This document shows positions 1 through 64,000 of a DNA stretch of 64,000 nucleotides, piece by piece (positions within the stretch are counted from its first letter, which is position 1; each line of letters starts with the position of its first letter). The DNA is from an uncultured Bacteroidales bacterium (GTDB lineage: Bacteria; Bacteroidota; Bacteroidia; Bacteroidales; F082), in the NCBI GenBank assembly GCA_947302205.1, contig CAMYVD010000001.1:124001-188000 (forward strand), written 5' to 3'. The notes under the pieces are model-generated. The model was not told the origin of the DNA and did not search any database. It saw nothing but the letters and a program-made list of their open reading frames with translations. The translations under genes were made by a program, and so were the position numbers.

Positions 1-665
1 TCGAGCCACAGGATAGCCACGCCTTCACGGACGTCATCGGCACCGTAGCAGTTTACTTTGGAACGCAGTCCAGTGGAGTAGGGGATGCGCTCCACGACAG
101 TCACCTTGCCGGTGTAGTAGTCGAACTCTGTGCGGCAGTAGGTGAAGCCGTTGATGCGGCTGATGATCTTGGCGGCATCTTTGCCGAGGCCGTTGAGGAT
201 GACGCGCAGGGGCTTCTGGCGCACCTTGTTGGCCATCTCAGCGATCTTGATGGCGCCTTCGGCGGCAGCGAAACTCTCGTGACCAGCGAGGAAGGCAAAG
301 CACTCGGTCTCCTCGCGGAGCAGACGGGCGGCGAGGTTGCCGTGGCCGATGCCGACCTTACGGTCGTCGGCGACGGAACCGTCGATGCAGAACGACTGCA
401 GGCCTTCGCCGATGGCTTCGGCGGCGTCGGCAGCGTTCTTGCAGCCCTTCTTGATGGCGATGGCGGCACCGCAGGTGTAGGCCCACTTCACGTTCTCGAA
501 GCAGATGGGCTGGGTCTCCTCAGCCATCTTGTAGGGGTCGATGCCCTTGGCTTCGCAGATCTCGTCGGCTTCCTCGATGCTCTTGATGCCGTATTGGTTC
601 AATACTTTCAGGACATTGGCCATGCGGCGTTCCTGACTTTCGAATTTAACTTCTCTTCTTGCCAT
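1..665 (-). CDS. GGGtGRT family protein, 3' end cut by the window edge
   Basis: The frame is open from an ATG at 665 to the window edge, about 221 codons, so the C-terminus is missing. I recognise the protein as the GGGtGRT family, a conserved anaerobe protein of unknown biochemical role that is regularly paired with a NifU-like scaffold; that pairing is seen here with 12 nt between genes. The visible part is rich in Cys, Gly and Ala and ends in Trp-Leu at the edge. It has no signal peptide, so it is probably cytosolic. It is unusual in having a strong Shine-Dalgarno (AAGGAGG) about 8 nt before the ATG, although Bacteroidota rarely use one. A role in Fe-S metabolism is inferred only from the neighbour. 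Confidence 0.85.
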   Translation of the reverse strand, partial: MARREVKFESQERRMANVLKVLNQYGIKSIEEADEICEAKGIDPYKMAEETQPICFENVKWAYTCGAAIAIKKGCKNAADAAEAIGEGLQSFCIDGSVADDRKVGIGHGNLAARLLREETECFAFLAGHESFAAAEGAIKIAEMANKVRQKPLRVILNGLGKDAAKIISRINGFTYCRTEFDYYTGKVTVVERIPYSTGLRSKVNCYGADDVREGVAILWL

Positions 666-677
666 GGTATGTCCTCC

Positions 678-1370
678 TTATTCTTTACGTGGGTCAATGT
701 ATTTGGCTGCATCGGCGAAACGGCCGTAGGTGCCGGTGGCTTTCTTCAAGGCCTCGTTGGCATCGTCGCCCTTCTTGATGAAGTCCATCATCTTGCCGAG
801 GCTGACAAATTCGTAACCGATGATCTCGTTGTTCTCGTCCAAGGCGACGCGGGTGCAGTAGCCTTCGGTCATCTCGAGGTAGCGGGGCCCCTTTTCAAGG
901 GTTCCGAACATGGTGCCGACTTGGCTGCGGAGGCCCTTGCCGAGGTCTTCGAGTGAAGCGCCGATAAGCAGGCCGCCTTCGCTGAAGGCTGACTGGGAGC
1001 GACCGTAAACAATCTGCAGGAAGATCTCGCGCATGGCGGTGTTGATGGCGTCGCACACGAGGTCGGTGTTGAGGGCTTCGAGGACGGTCTTGCCGGGCAG
1101 GATTTCAGCGGCCATGGCGGCAGAATGTGTCATGCCGGAGCAGCCAATGGTTTCCACAAGGGCTTCTTGGATAATACCGTCCTTAACATTAAGGGTGAGC
1201 TTGCAGGCACCCTGTTGGGGGGCACACCAGCCGATGCCATGAGTGAATCCGCTAATGTCTTTCACGTCTTTGACGCGTACCCACTTGCCTTCCTCCGGAA
1301 TCGGAGCGCTGGGATGGTTGGCGCCTTTTTTCACGCAGCACTGATGCTGCACTTCTTGAGTATAAATCAT
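678..1370 (-). CDS. NifU-like iron-sulfur cluster assembly scaffold protein
   Basis: This 230-residue cytosolic protein resembles the NifU/IscU-like scaffold that accompanies GGGtGRT genes. Conserved cysteines appear in GWCAPQQGAC (near residue 48), in IGCSGMTH (near residue 75) and in DLVC; these could hold a transient Fe-S cluster. It differs from classical IscU by a long C-terminal half (residues 130-230) without obvious cysteine ligands apart from GYCTR. It is the first gene of a two-gene minus-strand operon with the GGGtGRT gene. Its ATG sits directly behind an 8-bp-period repeat (1374-1411). The family call is good; the exact function is unproven. Confidence 0.85.
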   Translation of the reverse strand: MIYTQEVQHQCCVKKGANHPSAPIPEEGKWVRVKDVKDISGFTHGIGWCAPQQGACKLTLNVKDGIIQEALVETIGCSGMTHSAAMAAEILPGKTVLEALNTDLVCDAINTAMREIFLQIVYGRSQSAFSEGGLLIGASLEDLGKGLRSQVGTMFGTLEKGPRYLEMTEGYCTRVALDENNEIIGYEFVSLGKMMDFIKKGDDANEALKKATGTYGRFADAAKYIDPRKE

Positions 1371-1373
1371 TGT

Positions 1374-1411
1374 TATTTAAAGATTTAAAATTTAAAAATT
1401 CAAAGATTCAA
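1374..1411 (-). repeat. Octamer tandem array in the leader of the NifU-like gene
   Basis: In mRNA sense (minus strand) the leader reads as near-copies of an 8-nt unit, GAATCTTT / GAATTTTT / AAATTTT / AAATCTTT / AAATAACA, ending against the ATG at 1370. The same unit family recurs before hydG at 19845-19876. Confidence 0.75.
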
Positions 1412-1446
1412 ACTGGGGGCAAAGATAAGCATTTTTCTTAAATAAG

Positions 1447-1473
1447 AAAAGCCCCCAAAACTTTGGAGGCTTT
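1447..1473 (-). terminator. Intrinsic terminator of tRNA-Leu
   Basis: On the minus strand AAAGCCTCC pairs with GGGGGCTTT (one mismatch) around an 8-9 nt loop, followed by a T-rich stretch. It lies just downstream of the tRNA 3' end. Confidence 0.75.
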
Positions 1474-1477
1474 CGAG

Positions 1478-1561
1478 TACCGAAGGCCGGGATCGAACCG
1501 GCACGAGTTTAACCTCATCGGTTTTTGAGACCGACGCGTCTACCTATTCCGCCACTTCGGC
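1478..1561 (-). tRNA. tRNA-Leu (anticodon CAA)
   Basis: The 84-nt cloverleaf has acceptor arms GCCGAAG and CTTCGGT (one G-U pair), an anticodon stem TCGGT/ACCGA with loop CTCAAAA, hence anticodon CAA at 1525-1527. The long variable arm fits a class II leucine tRNA reading UUG. The T-arm carries GGTTCGATCC. CCA is not encoded. Confidence 0.97.
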
Positions 1562-1584
1562 ATGGTTTTCAACGAACGAGGCTG

Positions 1585-1592
1585 CAAAATTA
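1585..1592 (-). promoter_or_regulatory. -7 box for tRNA-Leu
   Basis: TAATTTTG on the minus strand matches TAnnTTTG and lies 23 nt before the tRNA 5' end. No clear TTTG -33 box is seen. Confidence 0.6.
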
Positions 1593-1630
1593 CAAAAAAA
1601 TCCATTTATACAACCTTTTTTGAAAAAAAC

Positions 1631-1662
1631 TTTGGCTATCTCATCATAAAGCCGTACCTTTG
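1631..1662 (+). promoter_or_regulatory. Promoter of the prs operon
   Basis: TTTG at 1631-1634 is followed after 20 nt by TACCTTTG at 1655-1662, a good match to the Bacteroides -33/-7 consensus. Transcription would begin near 1667, giving a leader of about 25 nt. Confidence 0.75.
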
Positions 1663-1691
1663 CAGCCCGAAAAAACCAAACTTTTTCAGCG

Positions 1692-2627
1692 ATGTCAGGA
1701 AAATTCGTTTCCATTTTTGCAGGAAGGGCCACCCACGAGTTAGGCGCAAAGATTGCCGAGGCTTACGGTACCCCTCTCGGGAAATCGTCAGTGGTCGAAT
1801 TCTCAGATCACGAATTTCAACCTTCATTTGACGAGAGCATCCGTGGTCATCACGTATTTATCGTGCAGTCCACCATGCCTCCGACTGACAATTTGATGGA
1901 GTTGCTGTTGATGATTGATGCGGCCAAGCGTGCTTCGGCTCACAAAGTCATCGCCGTGATTCCGTATTTCGGATGGGCCCGTCAGGACCGTAAGGACCAG
2001 CCCCGCGTGAGTATCGGTTCCAAGCTCGTGGCCAACATGTTGACCGCGGCCCATGTGGATCGCATCATCACCATGGATCTCCACGCCGACCAGATCCAGG
2101 GCTTCTTCGACATCCCGATGGATGCCTTGTACGCTTCCAGCGTCTTTATCGACCACATCCAAAAGATGAACATCGAGGACTTGCTGATTGCCGCTCCTGA
2201 CCTGGGCGCCTCCAAGCGTGCTTCGGCCTACGCCAAGCGTCTTGGTTGCGACTTGGCCGTGTGTCACAAGCAACGTGCACGTGCCAATGTGGTGGAAAGC
2301 ATGACCCTTATCGGTGATGTGAAAGACAAGAATGTCATCATCTTGGATGATATCATCGACACGGCTGGCACAATCGTCAAGGCTGGTCAGCTGATGATGG
2401 ACCATGGTGCCAAGAGCGTCCGCGCCTTCGCTACCCACGCCGTTTGCAGCGGTCCTGCCATGGAGCGCCTCGACAACTCGGTGTTCAGCGAAGTGGTGGT
2501 CACCGACTCCATTCCGTTGCCTGCCAATGCTTCAAAGAAAATCAAAGTAGTGAGCACTGCGCCTCTGTTCGCCAATGTGATCCGTCGCATCGAGAACTAT
2601 GAGTCGATCAGTTCTCTGTTTAAATAA
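1692..2627 (+). CDS. prs: Ribose-phosphate pyrophosphokinase
   Basis: This enzyme makes PRPP from ribose 5-phosphate and ATP for nucleotide, His and Trp synthesis in the cytosol. At 311 residues it has the normal bacterial length. Visible motifs are the N-terminal FAGRATHELGAKIAE region, the ATP-site segment YFGWARQDRKDQ (near residue 95), MDLHADQIQGFF (near 130) and the PRPP loop DDIIDTAGT (near 219). It is the first gene after a good promoter and is followed at 27 nt by the L25 gene. The order prs-rplY-pth is also common in other bacteria and fits a housekeeping operon. Confidence 0.97.
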   Translation: MSGKFVSIFAGRATHELGAKIAEAYGTPLGKSSVVEFSDHEFQPSFDESIRGHHVFIVQSTMPPTDNLMELLLMIDAAKRASAHKVIAVIPYFGWARQDRKDQPRVSIGSKLVANMLTAAHVDRIITMDLHADQIQGFFDIPMDALYASSVFIDHIQKMNIEDLLIAAPDLGASKRASAYAKRLGCDLAVCHKQRARANVVESMTLIGDVKDKNVIILDDIIDTAGTIVKAGQLMMDHGAKSVRAFATHAVCSGPAMERLDNSVFSEVVVTDSIPLPANASKKIKVVSTAPLFANVIRRIENYESISSLFK

Positions 2628-2654
2628 CCTTTTTATCATTAAATCATTCAAACC

Positions 2655-3230
2655 ATGAAAACCATCTCATTGAGCGGTTCTCTTCGCGAGAACGTAGGGA
2701 AAAAAGATGCAAAGGCTTTGCGTAAAGCCGAATTGGTGCCGTGCGTCCTTTATGGCGGCGAAGATCAGATCCATTTTGCCACTGAAGCCAAGAACTTCAA
2801 GAAGATCCTCTTCACCCCTGAGACCTTCATCATCAACATCACCATCAACGGCAAGTCCTACAACACCATCCTTCAGGATGTGCAGTATCACCCTGTGACT
2901 GACGCCGTTCTGCACGCTGACTTCCTCCTGGTGCAGGAAAACAAGCCCATCACCGTCACACTGCCTATCGCCATTGAAGGCTCAGCCCCTGGCGTCATGC
3001 GCGGTGGTAAGCTGAAACAGGCTGTCCGTAAGATCAAGGTCTGCGGTCTGGCTAAGGACCTCCCGGAAATCATCACCGTCAACATCAGCAACCTCAACAT
3101 CCTTGACTCCATCAAGGTTCGCAACCTCAACATTGAGGGCGTGACCATGGTTACCCCTGGTTACCAAGTTATCGTCGAGGTCCGTGCCGCTCGTGGCGCT
3201 GCTGCTGCAACGGAAGAGACTGAAGAGTAA
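2655..3230 (+). CDS. rplY: 50S ribosomal protein L25 (general stress protein Ctc form)
   Basis: This 191-residue protein is the long, two-domain (TL5/Ctc) form of L25, which binds 5S rRNA in the large subunit. The N-terminal 5S-binding domain (residues 1-90) includes LRKAELVPCVLYGGE; the C-terminal beta domain (95-185) includes the GVMRGGKLKQAVRKIKV segment typical of Ctc. An acidic tail (ATEETEE) ends the protein. The gene lies between prs and pth in the same direction. Confidence 0.95.
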   Translation: MKTISLSGSLRENVGKKDAKALRKAELVPCVLYGGEDQIHFATEAKNFKKILFTPETFIINITINGKSYNTILQDVQYHPVTDAVLHADFLLVQENKPITVTLPIAIEGSAPGVMRGGKLKQAVRKIKVCGLAKDLPEIITVNISNLNILDSIKVRNLNIEGVTMVTPGYQVIVEVRAARGAAAATEETEE

Positions 3231-3251
3231 TTATTTATTAATGAATCATTC

Positions 3252-3281
3252 CGTAGAGACGGTGCATGCACCGTCTCTACG
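3252..3281. repeat. 30-bp perfect palindrome (REP-like)
   Basis: The arm CGTAGAGACGGTGCA is followed at once by its exact reverse complement. It sits in the 65-nt gap between rplY and pth. Palindromes beginning GTAGAGACG are a familiar dispersed type in Bacteroidota and cyanobacteria; no second copy is seen in this window. As RNA it could fold into a strong hairpin, but no T-run follows. Confidence 0.85.
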
Positions 3282-3295
3282 TTGTATAAAAACCA

Positions 3296-3853
3296 ATGAA
3301 ATACCTGATCGCCTGCCTTGGTAACATCGGAGTCGAGTACGAAAACACTCGACACAATGCCGGTTTTCGTATCGCCGATCGGCTTGCCAAGGACCTGGAG
3401 GCGACTTTCACCACTAGCCGTTTGGCCCAAGTCGCGGAAATCAAATTCAGAGGTAAGACGCTGGTTTTGATCAAGCCGACCACCTACATGAACCTCAGCG
3501 GCAAAGCGGTGAAATATTGGTTGGATCAGGAAAAGATTCCGTTGGAGAATCTTTTGGTCGTCAATGACGACATCGCCTTGCCCGTGGGCACCATCCGCAT
3601 GCGAAAGCAAGGTGCTGACGGCGGACATAACGGGCTTACCGACATCATCGAGAAACTGGGCACCAATGCCTTCTGCCGCTTGCGTTTTGGCATTGGTGAC
3701 AACTTCGCCCGAGGCCATCAGATCGACTTTGTCTTGGGAGAATGGAAACCTTCAGAGGAACCTGTGGTAGACCAAACCGTCGATAAAGCGGTTGAGGCCA
3801 TCAAGAGTTTTGTCGTTCAAGGTCCGGACAGGACGATGAATCAGTTCAATTAA
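3296..3853 (+). CDS. pth: Peptidyl-tRNA hydrolase
   Basis: Pth frees tRNA from peptidyl-tRNAs that drop off ribosomes. The 185-residue protein has the bacterial length and the key residues: Asn10 in LGN, catalytic His20 in NTRHNAGF, Asp in VVNDDIALP (near 93) and GGHNGL (near 112). It follows rplY across the palindrome-bearing spacer and is followed at 30 nt by a lipoprotein gene whose leader is a heptamer array. Confidence 0.97.
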   Translation: MKYLIACLGNIGVEYENTRHNAGFRIADRLAKDLEATFTTSRLAQVAEIKFRGKTLVLIKPTTYMNLSGKAVKYWLDQEKIPLENLLVVNDDIALPVGTIRMRKQGADGGHNGLTDIIEKLGTNAFCRLRFGIGDNFARGHQIDFVLGEWKPSEEPVVDQTVDKAVEAIKSFVVQGPDRTMNQFN

Positions 3854-3881
3854 GAAGTCGGAAGACAGGAGACAGAAGTAA
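3854..3881 (+). repeat. Heptamer tandem array before the lipoprotein gene
   Basis: Four 7-nt units run GAAGTCG, GAAGACA, GGAGACA, GAAGTAA, ending 2 nt before the ATG at 3884. The array fills the gap from the pth stop codon to the start codon. Confidence 0.8.
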
Positions 3882-3883
3882 GA

Positions 3884-4927
3884 ATGAAGAAGAGATTTAC
3901 ATTTGTTTTCCTGATGGCTCTTTTCCTGGTCTCGTGCAGCACCAAGGTCGATATCTACGCCGATTATAAGGAGATTCCCGTGGTTTATGGCCTTATTGAA
4001 GCTGAGGCTGACACGAATTTCGTTAAAATCACCAAGGCGTTTTGCGGCAATAACGACAATCCCATCAATGCTTTGGAAGTGGCCCAGATTTACGATTCCA
4101 GTGAATATCCGGGCAAACTCGACGCCTTTATTGTGGAGTTGAAAAGCAATTACGGTCAGTCGTATCATCCTACGGGTCGCAAGTTTGATCTTGATACCTT
4201 GACCTTGCACGACAAAAAGGAAGGGCTGTTTTATTCACCCCTTCAGAAAGTCTATTACACGAGGGAGCGTTTCAATGTCAACCATGGCACGGAAAGGTAT
4301 CGTTACAAACTTTATGTGGTAAAGCCTGATTCCGACACGGTTACCGCTGAGACGGGCGTTGTGGGTGGCGACGTTAGGGTGGGTCAGACCCAGGTTAGTT
4401 TTCAATCCGCACCAACCGAAGCGGTTTCAAGCTTGATCTTTTCCTCGACGGAGGAAGCCGTGATTTATGAAATCGGGATGCAGTTCCGCTACAGGGAAGG
4501 CCATACAGGGCAACCCATGGTCACCAAGGAAGTGCATTGGTCCTTTGGGGCCAGAACGCTTGGCGGGTATGAAAAAGTGGAGAACACGGATGATCTGTAT
4601 CGGGTTTATTATTCGTTGAACACCTTGTTCAACTATTTGGAGAGAGCCATTGGAAATGATACCGTTTGGGATGAAAACCATCCCAACGTGGTTCGCTATA
4701 TGGATGACATGACGGTGTTTATTGCGGCCGCAGGAGAGGATTTCAACAATTATTACCAATACCTTCAATCGAGCCAGAACGGGCTTAGTCTTTCAAGCGA
4801 ATACAGTAATGTCGAGGGTGGCGTTGGCTTGTTTTCGTCACGCCTTTTTGTGAGGAATACGGTGAATCTCTCCCCGAGAACCAAATTCGACCTCTTTAAC
4901 AAGCCGTGGGGATTCAGGGAACAATAG
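3884..4927 (+). CDS. Lipoprotein of unknown function
   Basis: This 347-residue protein starts with a lipoprotein signal ending in LVSC (Cys18), so it should be anchored in the membrane, probably the outer membrane. The rest looks beta-rich and has no motif I can name with confidence; the opening (DYKEIPVVYGLIEAEADTNF) is loosely like the DUF4249 group of Bacteroidota lipoproteins. It follows pth in the same direction, probably by co-transcription. Its 3' end overlaps the convergent methyltransferase gene by 14 nt (4914-4927). Confidence 0.85.
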   Translation: MKKRFTFVFLMALFLVSCSTKVDIYADYKEIPVVYGLIEAEADTNFVKITKAFCGNNDNPINALEVAQIYDSSEYPGKLDAFIVELKSNYGQSYHPTGRKFDLDTLTLHDKKEGLFYSPLQKVYYTRERFNVNHGTERYRYKLYVVKPDSDTVTAETGVVGGDVRVGQTQVSFQSAPTEAVSSLIFSSTEEAVIYEIGMQFRYREGHTGQPMVTKEVHWSFGARTLGGYEKVENTDDLYRVYYSLNTLFNYLERAIGNDTVWDENHPNVVRYMDDMTVFIAAAGEDFNNYYQYLQSSQNGLSLSSEYSNVEGGVGLFSSRLFVRNTVNLSPRTKFDLFNKPWGFREQ

Positions 4928-6086
4928 ATTCCTGTGCTTTCTTTTCTTTCAACGTCCCTTTAAAGATATCGAATCTAACGAAACGGCACTCCAATGGGCC
5001 ATTCCAGACGGGGATCTTGGCTGAGGGCTTCAAGCCGACGTGTTTGAGGGCGACGGCATCATCGGTGATGAGCCAGCACTGGTAGCCTTGGAAGTTGTGT
5101 TTCAGTGTGTTTCCGATGTTTTCATACACCTGGTCGATATCGTCTTCTTCCAGACGGTCGCCGTAGGGCGGGTTGATGATGATGATGCCGCCTTCCTCAG
5201 GAGGGGTGAGGTCTTCCATGTTTTTCTTCATCAGGTGGATGTCGCGCTGCAAGTGGGCGTTAACGATGTTGCCTTCAGCGATGGCCACGGCCTTGGGAGA
5301 GCGGTCTGAAGCCCAGATTTCATGCTCGAACTCGCAGATTTGACCATCGGCTTCTTCCTTGATGCGCTGCCAAAGCTCGGGATCCCAGTTGTCCCATTTC
5401 ATGAAGCCCCACTGCTTGCGGTAGTAGCCTGCCGGGATCTTCATGGCGTACATGGCTGCCTCGATGGGCAGGGTGCCTGAGCCGCACATGCAGTCGAGGA
5501 AGTTGCAGTCGGCCTTCCAGCCAGAGAGCAGGATCAAGCCGGCGGCCAACACCTCATTCATCGGGGCCTTGTCAACCTGTTTGCGGTAGCCTCGATGATG
5601 CAGGCTCTCGTTGGAGCTGTCGAACAGGATGCTCACTTTGTCTTCACGGATGTGGAGGTTGATGCGCAGGTCGGGGTTCAGGGTATTGATGCTCGGGCGT
5701 GGCCCCACTTCGTCACGGAATTGGTCCACAATGGCGTCTTTCATCTTGAGGGCGGCGTATTGCGAGTGCGTGAAGAAGCGACCGCTGGTCACAGCGTCAA
5801 TGCAGAAGGTCTGGTCGGTTCTTAACAGCTCCCACCAGTTGATTTCCTGCACTTTCTTATAAAGCTCGTCGGGGTTCTTGGCAAAAAAGGTCTTGAAGGG
5901 CTTCAGCACCTTCAGGCCGGTGCGTACGCAATAGTTCAACTTGTACATCATCTCCTTGTTGCCTTCGCAGATGACGGCACGGTGCATCACACGCACGTTC
6001 TTGGCTCCAAGGTTGCGGATTTCGTCGGCCAGCACCTCTTCCAGTCCAGCCACGGTCTTTGTAATCAGTTGGTAATTCTCTTCCAT
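4914..6086 (-). CDS. THUMP-domain class I RNA methyltransferase (RlmL-like)
   Basis: This 390-residue protein has an N-terminal THUMP RNA-binding domain (about 1-160) and a Rossmann methyltransferase domain with DCMCGSGTLPIEAA (near 200) for SAM binding and the catalytic INPPYGDRL motif (near 308). By family it should methylate guanosine N2 in 23S rRNA (G2445 in E. coli numbering). In E. coli this is the first half of the 702-residue fused RlmKL; here only the RlmL part exists. It lies 4 nt behind the SDR gene, so the two are co-transcribed. Confidence 0.9.
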   Translation of the reverse strand: MEENYQLITKTVAGLEEVLADEIRNLGAKNVRVMHRAVICEGNKEMMYKLNYCVRTGLKVLKPFKTFFAKNPDELYKKVQEINWWELLRTDQTFCIDAVTSGRFFTHSQYAALKMKDAIVDQFRDEVGPRPSINTLNPDLRINLHIREDKVSILFDSSNESLHHRGYRKQVDKAPMNEVLAAGLILLSGWKADCNFLDCMCGSGTLPIEAAMYAMKIPAGYYRKQWGFMKWDNWDPELWQRIKEEADGQICEFEHEIWASDRSPKAVAIAEGNIVNAHLQRDIHLMKKNMEDLTPPEEGGIIIINPPYGDRLEEDDIDQVYENIGNTLKHNFQGYQCWLITDDAVALKHVGLKPSAKIPVWNGPLECRFVRFDIFKGTLKEKKAQESIVP

Positions 6087-6090
6087 GATC

Positions 6091-6930
6091 CTAACTTTTA
6101 ATGCTCACTTTTCCCAAACCTCTCATTAGTCCATCCCACCATTTTGAAGGTAACAGCCAATGCAGGAACACCAGGCTGTGTGAGCCCATGCCGGTGCGGT
6201 ATCTGGCTTTGGGGTGTCTTCTGTTCACGCCTTTGCAGATGGCCTTGGCAATGACGGAAGGGGGTGACAACAGGCGGCCTCGGGTATAAGTGTATTTCAT
6301 GGCATTGGCCTCGTTGAAAGCGGCCTGCTCGTAGACCGTGCCTTTTGACGATTCCGCAAGATGGTCGGCGGCGATGACGCCCCAATCGGTCCTGATGCCA
6401 CCGGGTTCGATGATCACCACGTCGATGCCAAAGGGCTTCAGTTCCATCCGTAAAGCGTCGCTGAATCCCTCCACGGCAAACTTTGAAACGTGGTACCAGC
6501 CACCGAAATAGAGCGCCAGTTTTCCGGCTATGGAAGCCAGGTTGACGATCCTTCCCGAGCCTTGTTTACGCATGTGCGGGATGACCAATTGGGTCAATCT
6601 CGCCAGTCCGAACACGTTGACTTCCAATTGTTTTCTAGCCTCTTCCATGCTGACGTTCTCCACGGCTCCGAAATAGCCATAGCCGGCGTTGTTCACCAAC
6701 ACGTCAATGCGCCCTTCGGCTTCCAAAACGGCGTTCACCCCTGCAATCATTGAGGCGTCATCGGTCACGTCCATCTTTATGGGTGTGATCCCCAACTCCT
6801 TCAATGGCAACATTTTATCGATTCTGCGCGCGGCACCATAAACCTTGTGCCCTTGTTTGGCCAAGCGAGTCGCCGTGTCGTAACCGATACCGCTGCTGGC
6901 TCCTGTGATTAAGATGACTTTTTGTTTCAT
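6091..6930 (-). CDS. SDR family NAD(P)-dependent oxidoreductase
   Basis: The 279-residue protein has the classical short-chain dehydrogenase layout: cofactor motif TGASSGIG at 10-17, NNAGYG (near 85), catalytic Ser in LASIAG (near 134) and YHVSK (Tyr/Lys near 147). The substrate cannot be read from sequence; close relatives are general oxidoreductases. It is the first gene of the pair with the RlmL-like methyltransferase. A -7 box lies only 4 nt upstream of the ATG, which would make the mRNA nearly leaderless. Confidence 0.92.
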   Translation of the reverse strand: MKQKVILITGASSGIGYDTATRLAKQGHKVYGAARRIDKMLPLKELGITPIKMDVTDDASMIAGVNAVLEAEGRIDVLVNNAGYGYFGAVENVSMEEARKQLEVNVFGLARLTQLVIPHMRKQGSGRIVNLASIAGKLALYFGGWYHVSKFAVEGFSDALRMELKPFGIDVVIIEPGGIRTDWGVIAADHLAESSKGTVYEQAAFNEANAMKYTYTRGRLLSPPSVIAKAICKGVNRRHPKARYRTGMGSHSLVFLHWLLPSKWWDGLMRGLGKVSIKS

Positions 6931-6934
6931 GCTC

Positions 6935-6942
6935 CAAAATTA
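6935..6942 (-). promoter_or_regulatory. -7 box directly before the SDR start codon
   Basis: TAATTTTG on the minus strand ends 4 nt before the ATG at 6930. If used, transcription would begin at or next to the start codon. Confidence 0.5.
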
Positions 6943-7006
6943 TATTTTTTCGGGCTAAAAACATCAAACCAATCCAAGAATTTCTTAATTTAGCCGATTC
7001 TTTTTA

Positions 7007-7027
7007 GAATTGAAAATTGAAAATTAA
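7007..7027 (+). repeat. Heptamer tandem array before gatE
   Basis: Three 7-nt units, GAATTGA, AAATTGA, AAATTAA, end 6 nt before the gatE ATG at 7034. Confidence 0.7.
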
Positions 7028-7033
7028 CGCAAT

Positions 7034-8980
7034 ATGAGCACTAACTTCGACCCTCGCGCCAACTACGAGCAGACCATGCAAGAGGCCGGCTACGTGGAGC
7101 GCAAGAAAGCTACCCAGGCCGACTACGACCGCATCGGGTTCATGTCGGGACTGGAGGTGCACCAGCAGATCAAGACCAAAGAGAAGCTGTTCTGCCACTG
7201 TCCCGCAGGAAAATTCAACAAGTTTGAGGACTACGACGCCGAGCTGATCCGTCACATGCGCCCGACCCTTTCGGAATTGGGTGAATACGACGGCACTGCC
7301 TTGATGGAGTTCAAGACGAAGAAAGAGATTGTCTACCGCATCAAGAACCAGACGGCTTGCACCTACGACATTGACGACACTCCGCCGTTCCCCATCAACA
7401 AGGAGGCACTGCACAACGCCATCGTCATCGCCCTGCGCTCCAACCTGAACATCGTGGGCGAGGTGCACATCACCCGTAAGCAATATCTTGACGGCTCCAT
7501 TCCGACGGGCTTCCAGCGTACCGCCATCGTTGGCGTGGAAGGTCTGTTGAAGATGCCAAAGAAGGACATCCGCCTCATCCAGTTGAGCATTGAGGAGGAC
7601 GCCTGCCGCGAAATCAGCGACATCGGCCACCGCCGTGTGTATCAAACCGACCGTTTGGGCGTGCCGTTGATCGAGACGGTGACTTATCCCGACTGCAAGA
7701 ACCCCGATGAGCTTCGCGAGACCTGCGACTTCATCCGTTTCCTTGGACGCTCCACCGGTTTGGTGCGTACAGGCATGGGTGCTGGCCGTCAGGACGTCAA
7801 CGTGAGCTGCACTGGTGGCACCCGTATTGAGCTGAAGGGTGTGTCACACACCAAGTGGATTCCTGAACTGTCGCATAACGAGTGCTTCCGCCAGTGGTCC
7901 TTGGTGCTGCTTGCTGAGAAACTCAACAAAAAACTGAAGAAGAAAGGCTGGAAGGTCGAAGTGGCCGATGTGGGCTTCAAGACCGACTATGCTCCGATTT
8001 GCGATGCCAAAGCTGCCGACGGTGCCTTGAAGATCGTTCGTCTGCCAGGCTTCCGTGGGGTGTTGTCGCACTTTACGCAACCGGGCAAGATGTTTGCCGA
8101 CGAAATTGCCGACCGTCTGAAAGTCATCGCCTGTCTTGAACGTCCAAACATGCTTCACGACGAGATGATGGAACCTGTGTTGGAACCTTCGATTTGGCGT
8201 AAGCTGGGCAAGAAAGTCCATGCTACCGAAAAGGATGCCTTGATCCTTATCTGGGGTCCCAAGAACGACATGCCTACGGCTATTGAAACCATCGAGGAAC
8301 GCTGCCTGATGGCCTTCGACGGTGTGCCGAAAGAAACCCGTAAGGCCATCTGCAATGGCATCACCATCTTCGAGCGTGTGTTGCCGGGTGCCGACCGTAT
8401 GTATCCCGATACCGACTCGGCTCCTATCCCGCTTGACCCGAAGGAGATCGAAGCGATGAAGAAGGAACTGCCCACAGAGGTTGTTGACCGTTATTACAAA
8501 CTGCAGGAATGGAAAGTGCCGCAGGACTGCTTTACCTACATCTTCACCAAGAACTGGTTCCCGGCGATGAACGACATCGTGGAGAAGCTTGGCCTGGACG
8601 GCCGCATGGTGGGTTGCTTCGTGGGCATGCGCCTCAAGAACCTGATGTGCAAGAATCCTGGTTCACAGTTTAATAACGACACCCTCTATAAGCTCTTCGC
8701 TTTCTTGAAGAAAGAGAAACTGAATTACCGTTTGGCTTGGAACATGGCTCCCGTGTTGGTTGCCGACGCTTCCATGGATATGAAGGAAGTGCTTCGCAAC
8801 ATCGGCTTCAGAAGGGCTTCGGAAGACACGTTGGGCAAGAAGCTTGACAAGCTTGTTTCGGCATACGTCCCGCGCAAGAAGTTCCACGCTTCCGTCAACA
8901 AGCGCAACTGGATCATGGGTCAGATGCGTGAGGCTGTGGGTAACATTGAATTGAAAGAATTGGCTAACACTATCAAATAA
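7034..8980 (+). CDS. gatE: Glu-tRNA(Gln) amidotransferase subunit E (archaeal-type GatE)
   Basis: GatE is the tRNA-binding kinase/transamidase subunit that, with GatD, turns Glu-tRNA(Gln) into Gln-tRNA(Gln). The 648-residue protein shows the GatB/E signature: SGLEVHQQI (near 38), the FCHC pair (53-56), YLDGSIPTGFQRT (151-163), TGMGAGRQDVNVS (near 246-258) and RVLPGADRMYPDTD (448-461). An inserted segment at about 335-425 (PGFRGVLSH..., then FADEIADR) fits the GAD domain shared by GatE and bacterial AspRS; GatB lacks it. This marks it as GatE rather than GatB. The neighbour gatD begins 8 nt downstream. GatDE is described as archaeal, so its presence here is notable. Confidence 0.93.
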   Translation: MSTNFDPRANYEQTMQEAGYVERKKATQADYDRIGFMSGLEVHQQIKTKEKLFCHCPAGKFNKFEDYDAELIRHMRPTLSELGEYDGTALMEFKTKKEIVYRIKNQTACTYDIDDTPPFPINKEALHNAIVIALRSNLNIVGEVHITRKQYLDGSIPTGFQRTAIVGVEGLLKMPKKDIRLIQLSIEEDACREISDIGHRRVYQTDRLGVPLIETVTYPDCKNPDELRETCDFIRFLGRSTGLVRTGMGAGRQDVNVSCTGGTRIELKGVSHTKWIPELSHNECFRQWSLVLLAEKLNKKLKKKGWKVEVADVGFKTDYAPICDAKAADGALKIVRLPGFRGVLSHFTQPGKMFADEIADRLKVIACLERPNMLHDEMMEPVLEPSIWRKLGKKVHATEKDALILIWGPKNDMPTAIETIEERCLMAFDGVPKETRKAICNGITIFERVLPGADRMYPDTDSAPIPLDPKEIEAMKKELPTEVVDRYYKLQEWKVPQDCFTYIFTKNWFPAMNDIVEKLGLDGRMVGCFVGMRLKNLMCKNPGSQFNNDTLYKLFAFLKKEKLNYRLAWNMAPVLVADASMDMKEVLRNIGFRRASEDTLGKKLDKLVSAYVPRKKFHASVNKRNWIMGQMREAVGNIELKELANTIK

Positions 8981-8988
8981 AAGAGATT

Positions 8989-10377
8989 ATGGCTGAAGAT
9001 TTTTTCCAAGGATATTGGGGTGCCTCGCTTGAGGTGCTTAAGAAATATAACTGCCGCGTGTGGAGTCAGGCTGAGTGCCAGACCACGGGCGGACTTTTCA
9101 AAGGAACGATTCTGCCTCGCGCCGCTTTCCAGGATGACCAGCACATTGTGATGAAGGTCAACACGGGCTACAACATCGGCGTGGACATCAGCACGATCAC
9201 CAGCATGGTGGAGACGGACTACAAGAAGGCCAATTATCACATTCCAGAGAAGGAATTCCCCTACACCGAAGGTCTTCCTCATGTGAAGCTGCTCGGCACG
9301 GGTGGTACCATCGCCTCGCGCTTGGACTACCGCACGGGAGCTGTGATTCCCGCTTTCTCACCCGGTGAGTTGTATGGCGCTGTGCCAGAGCTGGCTGACA
9401 TCTGCAACCTCGAGACCGAGAAGGTGTTTGCCGTGTTCTCCGAAAACATGTCACCCAAAGAATATATCGCCTTGGCCAAGAAGATTGGCGAGGAGATCCA
9501 AAACGGCATTGAAGGCATCGTTATCGGTCACGGTACCGATACTTTGGCCCACACTGCAGCTGCTTTGACTTTCATGTGCCAGAACCTGCCTGTGCCGATC
9601 GTGTTGGTGGGCTCACAGCGTTCGTCTGACCGTCCTTCATCGGATGCCGCCCTGAACCTGATGCATGCCATGACGGCTGCCGGTCACGGCGACGTGGCCG
9701 AGGTAATGGTCTGCATGTTCGGACCCACCTCCGACGAGTATGGCTTCCTGCATCGTGGTACACGTGTCCGTAAGATGCACTCCAGCTATCGCTCCACCTT
9801 CCGTACCATTGGCGATACGCCGGTGGCTACCGTGGACCGCAAGCGTGGTGTGGTGCCGATCAAGGAGGAATACAACCATCGCCGTCACGACCGTGACGTG
9901 AAGATCATCCCCACTTTTGACGACCGTGTGGCGATCCTTTACTATTATCCTGGCATGAAGCCCGATGTTCTCGATGCTTTGGTTGACAATGGCTACAAGG
10001 GTATCATTTGGGACGGTACTGGACTGGGTCACGTCAACAAGGGTATGTTCGATGCCATCCAGCGTGCTACCGACAAGGGCGTTCACCAGTACATGTGCGT
10101 CCAGACCATTTGGGGTTATGCCCACATGTTCGTGTACGACACGGGTCGTGACCTGATGAACCGTGGCATCATCCCGGCAGGCAATATGCTGGCTGAGACA
10201 GCCTACATCAAGTTGGGTTGGGCTTTGGGCCAGACTCACGATAGGGAAGAGGTGAAGAAGATCATGCTCACCCCAATCAACAGTGAGATCACTCCTCGTG
10301 AGCCTTACAACGGCTACCTCGTCTATCAAGGCGGAGTGCCTGAAGTGGATGAGTTCGTTCGCAAGGTGCATAAGTAA
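8989..10377 (+). CDS. gatD: Glu-tRNA(Gln) amidotransferase subunit D (archaeal-type GatD)
   Basis: GatD is the asparaginase-like subunit that frees ammonia for GatE. The 462-residue protein has an N-terminal domain of about 90 residues absent from plain asparaginases, then a type I asparaginase fold with LLGTGGTIAS (101-110) and HGTDT (181-185), which supply the catalytic Thr and Thr-Asp pairs. The length and the extra N-terminal domain separate it from AnsA. It directly follows gatE and is closed by a strong terminator, so the pair is a two-gene operon. Confidence 0.93.
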   Translation: MAEDFFQGYWGASLEVLKKYNCRVWSQAECQTTGGLFKGTILPRAAFQDDQHIVMKVNTGYNIGVDISTITSMVETDYKKANYHIPEKEFPYTEGLPHVKLLGTGGTIASRLDYRTGAVIPAFSPGELYGAVPELADICNLETEKVFAVFSENMSPKEYIALAKKIGEEIQNGIEGIVIGHGTDTLAHTAAALTFMCQNLPVPIVLVGSQRSSDRPSSDAALNLMHAMTAAGHGDVAEVMVCMFGPTSDEYGFLHRGTRVRKMHSSYRSTFRTIGDTPVATVDRKRGVVPIKEEYNHRRHDRDVKIIPTFDDRVAILYYYPGMKPDVLDALVDNGYKGIIWDGTGLGHVNKGMFDAIQRATDKGVHQYMCVQTIWGYAHMFVYDTGRDLMNRGIIPAGNMLAETAYIKLGWALGQTHDREEVKKIMLTPINSEITPREPYNGYLVYQGGVPEVDEFVRKVHK

Positions 10378-10397
10378 TAGATGCAATTAACGAAAAG

Positions 10398-10429
10398 AAA
10401 ATGGAGGCGAGAAATCGTCTCCATTTTTT
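10398..10429 (+). terminator. Intrinsic terminator after gatDE
   Basis: A 13-bp stem (AAAATGGAGGCGA with TCGTCTCCATTTT, one G-U) closes a GAAA tetraloop and runs into T residues. It separates gatD from the next promoter. Confidence 0.9.
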
Positions 10430-10430
10430 A

Positions 10431-10461
10431 TTGGAAACCTCGAATAAATGTCGTACCTTTG
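10431..10461 (+). promoter_or_regulatory. Promoter of the methylmalonyl-CoA operon
   Basis: TTGG (10431-10434), 19 nt, then TACCTTTG (10454-10461). The -33 box is imperfect. The leader to mce would be about 46 nt. Confidence 0.65.
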
Positions 10462-10512
10462 CACCGATTTTTAATACGCGTATTTATTATTATTAATTTA
10501 TTCGAATAAATC

Positions 10513-10929
10513 ATGAATCCTACTCACATTGAGCACATTGGAATCGCCGTGACTAGCCTCGACGAGTCCATCCCTTTCTTTGAAAAGCTGCTTGGCACCA
10601 AGTGCTATGCCATTGAAGAAGTAGCTGACCAAAAGGTGAAGACCGCCTTCTTGCGTTGCGGCCAAACCAAGATAGAATTGCTCGAACCCACCAGCCCTGA
10701 GAGCACCATCGCCGCTTTCATTGAGAAGAACAACGGTAAAGGTGGCATGCACCACATCGCTTTCGCTGTGGAAGGCATCGAAAACCAACTTGAGGAAGCC
10801 AAGGAAGCTGGCATCCGCCTCATCGACCAGGCTCCCCGCGGCGGCGCTGAAGGCCTCAGCATCGCTTTCCTTCACCCGAAATCAACTTTCGGCGTGCTGA
10901 CTGAACTCTGCGAAAACAAAAACAAATAA
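10513..10929 (+). CDS. mce: Methylmalonyl-CoA epimerase
   Basis: This enzyme interconverts the R and S forms of methylmalonyl-CoA in the succinate-propionate route. The 138-residue protein is a single VOC/glyoxalase-fold unit with metal ligands in HIEHIGIAV (His8), GGMHHIAF (near 77) and LTELCE (Glu near 134). It opens the operon with the decarboxylase subunits, the usual order in propionate-forming Bacteroidales. Confidence 0.95.
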
Positions 10930-10940
10930 TACATTCAATC

Positions 10941-12500
10941 ATGTTAATTGAACAGAAAATACAGGAATTGCTGGAGAAGCGCGGCGAGGCCCGTCTTGGT
11001 GGCGGCCAAAAGCGCATCGACTCTCAGCATGCAAAGGGCAAGATGACTGCCCGTGAACGTATCGCCATCCTGCTCGACGAAGGCAGCTTCGAAGAGACGG
11101 ATATGTTCGTTACCCACCGCACCACCGACTTCGGCCTCGACAAGCAACAGTACCTTGGCGACGGCGTTGTCACCGGTCATGGCACCATCGACGGCCGCGT
11201 CGTTTACGTCTACGCTCAGGACTTCACCGTGTTTGGTGGCGCTTTGAGTGAAACCATGTCCCTGAAGATCTGTAAGGTGATGGACCAAGCCATGAAGGTT
11301 GGCGCTCCCGTCATCGGTATCTGCGACTCAGGCGGCGCCCGTATTCAGGAAGGCTCACGCTCCCTCGCCGGCTATGCCGAGATCTTCCAGCGTAACATCA
11401 ACGCCTCTGGCGTGATCCCACAGATCTCCGCCATCTTCGGTCCCTGCGCCGGCGGTGCCGTGTATTCACCGGCGCTCACCGACTTCATCATCATGACCGA
11501 AGCCAACAGCTACATGTTCCTCACAGGTCCTAAGGTAGTGAAGACCGTCATCGGCGAGGATGTCAGCACCGACGACCTCGGTGGCGCACGCATCCACAGC
11601 CAGAAGTCAGGCGTGGCTCACTTTGCCGTTGAGAACGAAGAGGAAGGCCTTGGCCTCATCCGCCGTTTGCTCTCCTTCATCCCGCAGAACAACATGGAGA
11701 ACGCTCCTCTGATGGAGTGCAATGACCCCATCGACCGTATGGAAGATGCCCTCAACCAAATTATCCCCGACAATCCGAACAAGCCATACAACGTGGGCGA
11801 CATCATCACCGCCATCGTTGACAACGGTGACTTCTTGGAGATTCATAAGAACTACGCCAAGAACATCATCGTCGGTTTCGCTCGCTTCGACGGCATGCCG
11901 GTGGGTATCGTGGCCAACAACCCGGCTTTCTTCGCTGGTGTGCTTGACTGCGACGCTTCCCGCAAGGGTGCCCGTTTCGTCCGCTTCTGCGATGCTTTCA
12001 ACATCCCGATCGTGACTTTGGTTGACGTTCCCGGCTTCCTGCCCGGCACTGGCCAAGAGTACAACGGCATCATCGTGCACGGCGCCAAGTTGCTCTACGC
12101 CTACGGCGAATCCACCGTGCCGAAGGTCACCGTTACCCTGCGTAAGTCCTACGGCGGTTCCCACCTCGTGATGGGCTGCAAGCAGCTCCGCAACGACGTC
12201 AACTACGCTTGGCCGAGCGCTGAGATCGCTGTGATGGGTGCCAGTGGTGCCGTTGAGGTGCTTGATGGCAAGAAGATCGCCGAGATCACCAATCCTGAAG
12301 AGCGCGCCGAGTTCGTTGCCCAGAAGGAAGAGGAATATCGCAAGAAGTTCGCCAACCCATACGAGGCTGCCAAGTTTGGCTACATCGACGATGTCATCGA
12401 GCCGCGCAACACCCGTTTCCGCGTGATCCGCGCCCTCCGTACCCTCGAGACCAAGCGTCTGGCCAACCCCGAGAAGAAACATTCCAACATCCCGTTATAA
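10941..12500 (+). CDS. mmdA: Methylmalonyl-CoA decarboxylase alpha subunit (carboxyltransferase)
   Basis: The 519-residue carboxyltransferase moves CO2 from methylmalonyl-CoA to biotin. It has the crotonase-like double fold with [11 protein letters not shown] (near 128), [16 protein letters not shown] (near 167) and [17 protein letters not shown] (near 362). Propionyl-CoA carboxylase beta is almost identical in sequence, but the downstream gamma, biotin-carrier and membrane beta genes show that this is the sodium-pumping decarboxylase. It acts at the inner face of the cytoplasmic membrane. Confidence 0.94.
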
Positions 12501-12512
12501 ACCGTTTGTGTC

Positions 12513-12884
12513 ATGGAAATGTTATCAGTAATCTTGAGACACGATCCGGCCATCTACACCAAGGGATGGATTGTCACGGTCGCAGGTTTTCTCATCGTCA
12601 TCATCGCCCTCTTCATCCTTTCGATGATCTTCAGGGGCGTGGCTGCCTACTTCACCAAGAAGGACGCTGAAAAGAGCGCTCCCAAGGTGATCGACAAGCC
12701 GGTGAACAAACCCGTCGTGAAAGCCGCCGAAGGTGAGATTCCGAACGAAGTGCTCACTGCCATCGGGATGGCCCTGTACCTCTCTACCAATCTTCATGAT
12801 GAAGAAAGCAACGTCATTACCATCGAGAGAAGGCAGACTTCTTGGAATGATAAGAATTATGGAGTCAGACACTGGAAACGTTAA
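12513..12884 (+). CDS. OadG-like gamma subunit of the sodium-pumping decarboxylase
   Basis: The 123-residue protein has one membrane segment at about residues 17-42 (WIVTVAGFLIVIIALFIL) and a charged, Lys/Pro-rich linker, the pattern of the gamma subunit that tethers the carboxyltransferase and carrier to the membrane beta subunit. Its position between the alpha and carrier genes supports the call. The C-terminal third (EVLTAIGMALYL...) resembles the alpha-contact region found in Bacteroidota OadG proteins. Confidence 0.85.
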   Translation: MEMLSVILRHDPAIYTKGWIVTVAGFLIVIIALFILSMIFRGVAAYFTKKDAEKSAPKVIDKPVNKPVVKAAEGEIPNEVLTAIGMALYLSTNLHDEESNVITIERRQTSWNDKNYGVRHWKR

Positions 12885-12896
12885 TCTTTAGAAACT

Positions 12897-13337
12897 ATGA
12901 AAAAATTCAAATTCACCATTAGTGATAAACCATACGAAGTGGAAGTCCAGAACATTGAAGGCAACATTGCCACAGTCAATGTGAACGGGACCGAATATAA
13001 AGTGGAAATGGAAGAACAGGCTGCTCCAGTCGTCGCTCCAGTGGCACGTCCGGCTGCCAAGCCCGCTGCCAGTACCTCAACTCAGGCTGCTGCTCCGAAA
13101 CCAGCTGCCGCCGCAGGTGGTGCCGGCTACAAGATGGCTGCTCCGCTTCCGGGAACCATCATGCAGATCTTTGTGCATCAGGGTGACAGCGTCAAGAAGG
13201 GCGACAAGCTGTTGATGTACGAAGCCATGAAGATGGAAAACAACCTGTTGGCAGAGGCCGACGGTACCATTACCGCCATCAACTGCCGTCAGGGCGACAA
13301 TGTGCTCCAAGGTGATGTGTTAATCGTAATCGGATAA
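12897..13337 (+). CDS. mmdC: Biotin carrier subunit of methylmalonyl-CoA decarboxylase
   Basis: This 146-residue protein carries the biotin that shuttles CO2 between the carboxyltransferase and the membrane pump. It has a short N-terminal beta domain (1-45), a flexible Ala/Pro linker (about 46-78) and a biotinyl domain (80-146) with the biotinylation motif YEAMKMENN; the modified residue is the Lys in MKM. It lies 12 nt after the gamma gene and 3 nt before the beta gene. Confidence 0.95.
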   Translation: MKKFKFTISDKPYEVEVQNIEGNIATVNVNGTEYKVEMEEQAAPVVAPVARPAAKPAASTSTQAAAPKPAAAAGGAGYKMAAPLPGTIMQIFVHQGDSVKKGDKLLMYEAMKMENNLLAEADGTITAINCRQGDNVLQGDVLIVIG

Positions 13338-13340
13338 GTC

Positions 13341-15005
13341 ATGTTGGGTAAGAAAAGCATTTACAGAAGACCGGCCGTCATCCTCGCCTCGGTGGTCGTG
13401 TTGCTCCTGTTGAACCTCGTGGTGGTCAACAACCCGATGTTCGCTACCAGGATCAGCGACCTTACGGAGCAGACGGATTCGGTTACAGAGATGAGCGTTG
13501 AAGAAAGCAACGCCCAGTTGGCCGAAATGGCTGAAGTTGAGGCTGCTCAGGCCCAACAGACGCTTGATGTGGCAGAGGAAGACACCTCCGTCAAAGGAGA
13601 GCTGAAGAGCGGTCTCCGCAAGTTCTGGCTGCTCACGGGTTTCAGAAACTGCAAGCTCGGCAACCTCATCATGATCCTTGTGGGTATCCTCTTCATCTTC
13701 CTTGCTGTGAAGTTTGAGTTCGAGCCCATGCTGCTCATTCCGATCGGCACCGGTATCATTTGTGGTAACATCCCCTTCTTCCAAGGGTATGGCATCAATC
13801 TCACCGACGCCATTGCCTATGCGCAAGCGGCCCTCGACACGGGAGCGTTCAGCTTTGACCTCACCGCGGCGAAGGCCCTGCTGACCGCCATCTTTGACGG
13901 CGCCACCGACCATAACATGGTCCTCAGCGAAGCCATCAAGGTGGTCGACAAGATGGACATCACCGAATTCGGCATCGCTGCCGCCAACATCGAGGATGTG
14001 AAATTGTTCCTGAATCAGGTCTTCGAGAGCGGAGAGCTCAACCTTCAGACGGGTCTTTACCAGCAAGGCAGCGTGCTCAATTACCTGTATTTCGGCGTGA
14101 ACAAGGGTATCTATCCTCCTTTGATCTTCTTGGGCATCGGTGCCATGACCGACTTCTCGTCGCTCATCGCCAACCCCAAGCTGATGATTCTCGGTGCCGC
14201 CGCTCAGCTCGGCGTGTTCCTGACCTTCATCGGTGCCTTGTACCTTGGTTTCAACCTGCGTGAGGCCGGTGCTATCGGCATCATCGGTGGTGCTGACGGT
14301 CCTACCGCCATCTTCCTGTCCTCACGTCTGGCCAACGGAGCCAACGGCACGCGCAACTTGATCGGACCTATCGCCATCGCGGCTTATTCCTACATGGCTT
14401 TGGTGCCTGTGATCCAGCCGCCTATCATCCGTTTGCTGACCAGCAAGGAAGAACGTCTCATCAAGATGAAGGCTCCCCGCATGGTGAACAAGACCGAAAA
14501 GATCATGTTCCCCATCGTTGGCCTGATCCTGACCACTTTCATCAGCCCTACGGCCCTGCCGCTGCTGGGTATGCTGTTCTTCGGCAATATCATTAAGGAA
14601 TCAGGTGTGGTGAAGCGTTTGCAGAACACAGCCTCCAATCCTTTGATCGATATCGTGACCATGATTTTGGGTATCACGGTGGGTGCCTCAACTCAGGCCT
14701 CCGTGTTCCTGACTTCAAGCTCCATCAAGATTTTCGTACTGGGTGCCCTTTCATTCTGCGTGGCTACTGCCGGCGGTCTGCTTGGTGCCAAGTTGATGAA
14801 CCTCTTCCTGAAGGAGAAGATCAACCCGATGATTGGTGCCGCTGGCGTTTCGGCTGTGCCGGATAGCGCCCGTGTGGTCGAAGTCGAAGGTCAGAAGTAC
14901 GATCCATCCAACCACCTACTCATGCATGCCATGGCTCCGAACGTTTCGGGTGTCATCGGTTCTGCTGTGGCAGCCGGTGTGATGATGTCGTTCCTGATGA
15001 TGTAA
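13341..15005 (+). CDS. mmdB: Sodium-translocating decarboxylase beta subunit with N-terminal extension
   Basis: The beta subunit decarboxylates carboxybiotin and exports Na+ through the membrane. Core motifs are present: KFEFEPMLLIPIG, PPLIFLGIGAMTDF and GGADGPTAIFLSS, whose Asp is essential in studied homologs. The protein has 554 residues, against about 410-435 in typical members. The excess lies in a 95-residue N-terminal part (membrane helix at 12-29, then a charged helical stretch) and about 75 extra residues at 155-245 before the LIFLG helix. It is the last gene of the operon and ends at a shared terminator. Confidence 0.93.
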   Translation: MLGKKSIYRRPAVILASVVVLLLLNLVVVNNPMFATRISDLTEQTDSVTEMSVEESNAQLAEMAEVEAAQAQQTLDVAEEDTSVKGELKSGLRKFWLLTGFRNCKLGNLIMILVGILFIFLAVKFEFEPMLLIPIGTGIICGNIPFFQGYGINLTDAIAYAQAALDTGAFSFDLTAAKALLTAIFDGATDHNMVLSEAIKVVDKMDITEFGIAAANIEDVKLFLNQVFESGELNLQTGLYQQGSVLNYLYFGVNKGIYPPLIFLGIGAMTDFSSLIANPKLMILGAAAQLGVFLTFIGALYLGFNLREAGAIGIIGGADGPTAIFLSSRLANGANGTRNLIGPIAIAAYSYMALVPVIQPPIIRLLTSKEERLIKMKAPRMVNKTEKIMFPIVGLILTTFISPTALPLLGMLFFGNIIKESGVVKRLQNTASNPLIDIVTMILGITVGASTQASVFLTSSSIKIFVLGALSFCVATAGGLLGAKLMNLFLKEKINPMIGAAGVSAVPDSARVVEVEGQKYDPSNHLLMHAMAPNVSGVIGSAVAAGVMMSFLMM

Positions 15006-15028
15006 TTCTTATAGAAAACAGAAGCAAG

Positions 15029-15058
15029 AAAAAAGCCGCTCATTGAGCGGCTTTTTTT
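15029..15058. terminator. Bidirectional terminator between mmdB and a lipoprotein gene
   Basis: GCCGCTC/GAGCGGC with loop ATT is flanked by an A-run and a T-run, so it works on both strands. The stem includes the last codons and stop (15040-15042) of the minus-strand lipoprotein gene. Confidence 0.9.
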
Positions 15059-15519
15059 ATGACGTCAAATCCGTAATTGTTGCTGTGGTCCAACACATGG
15101 TTGGCATCGTAAAAATAGCGTTTTTGCACGCCGTGAAAACGTACGTCGCCTTTGTTGTTTTTGTATACGGTCATCCGGATGTCGTCATTGCCGTTGGCCA
15201 GGACGAAGTCGGAATTGTCAGAAGCACTGTAAACCGTTCCTGAGAATACGATATTGACGGTTCCCGGAATGGTGAGTCTGACTGAGACAAGGTTTTCGGA
15301 AAGGTCAATCACTTCGACGGAGGCGTTGGGGTAAACCTTCACCCCTGCGGTTGGGAGTGTTTCGTAGAGGCTTTCATCGGGGTTGGCGTCGTAATGCCCG
15401 ATGAGGTCGGCCTTGGTGTATCCCCAAAACCTTTGCCATTCGTTGACAGGGTCTTTATCGCAAGAGGCAAACAAGATGACACAGAGTGCCATTGCCAATA
15501 ATGTGCTGATTCTTTTCAT
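15040..15519 (-). CDS. Small lipoprotein of unknown function
   Basis: This 159-residue protein has a signal ending LFASC (Cys20), followed by Asp-Lys-Asp, consistent with lipidation. The mature part is short and beta-rich, of the size of small Bacteroidales lipoproteins (lipocalin-like sizes), but I recognise no family. It starts 1 nt after the stop of the M1 peptidase gene, so it is the third gene of that operon. The terminator stem encodes its last residues (KKAAQ). Confidence 0.8.
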   Translation of the reverse strand: MKRISTLLAMALCVILFASCDKDPVNEWQRFWGYTKADLIGHYDANPDESLYETLPTAGVKVYPNASVEVIDLSENLVSVRLTIPGTVNIVFSGTVYSASDNSDFVLANGNDDIRMTVYKNNKGDVRFHGVQKRYFYDANHVLDHSNNYGFDVIKKAAQ

Positions 15520-15520
15520 G

Positions 15521-17809
15521 TTATTTGAGGATTAGTTTATGGATGACGGCGTTACACTCAATGAAATAAAGCCCTGAAGCCAAGTCGTCAACGGGGAATG
15601 TAATGCGGTCAGTGTTGGTATAGTGGATGGTTTTCACCCATTGGAGATTCTGGTTGAAAACCTTGATTTCACCGCTGTTACTGCCCTTCCATTGCAAAGT
15701 GACTTGATCGTTGGTGGGGTTGGGGAACAGTTGTTGATCGGCATAGAACTCTCTGAGTGCGAGCGTTGATTTGTCGATGACACCGATGGTGTATTGCCCG
15801 TTTTGCAGGTCGTCAACGGTGAAGGTGCCGATTTTCCAGGTACCTGCCTGAGTGTAGGGAATCGTGTGCCAGGTGTCGTTGACGTTGGCGCGATAAAGCA
15901 ACACGGCGGAGTCGTTTTGGGTATGGATGAGGTCCCCATCCATGGAAGTGGAGCTGGAATAGGTGAATTTTCCGGAAACATCGGCTTCGCCGAGATCCAG
16001 TCTAAACACGTTCCAGTAATGTCTTGTGGAGAGGGTCAGTCCTGGAATCTCGGGGTCGTTGTCGGGGGCTACAAAATGGCCTTCCACACGGAGCATTACG
16101 GAGTCGGTGACGTTGAGGACTTTGGTTTCGAGGTTGTCAACGCTGAAGGTGACGTTGCCAGTGGCCATCTTGTTCTGTTCGGTCTTGGCATCCAAGCTCT
16201 GGTTGTGGTAATCGACAAAAGCGGCAATGGGAGCGATGTCGAGCGTGACGGTTTGTTCGGATTCCAAGCCGTCCCAGTTGACCATGGAGGTCTGCAATTG
16301 TCCCTCATTATTAATAAAGGTGACTTCCACACGGTTGTTCTGCCCAATGTGCGATGGCCCCACATGCTGATACGACATCTTGATTTGGGCGTCGTATTGA
16401 CTGCCGTTTGGAGTGACGTTGAGCAAGTGGACATCGTAGTGAGGCATGCCTCCAATGAACACATATGTGTCGAAGAAACCGTTCAGGTCAACGCCTGTGG
16501 CTTCAGTGAGGGCGTCGCGGAGTTGCTCTGACGAAGCGGCGGCATAGGAATAGTTGGTGAGGTAATGACGGATGCCCTCCAGGAAGGTCTCCCTGCCGAG
16601 ATAATTCATCAAAGTGTTGACAATGACAGCGCCTCGGTTATAAACGGCCTGGGAGTCGTAGGTCATGTTTTGCGGCATGTTGTTCAGCGGAATCCAGTGG
16701 GCTTCGCTTTTGCACCAATTGACAATGTTGCTGACCTTGCTGCTCATGGCTTCCTGGAAGTCGTTTTCTCCGTAAATTGCTGAACGGTAAAACAGGCCGC
16801 AAAACTGGGCGAATCCTTCGTTGAGCCACATGTCCTCAGCGGTGGAGCAGGTGGTTTTGTTGCCAAAATACATGTGCGAGAGCTCATGGGCGACGTATTC
16901 TTCCTGTGAGGTGTTGCCGGTGATGACCCCTGGGGTGATGGCGATGTTGTCGATATGCTCCATGCAGCCCAAGCCTGTACAGACGTAGCCGATACGGTTG
17001 AAAGGATAAGGGCCGAAGCTCTCTTCATAGAACGCTGCGATATCCTTTACATGGACGAAAGTACCGGGAACGCTGTTGATCTGTGCGGGTTTCACGTAAA
17101 CCTCCACGGGAATGTCACGTTCAACACCGTGATAAACGTCTTCCCAAGCCACGTAATCGCCGATGGCGAAGGATGGGTGGTAGGTGGCCACTTCTTGAGG
17201 GATTTCCCAATGCCAAGTGGAGGTGCCGTCAGGGTGGCTGATGGTTTCAATAAGGTTGCCTCCGCAGATGGCTTTCTTGTCGTCGGTGACGATAATATAT
17301 AGACTGTAGGTGGCTTTGTCGGTGAAGTTATCGACGCAGGGGAACCAGGTCTTGCCGAGATTGTGGGGCTGGCTCTCAAAGCCTACACCGAGGCTATAGA
17401 CGTAGTTGCCCCACCAATGCACTCCTCCCCAACTTTCGTTGAAGGTATTGCCGTAGTATTCGATGTCGAAGGTCAATGTGGTGCCTGCGGGGATGGTTTG
17501 GCTGGTTACGATGGTGACCAAGTTGTTTTCGGGATTGTGTCCGAAATCAGACACAGTGCACCCTGTGGCTGAAACATTGTTGACAGCGAGGCTCTTTAAT
17601 TCCAATACGAAGGTGTTGGTGGGAGCGGTGGTGGTGAGGGTGACAAAAGTCTCGCCTTGAAGGGTGTGGTTGGTAAAGTCCAAATCCCAAAGGTGGATGT
17701 CGTAGTGGGTCACGTCGAAGTTCTCGCCCGGGGTTTGGGCTTGAAGGTTAAGGGATGCGGTCAAGAGAATCATCCCAAGGATAACACAAATCTTTTTCAT
17801 ATCAATCAT
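15521..17809 (-). CDS. Secreted M1-family aminopeptidase with T9SS sorting domain
   Basis: The 762-residue protein carries a signal peptide, an M1 N-terminal beta domain, the zinc site HELSH (308-312) with the third ligand Glu331 in WLNEGFAQF, and a GCMEH segment (281-285) in place of the usual GAMEN. A C-terminal domain from about 680 (FPNPTNDQVTLQW ... GLYFIE ... KLILK) matches type A sorting domains of the type IX secretion system, so it is probably exported to the cell surface. The ATG at 17809 overlaps the stop of the upstream gene (ATGA); a second ATG at 17800 (MKK) is the alternative start and looks like the signal-peptide start. Confidence 0.92.
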   Translation of the reverse strand: MIDMKKICVILGMILLTASLNLQAQTPGENFDVTHYDIHLWDLDFTNHTLQGETFVTLTTTAPTNTFVLELKSLAVNNVSATGCTVSDFGHNPENNLVTIVTSQTIPAGTTLTFDIEYYGNTFNESWGGVHWWGNYVYSLGVGFESQPHNLGKTWFPCVDNFTDKATYSLYIIVTDDKKAICGGNLIETISHPDGTSTWHWEIPQEVATYHPSFAIGDYVAWEDVYHGVERDIPVEVYVKPAQINSVPGTFVHVKDIAAFYEESFGPYPFNRIGYVCTGLGCMEHIDNIAITPGVITGNTSQEEYVAHELSHMYFGNKTTCSTAEDMWLNEGFAQFCGLFYRSAIYGENDFQEAMSSKVSNIVNWCKSEAHWIPLNNMPQNMTYDSQAVYNRGAVIVNTLMNYLGRETFLEGIRHYLTNYSYAAASSEQLRDALTEATGVDLNGFFDTYVFIGGMPHYDVHLLNVTPNGSQYDAQIKMSYQHVGPSHIGQNNRVEVTFINNEGQLQTSMVNWDGLESEQTVTLDIAPIAAFVDYHNQSLDAKTEQNKMATGNVTFSVDNLETKVLNVTDSVMLRVEGHFVAPDNDPEIPGLTLSTRHYWNVFRLDLGEADVSGKFTYSSSTSMDGDLIHTQNDSAVLLYRANVNDTWHTIPYTQAGTWKIGTFTVDDLQNGQYTIGVIDKSTLALREFYADQQLFPNPTNDQVTLQWKGSNSGEIKVFNQNLQWVKTIHYTNTDRITFPVDDLASGLYFIECNAVIHKLILK

Positions 17810-18309
17810 TTATTCTTTCTTCTAAAACAAATCATCTCCGTTTCAACGGTGTTGCTTTCGTGAAGCGCCCTGTCGATGATATGGGCCTTGAGCTTGACGG
17901 TGTCGTCGGGGGCGAACGGGTTAAGCAGCATGATGGTGTTGTCAATCGTGCCCGAGATGGCTTTCACTTCGTCGTTGAACAACAGTCGCTTGAATCGCAC
18001 ATTGAAAATGACGGTGTCATTGACGAAATGCGTTCCGTCCCAACGGAGATAATCGATGAGGAGGTTGTAGTAATGGGGATCGTTAGGCCCGAAAGGATAG
18101 AGCGTGTCGGCATCGTCGAGGCCCAAGTCGCCATCGCCGTCAGTGTAGCCGATGCTGAGGATGACCTCACCCGTGAGGGTACTGTCGGCATCCATCAGGT
18201 AGGTGAGGCCTTCGTAGGTGATGATTGGCTCAACGGGATACTCCACCTTTTCCTGGCAGGACACCAAAACAATGAGTATTAAGATTAATAAAGTTATTGA
18301 CTTTTTCAT
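17806..18309 (-). CDS. Lipoprotein with an acidic repeat-like loop
   Basis: This 167-residue protein has a lipoprotein signal ending VLVSC (Cys18). Residues 54-66 (GYTDGDGDLGLDD) are Asp/Gly rich and could bind Ca2+, but that is inference. No family is recognised. It is the first gene of a three-gene minus-strand operon with the M1 peptidase and the small lipoprotein, joined by an ATGA overlap. Its promoter box ends 4 nt before the ATG. Confidence 0.82.
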   Translation of the reverse strand: MKKSITLLILILIVLVSCQEKVEYPVEPIITYEGLTYLMDADSTLTGEVILSIGYTDGDGDLGLDDADTLYPFGPNDPHYYNLLIDYLRWDGTHFVNDTVIFNVRFKRLLFNDEVKAISGTIDNTIMLLNPFAPDDTVKLKAHIIDRALHESNTVETEMICFRRKNK

Positions 18310-18313
18310 GAAG

Positions 18314-18321
18314 CAAAGTTA
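18314..18321 (-). promoter_or_regulatory. -7 box directly before the lipoprotein start codon
   Basis: TAACTTTG on the minus strand ends 4 nt before the ATG at 18309, predicting a leaderless or near-leaderless mRNA. It lies back to back with the hyd promoter. Confidence 0.6.
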
Positions 18322-18333
18322 CAAATAAATTTC

Positions 18334-18341
18334 TATCTTTG
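18334..18341 (+). promoter_or_regulatory. -7 box of the hyd operon
   Basis: TATCTTTG matches the Bacteroides -7 consensus and gives a leader of about 83 nt to the TM1266-like gene. No clear -33 box. Confidence 0.65.
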
Positions 18342-18428
18342 CAATCCCATAATCGCTGAGATGAAGACCTTGTGTTGACATTGAAGCTTTGGAAAATATT
18401 TAATAATCTGATCCTGAAGTAATTACAA

Positions 18429-18701
18429 ATGGAAAAGAGAATAGGAACCGTCATCATCTATGTCGGTGACCGTCAATCGGCACCGCAACTGAATGAAGTG
18501 TTGTCGCGTCATGCCGACATCATCATCTGCCGTCAGGGCTTCCCAAGACAAGATTACAGTTTGATTTCCGTGGTGTTTGAAGGCACTACTGACCGCATTG
18601 GCTCGCTCACCGGCCAATTGGGCCGCATCGAAGGTATTGAGGTGAAATCCGCCTTGTTGAAATCCAAAGATAACTACCAACTTCCAACTCCCAACTGCTA
18701 A
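18429..18701 (+). CDS. TM1266-family iron-only hydrogenase system putative regulator
   Basis: This 90-residue protein matches the small ACT-like TM1266 family (VIIYVGDRQSAPQLNEVLSR near the start), found beside [FeFe]-hydrogenase maturation genes and proposed to regulate them. It is the first gene of the hydF-hydG operon. The last residues (YQLPTPNC) are encoded by a heptamer array (18677-18704) that runs up to the hydF ATG, so the natural family C-terminus has probably been replaced or extended by repeat sequence. Confidence 0.85.
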   Translation: MEKRIGTVIIYVGDRQSAPQLNEVLSRHADIIICRQGFPRQDYSLISVVFEGTTDRIGSLTGQLGRIEGIEVKSALLKSKDNYQLPTPNC

Positions 18702-18704
18702 CTC
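18677..18704 (+). repeat. Heptamer tandem array at the TM1266/hydF junction
   Basis: Four 7-nt units, CCAACTT, CCAACTC, CCAACTG, CTAACTC, end exactly at the hydF ATG (18705). The array encodes the end of the upstream protein and contains its TAA stop. The same unit lies inside asd (37347-37384). Confidence 0.9.
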
Positions 18705-19862
18705 ATGTCAAAATCCCTCGCTCCTCATATTGGCATCTATGGCCGCACCAACAGCGGCAAGAGCTCCCTCATCAACAAGTTGACGGGACAGCACATCGCC
18801 ATTGTATCTGACCAAGCGGGTACCACCACCGATCCTGTGAAGAAATCCATGGAGATTTTCGGCATCGGGCCCGTGGTTTTGATTGACACCGCTGGCATTG
18901 ACGACACTTCGGAACTCGGGAAACAAAGGGTGGAGAAGACCTATCAGACCCTCAAAGAGATTGATGGTGCCATTCTTGTTGTCGCTGACAATCATTACGG
19001 TGAACCAGAAACCCGTCTGATTGAGAAGTTCAAGGAATACGACATCCCGTTTGTCATGGTCAACAACCTGTTTGATGGTGTTTCCTGCAACGAAGCGATC
19101 AATCTCAATGTGCTTCAAGATGACCTGCAACCGGTGGTTGAAGCCTTGAAAAAAGCCATTCCCGAAAGCGCTTATAAGAAAACGTCCATGCTGGGTGGTA
19201 TCGTGAAACCCAACGACGTGGTGGTGTTGGTGACGCCCATTGACGCTGAAGCCCCGGAAGGGCGCCTGATCCTGCCCCAGGTGATGGCCATCCGCAACGC
19301 CCTCGACAACGACTGCATCTGCGTGGTTTTGAAAGAGACCAACCTCCAGCAATACTTCGACACCATGCCGCATCCTAACCTTGTGGTCACGGACTCACAA
19401 GCCTTTGCCATGGTCAGCAAGATCGTTCCCGAAACAGTGGGGCTCACCAGTTTCAGCATCCTTTTGGCAAGGCTGAGAGGCGATTTCGAGAACTACCTGA
19501 AAGGCACACCGCATCTGGCTGAGCTGAAAGACGGCGACAAGATCCTCATGCTTGAATCCTGCACCCATGAAATCAGCTGCGGTGACATCGGCCGGGTGAA
19601 GCTGCCCGCCTTGATCCGCAAATTCACTGGTAAGAACATCCAGTTCGACTATGTGGCCGGGCTGGCACCCATAGATCATATAGAGCAATACGCCATGGCC
19701 ATCCAATGCGGAGGCTGCGTGGCAACCCGCAAACAACTCCTCAATCGCACCAACCTCGCTGTCAAGGCAGGCATTCCCATTTCCAATTATGGCATGGCCA
19801 TCGCGTATATCACTGGAGTTTTCGATAGGGTTATTTCGCCTTTTAAATCTTTGAATCTTTAA
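18705..19862 (+). CDS. hydF: [FeFe]-hydrogenase maturation GTPase HydF
   Basis: HydF is the scaffold that receives the 2Fe subcluster and delivers it to the hydrogenase. The 385-residue protein has an N-terminal GTPase domain with GRTNSGKSS (13-21) and DTAGIDD (near 65), a dimerisation domain, and a C-terminal cluster domain with ESCTHEISCGDIGR (near 285) and QCGGC (near 330) as probable [4Fe-4S] ligands. The final residues (KSLNL) are encoded by the octamer repeat that leads into hydG. No hydE is seen nearby. Confidence 0.95.
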   Translation: MSKSLAPHIGIYGRTNSGKSSLINKLTGQHIAIVSDQAGTTTDPVKKSMEIFGIGPVVLIDTAGIDDTSELGKQRVEKTYQTLKEIDGAILVVADNHYGEPETRLIEKFKEYDIPFVMVNNLFDGVSCNEAINLNVLQDDLQPVVEALKKAIPESAYKKTSMLGGIVKPNDVVVLVTPIDAEAPEGRLILPQVMAIRNALDNDCICVVLKETNLQQYFDTMPHPNLVVTDSQAFAMVSKIVPETVGLTSFSILLARLRGDFENYLKGTPHLAELKDGDKILMLESCTHEISCGDIGRVKLPALIRKFTGKNIQFDYVAGLAPIDHIEQYAMAIQCGGCVATRKQLLNRTNLAVKAGIPISNYGMAIAYITGVFDRVISPFKSLNL

Positions 19863-19876
19863 ATCTTTAAAACTTT
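19845..19876 (+). repeat. Octamer tandem array at the hydF/hydG junction
   Basis: Four 8-nt units, AAATCTTT, GAATCTTT, AAATCTTT, AAAACTTT, cover the last codons and stop of hydF and end 7 nt before the hydG ATG. Same unit family as at 1374-1411. Confidence 0.85.
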
Positions 19877-19883
19877 ATATACC

Positions 19884-21338
19884 ATGCAATTCCATCCTGA
19901 AAAATGCCGTATTCCCGACGAGCCTAACAAGCCGTTCATCTCATCCGAAGAGATCTGGGACTACATCAACAACACCAAGAGCACCCCTGAGCGTGTGCAT
20001 GAAATCATCCAAAAGTCACTCGACAAGAACCGTTTGACCATGGAAGAAACCGCAGTGCTGGTCAACACCACCGATCCCAAGCTGGTGGAAGAAATCAAGG
20101 AAGGCGCACGTGAGCTGAAACGCCGCATCTATGGCAACCGCATCGTGCTGTTCGCCCCCTTGTATGTGGGTAACTATTGCGTCAACAACTGCTCTTACTG
20201 CGGCTTCCGTTCCTCGAACAAGGAACAAGTCCGTACCACCTTGACCGACGAAGAACTCGTCCGCAATGTGGAGGCTTTGGAGGATGACGGCCAGAAGCGT
20301 TTGATTTTGGTTTACGGTGAATCGCCGAAATACTCACCAGAGTACATCGCCCACACCGTGAAGGTGACCTACGCCACCAAGAAAGGCAAGGGCAGCATCC
20401 GCCGTGTGAACATCAATGCCGCTCCTCTGGATGTGGAAGGCTTCCGCACCGTGAAAGAAGCTGGCATCGGCACCTACCAGATTTTCCAGGAGACCTATTG
20501 CCCCGAGATTTACAACGAATACCACCCGATCAACACCAAGAAAGGTGACTACAACTATCGTCTGACCGCCATGGACCGCGCCCAACAAGCCGGCATCGAT
20601 GACAACGGTTTGGGTATCCTCTTCGGTCTGTACGACTGGCGTTATGAGGTGTTGGCCATGATTCGCCACACCAATCACTTGGAGGCTTGCTTCAACGTGG
20701 GCCCACACACCATCTCGTTCCCACGTATCAAGGACGCTTCAGGTTTGAGCATTGACAAGAAGTATTTCGTTGATGACGACACCTTCGAGAAGATCATCGC
20801 CATCTTCCGTCTGGCTGTGCCTTACACCGGCATGATCCTGACCGCCCGTGAGGACGCTGAGTTCCGTGCCAAAGCCATTGAATACGGTATCTCACAAATC
20901 GACGGTGGCACCAATCTGCAAATCGGTGACTATAAGTATCACCACGAGGAGGAAGAGAAGAACAGCGACAAGCAGGAGGATCAGAACCTGCACCGTGAGC
21001 AGTTTAAGATTGGCGATGACCGCACTTTGGGCGAGATCATTGACAAGTTGTTGGACCATGACTTCATCCCGAGTTTCTGTACCGCTTGCTACCGTCTGGG
21101 CCGCACGGGCGAGCACTTCATGGAATTCAGCGTTCCGGGCTTCATCAAGCGCTACTGCACTCCGAACGCCATCCTCACTTTGAGCGAGTACTTGGTGGAC
21201 TATGCTACTCCTGAAGTCGCCGCCAAAGGCTGGAAGTGCATCGAGAACAACTTCAAGAATGTAGATCCGAAGTTCTTGGACGAGCTGAAGAGTCGCATCG
21301 AGAGGATTAAGCAAGGAGAGAGAGACCTTTACTTCTAA
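19884..21338 (+). CDS. hydG: [FeFe]-hydrogenase maturation radical SAM enzyme HydG
   Basis: HydG cleaves tyrosine to give the CO and CN ligands of the H-cluster. The 484-residue protein has the radical SAM motif CVNNCSYC (CX3CX2C, near residue 95) after the GNY lead-in and the C-terminal CTACYRLGRTGEHFM region (near 397-411), where the second, auxiliary cluster binds. The length and this C-terminal part separate it from HydE and ThiH. It ends the operon and is followed by a hairpin. Confidence 0.95.
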   Translation: MQFHPEKCRIPDEPNKPFISSEEIWDYINNTKSTPERVHEIIQKSLDKNRLTMEETAVLVNTTDPKLVEEIKEGARELKRRIYGNRIVLFAPLYVGNYCVNNCSYCGFRSSNKEQVRTTLTDEELVRNVEALEDDGQKRLILVYGESPKYSPEYIAHTVKVTYATKKGKGSIRRVNINAAPLDVEGFRTVKEAGIGTYQIFQETYCPEIYNEYHPINTKKGDYNYRLTAMDRAQQAGIDDNGLGILFGLYDWRYEVLAMIRHTNHLEACFNVGPHTISFPRIKDASGLSIDKKYFVDDDTFEKIIAIFRLAVPYTGMILTAREDAEFRAKAIEYGISQIDGGTNLQIGDYKYHHEEEEKNSDKQEDQNLHREQFKIGDDRTLGEIIDKLLDHDFIPSFCTACYRLGRTGEHFMEFSVPGFIKRYCTPNAILTLSEYLVDYATPEVAAKGWKCIENNFKNVDPKFLDELKSRIERIKQGERDLYF

Positions 21339-21362
21339 GAGAGAGTTTAATTTCTAATAAAT

Positions 21363-21395
21363 CAGAGGGTGACCAAAAGTTTTGGCCACCCTCTG
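21363..21395. terminator. Hairpin between hydG and the convergent HAD gene
   Basis: CAGAGGGTG pairs with CACCCTCTG, with an inner CCAAA/TTTGG extension. No long T-run follows on the plus strand; it may serve both convergent genes. Confidence 0.65.
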
Positions 21396-21416
21396 TGTCT
21401 TAAGAGCTAGTATTGC

Positions 21417-22490
21417 TTATTTGAATGTGAAGCCCACTTTGGTGACACCAGGGCCGTAGATGGTGCGGAAGTCGTCGTGCATGGAGATGACGGTGTAGCC
21501 GGCTTCGCGCCATAGGGCCTCGCGTCGGGCGCCTTCCTTAAGGTCGGCATGGTCGCGGGCATCGTCGTCTGCCACCAGCATAAAGACCTCAGTACGGTAT
21601 TTGGTGTTACCGGCACAATAGTTGTGCATGGCGCAGTCGCCGCTGCTGTTGCCGAACGACAGCACGGGCACCTTGCCTATCTCCTGGCTGATTTGTAACA
21701 CCTTGTTGGTCTTGAGGTTCTTGATGATCAACTCGTCGGCACGCATGAGGTCTTCCTTGCTGCTCATGGTGTAGTTGACGCCCTCCTCGTCGCCCTGGCC
21801 GCTGGAGACAAGTTTCACATCCATGCCGATGACGCGGTTAGGCTCAATGCCGATGCTCTCGCAGAGGGAACGGCAGATGAAGCGGTCGGAACCGGAGATG
21901 ACGTAGTTGGTGAAGCCATTGTCCTCGAGATAGTTGAACACTTCGAGCATGGGCTTGTAAAAGCTCTGGGCGTAGGTCATGCCGGTGAAGCCGTTGGGGG
22001 TGTTGGCAGCGTAGGCCTTAACATAGGCATCGAACTCGTCTAGGGTCATGCCGGCGTAGGCTTTGGCCGCCGCATGGGCATGGATCATGTCGAAATGGTC
22101 GGGCAGCGGGGTGCCGTTGCGGACGAAGTCGCGGATGGCTTGCGCCGCCTCACGGACATCCTCCGGGGCGGTTTTGGAGTAAGTCGTGTCATCCAACGCA
22201 CGGTATTCGAGCAGGTTATACTCGAAATAGGTTGGGTAAAGCTCTCCGATGAAGGTGCCGTCCATGTCGAAGGTAGCGATACGGTCCTCCTCAGGAATGA
22301 AGTTGGCCGAGGTGGGGGTGGTCACGTCCTCCACATAAGCCTTCAACGTTGTCAGCGCCTCGCAGGAGTTCCACAGGGTGAAATACTCCTTTTTTGTGAG
22401 TCGTTTTTGTTCGCTGCACGAAGTCAGTACAGTCCCCTGCATGAAGGCGCACAAGAGGACGATGACCAAAAATTTGTTTTTCTTCATCAT
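21417..22490 (-). CDS. HAD-family phosphatase lipoprotein
   Basis: The 357-residue protein has a lipoprotein signal ending LTSC (Cys25) and then a haloacid dehalogenase domain: motif I FDMDGT (near 74), motif II ISGSDR (near 198) and the acid motif SFGNSSGDCAMH (near 288). It should be a periplasmic or surface-anchored acid phosphatase; the substrate is unknown. It resembles the secreted HAD phosphatases of the phosphoserine phosphatase type found in Bacteroidota. It is monocistronic, facing hydG. Confidence 0.9.
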   Translation of the reverse strand: MMKKNKFLVIVLLCAFMQGTVLTSCSEQKRLTKKEYFTLWNSCEALTTLKAYVEDVTTPTSANFIPEEDRIATFDMDGTFIGELYPTYFEYNLLEYRALDDTTYSKTAPEDVREAAQAIRDFVRNGTPLPDHFDMIHAHAAAKAYAGMTLDEFDAYVKAYAANTPNGFTGMTYAQSFYKPMLEVFNYLEDNGFTNYVISGSDRFICRSLCESIGIEPNRVIGMDVKLVSSGQGDEEGVNYTMSSKEDLMRADELIIKNLKTNKVLQISQEIGKVPVLSFGNSSGDCAMHNYCAGNTKYRTEVFMLVADDDARDHADLKEGARREALWREAGYTVISMHDDFRTIYGPGVTKVGFTFK

Positions 22491-22533
22491 AGGTGTTTTT
22501 ATTGTGATGATTCAACAATAGTAATTTAACAAG

Positions 22534-22541
22534 CAAAAGTA
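22534..22541 (-). promoter_or_regulatory. -7 box of the HAD lipoprotein gene
   Basis: TACTTTTG on the minus strand, 43 nt before the start codon. Confidence 0.6.
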
Positions 22542-22573
22542 CAATAATAGTGGAAGCCATGCGCAGTTTTTTA

Positions 22574-22581
22574 TAACTTTG
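22574..22581 (+). promoter_or_regulatory. -7 box of the dipeptidyl peptidase gene
   Basis: TAACTTTG, 26 nt before the ATG at 22608; divergent from the HAD promoter. Confidence 0.65.
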
Positions 22582-22607
22582 CCATCAAATTCCAAAACGA
22601 TCAACCT

Positions 22608-24749
22608 ATGAAAAAGCTATTCCTGTTCCTCATCCTTGCCCTGGCTTTCAACGCCGGTGCCCAGGAAAAGAAATTCTTCACTCCGGCAGATGCTTCCTAT
22701 AACAACAGAAGCCTTTATGCCTCACGTCCCAACCAGTTGAAATGGGTCGGCGACCAGGATATCCTCATGAAAGTCGATGGCAAGAACATCGTTACCATGA
22801 TGCCCAACGGCAAGAAAGAAGCCACTTTCCTGACCCTTGATGAACTCAATGCCTACGCCAATAAGGCTGGCATCGACAGCCTCAGGCGCATCCCCAACCT
22901 CACTTGGCTTAATGACCAGAAAGCCTATTTCTACGCTTTGGGAAAGGATGGCATTACCCTCAATCGTCTTGACATCAAGAAGAAGACCATAGAGCCGATG
23001 ACCGCCGTTCCTCAAGGCGCTGAAAACCAGAAAATCTGCGAAAAGACCATGCGTATTGCCTATACCATCGACAACAACCTCTATGTGGCTGACGGCGACA
23101 AGCAGATCCAGATCACCAACAACCCCGAGGGCGTGGTGGCCGGTCAGAGCGTCCACCGCAACGAGTTCGCCATTGACGGTGGCATCTTCTGGTCGCCCGA
23201 CGGCGCACTGTTGGCTTATTACTCCATGGATGAGCGCATGGTGACTGATTATCCGTTGGTGGACATCACTGAACGCGTTGCCACCGCCAAGCCCATCAAA
23301 TATCCCATGGCCGGTATGACCAGTCATCAGGTTACCTTGCATGTCTATGACATGAAGACTGGCAAGGACCTGACCATCAAGACTGGCGAACCCGTGGAGC
23401 AATACCTTACCGCCATTACTTGGAACCCCGACAACAAACGCCTCTATATCGGCGTGCTTAACCGGGAGCAGAATCATCTGAGATTCAATGAATATAGCGC
23501 CATTATTGGCGACTTTATCCAAACCATCTTCGAGGATCGCGATGAGCAGTGGGTGGAACCCCAAGGCCCCGCTTACTTCTTGCCTGACAACACCGACCAG
23601 TTCATCTGGAAAGCCCAGCGTGACGGCTTCTACCACCTCTATCTCTATACCATCAGCAAGCACGAAGTCCGTCAGCTCACCAAGGGTGAGTTCGTCATCA
23701 CCGATTTCGAGGGCTTTTCCAAAGATGGTAGCAAGATCTATTATCGCAGCACCGAGGTCAGCCCGTTGGAACGCCACTGCTATGTGATGGACCTCAAGAG
23801 CGGCAAGGTCACCCAGATTACCAAGGAGCACGGCACCCATAACATCGTTCCTTCAAAGAGCGGCAAGTATTTCGTCGATGTTTACACCAGCACTGATGTG
23901 CCTTACAATGTGGACCTGCAAAACGCCAGTGGCAAGTTTGTCCAACGCCTGCATGAGGCTGAAAACCCGCTGAAAGACTATAATATCGGTGAAACCACCA
24001 TTGGCACTTTGAAAGCCGAAGACGGCCAGACGCTCTATACCCGTCTGATCAAGCCATACAATTTCGATTCATCGAAGAAATATCCCGTCATTGTCTACGT
24101 ATATGGCGGTCCTCATGCCCAACTGATCACCGACGAGTGGACAGCCGGCGCAGGCATCTACCTCAATTACCTGGCCCAGGAAGGCTTCCTCGTCTTCACG
24201 TTGGACAACCGCGGTTCCGCTGACCGTGGCGAGGCCTTTGAGCAGTGCATCCACCGCCAGTGTGGCCAGTTGGAGATGCATGACCAGCTCACAGGCATCG
24301 AGTGGCTGAAGACCCTGCCCTACGTGGATGCCGATCGTATCGGTAGCGATGGCTGGAGCTACGGTGGCTTCATGTCAACCTCACTGAAAGTCAACCACCC
24401 CGAGGTGTTCAAGGTGAGCGTGGCTGGCGGCCCGGTGCTTGATTGGAAGTATTACGAAATCATGTACGGTGAGCGTTACATGGACACTCCACAGGAGAAC
24501 CCCGATGGCTATGAGCTGACCAGTCTGGAGAACAAGACGGACAAGCTCGAAGGCAAGCTCCTGATGATCCACTGCACCACCGACCCTGTGGTGATGTGGC
24601 AGCACAGCCTGGTCTTTGTGGAGAACTGCATCCACAACGGCAAGCTGCTCGACTACTTCGTGTATCCCGGTCACGACCACAACGTCTACGGCATGGATCG
24701 TGCCCATCTGATCATGAAGATCACACAATACTTCAAGGATAACCTGTAA
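22608..24749 (+). CDS. Dipeptidyl peptidase IV-type S9 peptidase
   Basis: The 713-residue protein is a secreted prolyl-type dipeptidyl peptidase with a Sec signal (residues 1-18, ending NAGAQ), an eight-bladed propeller domain (about 40-480) and a C-terminal alpha/beta hydrolase. The catalytic triad is readable: Ser584 in GWSYGG, Asp659 in TTDPV and His689 in PGHDH. The double Glu typical of DPP IV may be present in the propeller region (SMDERMVTDYP is the nearby segment). It stands alone between its own promoter and terminator. With the M1 and C69 peptidases it points to peptide use. Confidence 0.94.
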   Translation: MKKLFLFLILALAFNAGAQEKKFFTPADASYNNRSLYASRPNQLKWVGDQDILMKVDGKNIVTMMPNGKKEATFLTLDELNAYANKAGIDSLRRIPNLTWLNDQKAYFYALGKDGITLNRLDIKKKTIEPMTAVPQGAENQKICEKTMRIAYTIDNNLYVADGDKQIQITNNPEGVVAGQSVHRNEFAIDGGIFWSPDGALLAYYSMDERMVTDYPLVDITERVATAKPIKYPMAGMTSHQVTLHVYDMKTGKDLTIKTGEPVEQYLTAITWNPDNKRLYIGVLNREQNHLRFNEYSAIIGDFIQTIFEDRDEQWVEPQGPAYFLPDNTDQFIWKAQRDGFYHLYLYTISKHEVRQLTKGEFVITDFEGFSKDGSKIYYRSTEVSPLERHCYVMDLKSGKVTQITKEHGTHNIVPSKSGKYFVDVYTSTDVPYNVDLQNASGKFVQRLHEAENPLKDYNIGETTIGTLKAEDGQTLYTRLIKPYNFDSSKKYPVIVYVYGGPHAQLITDEWTAGAGIYLNYLAQEGFLVFTLDNRGSADRGEAFEQCIHRQCGQLEMHDQLTGIEWLKTLPYVDADRIGSDGWSYGGFMSTSLKVNHPEVFKVSVAGGPVLDWKYYEIMYGERYMDTPQENPDGYELTSLENKTDKLEGKLLMIHCTTDPVVMWQHSLVFVENCIHNGKLLDYFVYPGHDHNVYGMDRAHLIMKITQYFKDNL

Positions 24750-24752
24750 ATG

Positions 24753-24785
24753 AAAAATGGCGGCCAGACGGTCGCCATTTTTTTT
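24753..24785 (+). terminator. Intrinsic terminator after the S9 peptidase gene
   Basis: AAAAATGGCG pairs with CGCCATTTTT around a short inner stem and AGAC loop, then T-run. It starts 4 nt after the stop codon. Confidence 0.92.
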
Positions 24786-24788
24786 GTT

Positions 24789-25403
24789 TTAATTCAACGG
24801 TATCGCATAGGAATACTTGAGGTAGAAATTGGTGATGACACGGTTTCTTCCGGGACTTCCATAATCATAGCGATTGATGAGATCAATGGCATTGATTCCA
24901 ATGCTGATGTTGTTGCCATAACAATTCAGACCGACACCTCCTCCGGTGAACAATCCCCGGGTTTCGTAATAGTTGGTGGGATAGCCCATGCTGATGGTGT
25001 TTACCGGGATGGCATAACCGACGCGCGCTTCCACAAAAACTTTGGTGCCATAGCCAGGGGAACTGAGCCTGATGTTACCATACACGGGAACGCTGTTGTA
25101 ATAGGCAGGATAGGTTTGGTCATTGATGCGTGTTCCAAAGAACTCCGCGCCTAAACCTAAGCTAAGCCGTCTGCCCACCTGGATTTCGCCCATGGCTCCG
25201 ATGCTATAATGCCGAGGGGCTCTGTGCCAAAAGAAGGCCACTGGATCGGCGATGCCAAGCTCTCCTGCGATATGCAGACGGGCTTCGCCGATATTGCTGT
25301 AATGATAATACTCCTGGTATGGACGAGGCCTGTGATGGGGCTGTGCTCCTGCCGAGACAACGAAGGCAAGCATCAAACTGAGGGAAAAAAGAATCTTTTT
25401 CAT
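24789..25403 (-). CDS. Outer-membrane beta-barrel protein, unknown role
   Basis: The 204-residue protein begins MKKILFSLS with a Sec signal ending SAGAQ and a His/Pro/Arg-rich mature start. The rest alternates in short beta strands (VGRRLSLGLGAEFFG, TKVFVEARVGYAIPV) and ends in an aromatic/hydrophobic strand, as barrels do. I chose the ATG at 25403 because the longer frame up to 25592 runs through sequence with no signal and against the neighbouring gene end. No enzyme motif is visible. Confidence 0.8.
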   Translation of the reverse strand: MKKILFSLSLMLAFVVSAGAQPHHRPRPYQEYYHYSNIGEARLHIAGELGIADPVAFFWHRAPRHYSIGAMGEIQVGRRLSLGLGAEFFGTRINDQTYPAYYNSVPVYGNIRLSSPGYGTKVFVEARVGYAIPVNTISMGYPTNYYETRGLFTGGGVGLNCYGNNISIGINAIDLINRYDYGSPGRNRVITNFYLKYSYAIPLN

Positions 25404-25471
25404 GGTATGTCGTTTGTTTTGTTCTTTCGTGAAATACACAAAGGATAAAAATAAACAAGAATCATACCATT

Positions 25472-25972
25472 TTATTGGATGTTTGAGAGGCGTGCTTTCA
25501 AACTGTTCTGAATGGCATTGGAAGAGTAAGTCGCTCCGCTGACGGCATCCACTTCTTTCTTCAAAGCCTCTTCGGCGGTCAATCCGTTCCATGAATCGAG
25601 GAAGCCAGCCTTGATTACACGGTTCAGGAAATTGGGCGTTTCATCGTTGGCCAACACACGAACCTCGATGATTTTGCCTTCGGCATCCAAGGCAATTTGC
25701 AGTGGGGTCGGGCCGTTGAATCCTATGATCTCATCGGAATAAGGGGAGGATAGCAGCACCGTACCGATGACTTTCCCATTTTCATTCTTCACGGCATAGG
25801 TGGCCGTCTCGGTCAATTCCACGTAAGTGGCTTTCGGGAAAGCGTTTTGCAACTCCGTCAGAGTCTCAATGGGAAGGTCTTTCTCAGTGGGTTTGTAGTT
25901 GGAACAAGAGGAAAACGAAAGGGTGGAAAGGGCGATGACCAGCACGGCGAAAATCAGTTTTGTTTTTTTCAT
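25472..25972 (-). CDS. FMN-binding domain lipoprotein (RnfG/NqrC-like)
   Basis: The 166-residue protein has a lipoprotein signal ending SFSSC (Cys23) and one FMN-binding domain with VSGATYSS near the C-terminus, where FMN is covalently attached to a Ser/Thr in RnfG and NqrC. It probably moves electrons outside the cytoplasm. No rnf or nqr genes flank it, so the partner is unknown. The ATG at 25972 (MKKTK) was preferred over an upstream in-frame start at 26032 that lies inside the divergent promoter. Confidence 0.88.
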   Translation of the reverse strand: MKKTKLIFAVLVIALSTLSFSSCSNYKPTEKDLPIETLTELQNAFPKATYVELTETATYAVKNENGKVIGTVLLSSPYSDEIIGFNGPTPLQIALDAEGKIIEVRVLANDETPNFLNRVIKAGFLDSWNGLTAEEALKKEVDAVSGATYSSNAIQNSLKARLSNIQ

Positions 25973-25982
25973 GGCATTGAAA

Positions 25983-26013
25983 TTTGACGCAAAAGTACTT
26001 TTTTTTATCTTTG
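25983..26013 (+). promoter_or_regulatory. Promoter of udk
   Basis: TTTG (25983-25986), 19 nt, TATCTTTG (26006-26013): a full match to the Bacteroides consensus. Confidence 0.8.
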
Positions 26014-26023
26014 CGAAGTCAAA
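25990..26023 (-). promoter_or_regulatory. Promoter of the FMN-binding lipoprotein gene
   Basis: On the minus strand TTTG (26020-26023), 22 nt, TACTTTTG (25990-25997). It overlaps the divergent udk promoter, so the two may compete. Confidence 0.6.
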
Positions 26024-26035
26024 AAACAACATAAC

Positions 26036-26644
26036 ATGTTAATCATCGGTATCGCAGGCGGTTCAGGTTCAGGCAAGACCACCGTCGTCAAAGAGCTGGT
26101 TAAGCAGCTGCCCAACAATTCGGTTTCGGTTATTTCCCAAGATGCTTATTATTACGACAACGGACACCTCTCCCCAGAGGAGAAGTTGCACATCAATTTC
26201 GACCATCCTGATGCCATTGAATGGAGCTTGATGATCGATCATCTTGACCGTTTGAAGAAAGGCGAGACCATTCCGATGCCCATCTACACCTATGTCACCT
26301 GCGCCCGTTCGGAGGAGGTGGTACACGTGGAGCCTACCGAGGTGATCATCGTGGAGGGTATCTTGGTATTGAACAGCGAAGAGCTTCGCAAACGCATGGA
26401 TATCAAAGTGTTTGTGGATACTGACAGTGACGAGCGTTTGATGCGTATCATCCATCGCGACATCGCTGAGCGCGGCCGTACTTGGGAGGCGGTGCTTCGC
26501 CATTACCAAACCTTTGTGAAGCCGATGCACCAGCAGTTCATCGAGCCTACCAAGCGTTATGCCGACATCATACTGCCGCAAGGCTCCAGCCCCGTGGTGG
26601 TCGATATCCTCGCTTCACGCATCAGAATGAATCTGGAGAAGTAA
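26036..26644 (+). CDS. udk: Uridine kinase
   Basis: Udk phosphorylates uridine and cytidine for pyrimidine salvage. The 202-residue protein has the P-loop GGSGSGKT (8-15), the substrate region ISQDAYYYD (near 35-43), FDHPDAIEW and the lid HRDIAERGR (near 140). Length and motifs are standard. It has its own strong promoter; its stop lies 2 nt from the end of the convergent sialidase gene, without a visible terminator between. Confidence 0.96.
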   Translation: MLIIGIAGGSGSGKTTVVKELVKQLPNNSVSVISQDAYYYDNGHLSPEEKLHINFDHPDAIEWSLMIDHLDRLKKGETIPMPIYTYVTCARSEEVVHVEPTEVIIVEGILVLNSEELRKRMDIKVFVDTDSDERLMRIIHRDIAERGRTWEAVLRHYQTFVKPMHQQFIEPTKRYADIILPQGSSPVVVDILASRIRMNLEK

Positions 26645-26646
26645 TC

Positions 26647-28731
26647 CTATCTGACGAATCTTCCTGCTTTTTTGCTCCCGTTTTGGTCAAGGGCCTCTAT
26701 CAAATAGAGTCCGGCGGCCATTGCGGAGACGTCTACGCGGACTTCGGGTTCACCGTTGGTCTTTATCGTCTTGACGAGCTGTCCTGCACTGTTATAAATA
26801 TTCAAGACTTTAACTCCCTCAGTTTCAATGTTGATGAACGTTGAAGTGGGTGAAGGATAGATCTTCAAGGAGTCTTCTTTTTCGGGGTTTTCAACTACCG
26901 CCATATAATGGTCGTTGCCATCGGTGAGCCATTCCAGACTGAAGTTGTAGAACACGGTGGAATAGCCCGAACCACTGTCCGGGGCTTCCTCAACGTAAAG
27001 CCCGATGGTTCCGTCGGGGAGGATGCAGAGCGAAGAATAGGCAGAGCTGTAAGGTACGATGCACTTGCGCACGGGCCAAGTCTCGCCTTCGTCGTAGCTG
27101 ATATATACGGATACGTCAGTGCGTGAGTTGCCGTAAGGCACCGAATGCAGCAGGCGGTTACGGTCATCTCCATTATTGACAGAAGTATATCTAATGAGGT
27201 CACCGTTGCAGGCAGGCGCCATGATGTCGGTCCAGGTGGAAGTGCTGGGTTGCCAGGTCTCTCCGCCGTCTTCCGAGATGTTGTACCAGCGGTTGCCCGC
27301 ATGGCGAATGCTCATCAGGATGCGGCCGTCCACGAGTTCAGTGACTTTGGCTTCGTCACCGCCTACCGAGGCACGACCAGAGACCTGCCACGTTTGGCCG
27401 TTGTCGTCGGAATAGACCGCATAGTTGTTGAGCGATTGTGCCGAACCTTCACGGATGGCAGCCACGAACATGATACGTCCCGTGGAAGTTCTCAAGCCGT
27501 TGCCCGACCCGAAAAACGAGGCACGCCACGACTGATGTTCGGGAATCACGCAGTCGGCTCCGAAGATGAAATGAGTGATGTCCTCAGGCTCAGTCCAGGT
27601 CTGGCCGTTGTCGTAACTCCTGGCAATATAGGAACGGATGGGATTGGTGGGGGTGGAGTTCCATAGTCCGACACCGCCCACGAAAGCGGCGATAAGGCCG
27701 TTCTCATCGTTGCTCCAAGCCAGCGCGCAGTCGCCGAAGCCTTGGTTATAGCCCGTACCCAAGGCGATGGTAAAAGGCTCGCTCCACGTGAGACCGCCGT
27801 CAGTGCTGCGATTACACACAATGTCGATGTCCTGCGGCAGGTCGCCTTCGTTGTATTTGCGCTTGTCGGTGACAGCCACGATGCTGCCGTCCTTGGCGGT
27901 GATGACCGCTGGGATACGGTAGTTGGCCGAACCGTAGTCCCCTGGACGGTAGATTACGGTGCGGGTGGGTGTCTCAGTACCACCAAGGTTGACCAATTCG
28001 CCGTCGTGGCCATGTCCCGAGAGGTCAGCCAACTGATTGCCGGAGATGTTCTCGGTGCCGAAGTCGTAGGCAGCCAACAGATGGGCCTGCATCTCAGGGG
28101 TGAGCTCGGCCAAGTCGTTGTGATAATAGTCGGTCACGATTGCATCGTGATCCAAGGCCATGCTATAGAAACGAATATTGCCGAAGGAGCCGTTGCAGTA
28201 AAAGGTGGGTTGACCATTGTTGTTGCCCGCCCCGATGAACACGTCGTGGGTGTTGGCGACGAACCAGTCGTTTAATGGTGCCGACCAGCTGTCGGGCATA
28301 TTCATGTCGTGATGAATCCTGATTTCGTTATGGTCGCGGTCCACCACCAGGGCGAAGTGCGTCCATTGTCCCGCCGGGATGGTCACTCCGGTATAGACTG
28401 ACAGAGCATGTCCCGTAGTAGCGGTGGGTGTGTTGAGTCCCAGCGACTGGCCGTCATTGCCCGTGCCGAAGAATTCATATCCCGTCCGCTCATCGCCAGC
28501 GCTCTGGGCTGACATGTCGCGTTTGCAAACGTAGCGCGGCGAAGCGGTGTAGGTCTCGTTTCTTACCCATCCGGTCAAGGTGAAACTTTGGTCGGCGGCG
28601 ATATTGAAATCGCTATGATGCGGAATGCGCATGTATTGGTCCACACCATTGAAGGTGATATAATGGTTTGGTTGGGCCAAGGTGAGGCCTGTGATCATCA
28701 GGAAGGCAAGAAGGAAAAGACTTTTTTTCAT
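26647..28731 (-). CDS. Secreted sialidase (GH33) with LamG domain and T9SS sorting domain
   Basis: The 694-residue protein removes sialic acid from glycans. It has a signal peptide (1-19), a LamG/concanavalin-like domain (about 23-205), and a sialidase propeller with YRIP at 271-274 and Asp boxes of the S-x-D-x-G-x-T-W type (STDGGLTW, SYDNGQTW, SEDGGETW, SYDEGETW). The C-terminus (IYPSPTSTFINIET ... AGLYLIEAL ... KAGRFVR) is a type A T9SS sorting domain, so surface display is likely. The ATG at 28731 gives the signal start MKKSLF; the TTG 9 nt upstream was rejected. With the fucosidase at the right edge it suggests mucin foraging. Confidence 0.93.
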   Translation of the reverse strand: MKKSLFLLAFLMITGLTLAQPNHYITFNGVDQYMRIPHHSDFNIAADQSFTLTGWVRNETYTASPRYVCKRDMSAQSAGDERTGYEFFGTGNDGQSLGLNTPTATTGHALSVYTGVTIPAGQWTHFALVVDRDHNEIRIHHDMNMPDSWSAPLNDWFVANTHDVFIGAGNNNGQPTFYCNGSFGNIRFYSMALDHDAIVTDYYHNDLAELTPEMQAHLLAAYDFGTENISGNQLADLSGHGHDGELVNLGGTETPTRTVIYRPGDYGSANYRIPAVITAKDGSIVAVTDKRKYNEGDLPQDIDIVCNRSTDGGLTWSEPFTIALGTGYNQGFGDCALAWSNDENGLIAAFVGGVGLWNSTPTNPIRSYIARSYDNGQTWTEPEDITHFIFGADCVIPEHQSWRASFFGSGNGLRTSTGRIMFVAAIREGSAQSLNNYAVYSDDNGQTWQVSGRASVGGDEAKVTELVDGRILMSIRHAGNRWYNISEDGGETWQPSTSTWTDIMAPACNGDLIRYTSVNNGDDRNRLLHSVPYGNSRTDVSVYISYDEGETWPVRKCIVPYSSAYSSLCILPDGTIGLYVEEAPDSGSGYSTVFYNFSLEWLTDGNDHYMAVVENPEKEDSLKIYPSPTSTFINIETEGVKVLNIYNSAGQLVKTIKTNGEPEVRVDVSAMAAGLYLIEALDQNGSKKAGRFVR

Positions 28732-28758
28732 GGTTGTCAAGTGTTTATCCCTGCAAAG

Positions 28759-29301
28759 CTAATGAAAATTTTTGATAATTCTCCATTCTCCTGGTTGAAG
28801 ATTGCCTAAGGTGATGTCTCCGATCTGCACTCGGATGAGCCTCAAAGTGGGAAATCCTACGGCTGCGGTCATGTGGCGCACTTGGCGGTTTTTACCTTCT
28901 ATTAATGTAAGACGGATCCAACTGGTGGGGATGTTGGCCCGATAACGGATCGGTGGCACCCGTTCCCAGAGGCCATCGGGTGGGGTGGCCATTGTTGCGT
29001 GACAAGGTTTGGTCCGGTAACCTTTGATCACTACGCCTTTTTCCAACTGCTTCAAAGCCTCTGGGGTAATCTGTCCGTCCACCTGAACCAGATAGGTGCG
29101 GGGATGCTCAAACTTCGGGTCCAATAGCCGCTTGACCAGCCTCCCGTCGTCGGTGAGCAGCAAGGCGCCTTCGCTGTCATGGTCCAGCCGTCCTGCGGCA
29201 TACACGCCAGGAGGAAACCCGAACTCGTTGAGCGCCGGATGCCCCGCTTCAGGAGTGAACTGACTTAATACGCCGTAGGGCTTGTTGAAAAGGATTACCA
29301 T
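28759..29301 (-). CDS. Pseudouridine synthase, RluE/RsuA type
   Basis: The 180-residue enzyme converts uridine to pseudouridine in rRNA. It shows the family motifs FNKPYGVLSQF at the start, AGRLDHDSEGALLLT (catalytic Asp near residue 40) and GKNRQVRHMTAAVGFPTLRLIR. It lacks the S4 domain of RsuA and RluB, and its length fits RluE, which modifies 23S rRNA U2457 in E. coli; the exact site here is inferred. It lies downstream of tRNA-Gln, separated by a terminator. Confidence 0.9.
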   Translation of the reverse strand: MVILFNKPYGVLSQFTPEAGHPALNEFGFPPGVYAAGRLDHDSEGALLLTDDGRLVKRLLDPKFEHPRTYLVQVDGQITPEALKQLEKGVVIKGYRTKPCHATMATPPDGLWERVPPIRYRANIPTSWIRLTLIEGKNRQVRHMTAAVGFPTLRLIRVQIGDITLGNLQPGEWRIIKNFH

Positions 29302-29305
29302 GATA

Positions 29306-29342
29306 AAAAGAAAACCCTAACCTGAATATCAACAAGTTAGGG
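29306..29342 (-). terminator. Intrinsic terminator of tRNA-Gln
   Basis: On the minus strand CCCTAAC pairs with GTTAGGG (29315-29321 with 29336-29342) and is followed by TTTTCTTTTT. Confidence 0.85.
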
Positions 29343-29350
29343 ATGCTTAG

Positions 29351-29421
29351 TTGTCCAACCAGGATTCGAACCTAGACTAACTGATCCAGAGTCAGTTGTG
29401 CTGCCATTACACCATTGGACA
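29351..29421 (-). tRNA. tRNA-Gln (anticodon CTG)
   Basis: The 71-nt cloverleaf has acceptor arms TGTCCAA/TTGGACA, so the first pair is U1-A72 as in bacterial tRNA-Gln. The anticodon stem ACTGA/TCAGT closes loop CTCTGGA, anticodon CTG at 29387-29389, reading CAG. The T-arm is AGGTTCGAATCCT. CCA is not encoded. This is a substrate of GlnRS (glnS at 31771) and potentially of GatDE. Confidence 0.97.
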
Positions 29422-29434
29422 CTGATTTCGGCTG

Positions 29435-29442
29435 CAAAAATA
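29435..29442 (-). promoter_or_regulatory. -7 box of tRNA-Gln
   Basis: TATTTTTG on the minus strand, 13 nt before the tRNA 5' end. Confidence 0.65.
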
Positions 29443-29544
29443 CACTTTTTTTATTTCATGCAAGAAAAAAATCCAAAATTTTTGAATTAAGTAAATTTTT
29501 TCGTGAATAAACTAAAAAAATAGTTGCAAGATTAAAATATTATG

Positions 29545-29552
29545 TATATTTG
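29545..29552 (+). promoter_or_regulatory. -7 box of the BlaI/BlaR1-like operon
   Basis: TATATTTG, with TTGC at 29524-29527 as a weak -33 box. The leader of about 47 nt is a plausible site for BlaI autoregulation, but no clear dyad is seen. Confidence 0.6.
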
Positions 29553-29603
29553 CAGCGTTAAAGAACTAAGAAAAGAATTATAAATCGATTAATAATACTG
29601 AAA

Positions 29604-29978
29604 ATGAAAGAGTTAACAAAAGCAGAGGAACAAGTGATGCAGGTGTTGTGGGGCATTGGACAGGGGTTTGCCAACGAAATCATGGCGGCTTTCCCTGAAC
29701 CGAAGCCGGCTTATAACACGGTCTTGACGGTCATCAAGATTCTTGAAAACAAAGGATTCGTGAAGCACGAGACCTTCTGTAGGGCCAACCGCTATTGTCC
29801 TGCCATCAGCAAGGAGGAGTATTCGCAAAACTTCCTGGGCAGCGTGGTGGAGCGCTACTTCAACAATTCCTACCTCGACTTGGTATCGGCCTTCGCCAAA
29901 AAGGAGAACTTCAGTCTGGAGGAGTTGGAGACCTTGAAGAAAATGATTGACGATGCCATTGAAGGCGAAAAGAAATAA
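29604..29978 (+). CDS. BlaI/MecI/CopY-family transcriptional repressor
   Basis: The 124-residue protein is a winged-helix repressor: LTKAEEQVMQVLWGIG starts the first helix, and KPAYNTVLTVIKILENKGFVKHE (about 36-58) is the DNA-binding helix and wing. In the family, a partner M56 membrane peptidase cleaves the repressor in response to a signal such as beta-lactam. Here that partner gene starts 3 nt downstream. Such pairs in Bacteroidota often have no beta-lactamase nearby and their signal is unknown; none is seen here. Confidence 0.93.
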   Translation: MKELTKAEEQVMQVLWGIGQGFANEIMAAFPEPKPAYNTVLTVIKILENKGFVKHETFCRANRYCPAISKEEYSQNFLGSVVERYFNNSYLDLVSAFAKKENFSLEELETLKKMIDDAIEGEKK

Positions 29979-29981
29979 GCC

Positions 29982-31655
29982 ATGAACACACAAGTTTTGT
30001 TTACCGAATATCTCCTACCCATCGCCGTTGGCTTGATGGTGCTGTGGGTGGCTTATCGTCTGCTGTTCACCAACAGCAACCGTTTCCAGTTCAACCGTTT
30101 CTACCTGTTGACGGCCATGCTGTTTTCCTTGGCGTTACCGCTGTTCGGGCTGCTGATGGGTGAAACCACGCCTCAGGTGGTGGCTTTCAAGCAAAACCTG
30201 TTTGGTGGCTTCATGCTGCAAGAAATCACCATCAGCTATGGCGATCCATCCGTGGTGACCTTGCCCGAGGTGGAAGTCGCAACCCCTGCCCGAATCCATT
30301 TTTCACTCTGGCAGGTGCTGGGTCTCATCTATTTCATAGGTGTTGCGGTGACATCCTTGCTTTTCCTTTTCAAAATGGGCAAGCTGGTCGCCATGATTAT
30401 CCGTTCGCCCAAGAGTAAGATGGACGGCTATACCATGGTGTTCACCCACAAGGAACACGGCCCCTATTCCTTCTTCCGTTATGCCTTCTTTACCGATGAG
30501 CAGGTCGATCCTACCATAGTTCGCCATGAGTTGAGCCACATCGCTCATCACCATTCGTGGGATATCCTGATGGTGGAGCTGATGAAGATCTTCCAATGGT
30601 TCAACCCCTTTATTTACTTCTATAAGAGAGAGCTTCAGAGCCTTCATGAATACATCGCCGACGATGACGTGGTGGCAACCGGAGCCGACAAGAGAAACTA
30701 CATGATGCTGATCTTGCAGCAGTGCACGGCCGTCGATTTCAGCGACATGAGCAATAATTTCAGTTTAATCTTAACCAAAAAACGTATCAAGATGATTACA
30801 AAACATGAAAAGGCCAAAGGCTTCTGGTGGAAGCTGCTGGCAACGTTGCCCGTGTTGGCGCTATTGCTGATTGTCAACGCAAGGGCCTCGGCACAACAAA
30901 CCTCAAATTCCGACGTGAATGTTCACGAGATCAAGACCTCCGACATCAATAACATCAAAATTAAAAAGGTAGAGACTGACAGCGTTTACCAAGTGGTGGA
31001 AGTGATGCCGGAATTCCCCGGAGGTATGAGTCAAATGGCAACATATCTCTCCGAAAACATCAAATATCCTGTGGAAGCCAAGGATAAAAACATCAGTGGT
31101 AGGGTATTCATCGAATTTGTAATTGAGAAAGACGGTTCGGTCTCCAATGTGAATGTGATGAGAAGCGTTGGCGGTGGCTGCGATGATGAAGCAGTCCGCG
31201 TGGTGAAAGCCATGCCGAAATGGAAGCCTGGCCTTATGAAGGGCAAGCCGGTCCGCGTGCATTATGTGCTTCCTATCAATTTCAAACTGGAAGAGGGCGC
31301 AACAACAACGAAAAAGACCGATGAAAAGATTTACGATACCCCTGAGACGATGCCAGAGTTCCCTGGCGGCATGGAGGCCATGATCAAGTATATGCAGGAG
31401 AATATCACTATGCCTGAGAAATACAAAGACATGGATACCAAAGCTACCTATCGTGTCATGGTGAAGTTTGTGGTCGAATCCGACGGTTCGGTTACCGAGG
31501 TTGAAACGGTTAAGCCAGAACCATCCAAGCAAGATCTGAACGATGAGGCAGTCCGTGTTGTCAAGGGCATGCCGAAATGGAAGCCTGGCACTATGGACGG
31601 GAAGCCGGTCAGAGTGAGATATATGTTGCCAGTGACTTACAAGATTGGAAAATGA
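29982..31655 (+). CDS. BlaR1-like M56 metallopeptidase with two TonB C-terminal domains
   Basis: The 557-residue membrane protein has helices at about 10-30, 40-60 and 108-132, the cytosolic zinc site HELSH (182-186) followed by a further helix pair, and a last membrane helix at about 286-303. Outside the membrane lie two similar TonB_C domains (about 340-430 and 455-557), each starting MPEFPGGM and containing MPKWKPG plus a closing LP-(I/V)-x-(F/Y)-K strand. In BlaR1 the outer part is a penicillin-binding sensor; TonB_C domains replace it here. It is translated right behind the BlaI-like repressor. Confidence 0.92.
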   Translation: MNTQVLFTEYLLPIAVGLMVLWVAYRLLFTNSNRFQFNRFYLLTAMLFSLALPLFGLLMGETTPQVVAFKQNLFGGFMLQEITISYGDPSVVTLPEVEVATPARIHFSLWQVLGLIYFIGVAVTSLLFLFKMGKLVAMIIRSPKSKMDGYTMVFTHKEHGPYSFFRYAFFTDEQVDPTIVRHELSHIAHHHSWDILMVELMKIFQWFNPFIYFYKRELQSLHEYIADDDVVATGADKRNYMMLILQQCTAVDFSDMSNNFSLILTKKRIKMITKHEKAKGFWWKLLATLPVLALLLIVNARASAQQTSNSDVNVHEIKTSDINNIKIKKVETDSVYQVVEVMPEFPGGMSQMATYLSENIKYPVEAKDKNISGRVFIEFVIEKDGSVSNVNVMRSVGGGCDDEAVRVVKAMPKWKPGLMKGKPVRVHYVLPINFKLEEGATTTKKTDEKIYDTPETMPEFPGGMEAMIKYMQENITMPEKYKDMDTKATYRVMVKFVVESDGSVTEVETVKPEPSKQDLNDEAVRVVKGMPKWKPGTMDGKPVRVRYMLPVTYKIGK

Positions 31656-31677
31656 CGCCTCGAAGCGTTTCTTAAAC

Positions 31678-31743
31678 TTAGCGGGGTATCCCATAAGGCA
31701 TCTTAGAAACTTGTTTCTTAGTGCCGTTAGGGTACCCCGCTAA
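31678..31743. repeat. Long imperfect inverted repeat between convergent genes
   Basis: Outer arms TTAGCGGGGTA (31678-31688) and TACCCCGCTAA (31733-31743) pair perfectly. Inside, CCC/GGG, GGCA/TGCC and AGAAA/TTTCT extend the hairpin after small bulges. It probably terminates the M56 gene and glnS from both sides; only TTTT follows on the plus strand. It could also be a dispersed palindromic element. Confidence 0.75.
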
Positions 31744-31770
31744 ATTTTCAGGTATCGCTAAGCGTAATTA

Positions 31771-33513
31771 TTACATTGTCTTAGCCCAAGTGTCTTTCAA
31801 AGCCACTGTCCTGTTGAAGACCAGGTGCCCGGGCTTTGTGTCTTTATCCACCGTGAAGTAGCCTATGCGTTGGAACTGGAAGTGATCCAACGGTTTAGCG
31901 TCGACTAAGAACTCTTCCACGTAGCACACGGGACGCACCTCTAAGGAATCAGGATTCATCATCTGCTTCATGGCTTCGAGCGAGCTGAGGCCTTGGTCTT
32001 GCAAGCGGGCCAGTTCGTCGCGCGGATTCTCCACCTTCCAGAGGCGGTCGTACATGCGCACCTCGGCCTTGAGACAACGCTCACAACTCACCCAGTGGAT
32101 AGTGCCTTTTACCTTGCGGTTGGCGCCGGGCATGCCACTCTTGGTATCGGGATCATACTCAGCGTACACCTCCACTACGTTGCCGTCAGCATCTTTCTTG
32201 CAGCCCGTGCATTTCACGATGTAGGCGTTTTTCAGGCGAACCTCGTTGCCAGGGGTCATGCGGAAGTACTTCTTGGGAGCATCCTCCATGAAGTCTTCCT
32301 TCTCAATCCACAACTCACGACCGAAAGCGATCTTGTGGCTGCCTGCCGTCTCATCCTCGGGGTTGTTGATGGCTTCCATCTCCTCGATTTGTCCATCGGG
32401 ATAGTTGGTAATGACCAACTTCACGGGATTGACTACAGCGGCCACACGGGTAGCAGTGGCGTTGAGGTCCTCACGGATGGCGCTCTCCATCAGGGCAAAA
32501 TCGTTCAGGGCGTCGTAGGTGGTATAGCCAATCTTGTCAATGAACTTGTGAATGCCGCCCGGGGTGTAGCCACGACGACGGAAACCGCAAATCGTAGGCA
32601 TGCGCGGGTCGTCCCAACCGCTCACCAAACCTTCATTCACCAATACCAGCAAATTACGTTTGCTCAGCAGGATGTAATTGAGGTTCAGCTTGTTGAACTC
32701 GGTCTGACGTGGACGGTTGTCATCCATGTTGTCACCTTCGCCACGGATCTCCTTGAGCCAGTCAATGAAGAGGTCATAGAGCGGACGGTGCACCACAAAC
32801 TCCAAGGTGCAGAGGGAGTGGGTAACGCCTTCGAAGTAGTCGCTCTGTCCGTGGGCAAAGTCGTACATCGGGTAGGCGTGCCACTTGGTGCCTGTACGAT
32901 GGTGAGGCGTATCCACCACGCGATAGATGATGGGGTCGCGGAAGTGCATGTTGGGGTTGGCCATATCGATTTTGGCACGCAGCACCATCTTGCCCTCGCC
33001 TATCTCGCCGTTGTTCATCTTATTAAAGAGGTCAAGCGACTCCTCGATGGGGCGGTTGCGGTAGGGGCTCTCGATGCCAGGCTGTGTGGGCGTACCCTTC
33101 TGTGCGGCAATCTCTTCGGAGTTCTGCTCGTCGATGTAGGCCTTACCGCGCTTGATGAGTTCTATGGCAAAGTCCCAGAGCTGCTGGAAGTAGTCGGAGG
33201 CGTAGTATTCGTTACCCCACTGGTAGCCGAGCCACTGGATGTCCTCCTTGATGGCATCGACGTACTCCATGTTCTCCTTGGTGGGGTTGGTGTCGTCGAA
33301 GCGCAAGTTGCAAACGCCCCCATGCTGGGCAGCGATGCCGAAATCGAGGCAGATGGCTTTGGCGTGACCGATGTGGAGGTAACCGTTCGGCTCTGGGGGG
33401 AAGCGGGTTTGTACACGTCCACCGTTCTTGCCGTTACTAAGGTCTTCCTCTACTTTCGCTTCAATGAAATTGAGCGATTTCTTTTCTTCTTTTACTTCTT
33501 CTGGGTTTGTCAT
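31771..33513 (-). CDS. glnS: Glutaminyl-tRNA synthetase
   Basis: GlnRS charges tRNA-Gln with glutamine directly. The 580-residue protein has the class I signature FPPEPNGYLHIGHAK (near 40-54), the LSKRN loop (the KMSKS equivalent) followed by GWDDPRMPTI, and the GlnRS-specific segment LCTLEFVVHRPLYD; GluRS lacks these. The C-terminal anticodon-binding beta barrels are complete. Its presence next to gatDE in the same genome is unexpected because GlnRS makes the indirect route redundant. It has its own promoter. Confidence 0.96.
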   Translation of the reverse strand: MTNPEEVKEEKKSLNFIEAKVEEDLSNGKNGGRVQTRFPPEPNGYLHIGHAKAICLDFGIAAQHGGVCNLRFDDTNPTKENMEYVDAIKEDIQWLGYQWGNEYYASDYFQQLWDFAIELIKRGKAYIDEQNSEEIAAQKGTPTQPGIESPYRNRPIEESLDLFNKMNNGEIGEGKMVLRAKIDMANPNMHFRDPIIYRVVDTPHHRTGTKWHAYPMYDFAHGQSDYFEGVTHSLCTLEFVVHRPLYDLFIDWLKEIRGEGDNMDDNRPRQTEFNKLNLNYILLSKRNLLVLVNEGLVSGWDDPRMPTICGFRRRGYTPGGIHKFIDKIGYTTYDALNDFALMESAIREDLNATATRVAAVVNPVKLVITNYPDGQIEEMEAINNPEDETAGSHKIAFGRELWIEKEDFMEDAPKKYFRMTPGNEVRLKNAYIVKCTGCKKDADGNVVEVYAEYDPDTKSGMPGANRKVKGTIHWVSCERCLKAEVRMYDRLWKVENPRDELARLQDQGLSSLEAMKQMMNPDSLEVRPVCYVEEFLVDAKPLDHFQFQRIGYFTVDKDTKPGHLVFNRTVALKDTWAKTM

Positions 33514-33542
33514 AATAGTTCCGTTAGGGATGAAACAAAATG

Positions 33543-33550
33543 CAAATATA
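33543..33550 (-). promoter_or_regulatory. -7 box of glnS
   Basis: TATATTTG on the minus strand, 29 nt before the glnS ATG. Confidence 0.65.
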
Positions 33551-33670
33551 ATAATTTCAAAAACACTTTATGATTATAGGTAAAAAAAAGGACTCAGAAC
33601 ACCATTTATTAATTAATACATTTTATTAATTTTGTAAAACAAATTCTAATAAAAAAATTTGAAAAAACAC

Positions 33671-33702
33671 TTGCGAGATATTAGTTTCTATATTTATCTT
33701 TG
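33671..33702 (+). promoter_or_regulatory. Promoter of the DUF5618-like gene
   Basis: TTGC (33671-33674), 20 nt, TATCTTTG (33695-33702). Confidence 0.65.
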
Positions 33703-33730
33703 CAGAAAATAATTCAAATACCGAAATATC

Positions 33731-34135
33731 ATGAGAGATTCTATGATGATAACGACTACAAATCCAGTAAACGAAGCTCGCCGTTATGTCCAGAATGCCA
33801 AAGATTTGTTGGTCAACAATGGTCATCTCGATTATGAAACGCAATCCTATGGAGATAGAAAATACGTTCGAATGGCTGGCAATACCCTATGGAACGGGGT
33901 GTTGCTCATTCTTGAAGCCGCTTTTCGAATCAACAAAATGAAAGGCCGACTCAACATCGACGATTATAGGATGGCTGTCGGTCAACGCGATAAAAAACTA
34001 CTGACCCTCGTTAACCGCGGTTACGACACCCTTCACCTTGCCATGGGGTATGATGGGAATATGGACAAATCCGTTTGTGATGCCGGTTTCCGTCTTGCTA
34101 ACGAAATCATCGACCATTGCTCGGTGATGCTATAA
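33731..34135 (+). CDS. Small helical protein, DUF5618-like
   Basis: This 134-residue protein looks like the DUF5618 family of Bacteroidota (NPVNEARRYVQNAKDLL, then YGDRKYVRMAGNTLWNGVLLILEA). It is predicted all-helical and resembles HEPN/SAV-type helical bundles in shape, but without an RxxxxH motif. Function unknown. It is monocistronic between a good promoter and a terminator; the surrounding genes are housekeeping, so context does not help. Start codons at 33743 and 33746 are possible alternatives. Confidence 0.75.
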   Translation: MRDSMMITTTNPVNEARRYVQNAKDLLVNNGHLDYETQSYGDRKYVRMAGNTLWNGVLLILEAAFRINKMKGRLNIDDYRMAVGQRDKKLLTLVNRGYDTLHLAMGYDGNMDKSVCDAGFRLANEIIDHCSVML

Positions 34136-34162
34136 AAAAAGGGTCGCTAATTGAAGCGACCC
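34133..34162 (-). terminator. Terminator of the C69 peptidase gene (probably shared)
   Basis: GGGTCGCT/AGCGACCC with a 6-nt loop is followed on the minus strand by seven T residues. It also lies directly behind the stop of the DUF5618-like gene. Confidence 0.85.
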
Positions 34163-34188
34163 CATATTAAGAAAACTCAACGGATAGC

Positions 34189-35922
34189 TTAATAAGCCTT
34201 ATACTTATCTCCTGTCTTCTCAATCAAGATGCGGTAGTACTCATCGCTGTACTTGGGGTGCTCGCTCTTGATGGGCGTGTATTTGCTGCCGGGCTTGGTG
34301 GGCTGGGCGGTGTTCAGGTTGCCGTCCATATACTTCATGAAGAGTTCATGATAGAAGCGTTTCCATGAGGCGCACAGCTCGTTGGCAGCGTTGCAGGAGA
34401 AGCGGGTCATTTCCAGTACTTGTCCGTCGCGGCCCTTGATGGCTTCCACTTTCTTGTCCAGTTCGGGAACCAGTTTTTCCACCCATTTGGTCTCCATCTC
34501 GCGCTGACGCTTGCGGATCTCGGGGTGGATGTAATTATACTTGGTGTAAGCCCAGTTGCTCATCTGGCTGAAGGTCCAGAAAGCTGAGGTCTCTGACCAT
34601 TCGCTCATGGAACCGTTGCCTTCGCGATAGCTCTCCGGGATCTCGGCCATGCAGGTGTACATCGGGCAATACACGCAGTTGTCGGTGTCGTCAACGCCGA
34701 ACCAGATGATGCCGAAGGGATTGTAGCCGCGGCTCTGAGCCACAAAGCTGAAGCCGGTCTGCTGGGTGGCGGTGGTGCGCTCATGCACGTAGGTCACGCC
34801 ATCGACTTCCCAATCCATCGGACGCCAACGGTAAGGGCAGTGGAACGGACCAGCGCCGAAGTCCTTGGACATGTCGAGTTCAGTGCCTTCGAGGTGGTCA
34901 CGCATGAAGTCCATCATGTCGAGTACGCTGACTTGCTTGTTGGGCTTCACCCACAGCGGCATGCGGTTGGTCGGGAAGTTGTCGGGGGTCTGGCACATAT
35001 TGGCGGTGTAGGGCTGCACACGCTGGATGTCGCGGCCCGTGGCATAGCCCCAATACTCATTCATGTTGTCTGTCACTTTGTTGAACATGGCCCACACGCG
35101 GAGGTCGCAGAAACGGGCACCGTCGAAGGTCACGGGGTTATAAACGTCGGAGAAAGAGAACTTGTCATCCGGACCGTTGTAGAGCTTCATCTCCTTGGCG
35201 AAACTGATGACATCGTCGGCATACACGCAGTCGATATTCTTGTCTTTCAGCAGTTTGTCGATATTCTTGAAAGTGATGCTGGTCTTGCACTTGCGTGAAG
35301 CGAGGGGGAAGGTGGTGATGCGGGCCTGGTTGGCGTGACCGCTCACATAGCCATCCGGGATGCGGCGGGCAACCCACACGGCGCCTTTGTTTTCCTTGCC
35401 TTTACCAATCATTTCAAGGATCCAGCACTCTTCGGTGTCGCAAATGGAGAAGGATTCGCCTTCGCTGACATAGCCGTAGTTGTAGACCAGTTCACCCATG
35501 ATCTTGATGGCTTCGCGAGCGTTTGTGGCACGTTGCAGGGTGATGTAGATCAAGCTGCCGTAGTCGATGACACCCTGGCCTCCCCAAAGGGCTTCGATGC
35601 CGCCGTAGGTGGTTTCACCAATGGCGACCTGCCATTCGTTCATGTTACCGACCACATTGTAGGTGTGGGCCACCTCAGGAATCTGTCCGAGATAGGCACC
35701 GCCGTCCCAGTCGTAGACATCGCGCATCGCGCCGGGCTCGTGGTCGGCTGCCGGGTAGTGGTATAGCTCACCGTACAATACGTGGCTGTCGGCGGCGTAG
35801 GAGATCATGCAGCTGCCATCGGTGGAAGCGCCTTTGGTGATCAGGAAATTGGTGCAGGCGTTGGCTTTGCCGAAGGCAAACACAAGGGCCAAGGCCATCA
35901 TTGCAGTGAATAGTTTTTTCAT
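34189..35922 (-). CDS. C69-family dipeptidase, secreted
   Basis: The 577-residue protein is an N-terminal nucleophile hydrolase of the U34/C69 family. The signal peptide ends AFGKANA, so cleavage exposes Cys23 in CTNFLITKGAS, the expected catalytic nucleophile; STDGS follows as usual. These enzymes cleave dipeptides, often with acidic or broad preference. The Cys after the signal could be mistaken for a lipobox, but the KANAC context and the CTNF motif argue for the nucleophile. Its promoter lies within the 3' end of ribF. Confidence 0.93.
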   Translation of the reverse strand: MKKLFTAMMALALVFAFGKANACTNFLITKGASTDGSCMISYAADSHVLYGELYHYPAADHEPGAMRDVYDWDGGAYLGQIPEVAHTYNVVGNMNEWQVAIGETTYGGIEALWGGQGVIDYGSLIYITLQRATNAREAIKIMGELVYNYGYVSEGESFSICDTEECWILEMIGKGKENKGAVWVARRIPDGYVSGHANQARITTFPLASRKCKTSITFKNIDKLLKDKNIDCVYADDVISFAKEMKLYNGPDDKFSFSDVYNPVTFDGARFCDLRVWAMFNKVTDNMNEYWGYATGRDIQRVQPYTANMCQTPDNFPTNRMPLWVKPNKQVSVLDMMDFMRDHLEGTELDMSKDFGAGPFHCPYRWRPMDWEVDGVTYVHERTTATQQTGFSFVAQSRGYNPFGIIWFGVDDTDNCVYCPMYTCMAEIPESYREGNGSMSEWSETSAFWTFSQMSNWAYTKYNYIHPEIRKRQREMETKWVEKLVPELDKKVEAIKGRDGQVLEMTRFSCNAANELCASWKRFYHELFMKYMDGNLNTAQPTKPGSKYTPIKSEHPKYSDEYYRILIEKTGDKYKAY

Positions 35923-35939
35923 ATTGGTTTGATTTATTG

Positions 35940-36893
35940 TTATTTGCTATGGTTAGGCAAAGATAAGATTATTTTTGACTTTTCCCGGTCTTGGTGCAAT
36001 TGATTTTTCAAAGCCTCCAAGCCGTTGAATTTCACTTCGTCGCGGATGCGGTCGATGAACCATACTTTCAAGGTCTTTCCATAAAGGTCACCGTCGAAGT
36101 CGAAAACATTGACCTCGATGATGAAATCGCCGTCGGCACGGTCGCCGATGGTGGGACGGGTACCCGTGTTGGCCATGGCGTCGTAGCGTTTGCCGTCAAT
36201 CTCGGTGCGACAGGCATACACTCCTGGGTTGTTGATCATCATGAACTCGTTGGGAATGTCGAGGTTGGCGGTGGGGAAGCCGATGGTGCGACCGATCTCA
36301 TTGCCGCGAACCACACTACCTGTCACGGAATAAGGATACCCCAATAGCTCGTTGGCGGCCTTCACATTGCCCGTCCACAGGAAGTTGCGGATCTTGGTGG
36401 AGCTGACGGCCACCTCGTGGATGTCCTGCGCCTCCACCTGAACGGTCTTGAAGCCGTATTTTGTACCTAACTCATTGAGCATCTGGAAGTCGCCCATGCG
36501 GTTTTTGCCAAAGTGATGGTCATAACCGACCACGATGACGGCGGGATGGATGCGCTCGATGATGTAATCCTTGATGAACTCGTCAGAGGGCGTGCTGGCA
36601 AACTCCTTGGTGAAGGGTATGATCACTACGTTGTCGATGCCAAACTCCTCGAATTTCTTCAATTTTTCTTCCTGTGAGCAGATGAAACGAAGCTTCTCGG
36701 TACCGATGGCCAACACCTGACGGGGATGAGGGTGAAAGGTAACCACCACAGTCTCGCCATGCACTTGGTCAGCCAACCGGCGCATCTCCTTGAAGATGGC
36801 CTGATGGCCGAGGTGCACACCGTCGAAGGTGCCGATGGTGACCACGGCGTTTTTGATGTTGCGGGCTTGTATAGCGTTGTTTATGATTTTCAT
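35940..36893 (-). CDS. ribF: Bifunctional riboflavin kinase/FAD synthetase
   Basis: RibF makes FMN and then FAD from riboflavin. The 317-residue protein has an N-terminal nucleotidyl transferase domain with IGTFDGVHLGHQAIF (about 21-35) and a C-terminal flavokinase domain with GRTIGFPTANLDIP (near 205). It overlaps the asd stop by 4 nt (ATGA), so it is translated behind asd. A promoter for the next gene lies inside its last codons. No FMN riboswitch is seen upstream. Confidence 0.95.
   Translation of the reverse strand: MKIINNAIQARNIKNAVVTIGTFDGVHLGHQAIFKEMRRLADQVHGETVVVTFHPHPRQVLAIGTEKLRFICSQEEKLKKFEEFGIDNVVIIPFTKEFASTPSDEFIKDYIIERIHPAVIVVGYDHHFGKNRMGDFQMLNELGTKYGFKTVQVEAQDIHEVAVSSTKIRNFLWTGNVKAANELLGYPYSVTGSVVRGNEIGRTIGFPTANLDIPNEFMMINNPGVYACRTEIDGKRYDAMANTGTRPTIGDRADGDFIIEVNVFDFDGDLYGKTLKVWFIDRIRDEVKFNGLEALKNQLHQDREKSKIILSLPNHSK
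35958..35965 (-). promoter_or_regulatory. -7 box of the C69 peptidase gene, inside ribF
   Basis: TATCTTTG on the minus strand within the last codons of ribF, 35 nt before the C69 start codon. No clear -33 box. Confidence 0.55.
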
Positions 36894-37900
36894 AAAATGT
36901 TTTCAATGATGTATTTGGCAATCTGAACGGCATTGGTGGCGGCGCCTTTGCGGATGTTGTCGCTGACCACCCAGAGGTTCAAACCGTTGGCGACGCTGAA
37001 GTCGCGACGAATGCGGCCTACAAAGACCTCGTCTTTATCGTACGAAGTGATGGCCATCGGATAAAGATTTTGGGTGGGATCGTCCTGAACCACCACGCCT
37101 GGTTGTTGTTCCAACAGCCGGCGCACTTCATCCAACTCAAAAGGTCTGTTGAACTCCACGTTGACAGCTTCGGAATGCCCTCCGGTGACGGGAACCCTGC
37201 ACACGGTAGCGGTGACGGCGATTTGCGGTGCCCTCAGAATCTTGCGGGTTTCGTTGACCAGTTTCTCTTCCTCGGTAGTGTAGCCGTTGTCGCAAAAATC
37301 GCCGCCGTGAGGCAGAACGTTGCGATAAATGGGGTGGGGATAGGCGTTGGGGAGTTGGGAGTTGGGAGTTGGGAGTTGGAAGTTTTTTGCTTCCTCGCGA
37401 TCCAACTGTGCGATGCCCTTGAGTCCGCTGCCGCTGACGCTCTGGTAGGTGGCAATCACCAACCTTTTGATGTCAAAAGCCTTATGCAATGGATTCAGGG
37501 CCAATACCATCTGAATCGTTGAGCAGTTGGGGTTGGCGATGATGTGGGTGTCCTTGGTGATGGTGTCGGCGTTGATCTCAGGCACTACCAACGGAATCTC
37601 GGGAAACATGCGCCAGGCGGAACTGTTGTCGATGACGTAGGTGCCTTTGGCGGCAAACAGAGGGGCATATTGCTTCGATGCGCTCGCTCCGGCCGAGAAG
37701 ATGGCGATGTCGGGACAGGCCTCGATGGCATCCTCTACCCGAACCACAGGGTGCGTTTTCCCCTGAAAAACGATTGTTTTGCCCACGGATCTTTCTGAAG
37801 CGGCAACAATCAGTTCGTCGATTTTAATCTTCTGTTCATCAAGAACTTGAAGCATCTTTGATCCTACCAATCCTGTGGCACCAACAACAGTGATTCTCAT
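36890..37900 (-). CDS. asd: Aspartate-semialdehyde dehydrogenase with a repeat-encoded insert
   Basis: Asd makes aspartate semialdehyde for Lys, Met, Thr and cell-wall diaminopimelate. The 336-residue protein has VVGATGLVGSKML at the start and the catalytic Cys126 in NPNCSTIQ. Residues 172-186, between LDREEA and YPHPIYRNV, read KNFQLPTPNSQLPNA and are encoded by a heptamer tandem array (37347-37384). The rest is intact, so the enzyme is probably active and the insert sits in a variable surface loop. It precedes ribF with an ATGA overlap. Confidence 0.95.
   Translation of the reverse strand: MRITVVGATGLVGSKMLQVLDEQKIKIDELIVAASERSVGKTIVFQGKTHPVVRVEDAIEACPDIAIFSAGASASKQYAPLFAAKGTYVIDNSSAWRMFPEIPLVVPEINADTITKDTHIIANPNCSTIQMVLALNPLHKAFDIKRLVIATYQSVSGSGLKGIAQLDREEAKNFQLPTPNSQLPNAYPHPIYRNVLPHGGDFCDNGYTTEEEKLVNETRKILRAPQIAVTATVCRVPVTGGHSEAVNVEFNRPFELDEVRRLLEQQPGVVVQDDPTQNLYPMAITSYDKDEVFVGRIRRDFSVANGLNLWVVSDNIRKGAATNAVQIAKYIIENIL
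37347..37384 (-). repeat. Heptamer tandem array inside the asd coding sequence
   Basis: In coding sense the DNA is about five units of TCCCAAC (equivalent to CCAACTC). Three units make 21 nt, hence the 7-residue peptide period QLPTPNS. Gain or loss of one unit would shift the asd frame. Confidence 0.9.
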
Positions 37901-37950
37901 TTTTATATGATTTATTTTCGACTTTTATATCAAAACGGCTTCCCCGACGG

Positions 37951-37958
37951 TATATTTG
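37951..37958 (+). promoter_or_regulatory. -7 box of the lamin-tail protein gene
   Basis: TATATTTG, 37 nt before the ATG at 37996. No TTTG is found at the expected -33 position. Confidence 0.6.
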
Positions 37959-37995
37959 CGGAGAAAACTTTCCATCATGCAAAAATAATAATATT

Positions 37996-40599
37996 ATGAG
38001 AACGACACTGCTACTTTTTTTATTTCTGCCCTTATGGGCATTAGCGCAAGTCACCGACGATTTCGCTGACGGCGATTTCACGGCCAATCCCACTTGGATC
38101 GGCACCGACACCAGTTTCATCGTCAACACCAACCTTCAGCTACAATCTGCCTCCACCGTCGCAGGTGAGGCATGGCTTTCACTCAATGGGAGCCTCCTGA
38201 GGCGCATTGTCGTATCTCCCATTGATTTAGAATGGCGTTTCTGGATTCGGGAGAACTTCAGCCCTTCGACAAACAACTACGCCGAAGTTTGGTTGGCCGC
38301 CGATACGGCCGATCTCACCCAAGCCAATGGCTATTTCCTGCGTTTCGGCGCCGCCGGAAACCAGGATGCCATCGAGCTCTACCGAAAGACCGGCGGCGCC
38401 GAAACGTTGATCTGCAAAGGCTCCGATGCCGCTATCGCCTCCCCGTTCAAGGTGGCTGTAAAGGTGAACCGCGATACGGAAGGACACTGGCTCATCCAAA
38501 CGGATTACGATAACGTAGGGAATTATGCCCTAGAGGCAGAAGGCTTCGACGATCACGACTTGCCCAGCGGTTCCTTTGGCTTTTACATCAAGTTTACCGC
38601 CAGCAATGCCAAGAAGTTTTACTTCGACGACATCTACGTCGGACCGAAGATCATCGACACCGATCCTCCGGAATTACTGGATTTGGAAGTACCCGACGCT
38701 AATCATATCCTGCTGACTTTCAGTGAATCGCTTTCCGAAACAGCCTTGGATCCACAATTTTATCACGTTGACTTTTCCCCCAGCGGCGAACTGGATTCTG
38801 TTTGTTTTGACCAAAAGCCTTCAAAAATCCTATTGTGTTTCCATGAGCCTTTGCCCGACAACACCAATCTTCAGTTAACCGTCAAGGGCATAAGCGATCT
38901 GGCGGGCAACGTCATGCCTGAAACCGTATGGGATTTTTCAGTTTACAAGGCTTTGGAAAACGATGTGGTCATCAACGAGATCATGGCCGATCCCACGCCT
39001 GTAGTAGGCCTTCCCGAAAGGGAATACATTGAGTTATTCAACACTACCAACTTTACCATCGACTTGAAAAACTGGATGTTAGCCATAGGAACGACTACTA
39101 AAGTGCTGTCTTCAATACGAATCCACCCCTTAGATTATCTTATTTTATGCAAAGAGGATGCGATGGCTGATCTTTCGGTGTATGGGCCAACCTGCGGTTT
39201 CTCCAGCTTCTCCATTGCGAACGCCGGTGCCACATTGCGTCTGTTTGCGCCTGACACCACCTTGGTTTCAGAAGTTTCGTTCAATGACACTTGGTACCAC
39301 GACCCAGAGAAGAAATATGGGGGGTGGTCGCTGGAGCAGATCGACCCTTTCAATCCCTGTGCGGGAACAGTCAATTGGTCAGCTTCGACCGATGTCTCTG
39401 GAGGAACTCCAGGTCGCGAAAACTCCATCAACGCGCAGAATGAGATCACGCCGAGTGTGGCCCGAGTGAGTATGCTGGGCAACGACATGGTGTTGCTTTG
39501 GTTCGATCAGTTCATGGATCGCTCCACTTTGGCTGATCCGCAGCATTACAGGGTCGAGGAACTGAATATCAATCCCATGGAGGTGATTTGTAATCCGATT
39601 GATGCCAGTTCCGTCGAAGTGATGTTTGACTACGGTTTTCAGGAAGGCGTGATCTATACCTTGGTGCTGAATGGCATGGAAAGTTGCAGTGGCCATCCTA
39701 TTGCCCCTGATACTAAGGTGCGTTTCGGTATTCCTAATGAAATCGCTGCGGGCGAAGTGTTGATCAATGAAATTCTCTTTGATCCCATCAGTCCAGGAGT
39801 GGATTATGTGGAGCTATACAACCGTTCCAACAAGACTTTCGATTTGAGTACGCTGAAATTAGGGGTGATCAAGGAGAATTTCCCTGACCCGGCTGACACT
39901 ACCCTGAAAGCCATTACCGAGGATAGCCGCTTGTTTCTTCCACAATCGTATCTGTTGCTATCTACCGATGCCTATACGGTCGGTCGGCAGTATGAGTGCG
40001 ACATCGTGGATTATGTGGATATGGCATCGTTTCCGTCCTATCCCAATGCGGGGGGAGAGGCCTTGCTAATGAGCCGCCAGGGGGTAGTGATCGACCAGAT
40101 GGCGTTTTCGGAGCAAATGCATTATCCCTTGCTGAAAGAGACCAAAGGCGTATCGTTGGAGCGTGTGGCATGGGATGCACCCTCAGATCAGCTGGACAAT
40201 TGGCATTCGGCAGTGGAAGCGGTGCATTTCGGCACACCGGGATATGCCAATTCCATGATGGCGGTTGACCATGATGAAAACGAGGAAGAAATCATAGGTA
40301 TCGAACCTTCGGTGTTTTCGCCTGATGGCGATGGTGTCGATGACAACTGCTTGATCACCTATAAATTCAATAAAGCCGGAAACACCATGAATGCCTATCT
40401 GTTCAACGTGGAAGGCCAGTTGGTGCGCCATTTGGTGAAAGGGGAGTTGGCGGGACAAGAAGGCGGTTTTGTATGGAATGGCTTGGACCATCAAGGCAAC
40501 CGTGTGCCCTTGGGAGTCTATGTCGTTGTTGTCGAGGTGTTCGATATGGATGGAAGGGTCAAGAAATACAAGAAAGCCGTGGTGGTGGCTTCGCGTTAG
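37996..40599 (+). CDS. Lamin-tail-domain surface protein with C-terminal FlgD/gliding-type domain
   Basis: The 867-residue secreted protein has a signal peptide (1-18, ending WALAQ), an N-terminal jelly-roll-like domain (about 20-215), Ig-like modules (KALENDVVINEIMADP starts the next unit), and two lamin-tail domains beginning INEIMADPTP (near 332) and INEILFDPISPG (near 590). The C-terminus has PSVFSPDGDGVDDNC and a FlgD-like Ig repeat (LFNVEGQLVRHL ... WNGLDHQGNRVPLGVYVVVVEVF), as in gliding-motility-associated/T9SS cargo. It is probably a surface or extracellular protein; binding partner unknown. It faces the phosphatase gene with only 1 nt between stops. Confidence 0.88.
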   Translation: MRTTLLLFLFLPLWALAQVTDDFADGDFTANPTWIGTDTSFIVNTNLQLQSASTVAGEAWLSLNGSLLRRIVVSPIDLEWRFWIRENFSPSTNNYAEVWLAADTADLTQANGYFLRFGAAGNQDAIELYRKTGGAETLICKGSDAAIASPFKVAVKVNRDTEGHWLIQTDYDNVGNYALEAEGFDDHDLPSGSFGFYIKFTASNAKKFYFDDIYVGPKIIDTDPPELLDLEVPDANHILLTFSESLSETALDPQFYHVDFSPSGELDSVCFDQKPSKILLCFHEPLPDNTNLQLTVKGISDLAGNVMPETVWDFSVYKALENDVVINEIMADPTPVVGLPEREYIELFNTTNFTIDLKNWMLAIGTTTKVLSSIRIHPLDYLILCKEDAMADLSVYGPTCGFSSFSIANAGATLRLFAPDTTLVSEVSFNDTWYHDPEKKYGGWSLEQIDPFNPCAGTVNWSASTDVSGGTPGRENSINAQNEITPSVARVSMLGNDMVLLWFDQFMDRSTLADPQHYRVEELNINPMEVICNPIDASSVEVMFDYGFQEGVIYTLVLNGMESCSGHPIAPDTKVRFGIPNEIAAGEVLINEILFDPISPGVDYVELYNRSNKTFDLSTLKLGVIKENFPDPADTTLKAITEDSRLFLPQSYLLLSTDAYTVGRQYECDIVDYVDMASFPSYPNAGGEALLMSRQGVVIDQMAFSEQMHYPLLKETKGVSLERVAWDAPSDQLDNWHSAVEAVHFGTPGYANSMMAVDHDENEEEIIGIEPSVFSPDGDGVDDNCLITYKFNKAGNTMNAYLFNVEGQLVRHLVKGELAGQEGGFVWNGLDHQGNRVPLGVYVVVVEVFDMDGRVKKYKKAVVVASR

Positions 40600-40600
40600 C

Positions 40601-41302
40601 TTACATGTCCATGTTCGACTGTGCGAAGAGCTCGTTGGTGTCGGGGTTGAAGGCCATCAGGTTGCCCATGCCGGCCTTTTTGGTGTTGAACACGCCGTTG
40701 TCAAGGGCGATGAAGTCGTGGCTCTTGGGGTTCTTGATGACGAAGTCGATGAAACTATAGTCTTCGGGAAGATGTCCGTGAATGATGCGGCGCCCCTTGG
40801 TCTTTTCAAAATCCACCTTGAAGTCCCTGACCCAGATCATGCTGTGCGTGTCCTCAAAAGGATTCTTGATCCTGAAGTTCATTCCGGCATGGACAAGGAT
40901 GTAATGCTCGAGTTCATAGTAGTAGTCGAGGTTCTTCATCCAGTCGATGTACTGCTGGGGTATTTCACGAGGACGTTTGATGCCAAAGCTCTTATAGGTC
41001 TCTTTGGCACCAACGTCTTCCCATGCTTTTTGGATGTCGGGCTTGAAAAGATGCCATTTTTGGTCTTCTTCCCATGCCTTCACGCAATAATCTTCGTGGT
41101 TGCCTTTAAGGCAATGTACCTTCCATCCTCTTTCCTGCAGATCCATCAGATAATCAATGACATCCTTGCTTGCCGGGCCACGGTCGATGTAGTCGCCAAG
41201 GAAGAACAGCTCGTCATCGCGGGTGACTCTCAGCATACTTTCCAGCAGCACCTTCAAGGTCATGGCGCAGCCGTGAATGTCAGGAATGATCCATCTGCTC
41301 AT
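40601..41302 (-). CDS. PPP-family metallophosphoesterase
   Basis: The 233-residue protein has the metal-binding motifs of Ser/Thr phosphatases and diadenosine tetraphosphatases: PDIHG (7-11, normally GDIHG), GDYIDRGP (36-43) and GNHED (67-71), with VHAG further on. It could be a protein phosphatase or ApaH-like nucleotidase; sequence alone does not decide. It overlaps gpmA by 4 nt (ATGA) and is the last gene of the ileS operon. Confidence 0.88.
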   Translation of the reverse strand: MSRWIIPDIHGCAMTLKVLLESMLRVTRDDELFFLGDYIDRGPASKDVIDYLMDLQERGWKVHCLKGNHEDYCVKAWEEDQKWHLFKPDIQKAWEDVGAKETYKSFGIKRPREIPQQYIDWMKNLDYYYELEHYILVHAGMNFRIKNPFEDTHSMIWVRDFKVDFEKTKGRRIIHGHLPEDYSFIDFVIKNPKSHDFIALDNGVFNTKKAGMGNLMAFNPDTNELFAQSNMDM

Positions 41303-42042
41303 TTTTTGCCCTGGTTGGCGACGGCGGCCATCAAGGCGGCAACCTTTTCAGGATCACCGAGGAAGAAGTCCTTCGTCAGGTTCATATTGTCGTCAAATTC
41401 AAAGATATAGGGGATGCCTGTAGGGATGTTGAAGGCGATGATCTCGTCGTTCGACATGCCTTTGAGCACTTTCACCACGCCACGGAGGCTATTGCCGTGG
41501 GCGACTACCATCACCTGGTCGTGGGTTTCGAAAGCCTTCATGATGTTGTCCTTGTAATAGGGCATCACACGCTCGATGGTGTCGCAGAGGGCTTCGGTCA
41601 GCGGAATCTGGTCGTCGGTGAGTTCGGCGTAACGGGGATCCATGCGAGGGCTGTTGGGATCGTTCATCTCCAACGCCGGAGGACGTACGTCGAAGGCGCG
41701 GCGCCACAAACGCACTTGTTCGTCGCCGTATTTCTCGGCAGTGGCCTTTTTGTCGAGACCCTGCAGCTTGCCGTACGACTTTTCGTTCAAACGCCAGGTC
41801 TTATATACGGGCAGCCAGTCCATGTCCATGGTGTCAAGCACATAGTTCAAGGTCTTGATGGCGCGCTTCAGGTATGAGGTGAAGCAGATCTCGGGTTTGT
41901 AGCCGTTCTCTTTCAGCACCTTGCCAGCTTCGATGGCTTCTTGGATGCCTTTTTCCGAAAGATCAACGTTAGTCCAGCCTGTAAACAGGTTGAGTTTGTT
42001 CCACTGGCTTTCGCCGTGTCTGATTAAAATGAGTTTTTTCAT
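41299..42042 (-). CDS. gpmA: 2,3-bisphosphoglycerate-dependent phosphoglycerate mutase
   Basis: GpmA interconverts 3- and 2-phosphoglycerate in glycolysis. The 247-residue protein has the phosphohistidine motif LIRHGESQWN (His9), ERYGDEQV-like region (AEKYGDEQVRLWRRAFD) and VVAHGNSLRG with the second His near 185. Length is standard for the dPGM class. Its ATG follows a heptamer array that also covers the lspA stop. Confidence 0.96.
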   Translation of the reverse strand: MKKLILIRHGESQWNKLNLFTGWTNVDLSEKGIQEAIEAGKVLKENGYKPEICFTSYLKRAIKTLNYVLDTMDMDWLPVYKTWRLNEKSYGKLQGLDKKATAEKYGDEQVRLWRRAFDVRPPALEMNDPNSPRMDPRYAELTDDQIPLTEALCDTIERVMPYYKDNIMKAFETHDQVMVVAHGNSLRGVVKVLKGMSNDEIIAFNIPTGIPYIFEFDDNMNLTKDFFLGDPEKVAALMAAVANQGKK

Positions 42043-42043
42043 A

Positions 42044-42071
42044 TTCTGACTTCTTACTTCTGTATTCTATA
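42044..42071 (-). repeat. Heptamer tandem array between lspA and gpmA
   Basis: In mRNA sense the units are TATAGAA, TACAGAA, GTAAGAA, GTCAGAA, ending 1 nt before the gpmA ATG. The lspA stop codon lies in the first unit. Confidence 0.8.
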
Positions 42072-42585
42072 ACGTTTTCAGCCATTTCCACTGGAAAATG
42101 ATCATGTAAAACACTCCAACGGTGATGGCTGCATCAGCCAAATTGAAAATGGGCGGAAAGATGCTGAAGCTGAACATGTCAACCACTTGTCCCTGAAGCC
42201 ATCCGGCGTAATGGAAGATCTTTCCGTAGAACACGCAGTCGATGATGTTGCCCAAAGCGCCGGCCGTGATGAGTGAGATGCCGAGAAGCACGCCAAACTT
42301 GGTGCCTTTTTTGGTGAGGCGGAATAGGACGTAGAACAGGGCAATCACCGCCAAGATCCTGAAGATGCTCAACAGGAGTTTCACGATGCCGCCGCTGTCC
42401 AACATGCCGAATGCCATGCCGTCGTTCTCGATGAACAGGAGCTTGAAGAAATTGCCGAGAATCGGAATCTCCTCGCCATAGGACATATGCGTCTTGACCC
42501 AGATCTTCAGAACTTGGTCGAGAATTAGGATGACGGCGATGATGATTAAAGAGGCGCCTAAGCCTTTATGTTTCTTTTCGGTCAC
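42067..42585 (-). CDS. lspA: Lipoprotein signal peptidase (signal peptidase II)
   Basis: LspA cleaves the signal of lipidated prolipoproteins; several substrates are encoded in this window. The 172-residue membrane protein has about four helices and the two catalytic Asp motifs NIIDCVFYG (Asp116) and FNLADAAI (Asp151), with ENDGMAFG near 53-60. It overlaps the dksA-like gene by 4 nt. ileS-dksA-lspA is the usual order in Bacteroidota. Confidence 0.96.
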   Translation of the reverse strand: MTEKKHKGLGASLIIIAVILILDQVLKIWVKTHMSYGEEIPILGNFFKLLFIENDGMAFGMLDSGGIVKLLLSIFRILAVIALFYVLFRLTKKGTKFGVLLGISLITAGALGNIIDCVFYGKIFHYAGWLQGQVVDMFSFSIFPPIFNLADAAITVGVFYMIIFQWKWLKTL

Positions 42586-42983
42586 TTTTTTCTTTTTTCC
42601 TTCATTTTTGCATCAAGGCATATGGTGGTCGTAGGAACACAGCGCAGCCTTTCCTTGGGGATCAGCTTGCCTGTGGCACGGCAAACACCGTAAGTCTTGT
42701 TTTCGATACGCATCAGGGCGAATTCCAGGTTTTGGATGTACTTCTCGGTACGAGCCGCCAACTTGGCGTTTTCTTCCTTTTGCGATACCGCATAGCCCTC
42801 TTCCAAGATCTTGAAAGTGGGGGCGGTGTCGTCGGTGCTGTTTTCACCGCCGGCAATGTTTTCACTGAGTTGAGCAAGGTTTTCGCGAGCCTGCTGTAGT
42901 TTTTGTAGGATTAACTCCTTGAACTCTTCCAGTTCTTCATCGGAATAGCGTACAGAAGGAGTGTTTTTAGTCTTATCGTCCAT
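42582..42983 (-). CDS. DksA/TraR-family zinc-finger-like regulator
   Basis: The 133-residue protein has a coiled-coil N-terminal part (about 15-75) and a C-terminal finger-like domain with GVCRATGKLIPKERLRCVPTTTICLDAKMK. DksA binds RNA polymerase and works with ppGpp. Only part of the four-Cys zinc site is kept, as in many Bacteroidota members, so zinc binding is doubtful. It is the second gene of the ileS operon, 11 nt behind ileS and overlapping lspA. Confidence 0.9.
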   Translation of the reverse strand: MDDKTKNTPSVRYSDEELEEFKELILQKLQQARENLAQLSENIAGGENSTDDTAPTFKILEEGYAVSQKEENAKLAARTEKYIQNLEFALMRIENKTYGVCRATGKLIPKERLRCVPTTTICLDAKMKEKRKK

Positions 42984-42994
42984 AACTGTAAGTA

Positions 42995-45900
42995 TTAGGA
43001 TTTCGTTATTTTCATTCTGACATTGACATTGTCGGTGAGTTCATCTTCGAGGATGTTGTCACCTTCAAGCTTGTCAACGATTTGGATGGCGTTGGCCAGG
43101 GTTTCGGAGCAGATGTAGCTGTTGAAGCGTTCCACGGCGGTCTCGATCTTTTCGTTCTTTTTGATGCTGATCACGATGCGGTCGGTGACTTCAAAGCCTG
43201 AGTTCTTACGCAAGGTCTGCACACGGTTGACGATTTCGCGGGCCAGGCCTTCCTCAAACAGCTCTTGGGTGATGGTCATATCCAAGGCCACGGTGAAGTT
43301 GCCTTCGGAGGTGACGGCCCATCCGGGGATGTCCTGGGTGGAGATCAAAGCATCTTCAAGCGTCAGCTCGACATCGACGCCGTCCACATCGAGGTGGGTG
43401 CCGTTGTTCTTCTCGTAAGCGTGGATCTCGTCCTGGGTCATGTTGGCGAAGTAGTTTTGGATCTGCTTCATCTGCTTGCCGTACTTTCTGCCTAAGGTCT
43501 TGAAGTTGGGCTTCACGTTCTTCACCAGAATGTTGTTGTCGGGTGCCAGGAACTCAATGCCCTTGATGTTGACCTCGCTCATGATGAGGTGGGAGATCTT
43601 CTCAAGTTGGCCCTTCATCTCCTCGTTGGCCACAGGAATCATGATCTTCGACAAAGGTTGACGCACGCGGATGTTGGCTTTCTTACGCAGCGAGAGCACC
43701 AGTGATGAAATCAGCTGGGCGGCCTCCATGCGTTCTTCCAAAGCCTTGTCGATGAGCTTGGCGTCGGCCACGGGGAAGTCGGTCAGGTGCACTGACTCTG
43801 CCTTGTTACGGCCGGTGGCGTTGTTGAGGTCGCGATAGAGTTGCTCGCTGAAGAAAGGAGCAATCGGAGAGCTCAGACGGGCTACGGTCTCCAAGCAGGT
43901 GTAAAGGGTTTGGTAAGCCGAGAGCTTGTCCTTGTTATCATCGCTTCTCCAGAAACGGCGGCGTGAGAGGCGCACGTACCAGTTGCTCAGGTGGGCATCC
44001 ACAAAGTCAGCGATGGCACGACCGGCACGGGTAGGCTCGTAGCTCTGGAAAGCATTGTCCACTTCGAGGATCAGCGAGTTCAATTCGGAGAGGATCCAGC
44101 GGTCGATTTCGGGACGCTCAGCGTAGGGCAGGTCGGCCTCTTTATAGTCGAACTTGTCGATATTGGCGTACAGTGCAAAGAAAGCGTAGGTGTTATAAAG
44201 GGTTCCAAAGAACTTGCGACGCACCTCGTCCACGCCAGCCTCGTCGAACTTCAGGTTGTCCCAAGGCTGTGAGTTGGTAATCATGTACCAGCGCACGGCG
44301 TCGGCGCCATATTTCTCGATGACGCCAAACGGATCAACGGCATTGCCCAAACGTTTGGACATCTTGTTGCCGTTCTTGTCGAGCACCAAACCGTTGGAGA
44401 TGACGTTCTTGTAAGCTACGCTGTCAAAGCACATCGTAGCGATGGCGTGCAGGGTAAAGAACCAACCACGGGTCTGGTCCACACCTTCGGCGATGAAGTC
44501 TGCCGGGAACGGAAGACCTGTTTTGTCTCCCATATAGTGGTATTGGGCGTATGGCATAGCGCCTGAATCGAACCAAACATCGATCAAGTCAGGCTCACGG
44601 AACATCTTCTTGCCACTTGCGGAGCAGAGGATGACGCCGTCAATGTAAGGACGGTGGAGGTCAAACTTGGTATAGTCTTCGCTGGCATACGGATTGGTCG
44701 TCATGAAGCCAGCCTTGATGGATTTCTCGATTTCGTTGCGGAGCTCAGCAACGCTGCCGATGCAGATTTCTTCCTTGCCGTCTTCCGTGCGCCAGATGGG
44801 CAGCGGGGTACCCCAGTAGCGTGAACGTGAGAGGTTCCAGTCCACCAGGTTCTCCAGCCAGTTGCCGAAACGGCCGCTACCGGTGGCTTCGGGTTTCCAG
44901 TTGATGGTCTTGTTGAGTTCGATCATGCGGTCTTTGAGGACCGTGGTCTTGATGAACCAGCTGTCCAAAGGATAGTAAAGCACGGGTTTGTCAGTACGCC
45001 AGCAGTGTGGGTAGTTGTGCGTGTGCTTCTCGCTCTTGAAGAGCTTGCCCTGTTCCTTTAGGAGCATCACGATGTCCACGTCGAGGCTCTTGTCCTTTTC
45101 GGTCTTGGTGGGGTCGTAGGCGTTCTTCACAAACTGACCGGCGTAGGGGCGGTAGGCTTCCACGTCCATGCAGTTCTTTACAAACTCGGGGTCGAGATCT
45201 TCAATCAGCCAGAACTTACCTGTGCGGTCCACCATGGGCTGTGGTTTGCCGTCCTTGTCGATCATCTGCAAAGGCGGGATGCCTGCGGCTGCGGCCACAC
45301 GCTTATCGTCGGCACCGAAGGTTGGAGCGATGTGGACGATACCTGTACCGTCCTCCGTGGTGACATAGTCGCCAGGGATGATGCGGAAGGCGCCTTCGCC
45401 TGGGTTGACCCACGGAATCAGCGGCTCGTATGCAATGCCAACAAGGTCCTTGCCCTTGAATTCCTTGACGACTTCAGGAGCTTCCTTGAACATGGTTCCC
45501 ACCAGCGCTTTGGCCATCAGGATGTAGCAAGGTTCCTCGGTGTGGGGGTGTACGGTCTTCAGCAGCACATAGTCGATATTCGGGCCAACGCACAAAGCGG
45601 TGTTGCTCGGAAGGGTCCACGGGGTGGTGGTCCAAGCGATGGCGTAGGTGGTGAGGTCGTTTTCGACTTTCAGCTTGAAGAGGGCCACGCAGGTCAAATC
45701 CTTCACGTCGCGGTAGCAGCCGGGCATGTTCAGTTCGTGCGAGCTGAGACCCGTGCCGGCAGCGGGTGAGTAAGGCTGGATGGTGTAGCCCTTATAGAGC
45801 AAACCTTTGTCGTAGAGGTCCTTCAACAGGAACCATAAAGTCTCAATGTAGTCGTTGGTGAAAGTGATGTAAGGATCGTCTAAGTTGACCCAATAGCCCA

Positions 45901-46315
45901 TCTTGCGGGTGAGGTCGTCCCACAGATCCTTGTATTTCATCACCTCTTCGCGGCAGGCGCGGTTGTAGTCATCCACGCTGATCTTTTTGCCGATATCTTC
46001 TTTGGTAATGCCGAGTTTCTTCTCCACGCCGAGTTCGACAGGCAGGCCATGGGTATCCCAGCCGGCCTTGCGGACGACGTGTTTGCCTTTCAGGGTTTGG
46101 TAGCGGCACACCACGTCCTTGATGGAACGGGCCATCACATGGTGAATGCCTGGGGTGCCGTTGGCGCTCGGTGGGCCTTCGAAGAACACGAAGGAGTTGT
46201 CTTTATCGCGGTTGTCAAGACTCTTCTGGAAGGTGTTGTTCTCCTCCCAGTACTTGCGGATTTCGTTAGCTGTCTCGGTGAGATTCAGCTGCTTATACTC
46301 TTTGTAACTCTGCAT
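42995..46315 (-). CDS. ileS: Isoleucyl-tRNA synthetase
   Basis: The 1106-residue enzyme charges tRNA-Ile and edits Val. It has the HIGH-like motif in PPSANGTPGIHHVMAR (about 49-64), an editing domain, the KMSKR loop in GNKMSKRLGN (near 660) and a C-terminal anticodon-binding domain. The long form and the GIHH variant fit Bacteroidota IleRS. It is the first gene of a five-gene operon (ileS, dksA-like, lspA, gpmA, phosphatase) and has its own -7 box. No T-box is seen. Confidence 0.97.
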   Translation of the reverse strand: MQSYKEYKQLNLTETANEIRKYWEENNTFQKSLDNRDKDNSFVFFEGPPSANGTPGIHHVMARSIKDVVCRYQTLKGKHVVRKAGWDTHGLPVELGVEKKLGITKEDIGKKISVDDYNRACREEVMKYKDLWDDLTRKMGYWVNLDDPYITFTNDYIETLWFLLKDLYDKGLLYKGYTIQPYSPAAGTGLSSHELNMPGCYRDVKDLTCVALFKLKVENDLTTYAIAWTTTPWTLPSNTALCVGPNIDYVLLKTVHPHTEEPCYILMAKALVGTMFKEAPEVVKEFKGKDLVGIAYEPLIPWVNPGEGAFRIIPGDYVTTEDGTGIVHIAPTFGADDKRVAAAAGIPPLQMIDKDGKPQPMVDRTGKFWLIEDLDPEFVKNCMDVEAYRPYAGQFVKNAYDPTKTEKDKSLDVDIVMLLKEQGKLFKSEKHTHNYPHCWRTDKPVLYYPLDSWFIKTTVLKDRMIELNKTINWKPEATGSGRFGNWLENLVDWNLSRSRYWGTPLPIWRTEDGKEEICIGSVAELRNEIEKSIKAGFMTTNPYASEDYTKFDLHRPYIDGVILCSASGKKMFREPDLIDVWFDSGAMPYAQYHYMGDKTGLPFPADFIAEGVDQTRGWFFTLHAIATMCFDSVAYKNVISNGLVLDKNGNKMSKRLGNAVDPFGVIEKYGADAVRWYMITNSQPWDNLKFDEAGVDEVRRKFFGTLYNTYAFFALYANIDKFDYKEADLPYAERPEIDRWILSELNSLILEVDNAFQSYEPTRAGRAIADFVDAHLSNWYVRLSRRRFWRSDDNKDKLSAYQTLYTCLETVARLSSPIAPFFSEQLYRDLNNATGRNKAESVHLTDFPVADAKLIDKALEERMEAAQLISSLVLSLRKKANIRVRQPLSKIMIPVANEEMKGQLEKISHLIMSEVNIKGIEFLAPDNNILVKNVKPNFKTLGRKYGKQMKQIQNYFANMTQDEIHAYEKNNGTHLDVDGVDVELTLEDALISTQDIPGWAVTSEGNFTVALDMTITQELFEEGLAREIVNRVQTLRKNSGFEVTDRIVISIKKNEKIETAVERFNSYICSETLANAIQIVDKLEGDNILEDELTDNVNVRMKITKS

Positions 46316-46342
46316 CTTATTGCTGAACTTGGATTAAAGATG

Positions 46343-46350
46343 CAAAGATA
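46343..46350 (-). promoter_or_regulatory. -7 box of the ileS operon
   Basis: TATCTTTG on the minus strand, 27 nt before the ileS ATG. Confidence 0.7.
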
Positions 46351-46384
46351 CAAAATAAATTTCACTTTTACGATTTTGTGCTTT

Positions 46385-47383
46385 TTATTTTTCAAGGTTG
46401 AGCAGCAATCCACCGCCGTCACCGGTCATGATTTCAGGCAACTTGCCATCCCACTTGCTGATCCATTCCAGTTGGACGATCTTGGGGTTGCTCGACACGG
46501 AGGCGCCTTTGATCTTCAGGGCCTCAGCCTCACCCTCGGCGGTCAGGATCTGGATGTCCTTGTCGATCTCGGCTTGTTTCTTCAGCTCTTCCTTCTGCTT
46601 GGTGACTTCAACCAAGGTGAGGGCCTTCTGTTCTTCAAGCTTCTTTTGGTTCAAAGCAGTCTCGTAATCGCTGTTGTAGTACACCTCGCGGATGTCAATC
46701 TGTTCGAGGAAAAGGTGATATGATTCAATGTCTTTCTTCATCTTTTCGAACACGATGGCTTGAATCTCTTCACGGCTGGTGCTATATACCTGAATAGGAG
46801 TGTATTTACTGGTAGTCAGAGCCAATGCCGACTTCAGTTTGGGCTTGATCACGTTTTCCTCGAGCCAATAGAAACGGCCGTTCTCCTTGCCGTCGGTTTC
46901 CGACACATTGTCGTAGATCCACCAGGCATACTCGGGGTCGATGCGCCATGAGGCACTGATATCGAATCCCATCTTGATACCGTCAATGGTGGGGGTCCAC
47001 ACGGTTTCCGACTGGGTGGCGTCAGCTTTGTATGACTTATAGTTCGGGTCGCTGCGGCTCACGTCGTTGCGCTTGGCGCAGGTATAAACTTGTGCGGTCT
47101 TGTCCATGGTTTGAACTTCGTACCAGGGGAAAATCAGATGCCAACCTGTACTATAGGTCTGGTGTTTTACGCCCGATGGTGTGATCACCACACCGCATTC
47201 CTGAGCGGGGATGATAGTGAGGAAACTGCTGCAAGCCAGGTAAATGACAGGAATGAGCCATAGGAAGATGCTGTTAGCTAAAGGTTTGCCGCCTTTGTTG
47301 CTCTTGCGGATCATGTTGTTGTAGAGCGCTGCCACGATGCTGTAGACGATGGCAATGATAGCGATAGTGTTGAGGATTTTCAT
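46385..47383 (-). CDS. SPFH/prohibitin-domain membrane protein
   Basis: The 332-residue protein has two N-terminal membrane helices (about 4-20 and 38-58), an SPFH/Band 7 domain (about 65-250) and a helical, Lys/Glu-rich region (KLEEQKALTLVEVTKQKEELKKQAEID) typical of prohibitin-like assemblies. Such proteins form membrane rings that organise other proteins or proteases; the partner is unknown. It follows the acyl-CoA dehydrogenase gene after 39 nt, most of it a heptamer array. Confidence 0.85.
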   Translation of the reverse strand: MKILNTIAIIAIVYSIVAALYNNMIRKSNKGGKPLANSIFLWLIPVIYLACSSFLTIIPAQECGVVITPSGVKHQTYSTGWHLIFPWYEVQTMDKTAQVYTCAKRNDVSRSDPNYKSYKADATQSETVWTPTIDGIKMGFDISASWRIDPEYAWWIYDNVSETDGKENGRFYWLEENVIKPKLKSALALTTSKYTPIQVYSTSREEIQAIVFEKMKKDIESYHLFLEQIDIREVYYNSDYETALNQKKLEEQKALTLVEVTKQKEELKKQAEIDKDIQILTAEGEAEALKIKGASVSSNPKIVQLEWISKWDGKLPEIMTGDGGGLLLNLEK

Positions 47384-47385
47384 AT

Positions 47386-47413
47386 CAGTTGGTAGTTTGA
47401 AGTTTTTAGTTGT
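47386..47413 (-). repeat. Heptamer tandem array before the SPFH gene
   Basis: In mRNA sense the units are ACAACTA, AAAACTT, CAAACTA, CCAACTG, ending 2 nt before the ATG at 47383. The unit is related to that at 18677-18704. Confidence 0.8.
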
Positions 47414-47422
47414 TCGGTTTTT

Positions 47423-48565
47423 TTAACATCCAATGGCTCTGGAAATGACCAGTCTTAAGATTTCAGAGGTACCTTCACCGATCTGGAGGATGCGCTGGTC
47501 GCGGTAGAAGCGTTCCATGTCGAACTCTTTAAGGAGCCCATGACCGCCCATCACCTGCACGGCATTGTTGCACACTTCGTCGGCTACTTCAGAGCAGTAA
47601 AGTTTGGCCATGGCGGCCTCTTTGCCGAAGGGACGGTGTTGGTCTTTGAGCCAACAGGCGTGGTAGAGCAGGTTACGTGCGGCCTCTACCTTCACGGCCA
47701 TGTCAGCGAGTTTGAAAGCCACGGCTTGGAACTTACACACGGGTTTGCCGAACTGCACGCGTTTCTTGGAGTAGGCGAGGGCCATCTCATAAGCGCCTTG
47801 GGCGCATCCAAGTCCCATGGCGGCGATGGAGAGTCGACCTGAGTCGAGGGTGGCCAGCATCATGTGGGAGCCTTCCCCGGGCTCGCCTAAGATGCACTCC
47901 TTAGGCAGCCGCACGTTGTCAAAGATGAGCTTGCCGGTGTTGGAGGCACGCCACATCATCTTGTCATCCATCGGGGTTTGGGTGAAGCCTGGAGTGCCGT
48001 TCTCCACCAGCAGGGCGGTGAACTCGGGCTTGCCGTCCTTCTCACCTGAAATGGCCTGCACGCTGGTACCTAAGGTGATCGGCGTGGCGCTGTTGGTGAT
48101 GAAGATCTTGGAGCCGTTGAGCACCCAGGTGTCGCCTTCGAGCTTAGCCGTGGTCTTGGTGCCACGCGAGTCGCTACCAGCGTCTTCCTCGGTGAGACCG
48201 AACCCCCAGAGCTTGTCCTTACACAGCTGAGGTAGGTACTTGCGTTTCTGTTCCTCGGTGCCATAATCCTTGATAGGACCGATACCCAACGAGTTGTCGG
48301 CTGCGATGGTGGCGGCAGTGGAACCGTCCACACGAGCTAACTCCTCCACGGCGATGATGTAACTCAGGTTGTCGAGTCCCTGACCGCCGTATTCCTTCGG
48401 CACGGTCATGCCTAACAGACCGAGTTGACCCATCTTGAGAGTGAGTTCGGTGTCGAAATGTTGATGCTCGTCGTTGTAACGGGCTACTGGTTTTATCTCT
48501 GCTTCAGCGAAGTCACGTACCTTCTGGCGTAAGGCTTCCTGTTTTTTAGTTAAATCGAAATTCAT
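47423..48565 (-). CDS. Acyl-CoA dehydrogenase (short-chain type)
   Basis: This 380-residue flavoenzyme oxidises acyl-CoA to enoyl-CoA. It shows LTEEDAGSD (near 123), the RVQFGKPV segment and YRDQRILQIGEGTSEILR at the C-terminus. The Glu in IGEGTSEI is the catalytic base of short/medium-chain enzymes; isovaleryl-CoA dehydrogenases usually have Gly or Ala there. The neighbour is a MccA/PccA-like biotin carboxylase, which would suggest branched-chain acyl-CoA, but the active site fits straight or 2-methyl acyl-CoA better. An exact five-unit heptamer array lies upstream. Confidence 0.92.
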   Translation of the reverse strand: MNFDLTKKQEALRQKVRDFAEAEIKPVARYNDEHQHFDTELTLKMGQLGLLGMTVPKEYGGQGLDNLSYIIAVEELARVDGSTAATIAADNSLGIGPIKDYGTEEQKRKYLPQLCKDKLWGFGLTEEDAGSDSRGTKTTAKLEGDTWVLNGSKIFITNSATPITLGTSVQAISGEKDGKPEFTALLVENGTPGFTQTPMDDKMMWRASNTGKLIFDNVRLPKECILGEPGEGSHMMLATLDSGRLSIAAMGLGCAQGAYEMALAYSKKRVQFGKPVCKFQAVAFKLADMAVKVEAARNLLYHACWLKDQHRPFGKEAAMAKLYCSEVADEVCNNAVQVMGGHGLLKEFDMERFYRDQRILQIGEGTSEILRLVISRAIGC

Positions 48566-48600
48566 GTTTTTTTAACTTTTATCTCTTATCTTTTATCTTC
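48566..48600 (-). repeat. Intercistronic spacer made of five heptamers
   Basis: The whole 35-nt gap between the carboxylase stop (48601-48603) and the dehydrogenase ATG (48563-48565) is five 7-nt units in mRNA sense: GAAGATA, AAAGATA, AGAGATA, AAAGTTA, AAAAAAC. Confidence 0.85.
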
Positions 48601-50595
48601 TTAACTTAACTCAATCAGTTGCTTTTTATTATCCACCATCTCGCCTTCTGTCACCAATATGCGTTTCACTTTGGCTTTGGCAGTGGCGGTGATGTTGTTT
48701 TCCATTTTCATGGCTTCCACCACAATCATGATGGTACCTTCGTTCACCTCGTCGCCTTCCTTCACGTTGATCTTCACCACTTTTCCAGGCATAGGCGAGA
48801 TGAGGGTTGAGCGGTCGTTCATGCTCTCTTTGTGGGAATAGTCGAGGTTGTCGTTGAGCTGGTCGAGGCGGTGACAGCTGAAGTTGAGGCCATGGAAGTT
48901 GATGATGGTCCGCTGCTCGTCGTTCACGGAGCAATACACCACTTCGGTACGGCCGTTGAGCATCAGTTTCAGCTGATGGTTGTCGTGGCTGATGAGCTCG
49001 GCAGAGAGTTGAGAGGCGACCTCCACTTTCAGCGTGCCCTTGTCGGCTTCCCATTGGGTGATGTGGACGGGGATTTGATGGCCTTCTACGTCGACGGTGA
49101 AATGGCTGTGGAATCGCCAGAAACCGATCTGTTCCCACACATTTTCCGCTTGACTTTCAAGTTGTTTCTTGCTGAAGTCGTAAAGCAGGAATGATACAGC
49201 TATATCGTTGATGTTCAAATTGTCGCGACTCTCATTCAAAGCCTTCAAAAGCGCATCTTGATGGGTGTTGCAGAACGAAGTGTCGATCTTGTTGTCAGCG
49301 AAATCCTTGTTTTTGATGACTTCCCAGAGGTAGGCCTTGTTGGTCGTCAAGCCTTGGATGATGAACTCTTTCAGGGCATGTTGCGCCGTCTCGATGGCGG
49401 CCTGGCGGTTCTTCGCATGGCAAACGAGCTTGGCGATCATGGGGTCGTAGGCCTCGCTGACGGTGCAGGGACCGTCAATGCTGCTGTCCACACGGGTGCC
49501 GCGTACTTGAGGTTCGTGGTAGGCGGTCACCTTGCCGGGAGTAGGCAGGAAGCCTTTTTCAGGGTCTTCGGCGTAGATACGTAGCTCGATGGCGTGACCT
49601 TGGAATTGGATCATGTCTTGAGTCCAGCCCATCTCTTTGCCTCTGGCGATGCGGATCTGTTCCTCCACGATGTCGATGCCAGTGCGCATCTCGGTGACGG
49701 GATGCTCCACTTGGATGCGGGTGTTTACTTCTAAGAAGTAGAAGTTCTGGTTTTGATCGACGATGAACTCCACGGTGCCGGCGTTTTTGTAGCCGATGCC
49801 TTTGCAGAGTTTCACTGCCGTGGCAAGCAGCTGTTGTCGTTTCTCTTCGCTGAGTGTAGGTGACGGCGACTCTTCGATGATTTTCTGGTAGCGCCGTTGG
49901 ATGGTGCATTCACGCTCACCAAGATGGATCACGTTGCCATGGTGGTCGGCCAGAATCTGAACTTCGATATGGCGTGGATTCTCGATGTATTGTTCCACGA
50001 ACACCGTGCCGTCACCGAAGTATTTCTCCGCTTCGCGTGAGGCCTGTTCCAACTCGTCTTTCAGGTCTTCCTTACGACGGACGATGTGCATGCCTTTGCC
50101 GCCGCCCCCTGCTGCCGCCTTGATGAGCACGGGATAGGGCAGGGTTTCGGCTTGTGTCAGGATGTCATCAAGGGAGCCAGTCAGTCCAAAAGTCACGGGG
50201 ATGTCGTTTTCAATGGCGACCTTTCGAGCGGCGATTTTGTTGCCCATTAGGCGCATGGTGTCGGCATCGGGACCGATGAAGATCAAGTTGTTGGCGGCAC
50301 AAGCTTCGGCAAACTCGGGGTTCTCCGAGAGGAAGCCATAGCCCGGGTGGATGGCGTCGGCGCCACTGTCGAGGGCAGCGTCGATGATCTTTTGGATGTT
50401 GAGGTAGGTGTCCTTGAGACTGCCATTGCCCAGCGGGTAAGCTTCGTCGGCCATGCGTCGGTGCAAGGCGTTGGCGTCATTGTCGGCAAACACCGCCACG
50501 CTTTCAATATGTAGCCGTTTCAAGGTGCGCATGATACGCACAGCGATCTCGCCTCGGTTGGCAATCAGGACTTTATTGATTTTCTTGGTGTTCAT
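48601..50595 (-). CDS. Biotin-dependent acyl-CoA carboxylase alpha subunit (MccA/PccA-like)
   Basis: The 664-residue protein joins a biotin carboxylase domain (about 5-450; ATP loop AAAGGGGKGMHIV, and EVNTRIQVEHPVTE) to a linker (470-590) and a C-terminal biotinyl domain with EAMKMENN. The order matches alpha subunits of methylcrotonyl-CoA or propionyl-CoA carboxylase. No matching beta (carboxyltransferase) gene is in the window apart from mmdA, which belongs to the decarboxylase. With the hydratase at 54958 the leucine-route MccA reading is favoured. ATG at 50595 was chosen over a TTG at 50607. Confidence 0.88.
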   Translation of the reverse strand: MNTKKINKVLIANRGEIAVRIMRTLKRLHIESVAVFADNDANALHRRMADEAYPLGNGSLKDTYLNIQKIIDAALDSGADAIHPGYGFLSENPEFAEACAANNLIFIGPDADTMRLMGNKIAARKVAIENDIPVTFGLTGSLDDILTQAETLPYPVLIKAAAGGGGKGMHIVRRKEDLKDELEQASREAEKYFGDGTVFVEQYIENPRHIEVQILADHHGNVIHLGERECTIQRRYQKIIEESPSPTLSEEKRQQLLATAVKLCKGIGYKNAGTVEFIVDQNQNFYFLEVNTRIQVEHPVTEMRTGIDIVEEQIRIARGKEMGWTQDMIQFQGHAIELRIYAEDPEKGFLPTPGKVTAYHEPQVRGTRVDSSIDGPCTVSEAYDPMIAKLVCHAKNRQAAIETAQHALKEFIIQGLTTNKAYLWEVIKNKDFADNKIDTSFCNTHQDALLKALNESRDNLNINDIAVSFLLYDFSKKQLESQAENVWEQIGFWRFHSHFTVDVEGHQIPVHITQWEADKGTLKVEVASQLSAELISHDNHQLKLMLNGRTEVVYCSVNDEQRTIINFHGLNFSCHRLDQLNDNLDYSHKESMNDRSTLISPMPGKVVKINVKEGDEVNEGTIMIVVEAMKMENNITATAKAKVKRILVTEGEMVDNKKQLIELS

Positions 50596-50616
50596 CTTTG
50601 CATTCAAAACTCAGCA

Positions 50617-50624
50617 CAAAGGTA
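50617..50624 (-). promoter_or_regulatory. -7 box of the carboxylase gene
   Basis: TACCTTTG on the minus strand, 21 nt before the ATG at 50595. Confidence 0.65.
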
Positions 50625-50681
50625 TATAAAATCGCAATAATTTTCGGAGATTTTTGATGTTTTTTAATAAATGTGAAAAAA

Positions 50682-50712
50682 TTTGCCAGGTTGATAATTA
50701 TTTGTATCTTTG
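50682..50712 (+). promoter_or_regulatory. Promoter of hipBA
   Basis: TTTG (50682-50685), 19 nt, TATCTTTG (50705-50712): an ideal Bacteroides promoter. The leader to hipB is about 80 nt and AT-rich. Confidence 0.8.
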
Positions 50713-50758
50713 CATCATGAAGATATCATTATATTGAAGATTAAATACTTATTTCGCT

Positions 50759-50776
50759 AATAAATATCAATTTATT
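50759..50776. promoter_or_regulatory. Possible HipB operator (inverted repeat)
   Basis: AATAAAT (50759-50765), 4 nt, ATTTATT (50770-50776) lies in the hipB leader. HipB-type regulators bind such dyads before their own gene; binding here is inferred. AT-rich dyads also occur by chance. Confidence 0.35.
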
Positions 50777-50798
50777 GAAAAATAAACGCTAGTAAAAG

Positions 50799-51113
50799 AT
50801 GGCTGATTTTTATGAATATTCAACTCCGGAAATTGTTCAAATGTTGGGCAGTCGGTTCAAAGACTACCGCATGCGATGCGATCTCACCCAGAAGGAGGTA
50901 GCGGATAAATCGGGTATCGGACTGACTACCATTCACAAGTTCGAGAACGGTACGGCAGGTAATCTCTCGTTGTCGACATTCATCCTTCTGCTTAAAGTGG
51001 TAGGTCAGGTAAATGCGTTGGATGATATATTGCCAGAACTTCCACCGTCGCCTTACCTAATGCGAAGCGAGGAAAAAAAAGCCCAACGAATCCGACACAC
51101 TAAACGACAATAA
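50799..51113 (+). CDS. hipB: HipB-like XRE-family antitoxin
   Basis: The 104-residue protein has an XRE helix-turn-helix at about 15-70 (LTQKEVADKSGIGLTTIHKFENG) and a C-terminal basic tail (KKAQRIRHTKRQ). By family and by the 3-nt gap to the hipA gene it should neutralise the kinase and repress the operon. The leader contains a possible operator at 50759-50776. Confidence 0.88.
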   Translation: MADFYEYSTPEIVQMLGSRFKDYRMRCDLTQKEVADKSGIGLTTIHKFENGTAGNLSLSTFILLLKVVGQVNALDDILPELPPSPYLMRSEEKKAQRIRHTKRQ

Positions 51114-51116
51114 GCT

Positions 51117-52601
51117 ATGATAAAGACATTGAAAGTAATCCTTTGGGGAGAAGAGATTGGTCGTTTGGCATGGGACGGAAGACGACGTTTGTCTTATTTC
51201 ATGTATAATCCCGAATTTGTCAAGAAGGGAGTGAACATTGCTCCATTGGTGGCTCCTGTTGATAGGACACACATGCCCGTATGGGGCGAGGATGCCAAGA
51301 TTTACCAAAAACTGCCGGCATTTGTGGCAGACTCGTTGCCAGACGCATGGGGCAATCAACTGTTCGACTTGTGGCGACAACAAAACCATCTCTCCAATTC
51401 CGACATCACACCGTTGGACAAACTTTCATTCATTGGCAAACGAGGCATGGGTGCATTGGAGTTCCAACCGGAGCTGTCTCATGAGAGAAAAACAGAGAAA
51501 ATCGACATGAAGTCGCTGACAGAATTGGCGGAGCGTATCTACAATGAACGTGAGAATGCCCATATCTTGCCAGAAGAGACTGTAACTATGCAGTCGTTGC
51601 TGACAGTCGGTACTTCTGCCGGAGGCCGTCAGCCCAAAGCCATCATTGCCATCAATAAGGATACAGGGGAAATCCGTAGCGGCCAGATAGGTGGACTGCA
51701 AGGCCATGACTACTATCTTTTGAAATTTGGCCACTCCAAGTATAGTTCGGCTGAACTGGAAATGACTTACTATGAATTGGCCACCAAGGCTGGCATACGC
51801 ATGATGCCTTCGAGGCTGTATGCTGTTGATGGCAACAATCATTTCATTACACAGCGTTTCGACCGAGAAGGGGATAGGAAGCTTCACACCCAGACATTGG
51901 CTGCCATCTGCCCAGAAGCCGACAGCTACGAGCAGTTGATTGTGGTGTGCCGCAAACTTTACCTTCCTGAGACAGACTGTCAGGAGGTGTTCCGTCGCAT
52001 GGTGTTCAATATCCTGGCCAACAACACCGACGACCACAATAAGAACTTTTCGTTCATCATGCAAAAGGATGGTTCGTGGCGATTGTCGCCCGCCTATGAT
52101 ATTACCTATATCATCGATAATGGTGGGTATCTGCCCAATACGGACCATTGTCTTTACATCAGAGCAAAGCTAAGAGACGTTACCCGTGACGATGTCATGC
52201 AGTTTGCCCGTGACAACGGGATAAGGCGGCCTGATTCAATCATACGTGAAGTGGCGGAATCATTGAAGCAATTCCGGGCTGTAGCAGTAAAGTATGGCGT
52301 TTCGGAGCAATGGATCAGTAGGGTGGAGGCTACGATTGTCGACCACTTAAAAGCATGGGGTGAATGGAAAGAGAAAGCACCTTTTGCGGCGGTGACCGTC
52401 AATGGCCATACGGTTTCGGACATTCAAATTGAACAGCAATACAAAGGCAACTATTGCCTGCAGGCCATAGTGGATGGAACCAACCGTAAATATATCATTC
52501 GCAAAGGAACACAAGAGCATGAAACAATAACCAGGACTGGGCTGGCGAACTTGACAGACGAAATGAGGTTGGAACTTGTTGCTCGATTCTTTTTACAGTA
52601 G
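51117..52601 (+). CDS. hipA: HipA-like serine/threonine kinase toxin
   Basis: HipA stops growth by phosphorylating aminoacyl-tRNA synthetases (GltX in E. coli). The 494-residue protein contains the Gly-rich loop GTSAGG (165-170), the catalytic segment NNTDDHNKNF (Asp306) and SPAYDIT (324-330) in the metal-binding position. Both N- and C-terminal HipA domains are in one chain. It is longer than the 440-residue E. coli HipA; a C-terminal extension of about 70 residues follows the kinase core. Target unknown. Confidence 0.9.
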   Translation: MIKTLKVILWGEEIGRLAWDGRRRLSYFMYNPEFVKKGVNIAPLVAPVDRTHMPVWGEDAKIYQKLPAFVADSLPDAWGNQLFDLWRQQNHLSNSDITPLDKLSFIGKRGMGALEFQPELSHERKTEKIDMKSLTELAERIYNERENAHILPEETVTMQSLLTVGTSAGGRQPKAIIAINKDTGEIRSGQIGGLQGHDYYLLKFGHSKYSSAELEMTYYELATKAGIRMMPSRLYAVDGNNHFITQRFDREGDRKLHTQTLAAICPEADSYEQLIVVCRKLYLPETDCQEVFRRMVFNILANNTDDHNKNFSFIMQKDGSWRLSPAYDITYIIDNGGYLPNTDHCLYIRAKLRDVTRDDVMQFARDNGIRRPDSIIREVAESLKQFRAVAVKYGVSEQWISRVEATIVDHLKAWGEWKEKAPFAAVTVNGHTVSDIQIEQQYKGNYCLQAIVDGTNRKYIIRKGTQEHETITRTGLANLTDEMRLELVARFFLQ

Positions 52602-53029
52602 TTTCGTTTCGGATAGTCTTCGATAATCGTAGCGTTAGCGAAGGTTCATAGGAATCAGAAAACGAATGTCAACAAAAAATTTTACCTTTGCGCCCAACTA
52701 GCCAAACTGTTCCCAAGCCATAGGAAAGGTACAGAGAACTACCAAAGAGCAGGCAAAGCAGGTATTTCTCCGTCAGTTGTTCGTTAGTTCTTCGTTAGTT
52801 CTTCGTTAGTTCTTCGATAGTTGTCCGTTGGTTATCCGATTTTTAATCAAAGAAATGACGAAGGAGTAAAGATGAAATAACAAACAAATAGTGAACCTGC
52901 CCCTTGTCTGATACGGCGCAAGTACTATCCAAAGGCTGTTTGAGTACTTGGCAAGGGCTTGGCTGAGACGAAGCAAATACGATGTTGATTAGAAACTATT
53001 AAGACTATAACCAAACAAAAGATAAAGTC
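52602..53029 (+). other. 428-nt gap holding a -7 box and an 11-bp tandem repeat
   Basis: No gene is seen here. TACCTTTG at 52683-52690 is a good -7 box on the plus strand without a clear -33 box. A transcript from it would have a leader of about 330 nt before the gene at 53030, containing the tandem repeat at 52771-52836. The rest looks unremarkable. Confidence 0.6.
52771..52836 (+). repeat. 11-bp tandem repeat, six units
   Basis: Units follow CGTTAGTTCTT: three identical (52782-52814), with diverged copies before (CGTCAGTTGTT) and after (CGATAGTTGTC, CGTTGGTTATC). The period is close to one DNA turn. No CRISPR spacers separate the units. Confidence 0.9.
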
Positions 53030-53746
53030 ATGAAAGTCAAACAACCACCTATGGGAGTCGAGATTATCGGCAAGATACCGTCCCTAGGAGTGACCAAATA
53101 CATCAGGAACGGCGTCGTCGTTACACGGGTGTCCACTTCTGACGGCCATAGCAACACACCTAAGCAGTTCATCCAACGGCAGCGTATGCGCCACAGCATT
53201 GCCCTTTGGAAGGAACTGTCGAGATGGTCTCCCATGTTCACTGAAGGCAAGACCGTTTACCACCGTTTTCTCTCTTTGGCCAACCAATTGCCTGCGGTCT
53301 TCCTGCCAAAAAACAAAGCCGAGGTCGAAGGCTCGCTGCTTATGCCAGGCATCCCCGTGAGCGAGGGTAACCTACAGCCTGTCCAACTACGACTAGGGGA
53401 GTTGGACGGGACTTCTGCACTCATCACCGACCTCAAGGCCGACGATGTCCGTCCCTTTGAGGTCTTTATACTCTACACGGCCGAGCAACAGTTTCGCCGT
53501 GAAGATTGTCCTATGGTAGTTTTCAAGATGCGTGAGGTGAAGCGAGACGAGTTTACTATAGTGGACGGGTGTTTAGCATTGGTGGACAATGACTTCGCCA
53601 ACGAGATGAAAGGCTGGGCCTTGGTACGCGTGATGGGCAAGAACTGCTCGACTCAATCCATTGTCACTCGCTGCAACTATTACCAAAAATTCACCACTGA
53701 AGAGGCGCTGGAAGCGGCTGCCAAAAGCTATGGCGGGTTGAAGTGA
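53030..53746 (+). CDS. Orphan protein of unknown function
   Basis: The 238-residue protein has no signal peptide and no motif I can name. The start (GVTKYIRNGVVVTRVSTSDGHSNTPKQFIQRQRMRHSIALWKEL) is loosely like the DUF6266 type of small Bacteroidales proteins that occur in several copies per genome; this likeness is weak. Codon use looks ordinary. It is set off from hipA by a 428-nt leader with an 11-bp tandem repeat and its own -7 box, so it is probably expressed alone. Confidence 0.7.
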   Translation: MKVKQPPMGVEIIGKIPSLGVTKYIRNGVVVTRVSTSDGHSNTPKQFIQRQRMRHSIALWKELSRWSPMFTEGKTVYHRFLSLANQLPAVFLPKNKAEVEGSLLMPGIPVSEGNLQPVQLRLGELDGTSALITDLKADDVRPFEVFILYTAEQQFRREDCPMVVFKMREVKRDEFTIVDGCLALVDNDFANEMKGWALVRVMGKNCSTQSIVTRCNYYQKFTTEEALEAAAKSYGGLK

Positions 53747-53837
53747 TTTATAACCAATATTCATAGGACTCTTACAGTGTGACAGGGGTGAACGTGTGTT
53801 TTTTTCGATGAAATTGTTGCGAAATCAAAAATTGTTG

Positions 53838-53845
53838 TATTTTTG
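53838..53845 (+). promoter_or_regulatory. -7 box of the NUDIX gene
   Basis: TATTTTTG, 18 nt before the ATG at 53864. TTGT at 53814 may be the -33 box. Confidence 0.6.
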
Positions 53846-53863
53846 CGTAAAAATTACACAAGA

Positions 53864-54571
53864 ATGGAGACTAAGAAAGGTGTTTATACGTATGATTACC
53901 CTCGTCCAGCTGTGACGACAGATTGTGTGATATTCGGATATGACGTCAAGGAAGGATTGTCGGTGCTCTTAATAGAAAGAGGGATAGAACCATATAAAGG
54001 ATGTTGGGCATTCCCCGGAGGCTTCCTGAATATGGACGAAACCACAGAGATGGGGGCGCTTCGCGAGCTGAAGGAAGAGACGGGGTTTGATGTGAAGGTG
54101 GACTTTCTGGAGCAGCTGGGCTGTTTTTCGGATGTCGACAGGGATCCTCGCGGACGGGTCATTACCATTGCTTATTATGCCTTGGTGCAAAAAGGAGCAG
54201 TAAAAGGTGGCGACGATGCGAAGAATGCACAATGGCATCCCATCGGTGAGATTCCCCAGTTGGCCTTTGACCATGAGAAGATTCTGTGCATGGTATTGAA
54301 GCGTTTGAAGGAACAAATCCACTTTCAACCGATAGGCTTTGAACTGTTGCCAGAGACCTTTACGATGCCTCAGTTACAAGCGTTGTATGAGGCCATCTTA
54401 GAGGTTCATTTCGATCGTAGGAATTTTGCCAACAAGATGCTCAAGTTGGGTATCTTGGAAGAGACTGGCGATCGTCCGAAGAATGCGGCCCGAACAGTTC
54501 CTGTTCTGTATAGGTTCAATCCTGACAAATACAAGGAAATGAAATCAAAGGGATTTAGGTTAGAGTTTTAA
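53864..54571 (+). CDS. NUDIX hydrolase with C-terminal winged helix (NrtR-like)
   Basis: The 235-residue protein has a NUDIX domain (about 15-145) with an intact box GGFLNMDETTEMGALRELKE (53-72) plus ETGF, so it can probably hydrolyse a nucleoside diphosphate-X. The C-terminal part (150-235) resembles the winged helix of NrtR, the ADP-ribose-sensing repressor of NAD genes, and of the related AraR sugar regulators. In NrtR the box is often degenerate; here it is not, so enzyme activity is plausible. The next gene begins 11 nt downstream. Confidence 0.85.
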   Translation: METKKGVYTYDYPRPAVTTDCVIFGYDVKEGLSVLLIERGIEPYKGCWAFPGGFLNMDETTEMGALRELKEETGFDVKVDFLEQLGCFSDVDRDPRGRVITIAYYALVQKGAVKGGDDAKNAQWHPIGEIPQLAFDHEKILCMVLKRLKEQIHFQPIGFELLPETFTMPQLQALYEAILEVHFDRRNFANKMLKLGILEETGDRPKNAARTVPVLYRFNPDKYKEMKSKGFRLEF

Positions 54572-54582
54572 ATTTTATAGCG

Positions 54583-54966
54583 ATGTATAACAGAGAATAT
54601 ACCCCTGAGAGAATCTCGGAACTGAAGCCGAATGAAATCTTCGTCTTCGGCAGCAACCTTGCTGGCTCACATGGTGGTGGGGCTGCACGTTTGGCCTATG
54701 ACCGCTTTGGCGCGGTTTGGGGCCAAGGCGTTGGACTGCAAGGGCAAAGTTATGCCATTCCCACCATGCACGGAGGAGGGGATGCCATTAAGCCGTACGT
54801 AGACGAGTTCATCGAATTCGCTAAAGCACATCCCGAATACAAGTTCTTTGTGACCAAGGTGGGATGCGGCATTGCAGGATTCACTACAAGGGAAATGGCT
54901 CCCCTGTTTCAGGACGCCATCGATGTGGAGAATATCATTCTGCCAAAAGAATTTGTGTTAGCTTAA
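54583..54966 (+). CDS. A1S_2505-like small protein (phage-associated family)
   Basis: The 127-residue protein resembles the short family annotated as A1S_2505 phage non-structural protein: IFVFGSNLAGSHGGGAARLA (21-40), YAIPTMHGGG and VTKVGCGIAGFT. The Gly-rich loops recall macro (ADP-ribose-binding) domains, which is inference. It is co-transcribed with the NUDIX gene at 11 nt, and an ADP-ribose link between the two is possible. Its end overlaps the convergent hydratase gene by 9 nt. Confidence 0.8.
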   Translation: MYNREYTPERISELKPNEIFVFGSNLAGSHGGGAARLAYDRFGAVWGQGVGLQGQSYAIPTMHGGGDAIKPYVDEFIEFAKAHPEYKFFVTKVGCGIAGFTTREMAPLFQDAIDVENIILPKEFVLA

Positions 54967-55746
54967 CCACTCTGGCTTCCGCTTTTCGAAGAACGATGCC
55001 ATGCCTTCCTGGCCGGCTTTCGAGATGCGCTGGTTGGCAATGAGAGTCGCCGTCTCGTGAAAGACGGGAGCAAAAGGATCGTTGGTGTCACTCACCAAAC
55101 GCAGCAGGTTCTTACATTCGGCCACGGCATCGGGAGAGGCATGCATGAAATGGTCGATGTATTGCCGCTCCACATCGACCAACTGCGACTCTTCAGCGAC
55201 GACATTTACCAGTTTAAAGTCCTTGGCCTCTTCCGTAGAGAATAGCCTACCCGTGAGCATCAGCTCTTTGGCGGCGGTATGGCCGATTTTCTGCACCACA
55301 AAAGGTGAGATGGTGGCCGGTGTAATGCCTAGCCTGACTTCTGAGAAGGCAAATTTGGTTGATGACTCGGCAATGACGATGTCGGCGGCGGCAATGATGC
55401 CGTTGGCACCCCCGATGCAAGCGCCGTGGACCACCGTGATGACAGCCTTGTTGCAGAAATAAACGGTGCGGAACAGCTTCGAAAGCCGTTCGGCATCAGC
55501 CACATTCTGCTCATGGCTGAATTCAGCCATCTCCTTCATGTAGGCCAAATCGGCACCGGCGCAAAACGACTTGCCGTTGCCTTTGATGATGATGACACGG
55601 ATGTCGTCGCGGCTGTTCAGCCAGTCTATGGCCTCGGTGAGCTCGCTGATCATCTCAGGATTCAACGCGTTGCGCACCTCGGGGCGGTCAAGGTTGACCC
55701 ACGCCATGCTTTCCCCCAATTGTATTTTGATTGTCTTGAAATCCAT
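54958..55746 (-). CDS. Enoyl-CoA hydratase, methylglutaconyl-CoA hydratase-like
   Basis: The 262-residue crotonase shows CAGADLAYMKEM (near 67), HGACIGGANGIIAAADIVIA (about 109-128) and FSEVRLGITPATISP, a pattern close to LiuC-type methylglutaconyl-CoA hydratases of leucine breakdown. The catalytic Glu of the crotonase fold is present in SEVRLG. The ATG at 55746 begins a proper MDFKTIKIQL start; the longer frame to 56235 is antisense to the 55846 gene. It may belong with the MccA-like and acyl-CoA dehydrogenase genes on the same strand 4 kb downstream. Confidence 0.9.
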   Translation of the reverse strand: MDFKTIKIQLGESMAWVNLDRPEVRNALNPEMISELTEAIDWLNSRDDIRVIIIKGNGKSFCAGADLAYMKEMAEFSHEQNVADAERLSKLFRTVYFCNKAVITVVHGACIGGANGIIAAADIVIAESSTKFAFSEVRLGITPATISPFVVQKIGHTAAKELMLTGRLFSTEEAKDFKLVNVVAEESQLVDVERQYIDHFMHASPDAVAECKNLLRLVSDTNDPFAPVFHETATLIANQRISKAGQEGMASFFEKRKPEWLS

Positions 55747-55845
55747 ACCGCAAAAATCGGAAAATTTGTCATAAACTACCTCCGTTTCAGAAAAAATCTT
55801 TTCCTTTGCATGGTATTTGATGTTTCTCCTTGAAAGACGATTATT

Positions 55846-56256
55846 ATGGAAGACGAGAATTTCAGACAGGAATTGGAAGACCTTTTCAGATTGTTCAAGC
55901 GCCTTGTGGAAAAGGAATCGCTCGACGATCTGCCGGGTGTGGACGCACAGCAGCTGGAGCAGCTCAAGGCCTTCATGGCGCAGTTTGACGATGTGAAAGA
56001 CAAGCTTAAGATCGAGTCGGTTCACGTGGATCCCTTTACCAAGATGATGGTTTCCTCCTTGGTGAAACAGTTGCGTGAGCAGTTGGATGACGACATGGGC
56101 GACATCGAAAGAATCGAGGAGGCGAACCGTGTGTCGATGGAGGAACCTACAAGCGTGGCAGCCATTGACGAGCTTTTGAAGAATCCCAATTTGACCGACG
56201 CCGAAATCGATGCGTTGTTGGATCGGCGTTCCCAAATTTCAAACAAATTGTCATAG
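55846..56256 (+). CDS. Small acidic helical protein, unknown function
   Basis: The 136-residue protein is rich in Glu, Asp, Leu and Lys, with long helices and likely coiled coil (about 1-65 and 70-95). It has no signal peptide and no motif I recognise. It lies alone between a minus-strand hydratase and a barrel gene. The start codon at 55846 follows a T-rich stretch with a weak TTCCTTTG box. Expression and function are open. Confidence 0.6.
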   Translation: MEDENFRQELEDLFRLFKRLVEKESLDDLPGVDAQQLEQLKAFMAQFDDVKDKLKIESVHVDPFTKMMVSSLVKQLREQLDDDMGDIERIEEANRVSMEEPTSVAAIDELLKNPNLTDAEIDALLDRRSQISNKLS

Positions 56257-56272
56257 GTTTGAAATTTATTCC

Positions 56273-56280
56273 TAATTTTG
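56273..56280 (+). promoter_or_regulatory. -7 box of the PorT-like barrel gene
   Basis: TAATTTTG, 29 nt before the ATG at 56310; TTTG lies too near to be a normal -33 box. Confidence 0.55.
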
Positions 56281-56309
56281 CCGTTTCCTAATCAAGCGAA
56301 TACTTTGTT

Positions 56310-56978
56310 ATGAAAAGAATACTGATCACCCTGACCGTCCTGCTGATTTCGACTGGCGCCTTTGCACAACTCATTGCCAACAAGACCGACAAGAGATTCA
56401 CGATGGGTCTGGATTTCTTCAACGACTTCCAGCTGTCCACTCCCGACAATTGGGATGCCCGTTTGTTCAACCAGGGCTTCAGTTGCGCATTGACCTATAA
56501 TTTCCCATTGGGTGAGAGCAAGAAACACACGGTGAGCATCGGTGTGGGCTACACTGGCCACAATTATTTCTCATACAGCCGTATAGTGAATCCATACGCT
56601 GATACCTTGCAGTTGGTGCAATACCGCGACGTGGACGGTTTCAGGCGGTATAAGGTGAACTGCAACTACATCGACATCCCCTTTGAGTTGCGCTTCCGCA
56701 TCAAGGATGCCTGGAAGATTGGCGTGGGCTTCAAGGTGGGTATTTTGGTCATGGCCAAAACCAAGTTTGTCGGCAATAACGACGACGGAGTCTTGATCCG
56801 TGAGAAGTATTGCTATATCAGCAATGTTGAAAGGATGGCCTATTCGGTCACCTTGCGTGTCGGTTACAAATGGGTGAGCTTGTTTGCCGCCATGCAGCTG
56901 AATCCTGTTTTCGTGGTGGGTCACGAAGCCCCCACCATCAGACCGATCTCGGTGGGTTTCACCTTCGCACCGTTTTAA
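56310..56978 (+). CDS. Outer-membrane beta-barrel protein (PorT-like)
   Basis: The 222-residue protein has a Sec signal (MKRILITLTVLLISTGAFAQ) and alternating strands such as TVSIGVGYTGHN, YIDIPFELRFRI and WKIGVGFKVGIL, ending in an aromatic strand (FTFAPF) as outer-membrane barrels do. The family is the PorT-like barrel group common in Bacteroidota; PorT itself is a T9SS part, but many members have unknown roles. Its stop codon overlaps that of the convergent barrel gene. Confidence 0.82.
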   Translation: MKRILITLTVLLISTGAFAQLIANKTDKRFTMGLDFFNDFQLSTPDNWDARLFNQGFSCALTYNFPLGESKKHTVSIGVGYTGHNYFSYSRIVNPYADTLQLVQYRDVDGFRRYKVNCNYIDIPFELRFRIKDAWKIGVGFKVGILVMAKTKFVGNNDDGVLIREKYCYISNVERMAYSVTLRVGYKWVSLFAAMQLNPVFVVGHEAPTIRPISVGFTFAPF

Positions 56979-57616
56979 TGGGTGTGTATGATGGTGTAAA
57001 CCACGGTGGCCTGCAGCGCGATGTTGAAGTAATGCAGAAAATAACTGCCCACATTGGGTTTCCAACGGCAAGGAACCAATGAGTTCATGGATCGGATGTT
57101 GATCCCCAACCGATCGTTGATGTCGAATTGCAATCCAATGTTTCCTGTGACGGAGAAAAACGCCCAAGCCGGGTTGTCGATGCCGCTTTCGTTGTCGGCC
57201 GATTGGCTGCTTTTAATCAGAAAATCACCGCTTAGGCCGATTTCCGCTGTGATGAAATCCAAAGGGCTTCCGTTGATCCTGAGTCTCCCCAGGTTATAGC
57301 GAAACATGACGGGCATCTCAATGTAATGCAGGCGGATGTTCATGGGCAACAGGCCGGCTTCAATCTCTTTGCTGTCGGAATGGGCGCCAAACAAGGAATA
57401 TTTCATCTCCAATTGCCATGAGGTCGGTCCGTTGGTAGGGATGCGGCCAAAGATGCCGGCGGTCCATCCGATTTGATGGTATCCGCCATAGCCGTCACCG
57501 TTGATTTGTGATGCCACCACGCCGCCTGTCAAGCCGCCATCGAAGGACTGGGCGTGGCTTTTGAGCCCGACAAGCGATAGGGATAAAACAAGTGCCAGAA
57601 GTGCGATTTTCTTCAT
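56975..57616 (-). CDS. Outer-membrane beta-barrel protein (PorT-like)
   Basis: The 213-residue protein starts with a Sec signal (LSLSLVGLKSHAQ) and has barrel strands such as WQLEMKYSLFG, IRLHYIEMPVMFRYNL and IGLQFDINDRLGIN. It belongs to the same broad PorT-like family as the convergent 56310 protein, which ends on shared stop bases (56975-56978). Its ATG overlaps the stop of the lytic transglycosylase gene (57613-57616), so the two are co-translated. No T9SS genes are near. Confidence 0.82.
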   Translation of the reverse strand: MKKIALLALVLSLSLVGLKSHAQSFDGGLTGGVVASQINGDGYGGYHQIGWTAGIFGRIPTNGPTSWQLEMKYSLFGAHSDSKEIEAGLLPMNIRLHYIEMPVMFRYNLGRLRINGSPLDFITAEIGLSGDFLIKSSQSADNESGIDNPAWAFFSVTGNIGLQFDINDRLGINIRSMNSLVPCRWKPNVGSYFLHYFNIALQATVVYTIIHTH

Positions 57617-58161
57617 TCAATGATGGTTTTGTAGTGTGAATATCTGTTGGTTATATCTCTCACAAAGGCGATGGTCTGTTTGGGACAATAGCGCTCCACA
57701 TTGTCGGACCATACGTTTGGGTTGCGGCCATGCTGAAGGGCGAGTTCGCGGTACTTCATCACTTTGTTCAACCCCGCGTTGTAGCTGGCGAGGATGAAAT
57801 ACATGCGTTCATTGCTGTCAGTAATGGTTCCGGAGAGTTTCCGGTCCAAGAGTATCAGCAACTTGCCTCCAGCCTCAAGCTGTTCTTCCACCGACGCGTT
57901 ACGGTCGATGCCGAACTTGCGCATGGTGACGGGCATCAGCTGCATCAGTCCATAGGCGCCCTTGCTGCTTTCCAAGTCGGGTTTGAAGCGCGATTCCTGA
58001 TAGATGATGGAGGCAAGCATCCGCCAGTCCCAGCCTATCTTTTGGGCTTCGATCTTGATAAGTTCGTCGTATCGGCTGATTTGTAGGGTGTCAGTCCGGG
58101 GATGTTGCATCATCAAAAAAACGCAACAGATCCACATTCCAACATGCAAATAGGCCTTCAT
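57613..58161 (-). CDS. Lytic transglycosylase (SLT domain)
   Basis: The 182-residue protein has a short hydrophobic N-terminus (HVGMWICCVFLMM) and an SLT domain with MLASIIYQESRFKPD (catalytic Glu in QESRF), GAYGLMQLMPVT and LASYNAGLNKV. It cleaves peptidoglycan glycan strands with 1,6-anhydro ends, probably from a membrane-anchored position. The TTG upstream at 58182 lies within the promoter box and is rejected in favour of ATG 58161. It forms an operon with the following barrel gene. Confidence 0.9.
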   Translation of the reverse strand: MKAYLHVGMWICCVFLMMQHPRTDTLQISRYDELIKIEAQKIGWDWRMLASIIYQESRFKPDLESSKGAYGLMQLMPVTMRKFGIDRNASVEEQLEAGGKLLILLDRKLSGTITDSNERMYFILASYNAGLNKVMKYRELALQHGRNPNVWSDNVERYCPKQTIAFVRDITNRYSHYKTIIE

Positions 58162-58179
58162 AACATCGATTTTAGCCGT

Positions 58180-58187
58180 CAAAGATA
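58180..58187 (-). promoter_or_regulatory. -7 box of the lytic transglycosylase gene
   Basis: TATCTTTG on the minus strand, 18 nt before the ATG at 58161. Confidence 0.65.
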
Positions 58188-58216
58188 AAAAAACTTTTTT
58201 GTTCGGGCGTTTTTCT

Positions 58217-58224
58217 TAATTTTG
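58217..58224 (+). promoter_or_regulatory. -7 box of the acyltransferase gene
   Basis: TAATTTTG, 18 nt before the ATG at 58243. Confidence 0.6.
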
Positions 58225-58242
58225 CATCCCTTACATATTGCC

Positions 58243-59538
58243 ATGGTGAAGAAGAAAAAGATTCAAGACAATAACCTGCTGTACAATTTTGTACGCCTGA
58301 TTGTGGATTTCAACGCATGGCGTTCGTACCGCCGTTTTGAGGTTCACGGCAGGGAACGTCTGCCCAAAGACGGCGCTTTGATTTTTGGCATCAACCATAG
58401 TAACACCTTGATGGATGCCTTGGTGGTGCTGGCTACGAGTCAGCATAAAAAGGTGTTTATGGCGCGTGGCGATATTTTCGCCAACCCCAAGGTGGCGGAA
58501 TTCCTGAAATTCGCACGCATCCTGCCGCTGTTCAGGATCCGCAATGGCGTTGCTGCCGTGCGCAACAATACTGACTCGATTGAGCAGGCCGTGGATGTGG
58601 TGCACGACAAAGTGGGCTTGTATCTGTTTCCCGAAGGTCGCCATCGTACCAAGCACTCGTTGTTGCAACTGAGCAAGGGTATCTTCCACATTGCCCTCGA
58701 CTCGAACCGTGAGTTTGGTAAGGAACACCCCATTTACATTGTTCCGGTCGGCATTGAATATGGCGACTATTTCCGCTATCGCTCCACCTGTTTGGTCAAC
58801 TTCGGTGAGGCGATCAACGTGACCGATTTCATCAACAACAGCACCGAGGAAAACGAGGCGGTGCTGATGAATCAGCTGCGTGAGATGCTTGGGGAGCGGA
58901 TCTCCAAACTGATCACCTACATCCCTGACGATGAGGACTATGACGCCATTTGGGAGATTGTGAAGATGAAAAACATCAAACGGGCGGGTGGCTTGTACAA
59001 GAAGATGCTCCGTAACCGTGACACAGTGGAGAAAGTCCTGCAATACAGGGAAACGCATCCCAAAGAGGCCAAAGAGTTGTTCTCCAAGGTGATGAAGTTT
59101 TCCGAGAATCGCGTGAAACACAAGATCTCAGTCACTTCGACTGCCAAGAAACGCCCCTTGGCCAACTTCGCGTGGAAGTCGTTGCTGGCTTTGATAGGGC
59201 TCCCTTATTTCGTAGCCTCCACCATTGTCAACGCTCCTGCATGGATTCCTGCCGTCATTATCAAGTCGAAGCTGAAAGACAAGGCGTTTAGCAATACGGT
59301 ATGCTTCGGCAGTAGACTGTTGGTTGCGTCGCTGGTCTTTATCATTGGCACCGTTGTGATGTTCTGCAATCTGCCTTGGTATTGGGCTTTAGCCGGTGCT
59401 GTGGCCTTGTTCTTCTCGTACGACATCTGGTACGACTACCTCGAGTTGGTACGCCGTCTGGCGTCCGACATCCGTTGGGCCTTTAAAGGCAAGCTACGCA
59501 AAAAATATCAGGAGTTGGGACTAAACGCAAAGTTTTAG
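58243..59538 (+). CDS. PlsC-like glycerol acyltransferase family protein
   Basis: The 431-residue protein has an acyltransferase domain with the NHSNTLMD block (near 50-57, a His-X5-Asp form like eukaryotic-type glycerol-3-phosphate acyltransferases) and FPEGRHRTKHSLL (near 134). After about residue 300 come two or three membrane helices (LLALIGLPYFVAST, VCFGSRLLVASLVFIIG). It probably transfers acyl groups in membrane lipid synthesis; the precise acceptor is unknown. The start is the ATG at 58243 because the upstream TTG lies in the promoter box. Confidence 0.85.
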   Translation: MVKKKKIQDNNLLYNFVRLIVDFNAWRSYRRFEVHGRERLPKDGALIFGINHSNTLMDALVVLATSQHKKVFMARGDIFANPKVAEFLKFARILPLFRIRNGVAAVRNNTDSIEQAVDVVHDKVGLYLFPEGRHRTKHSLLQLSKGIFHIALDSNREFGKEHPIYIVPVGIEYGDYFRYRSTCLVNFGEAINVTDFINNSTEENEAVLMNQLREMLGERISKLITYIPDDEDYDAIWEIVKMKNIKRAGGLYKKMLRNRDTVEKVLQYRETHPKEAKELFSKVMKFSENRVKHKISVTSTAKKRPLANFAWKSLLALIGLPYFVASTIVNAPAWIPAVIIKSKLKDKAFSNTVCFGSRLLVASLVFIIGTVVMFCNLPWYWALAGAVALFFSYDIWYDYLELVRRLASDIRWAFKGKLRKKYQELGLNAKF

Positions 59539-59554
59539 AAAAGCTTGCGCGATG

Positions 59555-60148
59555 CTACCATTTGCCTTCTTTCTTGAGTTGCTCTCTCCATCTGTCATGC
59601 CATTCATCATTGCCCCTTCTTCCCTGCTTTTCGAGTCCTTTTCTGCGCTCTTCCTGGATCTGATAGCTGGTCTTTCCTGAGCTGGTACCACTTGAAGAAC
59701 TGGGCGCTCCTGTAATTATCCCGAGCAACAACAAGCCACCGCCAACGAATAAGAGAATCTTCCACCAGGAGAACCCCTTTCCCTTCTTGCTTTCGGGCAA
59801 CCCTTCATAAACCCAGTCTAAACCAGAGGCATCGTTACCGGAAATAGTGTATGCTGATATAAAATACTGCTTGCCGTCAATGGTTACCGTGGCGTATAAT
59901 TCTTCTCCTTTCTCGTAGAGGCCATATTCTCTTTCCGCAACCATCTTGCTGCCGTTATGCAGATAGCGCACGACATCGCCAATAGTGTAGGGTTCGTCAG
60001 GATTCTTGGTTACAACGCGTTGGTAAAGTGCTGTGGAATCGCCTCCGTCATCGATGTTGACTATATAATGTACTTGGTATTTTTGTGATTCCGCCTTGAC
60101 AACTATAGCAAATAGCGCAAAAAGAAGTAACAATAGGAGTTTTTTCAT
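59555..60148 (-). CDS. Secreted or membrane protein of unknown function
   Basis: The 197-residue protein has an N-terminal signal (LLLLLLFALFAIVVKA), a small beta domain (about 22-112; VTIDGKQYFISAYTISG), a membrane helix at about 131-149 (ILLFVGGGLLLLGIITGA), a Ser-rich linker and a charged C-terminal tail (EERRKGLEKQGRRGNDEWHDRWREQ). No family is recognised. It follows the Omp85-like gene by 3 nt, so it is co-transcribed with it. Confidence 0.75.
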   Translation of the reverse strand: MKKLLLLLLFALFAIVVKAESQKYQVHYIVNIDDGGDSTALYQRVVTKNPDEPYTIGDVVRYLHNGSKMVAEREYGLYEKGEELYATVTIDGKQYFISAYTISGNDASGLDWVYEGLPESKKGKGFSWWKILLFVGGGLLLLGIITGAPSSSSGTSSGKTSYQIQEERRKGLEKQGRRGNDEWHDRWREQLKKEGKW

Positions 60149-60151
60149 GTT

Positions 60152-61426
60152 TTAGAAAATATAGTTGAATCCTACGAACACCTTGAACTTGTTGCCATCA
60201 AGAGCGTTCAAGGCGCGTCCCATGTCGACACCGAGGATCATGTTGCGGTTCATGATGATCTTGATGCCGGCACCGGCACTCATGTGAAGGCTTTCCTTCT
60301 TGCCGCTGTAATAGTCTTCACCAGCTGCTTTCAGCTCTTCTTCGCGGAAAGGTTGGATGATCATACCGGCATCGAAGAATGGTGAGAAGGCCAGCTGCCA
60401 GTTCTGGTTGATGAATTGGAAATCGAGGAAGTGCCAACGTAGTTCCGCATTACCCAACACGAAGCCGTCGCCAAGGACGCCGTTGCGGTTCACGCCACGC
60501 ATGGTCACCACGCCGCCCAAGCCTTCGGTGTACATCTTTTGGAAGAAGGGGGTGTTGAGGTTGTTGATCATGTACCAAGGCATATTGCCGGCAATCTTAT
60601 GTTGCACGCCCAAACGGTAGGCAAAGGTGAGTTTATCCTTGTAAATCGGGATGTAATGACGCCAGATGAAAGTCTGGATCAAGGCATTGTAACCATTTCC
60701 GTCGATGAAGTCGGAAGAGCCGGTGAGGGTGTATTCAGCGTAGATGCCTTTGGAGGGGTCGCTGTTATGGTCGCGGCTGTCGTAGATGAGGCCGAGACGG
60801 AGTTGGGCGATGTTGCCGCCATTCTTCTCGTTATCCTTGATGATGCCGTTTTTGACATAATTGGTGTAGAGGGTCTGCTGGCCTTCATAACCTTCCAGAT
60901 TGAGGCTGTCGGTAGCCACGTTGTAATAAGCCAAGCCAACCACCCAGTTCAGGTTGGGCAGGAAAAACTTACGCTGCATGGAGCCTACAAAACGGAGGGT
61001 GTTGCGCTTGATGAAGTGGTAGCCGCTCTTTTCAAAAAAGTCGGCATTGGGGTCGAAGGTGCTCGCTTCATAACCGTTGAAGCCGAAGAACTCAAACTTC
61101 TTGGAATAGTTATAGGTGAGGTCAACGAAGAACTTGGTGTCCTCGACAAGGTACGGCATGTCGCTGTAGAAGCGGAAAACGCCCGAACCTTTGGTGTAAC
61201 GCGAGACCTCCACGTTGAACTTATAGAAGTAGCGCGGATAGCGTGTGCCATCGCCGAAGTTGAAGATGTCAACACAAGCGCCATACTGGAAGCCCAAGTC
61301 GCTATCATAACCCAATACCGGCAAAGGACCGAAGTTCCAACCTTTTTTTACGATTTCTTTTTTCTGTGCGTAGGAGCCGCTGGCTAAAAGCAGCAGCGCA
61401 AAAGCGAAAAGTAAATGTTTTTTCAT
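60152..61426 (-). CDS. BamA/TamA-like outer-membrane protein
   Basis: The 424-residue protein has a Sec signal (LLFAFALLLLASGSYAQ) and a C-terminal Omp85-type barrel of about 400 residues without visible POTRA repeats. Strands such as AQLRLGLIYDSRDHNSDPSKGIY and the closing FKVFVGFNYIF fit the surface antigen D15/BamA-like group; its likely role is in outer-membrane transport or assembly, not the main BamA. The ATG at 61426 was chosen; the longer frame to 61579 runs through a promoter and the opposite gene. Confidence 0.85.
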   Translation of the reverse strand: MKKHLLFAFALLLLASGSYAQKKEIVKKGWNFGPLPVLGYDSDLGFQYGACVDIFNFGDGTRYPRYFYKFNVEVSRYTKGSGVFRFYSDMPYLVEDTKFFVDLTYNYSKKFEFFGFNGYEASTFDPNADFFEKSGYHFIKRNTLRFVGSMQRKFFLPNLNWVVGLAYYNVATDSLNLEGYEGQQTLYTNYVKNGIIKDNEKNGGNIAQLRLGLIYDSRDHNSDPSKGIYAEYTLTGSSDFIDGNGYNALIQTFIWRHYIPIYKDKLTFAYRLGVQHKIAGNMPWYMINNLNTPFFQKMYTEGLGGVVTMRGVNRNGVLGDGFVLGNAELRWHFLDFQFINQNWQLAFSPFFDAGMIIQPFREEELKAAGEDYYSGKKESLHMSAGAGIKIIMNRNMILGVDMGRALNALDGNKFKVFVGFNYIF

Positions 61427-61436
61427 GTTTCGATAA

Positions 61437-61470
61437 TTTGACGTGGCAAAAATAAAAAAAACTATTTTTG
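61437..61470 (+). promoter_or_regulatory. Promoter of mntP
   Basis: TTTG (61437-61440), 22 nt, TATTTTTG (61463-61470). The leader to mntP is about 15 nt. Confidence 0.65.
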
Positions 61471-61480
61471 CGGCCTCAAA
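61447..61480 (-). promoter_or_regulatory. Promoter of the Omp85-like operon
   Basis: Minus strand: TTTG (61477-61480), 22 nt, TATTTTTG (61447-61454). It is nearly the mirror of the mntP promoter and overlaps it. Confidence 0.6.
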
Positions 61481-61489
61481 AAGATTGCA

Positions 61490-62056
61490 ATGAGTTTTGT
61501 TGAGGTTCTTTTGATCGGTATCGGCCTTTCGATGGACGCTTTTTCGGTATCCATCTGTAAGGGTTTGACAACGAAGCAATTCTCATGGAAAATGGCGCTG
61601 ACCTGCGGGCTTTGGTTCGGGTTTTTCCAAGCGCTGATGCCGCTGATAGGTTATTTTCTCGGATCTCAGTTCGAGCAGTATATCACAGCGGTGGACCATT
61701 GGATTGCCTTTGGGTTGCTATTCCTCATTGGAGCCAACATGATCCGCGAGGCGTTTTCGAAGGAGGAAGAATCCAGCGACAGTTCCTTGGACTTCAAGAC
61801 CATGCTGCTCCTCGCCATTGCCACCAGCATCGATGCCCTGGCCGTGGGCATTTCCTTCGCTTGTATCCAAGTGAAGATCTGGTCGTCGGTGCTTATCATC
61901 GGACTAACCACTTTCGCTTTTTCGGTTTTAGGGGTGAAAATCGGTAATGTGTTTGGTTCTAAATTCGAAAAGTCGGCTGAAATCATCGGTGGTATCATCT
62001 TGATACTCATTGGTTTGAAAATCTTATTGGAACATCTTGGCATCATCGCGTTTTGA
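61490..62056 (+). CDS. mntP: Manganese efflux pump MntP
   Basis: The 188-residue membrane protein has about six helices in two similar halves, with the conserved [12 protein letters not shown] (near 14-25) and [12 protein letters not shown] (near 113-124) segments typical of MntP; the acidic residues in the two Asp-Ala motifs line the pathway. It exports Mn2+. No Mn riboswitch is seen in its short leader. It is transcribed away from the Omp85-like operon. Confidence 0.93.
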
Positions 62057-62117
62057 CGGTCGGTGCCTTTTGTTCATAAACAATCGAAGTTTTTTCTTGC
62101 GTTATTCGAAAAAATTG

Positions 62118-62125
62118 TATCTTTG
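62118..62125 (+). promoter_or_regulatory. -7 box of tRNA-Pro
   Basis: TATCTTTG, 15 nt before the tRNA 5' end. Confidence 0.7.
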
Positions 62126-62139
62126 CAGTCTGAAAGTTT

Positions 62140-62213
62140 CGGGATGTAGCGCAGCCCGGTAGCGCGCTTCGTTCGGGACGAAGAGGCCGCAAGTTCGAAT
62201 CTTGTCATCCCGA
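62140..62213 (+). tRNA. tRNA-Pro (anticodon CGG)
   Basis: Acceptor arms CGGGATG/CATCCCG, anticodon stem CTTCG/CGAAG with loop TTCGGGA and anticodon CGG at 62174-62176, reading CCG. CCA is not encoded. A T-run (cTTTTTT) follows, and a zeta-toxin-like gene starts 31 nt further on. Confidence 0.97.
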
Positions 62214-62244
62214 CTTTTTTGAAAACGAGAGAGATTTTTATTTC

Positions 62245-62829
62245 ATGCCGAACCTGTATATCATATCAGGCTGTAATGGTGCTGGTAAGACTACTGCGTC
62301 AATGACGGTATTGCCCGAAACACTGCAATGCCGGGAATTCGTCAATTGCGACGAGATTGCCAAGGGTCTTTCACCGCTCAATCCCGAGGGGGCTTTGTTG
62401 CCTGCCGCGAAGCTGATGCTTTCACGGATCAAGAAGCTCATTGCGGAGGATGCTGACTTTGCCATTGAGACTACCTTGGCCACCAAGTCCTATCACGCTC
62501 TCGTTCAAAAAGCCCAGGAGAAGGGCTACAATACCCACCTTATTTATTTCTGGTTGCAGAGCCCCGAGCTTGCCCTGAAGCGCGTTGCCGAAAGGGTGAA
62601 GAACGGCGGTCATAACGTTGAGGAGGCGGTCATCCGTCGCCGTTACGTCACTGGCATCCGCAACCTGTTCAAACTGTATTGCCCCGTGGTGGATTACTTC
62701 ATCTTGATCGACAATTCCATCATGCCCCGTGAGGTCATTGCCGAAGGGAACTACGATGCAGTGAAGGTTTATAATGAAGAAAAATTTAAAATGATCAGAC
62801 AATATGACAACGGTAAAAGTGAATGCTAA
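62245..62829 (+). CDS. Zeta-toxin-like P-loop kinase
   Basis: The 194-residue protein has the Walker A motif SGCNGAGKT (8-16) and the zeta-type segments FVNCDEIAKGLSP (near 32) and FAIETTLATKSY (near 71). Zeta toxins phosphorylate UDP-sugars; related small kinases are also annotated as AAA ATPases. The classical epsilon antitoxin is not upstream. Instead a 65-residue ORF overlaps the 3' end by 26 nt. The gene starts just after tRNA-Pro, a frequent site for accessory genes. Confidence 0.85.
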   Translation: MPNLYIISGCNGAGKTTASMTVLPETLQCREFVNCDEIAKGLSPLNPEGALLPAAKLMLSRIKKLIAEDADFAIETTLATKSYHALVQKAQEKGYNTHLIYFWLQSPELALKRVAERVKNGGHNVEEAVIRRRYVTGIRNLFKLYCPVVDYFILIDNSIMPREVIAEGNYDAVKVYNEEKFKMIRQYDNGKSEC

Positions 62830-63001
62830 AAAAGAAGAGGTCTCTCCATTGACTAAGCAGTTGATGTGCGGCCTCGACGTCTCTTTCAGACGTCTTGTGA
62901 TTATGCGTAGCAGACATAATGGCACCATGTGCTTCTGTGACGAAAAAGGCAACATCTATACTGTTAAGGCAAAAGATGTGAAAACACTGATGGGTGCATA
63001 A
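62804..63001 (+). CDS. Small protein overlapping the zeta-like gene
   Basis: The 65-residue ORF starts with ATG inside the zeta-like gene and overlaps it by 26 nt in another frame. Its sequence (LDVSFRRLVIMRSRHNGTMCFCDEKGNIYTVKAKDV) is basic and compact. I recognise no family. Position and overlap suggest translational coupling; an antitoxin role is possible but only inferred. It ends 13 nt before the fucosidase start. Confidence 0.6.
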   Translation: MTTVKVNAKKEEVSPLTKQLMCGLDVSFRRLVIMRSRHNGTMCFCDEKGNIYTVKAKDVKTLMGA

Positions 63002-63014
63002 TGCACTGACTTTA

Positions 63015-64000
63015 ATGAAACAAAAACCTTTCCTTTTGACGCTGTTGTGCCTTGCGTGGACAATGGCGTTTGCCCAAACCGACCAAAAACCTGAAACTGA
63101 CCCGATTATCGTCAACCGTATCCACGAGTGGCAAGACCTTAAATTTGGCTTCATGATGCATTGGGGGATGTACGCCCAATGGGAAGTCGTGGAGTCATGG
63201 TCCATCTGCAACGAGCCTTGGATCAATCGCAATGGGGCTGATTATTATCAGTATAAGATTGATTACCAGAATCTTAATAAAACGTTTAATCCCAAGAATT
63301 TCGACCCTGCAAAATGGGCTGTGGCAGCTAAAAATGCCGGCATGAAATACGTGGTCTTTACGACCAAACATCACGACGGCTTCTGCATGTTCGGCACCAA
63401 AGAAACCACTTATTCTACCACTGATCCATCTTGTCCTTTTTCTGAGAATCCGCGAGCTGACATTACTGGCGAGGTGGTAAAAGCATTCCGTGACAAAGGC
63501 TTCTGGACAGGCCTCTACTTCTCCAAACCCGATTGGCACTGCGATGACTACTGGGCACACGAATGGGCGACCCCCGACCGCAATGTGAACTACGACCCGA
63601 CGGTGCATACCGAGCGTTTCCAAAAATACAAGGACTTCACTTTCAATCAAATCAAGGAGATTACCCACAACTATGGCGACATTGACATCCTTTGGCTTGA
63701 TGGCGGCTGGGTGCGTCCCGAATGGAGCGTGAACGAGGAGACCCGTCCGTGGCTGGGTTGCCAAGGCTATATCCAAGATGTGGACATGCCCAAGATTGCG
63801 GCCATGGCTCGTGAGAACAACCCCGACTTGATCATCGTGGATCGCTCAGTAGGAGGGAAGTACGAAAACTACCAGACCCCAGAACAACAGGTACCGGATA
63901 GCCTTCTTCCTTATCCATGGGAGACCTGCATGTCGATGGGCAATTCATGGTCGTATGTCTCTACTGACCAGTATAAAAGTACCAATAAGCTCATCCATCT
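63015..64000 (+). CDS. Alpha-L-fucosidase (GH29), cut by the window edge
   Basis: The frame is open from ATG 63015 to the edge (about 328 codons). The protein has a signal peptide (LLTLLCLAWTMAFAQ), then the GH29 hallmarks FGFMMHWGMYA (near 36-46), TTKHHDGFCMF (near 102-112) and WLDGGWVRPEW, with the nucleophile Asp in WLDGGW. It removes terminal fucose from glycans; together with the sialidase it fits mucin use. Export to the periplasm or surface is likely. The C-terminal part is not visible. Confidence 0.94.
   Translation, partial: MKQKPFLLTLLCLAWTMAFAQTDQKPETDPIIVNRIHEWQDLKFGFMMHWGMYAQWEVVESWSICNEPWINRNGADYYQYKIDYQNLNKTFNPKNFDPAKWAVAAKNAGMKYVVFTTKHHDGFCMFGTKETTYSTTDPSCPFSENPRADITGEVVKAFRDKGFWTGLYFSKPDWHCDDYWAHEWATPDRNVNYDPTVHTERFQKYKDFTFNQIKEITHNYGDIDILWLDGGWVRPEWSVNEETRPWLGCQGYIQDVDMPKIAAMARENNPDLIIVDRSVGGKYENYQTPEQQVPDSLLPYPWETCMSMGNSWSYVSTDQYKSTNKLIH

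Follow-up and report, generated by a model that had tools for sequence, protein, structure and literature searches.

The window, as the whole analysed stretch is called here, comprises 64,000 nt from an uncultured Bacteroidales bacterium of F082 (GCA_947302205.1, contig CAMYVD010000001.1, positions 124,001-188,000). Nine short tandem arrays lie in it, eight in gene leaders and one inside asd (Table 1). The period is 8 in the arrays at 1374-1411 and 19845-19876 and 7 in the other seven.

Table 1. Tandem arrays of the window with their unit, strand and gene context
Array	Position	Strand	Context
Octamer, TTTGAATC type	1374..1411	-	Divergent gap; 3 nt 5' of ATG, gene 678-1370
Heptamer, GAAGACA type	3854..3883	+	Occupies entire gap, TAA (ends 3853) to ATG 3884
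Heptamer, GAATTGA type	7003..7027	+	Divergent gap; 6 nt to ATG 7034, GatB-domain gene
Heptamer, CCAACTN type	18672..18704	+	Adjoins hydF ATG 18705; codes for final residues and stop (18701) of upstream ORF
Octamer, AATCTTTR	19845..19876	+	Includes hydF stop (19862); 7 nt to ATG 19884 of radical SAM/BATS (hydG-like) gene
In-frame heptamer, AACTCCC (mRNA sense)	37350..37384	-	Internal loop of asd (36890-37900)
Heptamer, AGAAGTN type	42044..42071	-	Includes upstream ORF stop (42067); 1 nt from ATG (ends 42042) of histidine phosphatase family gene
Degenerate heptamer	47386..47421	-	Acyl-CoA dehydrogenase stop (47423) to Band-7 gene ATG (47383)
Heptamer, AAAGATA type	48566..48600	-	Occupies entire gap, biotin carboxylase stop (48601) to acyl-CoA dehydrogenase ATG (48565)

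The initial annotation had placed eight arrays 0-7 nt before an ATG, and the measured distances (3, 2, 6, 0, 7, 1, 2 and 0 nt) agree. The upstream stop codon is involved as well in six of the eight. The arrays at 3854, 18677 (18672 in Table 1), 19845, 42044 and 48566 touch or contain it, and the array at 47386, in the longer form given by the scan, begins 1 nt away from it. Only the arrays at 1374 and 7007 (7003 in Table 1) have no adjacent stop, and both sit in divergent gaps. An automatic noncoding scan of the window lists five arrays; the stop-straddling arrays at 18677, 19845 and 42044 are absent from its list, and the ninth array is coding.

Excess over chance in the genome and its relatives

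All nine arrays match themselves at the periods first reported, with match fractions of 0.71-0.96 against means of 0.31-0.48 for 1000 dinucleotide shuffles of each stretch; for any of the nine, at most about one shuffle in 1000 equals the real value. Because the nine stretches were chosen by eye, the unbiased test is a genome sample, here 864 kb of the same genome (G000; 39% of the assembly). The excess over shuffles on which the initial annotation had made the pattern depend is clear in this sample, with 22 period-7 noncoding arrays against 0.2 (mean of five shuffles) and seven period-8 arrays against 1.0. Among gaps of 15-400 nt, compared with 30 shuffles, arrays occur in 19/197 codirectional gaps (shuffle mean 0.70, maximum 2), 4/85 divergent gaps (0.57) and 1/33 convergent gaps (0.00). 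Six period-7 arrays lie in coding sequence, whereas three codon shuffles gave 0, 1 and 0. Diverged arrays escape a strict scan (mismatch penalty 2), so a softer score with shuffles was adopted; genes were called by a custom dicodon caller instead of annotation, and start positions are therefore approximate. Arrays with one base above 70% were excluded from the tests of edges, units, stop frames and leaders (four from G000, two from G092 (both samples), two from G041 and two from G051).

The period-7 load is uneven within the genus, with 22, 15 and 3 arrays in 200 kb each of G092, G041 and G051. G002, of another genus in the same family, carries 18 per 200 kb; these cluster in long gaps, all of them more than 10 nt from the nearest gene edge. 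A genome can therefore be rich in arrays without placing them at edges, and the two traits are separate. Across the phylum, CAACTNC arrays were found in 10/198 genomes and AGAAGNC arrays in 13/198, but the backward-read patterns matched 6/198 and 4/198; the searches count as weak evidence.

Placement at gene edges and in a protein loop

Gaps with at least 20 nt of slack indicate which gene edge anchors an array, although each genome contributes few arrays to these tests (9 to 21). Slack gaps of G000 have the array at the stop in 5/9 cases and at the start in 0/9 (expected 0.8), and those of its congener G092 in 9/21 and 2/21. Convergent gaps, which lack any start, have the array at the stop in 13/13 cases in G092, and the sole convergent array of G000 lies 15 nt from a stop. 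In G041, both edges are favoured (start 3/12, stop 4/12; expected 0.7). Of the divergent arrays pooled over four genomes, 7/11 have a start no more than 10 nt away (3/4 in G000, 4/5 in G092, 0/1 in G041 and 0/1 in G051). Start codons are not the principal anchor, and the stop is the tighter one in two genomes. The divergent arrays and the dual preference in G041 nonetheless mean that some start-side effect or tolerance exists, so the clustering at start codons proposed in the initial annotation survives in these two settings and fails where slack exists in G000 and G092. The data support a repeat class found at the edges of reading frames, chiefly at stops, and within protein loops.

The asd array illustrates the last of these sites. 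It occupies a protein loop. At the same place congeners have, in frame, different heptamers, palindromes or sequence of another kind; among 30 loci there are 14 heptamer arrays, three palindromes and 13 other sequences, and the insert length is a multiple of three in all 30. A step in unit number separates inserts of 54 and 75 nt.

Turnover at an orthologous junction and the source of units

The junction between biotin carboxylase and acyl-CoA dehydrogenase (48566..48600) was used to compare relatives. Of 109 loci considered, 75 were parsed and 34 were not (no neighbouring biotin carboxylase, reversed, or partial); the comparison uses 56 loci, namely the window and the 55 whose acyl-CoA dehydrogenase identity reaches 86%. 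These hold 12 filler classes by hand-written motif rules, under which four composite gaps (L030, L043, L056 and L060) carry a single label each and L079 is better matched by TTAGAAT than by its assigned class. The fillers are heptamer arrays, hairpins with heptamer arms, REP-like palindromes, or nothing at all. Their distribution requires 29 parsimony changes, against a mean of 37.1 and a minimum of 31 in 500 shuffles. Turnover is also visible between single loci: L049 and L055 have 93% and 98% of their flanking DNA in common, yet their gaps are unrelated. Gaps of 91 and 98 nt differ by one unit step, and palindrome and array stand together in one gap in L060 and L043. The gap after acyl-CoA dehydrogenase is readable in only 12 loci.

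Among 51 arrays from four genomes, units are many and different, with no single defined unit such as TAACTGA. Unit families are genome-specific: pairs with at most one mismatch make up 69/391 within genomes and 50/884 between genomes (p=0.0004), compared with 3.0% for random units. In some convergent gaps, one unit is common to both arms.

Origin of the arrays and known heptamer repeats

Because the arrays hug gene ends, occur in coding sequence and are swapped between relatives, they look like filler. They are probably filler repeats that turn over fast and that gene edges and loops can tolerate, not a start signal. The arrays would then form a dispersed, rapidly evolving class of heptamer and octamer tandem repeats, in which genome-specific 7-mers arise as arrays at insertion-tolerant sites, shift in length by whole units, and are replaced by another heptamer family, a hairpin with heptamer arms or a REP-like palindrome at a rate close to the divergence of closely related species. 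Selection would spare arrays at the least harmful sites, namely right after stops, in short operon gaps and in protein loops, the last with inserts divisible by three. Proximity to starts would mostly follow from the shortness of operon gaps, and since start-abutting arrays are A-rich and G-poor, ribosome access would stay unblocked. The data directly show where the arrays sit, their turnover, the in-frame loop inserts, the unit steps and the genome-specific unit families; we infer that the edge preference is made by selection rather than by targeting, and that existing arrays at other loci of the genome give rise to new ones. Points against this reading are the start-side arrays of divergent gaps, the dual preference in G041, the 15 nt between the convergent array of G000 and its stop, the uneven load within the genus and the lack of matches to candidate dispersal enzymes (below). 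The initial annotation's alternative of a mobile or slippage-prone repeat class thus gains from family turnover, unit steps and genome-specific units, and loses only its specific settling at start codons.

A dedicated process might instead write or paste genome-specific heptamer arrays at reading-frame edges (after stops) and into loops, so that operon junctions, C-termini and linkers would be rewritten at roughly the pace of species divergence; such a previously undescribed gene-edge DNA generator seems unlikely. If it exists, operon junctions, C-termini and protein loops are being reshaped in uncultured gut bacteria, and the period of 7 is a testable property of the generator. Two candidates, a Y1 transposase and a reverse transcriptase, found no match in the window's genome (88.6% complete): Y1_Tnp (PF01797, RAYT) gave 0 matches, with a control matched in 5/14, and RVT_1 gave none.

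Purely local slippage, by which each array grows in place from a gene-end heptamer with no copying between loci, is distinctly unlikely. It would account for arrays that start at gene ends, vary by locus and step in whole units, and the TTAGAAT unit also occurs in the biotin carboxylase gene end of the array-free form. However, units are shared more often among unrelated loci within a genome than between genomes, one unit may serve both arms of a convergent gap, and swaps to palindromes require a different process.

In other bacteria, heptamer repeats just 5' of starts have been put forward as signals for translation. In the congeners compared here, one site holds many unrelated repeats and palindromes, and the stop is the tighter anchor in two genomes, which places a turnover process before any signalling role. 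It is very unlikely that an A-rich, unstructured, periodic leader steers Bacteroidota ribosomes, which do not use Shine-Dalgarno pairing, to the start codon. The position of all eight leader arrays in the window and the divergent-gap arrays near starts fit such a role, as does the higher translation from A-rich, unstructured leaders that the available part of a Flavobacterium johnsoniae study describes (PMC6847099). Stop preference under slack in G000 and G092, arrays in convergent gaps and coding sequence, and exchange for hairpins or palindromes at the orthologous junction weigh against it. Low structure in array leaders, another early claim, holds relative to other leaders (median -1.40 vs -3.00 kcal/mol, n=25 vs 661, p=0.002) but not relative to shuffles of the same leaders (mean -1.81 vs -1.53). 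A register lock to the ATG is likewise unconfirmed: in 20 leaders, A peaked at -14/-13 and -7/-6 (p=0.05), but this signal was lost in 42 de-duplicated leaders (p=0.12) and is absent from nine new ones. As an aid to start choice, the leader thus keeps the divergent gaps, G041 and its low structure, and is mostly contradicted elsewhere.

It is also highly improbable that stop-carrying units of period 7 or 8 form a ladder, with stops in all three frames after a gene, which halts read-through or frameshifted translation ahead of the next start. TAACTGA repeats yield stops in all frames in what is available of MacGregor (2015; PMC4679880). An all-frame ladder is clear in G092, where the triplet at +7 from the gene stop is itself a stop in 13/84 cases (p=0.003) and stop-side arrays have 2.63 frames with stops in sense vs 1.11 in antisense. 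It is partial in G041 (+7 12/83, p=0.007, but 2.67 vs 2.83 frames) and weak or absent elsewhere, with no +7 excess in G051 and G002, 17/245 at +7 in the window's genome (p=0.16; +8 p=0.02 and +14 p=0.04, uncorrected), 1.07 frames with stops in sense vs 1.29 in antisense there, and no stop in its frequent units GAAGACA and CCAACTC.

The best reading of the filler arrays is as a variety of already known heptamer repeats; like the STRR and TAACTGA types, they are 7-nt units above chance and mainly intergenic. Cyanobacterial small dispersed repeats are 21-27-nt hairpins embedded in heptamer arrays, and Elhai is said to have reported in 2008 short, possibly mobile hairpin elements embedded in the cyanobacterial STRR heptamers. 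These come from another phylum, and the repeats are too short for a homology test; the mixtures of palindrome and array in L060 and L043 have no defined family. Contingency (phase-variable) simple repeats vary in unit number within a population and switch expression; the unit steps here come from comparisons between congeners only.

TAACTGA direct repeats, known from Beggiatoaceae, cyanobacteria and five Bacteroidetes, are, in the accessible text of their description, likewise short intergenic period-7 arrays, many just 5' of starts and some overlapping the upstream stop or inside ORFs (MacGregor 2015, PMC4679880). That system, as described there, has one dominant unit and only rare related heptamers, whereas here many units coexist with octamers, arrays are anchored more tightly to the stop, and congeners have exchanged one filler for another. 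The GGGAATC/GGGGAYT repeats of Xanthomonas and Nostoc are also intergenic heptamer arrays of variable length, most of them on the coding strand and no more than 50 bp from the stop of the upstream ORF; in the portion of the paper available they are G-rich, quadruplex-forming and of one family per group, while the arrays here are mostly not G-rich (PMC4692102). Small variable segments, in the consulted part of their account, are short pieces, intergenic or in frame within genes, whose content varies at one conserved position; here the content exchanged is heptamer repeats and palindromes (PMC2884548). The palindromic fillers of the relatives' junction resemble GTAG-tagged REPs, which the accessible part of the source places mostly downstream of coding regions, listing Bacteroidetes repeats as CGTC, not GTAG (PMC3733652). 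The window arrays differ from such palindromes in being direct tandem repeats in a genome with no Y1 transposase match; at the junction itself, GTAG is carried by 12/13 gaps labelled as palindromic.

Abundance and neighbours of the arrays

All nine arrays of 7- or 8-nt units listed in the initial annotation are present with the periods it gave, and the eight in leaders end 0-7 nt ahead of an ATG, as claimed. They are more frequent than in shuffled sequence. Across 864 kb of the source genome (the window plus 40 stretches), noncoding period-7 arrays number 22 versus 0.2 (mean of 5 shuffles) and period-8 arrays 7 versus 1.0. Counts at periods 5, 6, 9, 10 and 11 are 0, 2, 3, 4 and 14 (shuffled: 0.8, 1.0, 1.0, 0.2 and 0.8). 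Period 11 is a second repeat class, seen in the window as an 11/22-bp repeat. Arrays occupy 19/197 codirectional, 4/85 divergent and 1/33 convergent gaps of 15-400 nt. Neighbouring genes include a GatB-domain gene, hydF, a radical SAM/BATS gene (hydG-like), a histidine phosphatase, a Band-7 gene, acyl-CoA dehydrogenase, biotin carboxylase and asd. A Pfam scan of 10 proteins left one without a match and revealed no apparent common function.

Positions of repeat features, and filler classes at the biotin carboxylase/acyl-CoA dehydrogenase junction
Feature	Position	Detail
Leader array	1374-1411	
Leader array	3854-3881	touches or contains upstream stop
Leader array	7007-7027	
Leader array	18677-18704	touches or contains upstream stop
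Leader array	19845-19876	touches or contains upstream stop
Leader array	42044-42071	touches or contains upstream stop
Leader array	47386-47413	starts 1 nt from upstream stop
Leader array (junction)	48566-48600	touches or contains upstream stop
asd	36890-37900	array at about codons 172-184
11/22-bp repeat	52766-52840	TTCTTCGTTAG unit
Palindrome	L010 12248-12336; L245 19647-19827	GTCATTGCGAGCG...GCAATGACG
In-frame heptamer array	L014 9000-9032	apparent join of two putative domains
GAATCTT 7/8-mers	junction	15 loci
AGCTGAA hairpin	junction	10 loci
GACGCAT palindromes	junction	7 loci
None/other	junction	6 loci
Other palindromes, two classes	junction	5 loci and 1 locus
AGAAGTA	junction	4 loci
TTAGAAT	junction	2 loci
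AAGATAA	junction	2 loci (window, L089)
Inverted GCCAAGA	junction	2 loci
AAAGTGA	junction	1 locus
AATTCTC	junction	1 locus

Turnover between and within genes

The evidence better supports a view of the arrays as filler that changes fast and is interchangeable, both at the edges of genes and within protein loops. Among the named relatives are numerous Bacteroidales assemblies from rumen and gut, whose acyl-CoA dehydrogenases reach 98% identity. At the biotin carboxylase/acyl-CoA dehydrogenase junction, 56 close loci (the window and 55 with at least 86% acyl-CoA dehydrogenase identity) carry 12 filler classes; where relatives show 77-79% identity, five of six loci have a 4-base overlap between the two genes, and in the sixth the genes are 5 nt apart. 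Parsimony on the flanking-protein tree requires 29 class changes, fewer than in any of 500 label shuffles (mean 37.1, minimum 31), so that the type of filler is inherited in part but switches very frequently. The closest protein pairs share a class in 13 of 30 cases, and loci L049 and L055 have unrelated gaps between flanks whose DNA is 93% and 98% alike. Behind acyl-CoA dehydrogenase, 7 of 12 readable loci bear arrays (GGAGTGA, GGAATTA, AAGATAA and CTTCTGT types) and 5 have none.

Filler turns over alike near hydF. On its upstream side are arrays of CCAACTN or CTCCTCA-like type, palindromes of GCACCCC type, or no array at all; on its downstream side are octamers or heptamers. Among loci L145-L157, a heptamer array sits at the hydF stop in 10 of 12 readable cases, leaving roughly 220-280 nt before hydG begins. 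The intervening stretch of ~200 nt is conserved in these loci and may be a regulatory RNA.

The asd loop carries 30-96 nt, a length divisible by three in every locus, in the source genome and 29 relatives, the best-scoring loci of a genus search. Heptamer arrays fill it in 14 of the 30 (CAACTCC, CAACTCT and ACCTCTC types; one inverted, one degenerate), palindromes in three (L195, L197, L198) and other sequence in 13; some loci differ by 21 nt, or three units. Five further in-frame mid-gene arrays occur in the source genome (L003, L007, L010, L011, L014), in whose sampled sequence coding period-7 arrays number 6 versus 0, 1 and 0 in codon shuffles. Separately, asd matches split near codons 171-188 in genomes G075, G079, G082 and G107; this points to larger inserts or interrupted frames in the array loop. 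In L014, one ORF seems, judging by sequence motifs, to join an RNA methyltransferase domain and a HAD phosphatase domain at its array; gene fusion through an array is possible.

Stops, starts and leader structure

The initial annotation proposed that the arrays might aid the choice of start codon, or might be a mobile or slippage-prone repeat class that settles there. Abutment stands for all eight leader arrays, but short operon gaps account for most of their closeness to ATG. Because both codons are close in such gaps, placement was compared with random expectation only where slack was at least 20 nt, counting arrays within 3 nt of an edge. Stops are favoured in the source genome (5/9 versus 0/9 at starts, expected 0.8) and in 520 kb of its congener G092 (9/21 versus 2/21, expected 1.5); congener G041 uses both edges (4/12 and 3/12, expected 0.7), and congener G051 has 1/2 and 0/2. 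All 13 arrays in G092 convergent gaps lie at a stop (expected 3.1), some as inverted pairs with one arm behind each stop. Two observations count against a pure stop rule: arrays in divergent gaps, which have no adjacent stop, have a start no more than 10 nt away in 3/4 (source genome), 4/5 (G092), 0/1 (G041) and 0/1 (G051) cases, and the lone convergent arrays of the source genome and G041 lie more than 10 nt from a stop. Fairly stated, arrays adjoin the edges of reading frames, and in the source genome and G092 they favour stops over starts. Stop enrichment at +7 behind the gene stop is present in G092 and G041 and absent in the source genome (p=0.16), G051 and G002, from another genus of the family.

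Leaders in which an array lies no more than 10 nt from the start (n=25) are less structured than 661 others (median -1.40 versus -3.00 kcal/mol, p=0.002) and than AT-matched controls (mean -1.81 versus -3.88 kcal/mol). Their own shuffles are no less open (mean -1.53), so openness is due to composition and not period. An A-position pattern in leaders, suggestive at n=20, was unconfirmed at n=42.

Origin of the units and related repeats

In a set of 51 units taken from arrays of four genomes, pairs alike to within one mismatch make up 69/391 within genomes and 50/884 between (p=0.0004; 3.0% for random units). Local slippage by itself is insufficient to account for units common to unrelated loci within a genome. 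A search of the source assembly (2.2 Mb, 82 contigs, 88.6% complete), in which the window occupies positions 124001-188000 of contig C1, yielded neither a Y1 transposase nor an RVT_1 reverse transcriptase.

The filler repeats of this clade are a variant of known heptamer repeats. One study describes TAACTGA repeats directly ahead of Beggiatoaceae start codons; some of them overlap stops or lie within ORFs, and the repeats also occur in cyanobacteria and five Bacteroidetes (MacGregor 2015, PMC4679880). Heptamers of Xanthomonas and Nostoc are for the most part close to stops when on the coding strand, or close to starts when on the opposite strand, and differ between close species (PMC4692102). 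The start context of a Bacteroidetes species is described as A-rich and unstructured (Baez 2019, PMC6847099). No paper on heptamer-family swapping at orthologous junctions in this clade was found among the open-licence papers searched. Pattern searches across the phylum give patchy occurrence, and backward-pattern controls match in some genomes too.

Array load is strongly uneven within the genus, with 22, 15 and 3 noncoding period-7 arrays per 200 kb in G092, G041 and G051; the source genome has 22 in 864 kb. A dispersed palindrome also occurs in convergent gaps of L010 and L245.
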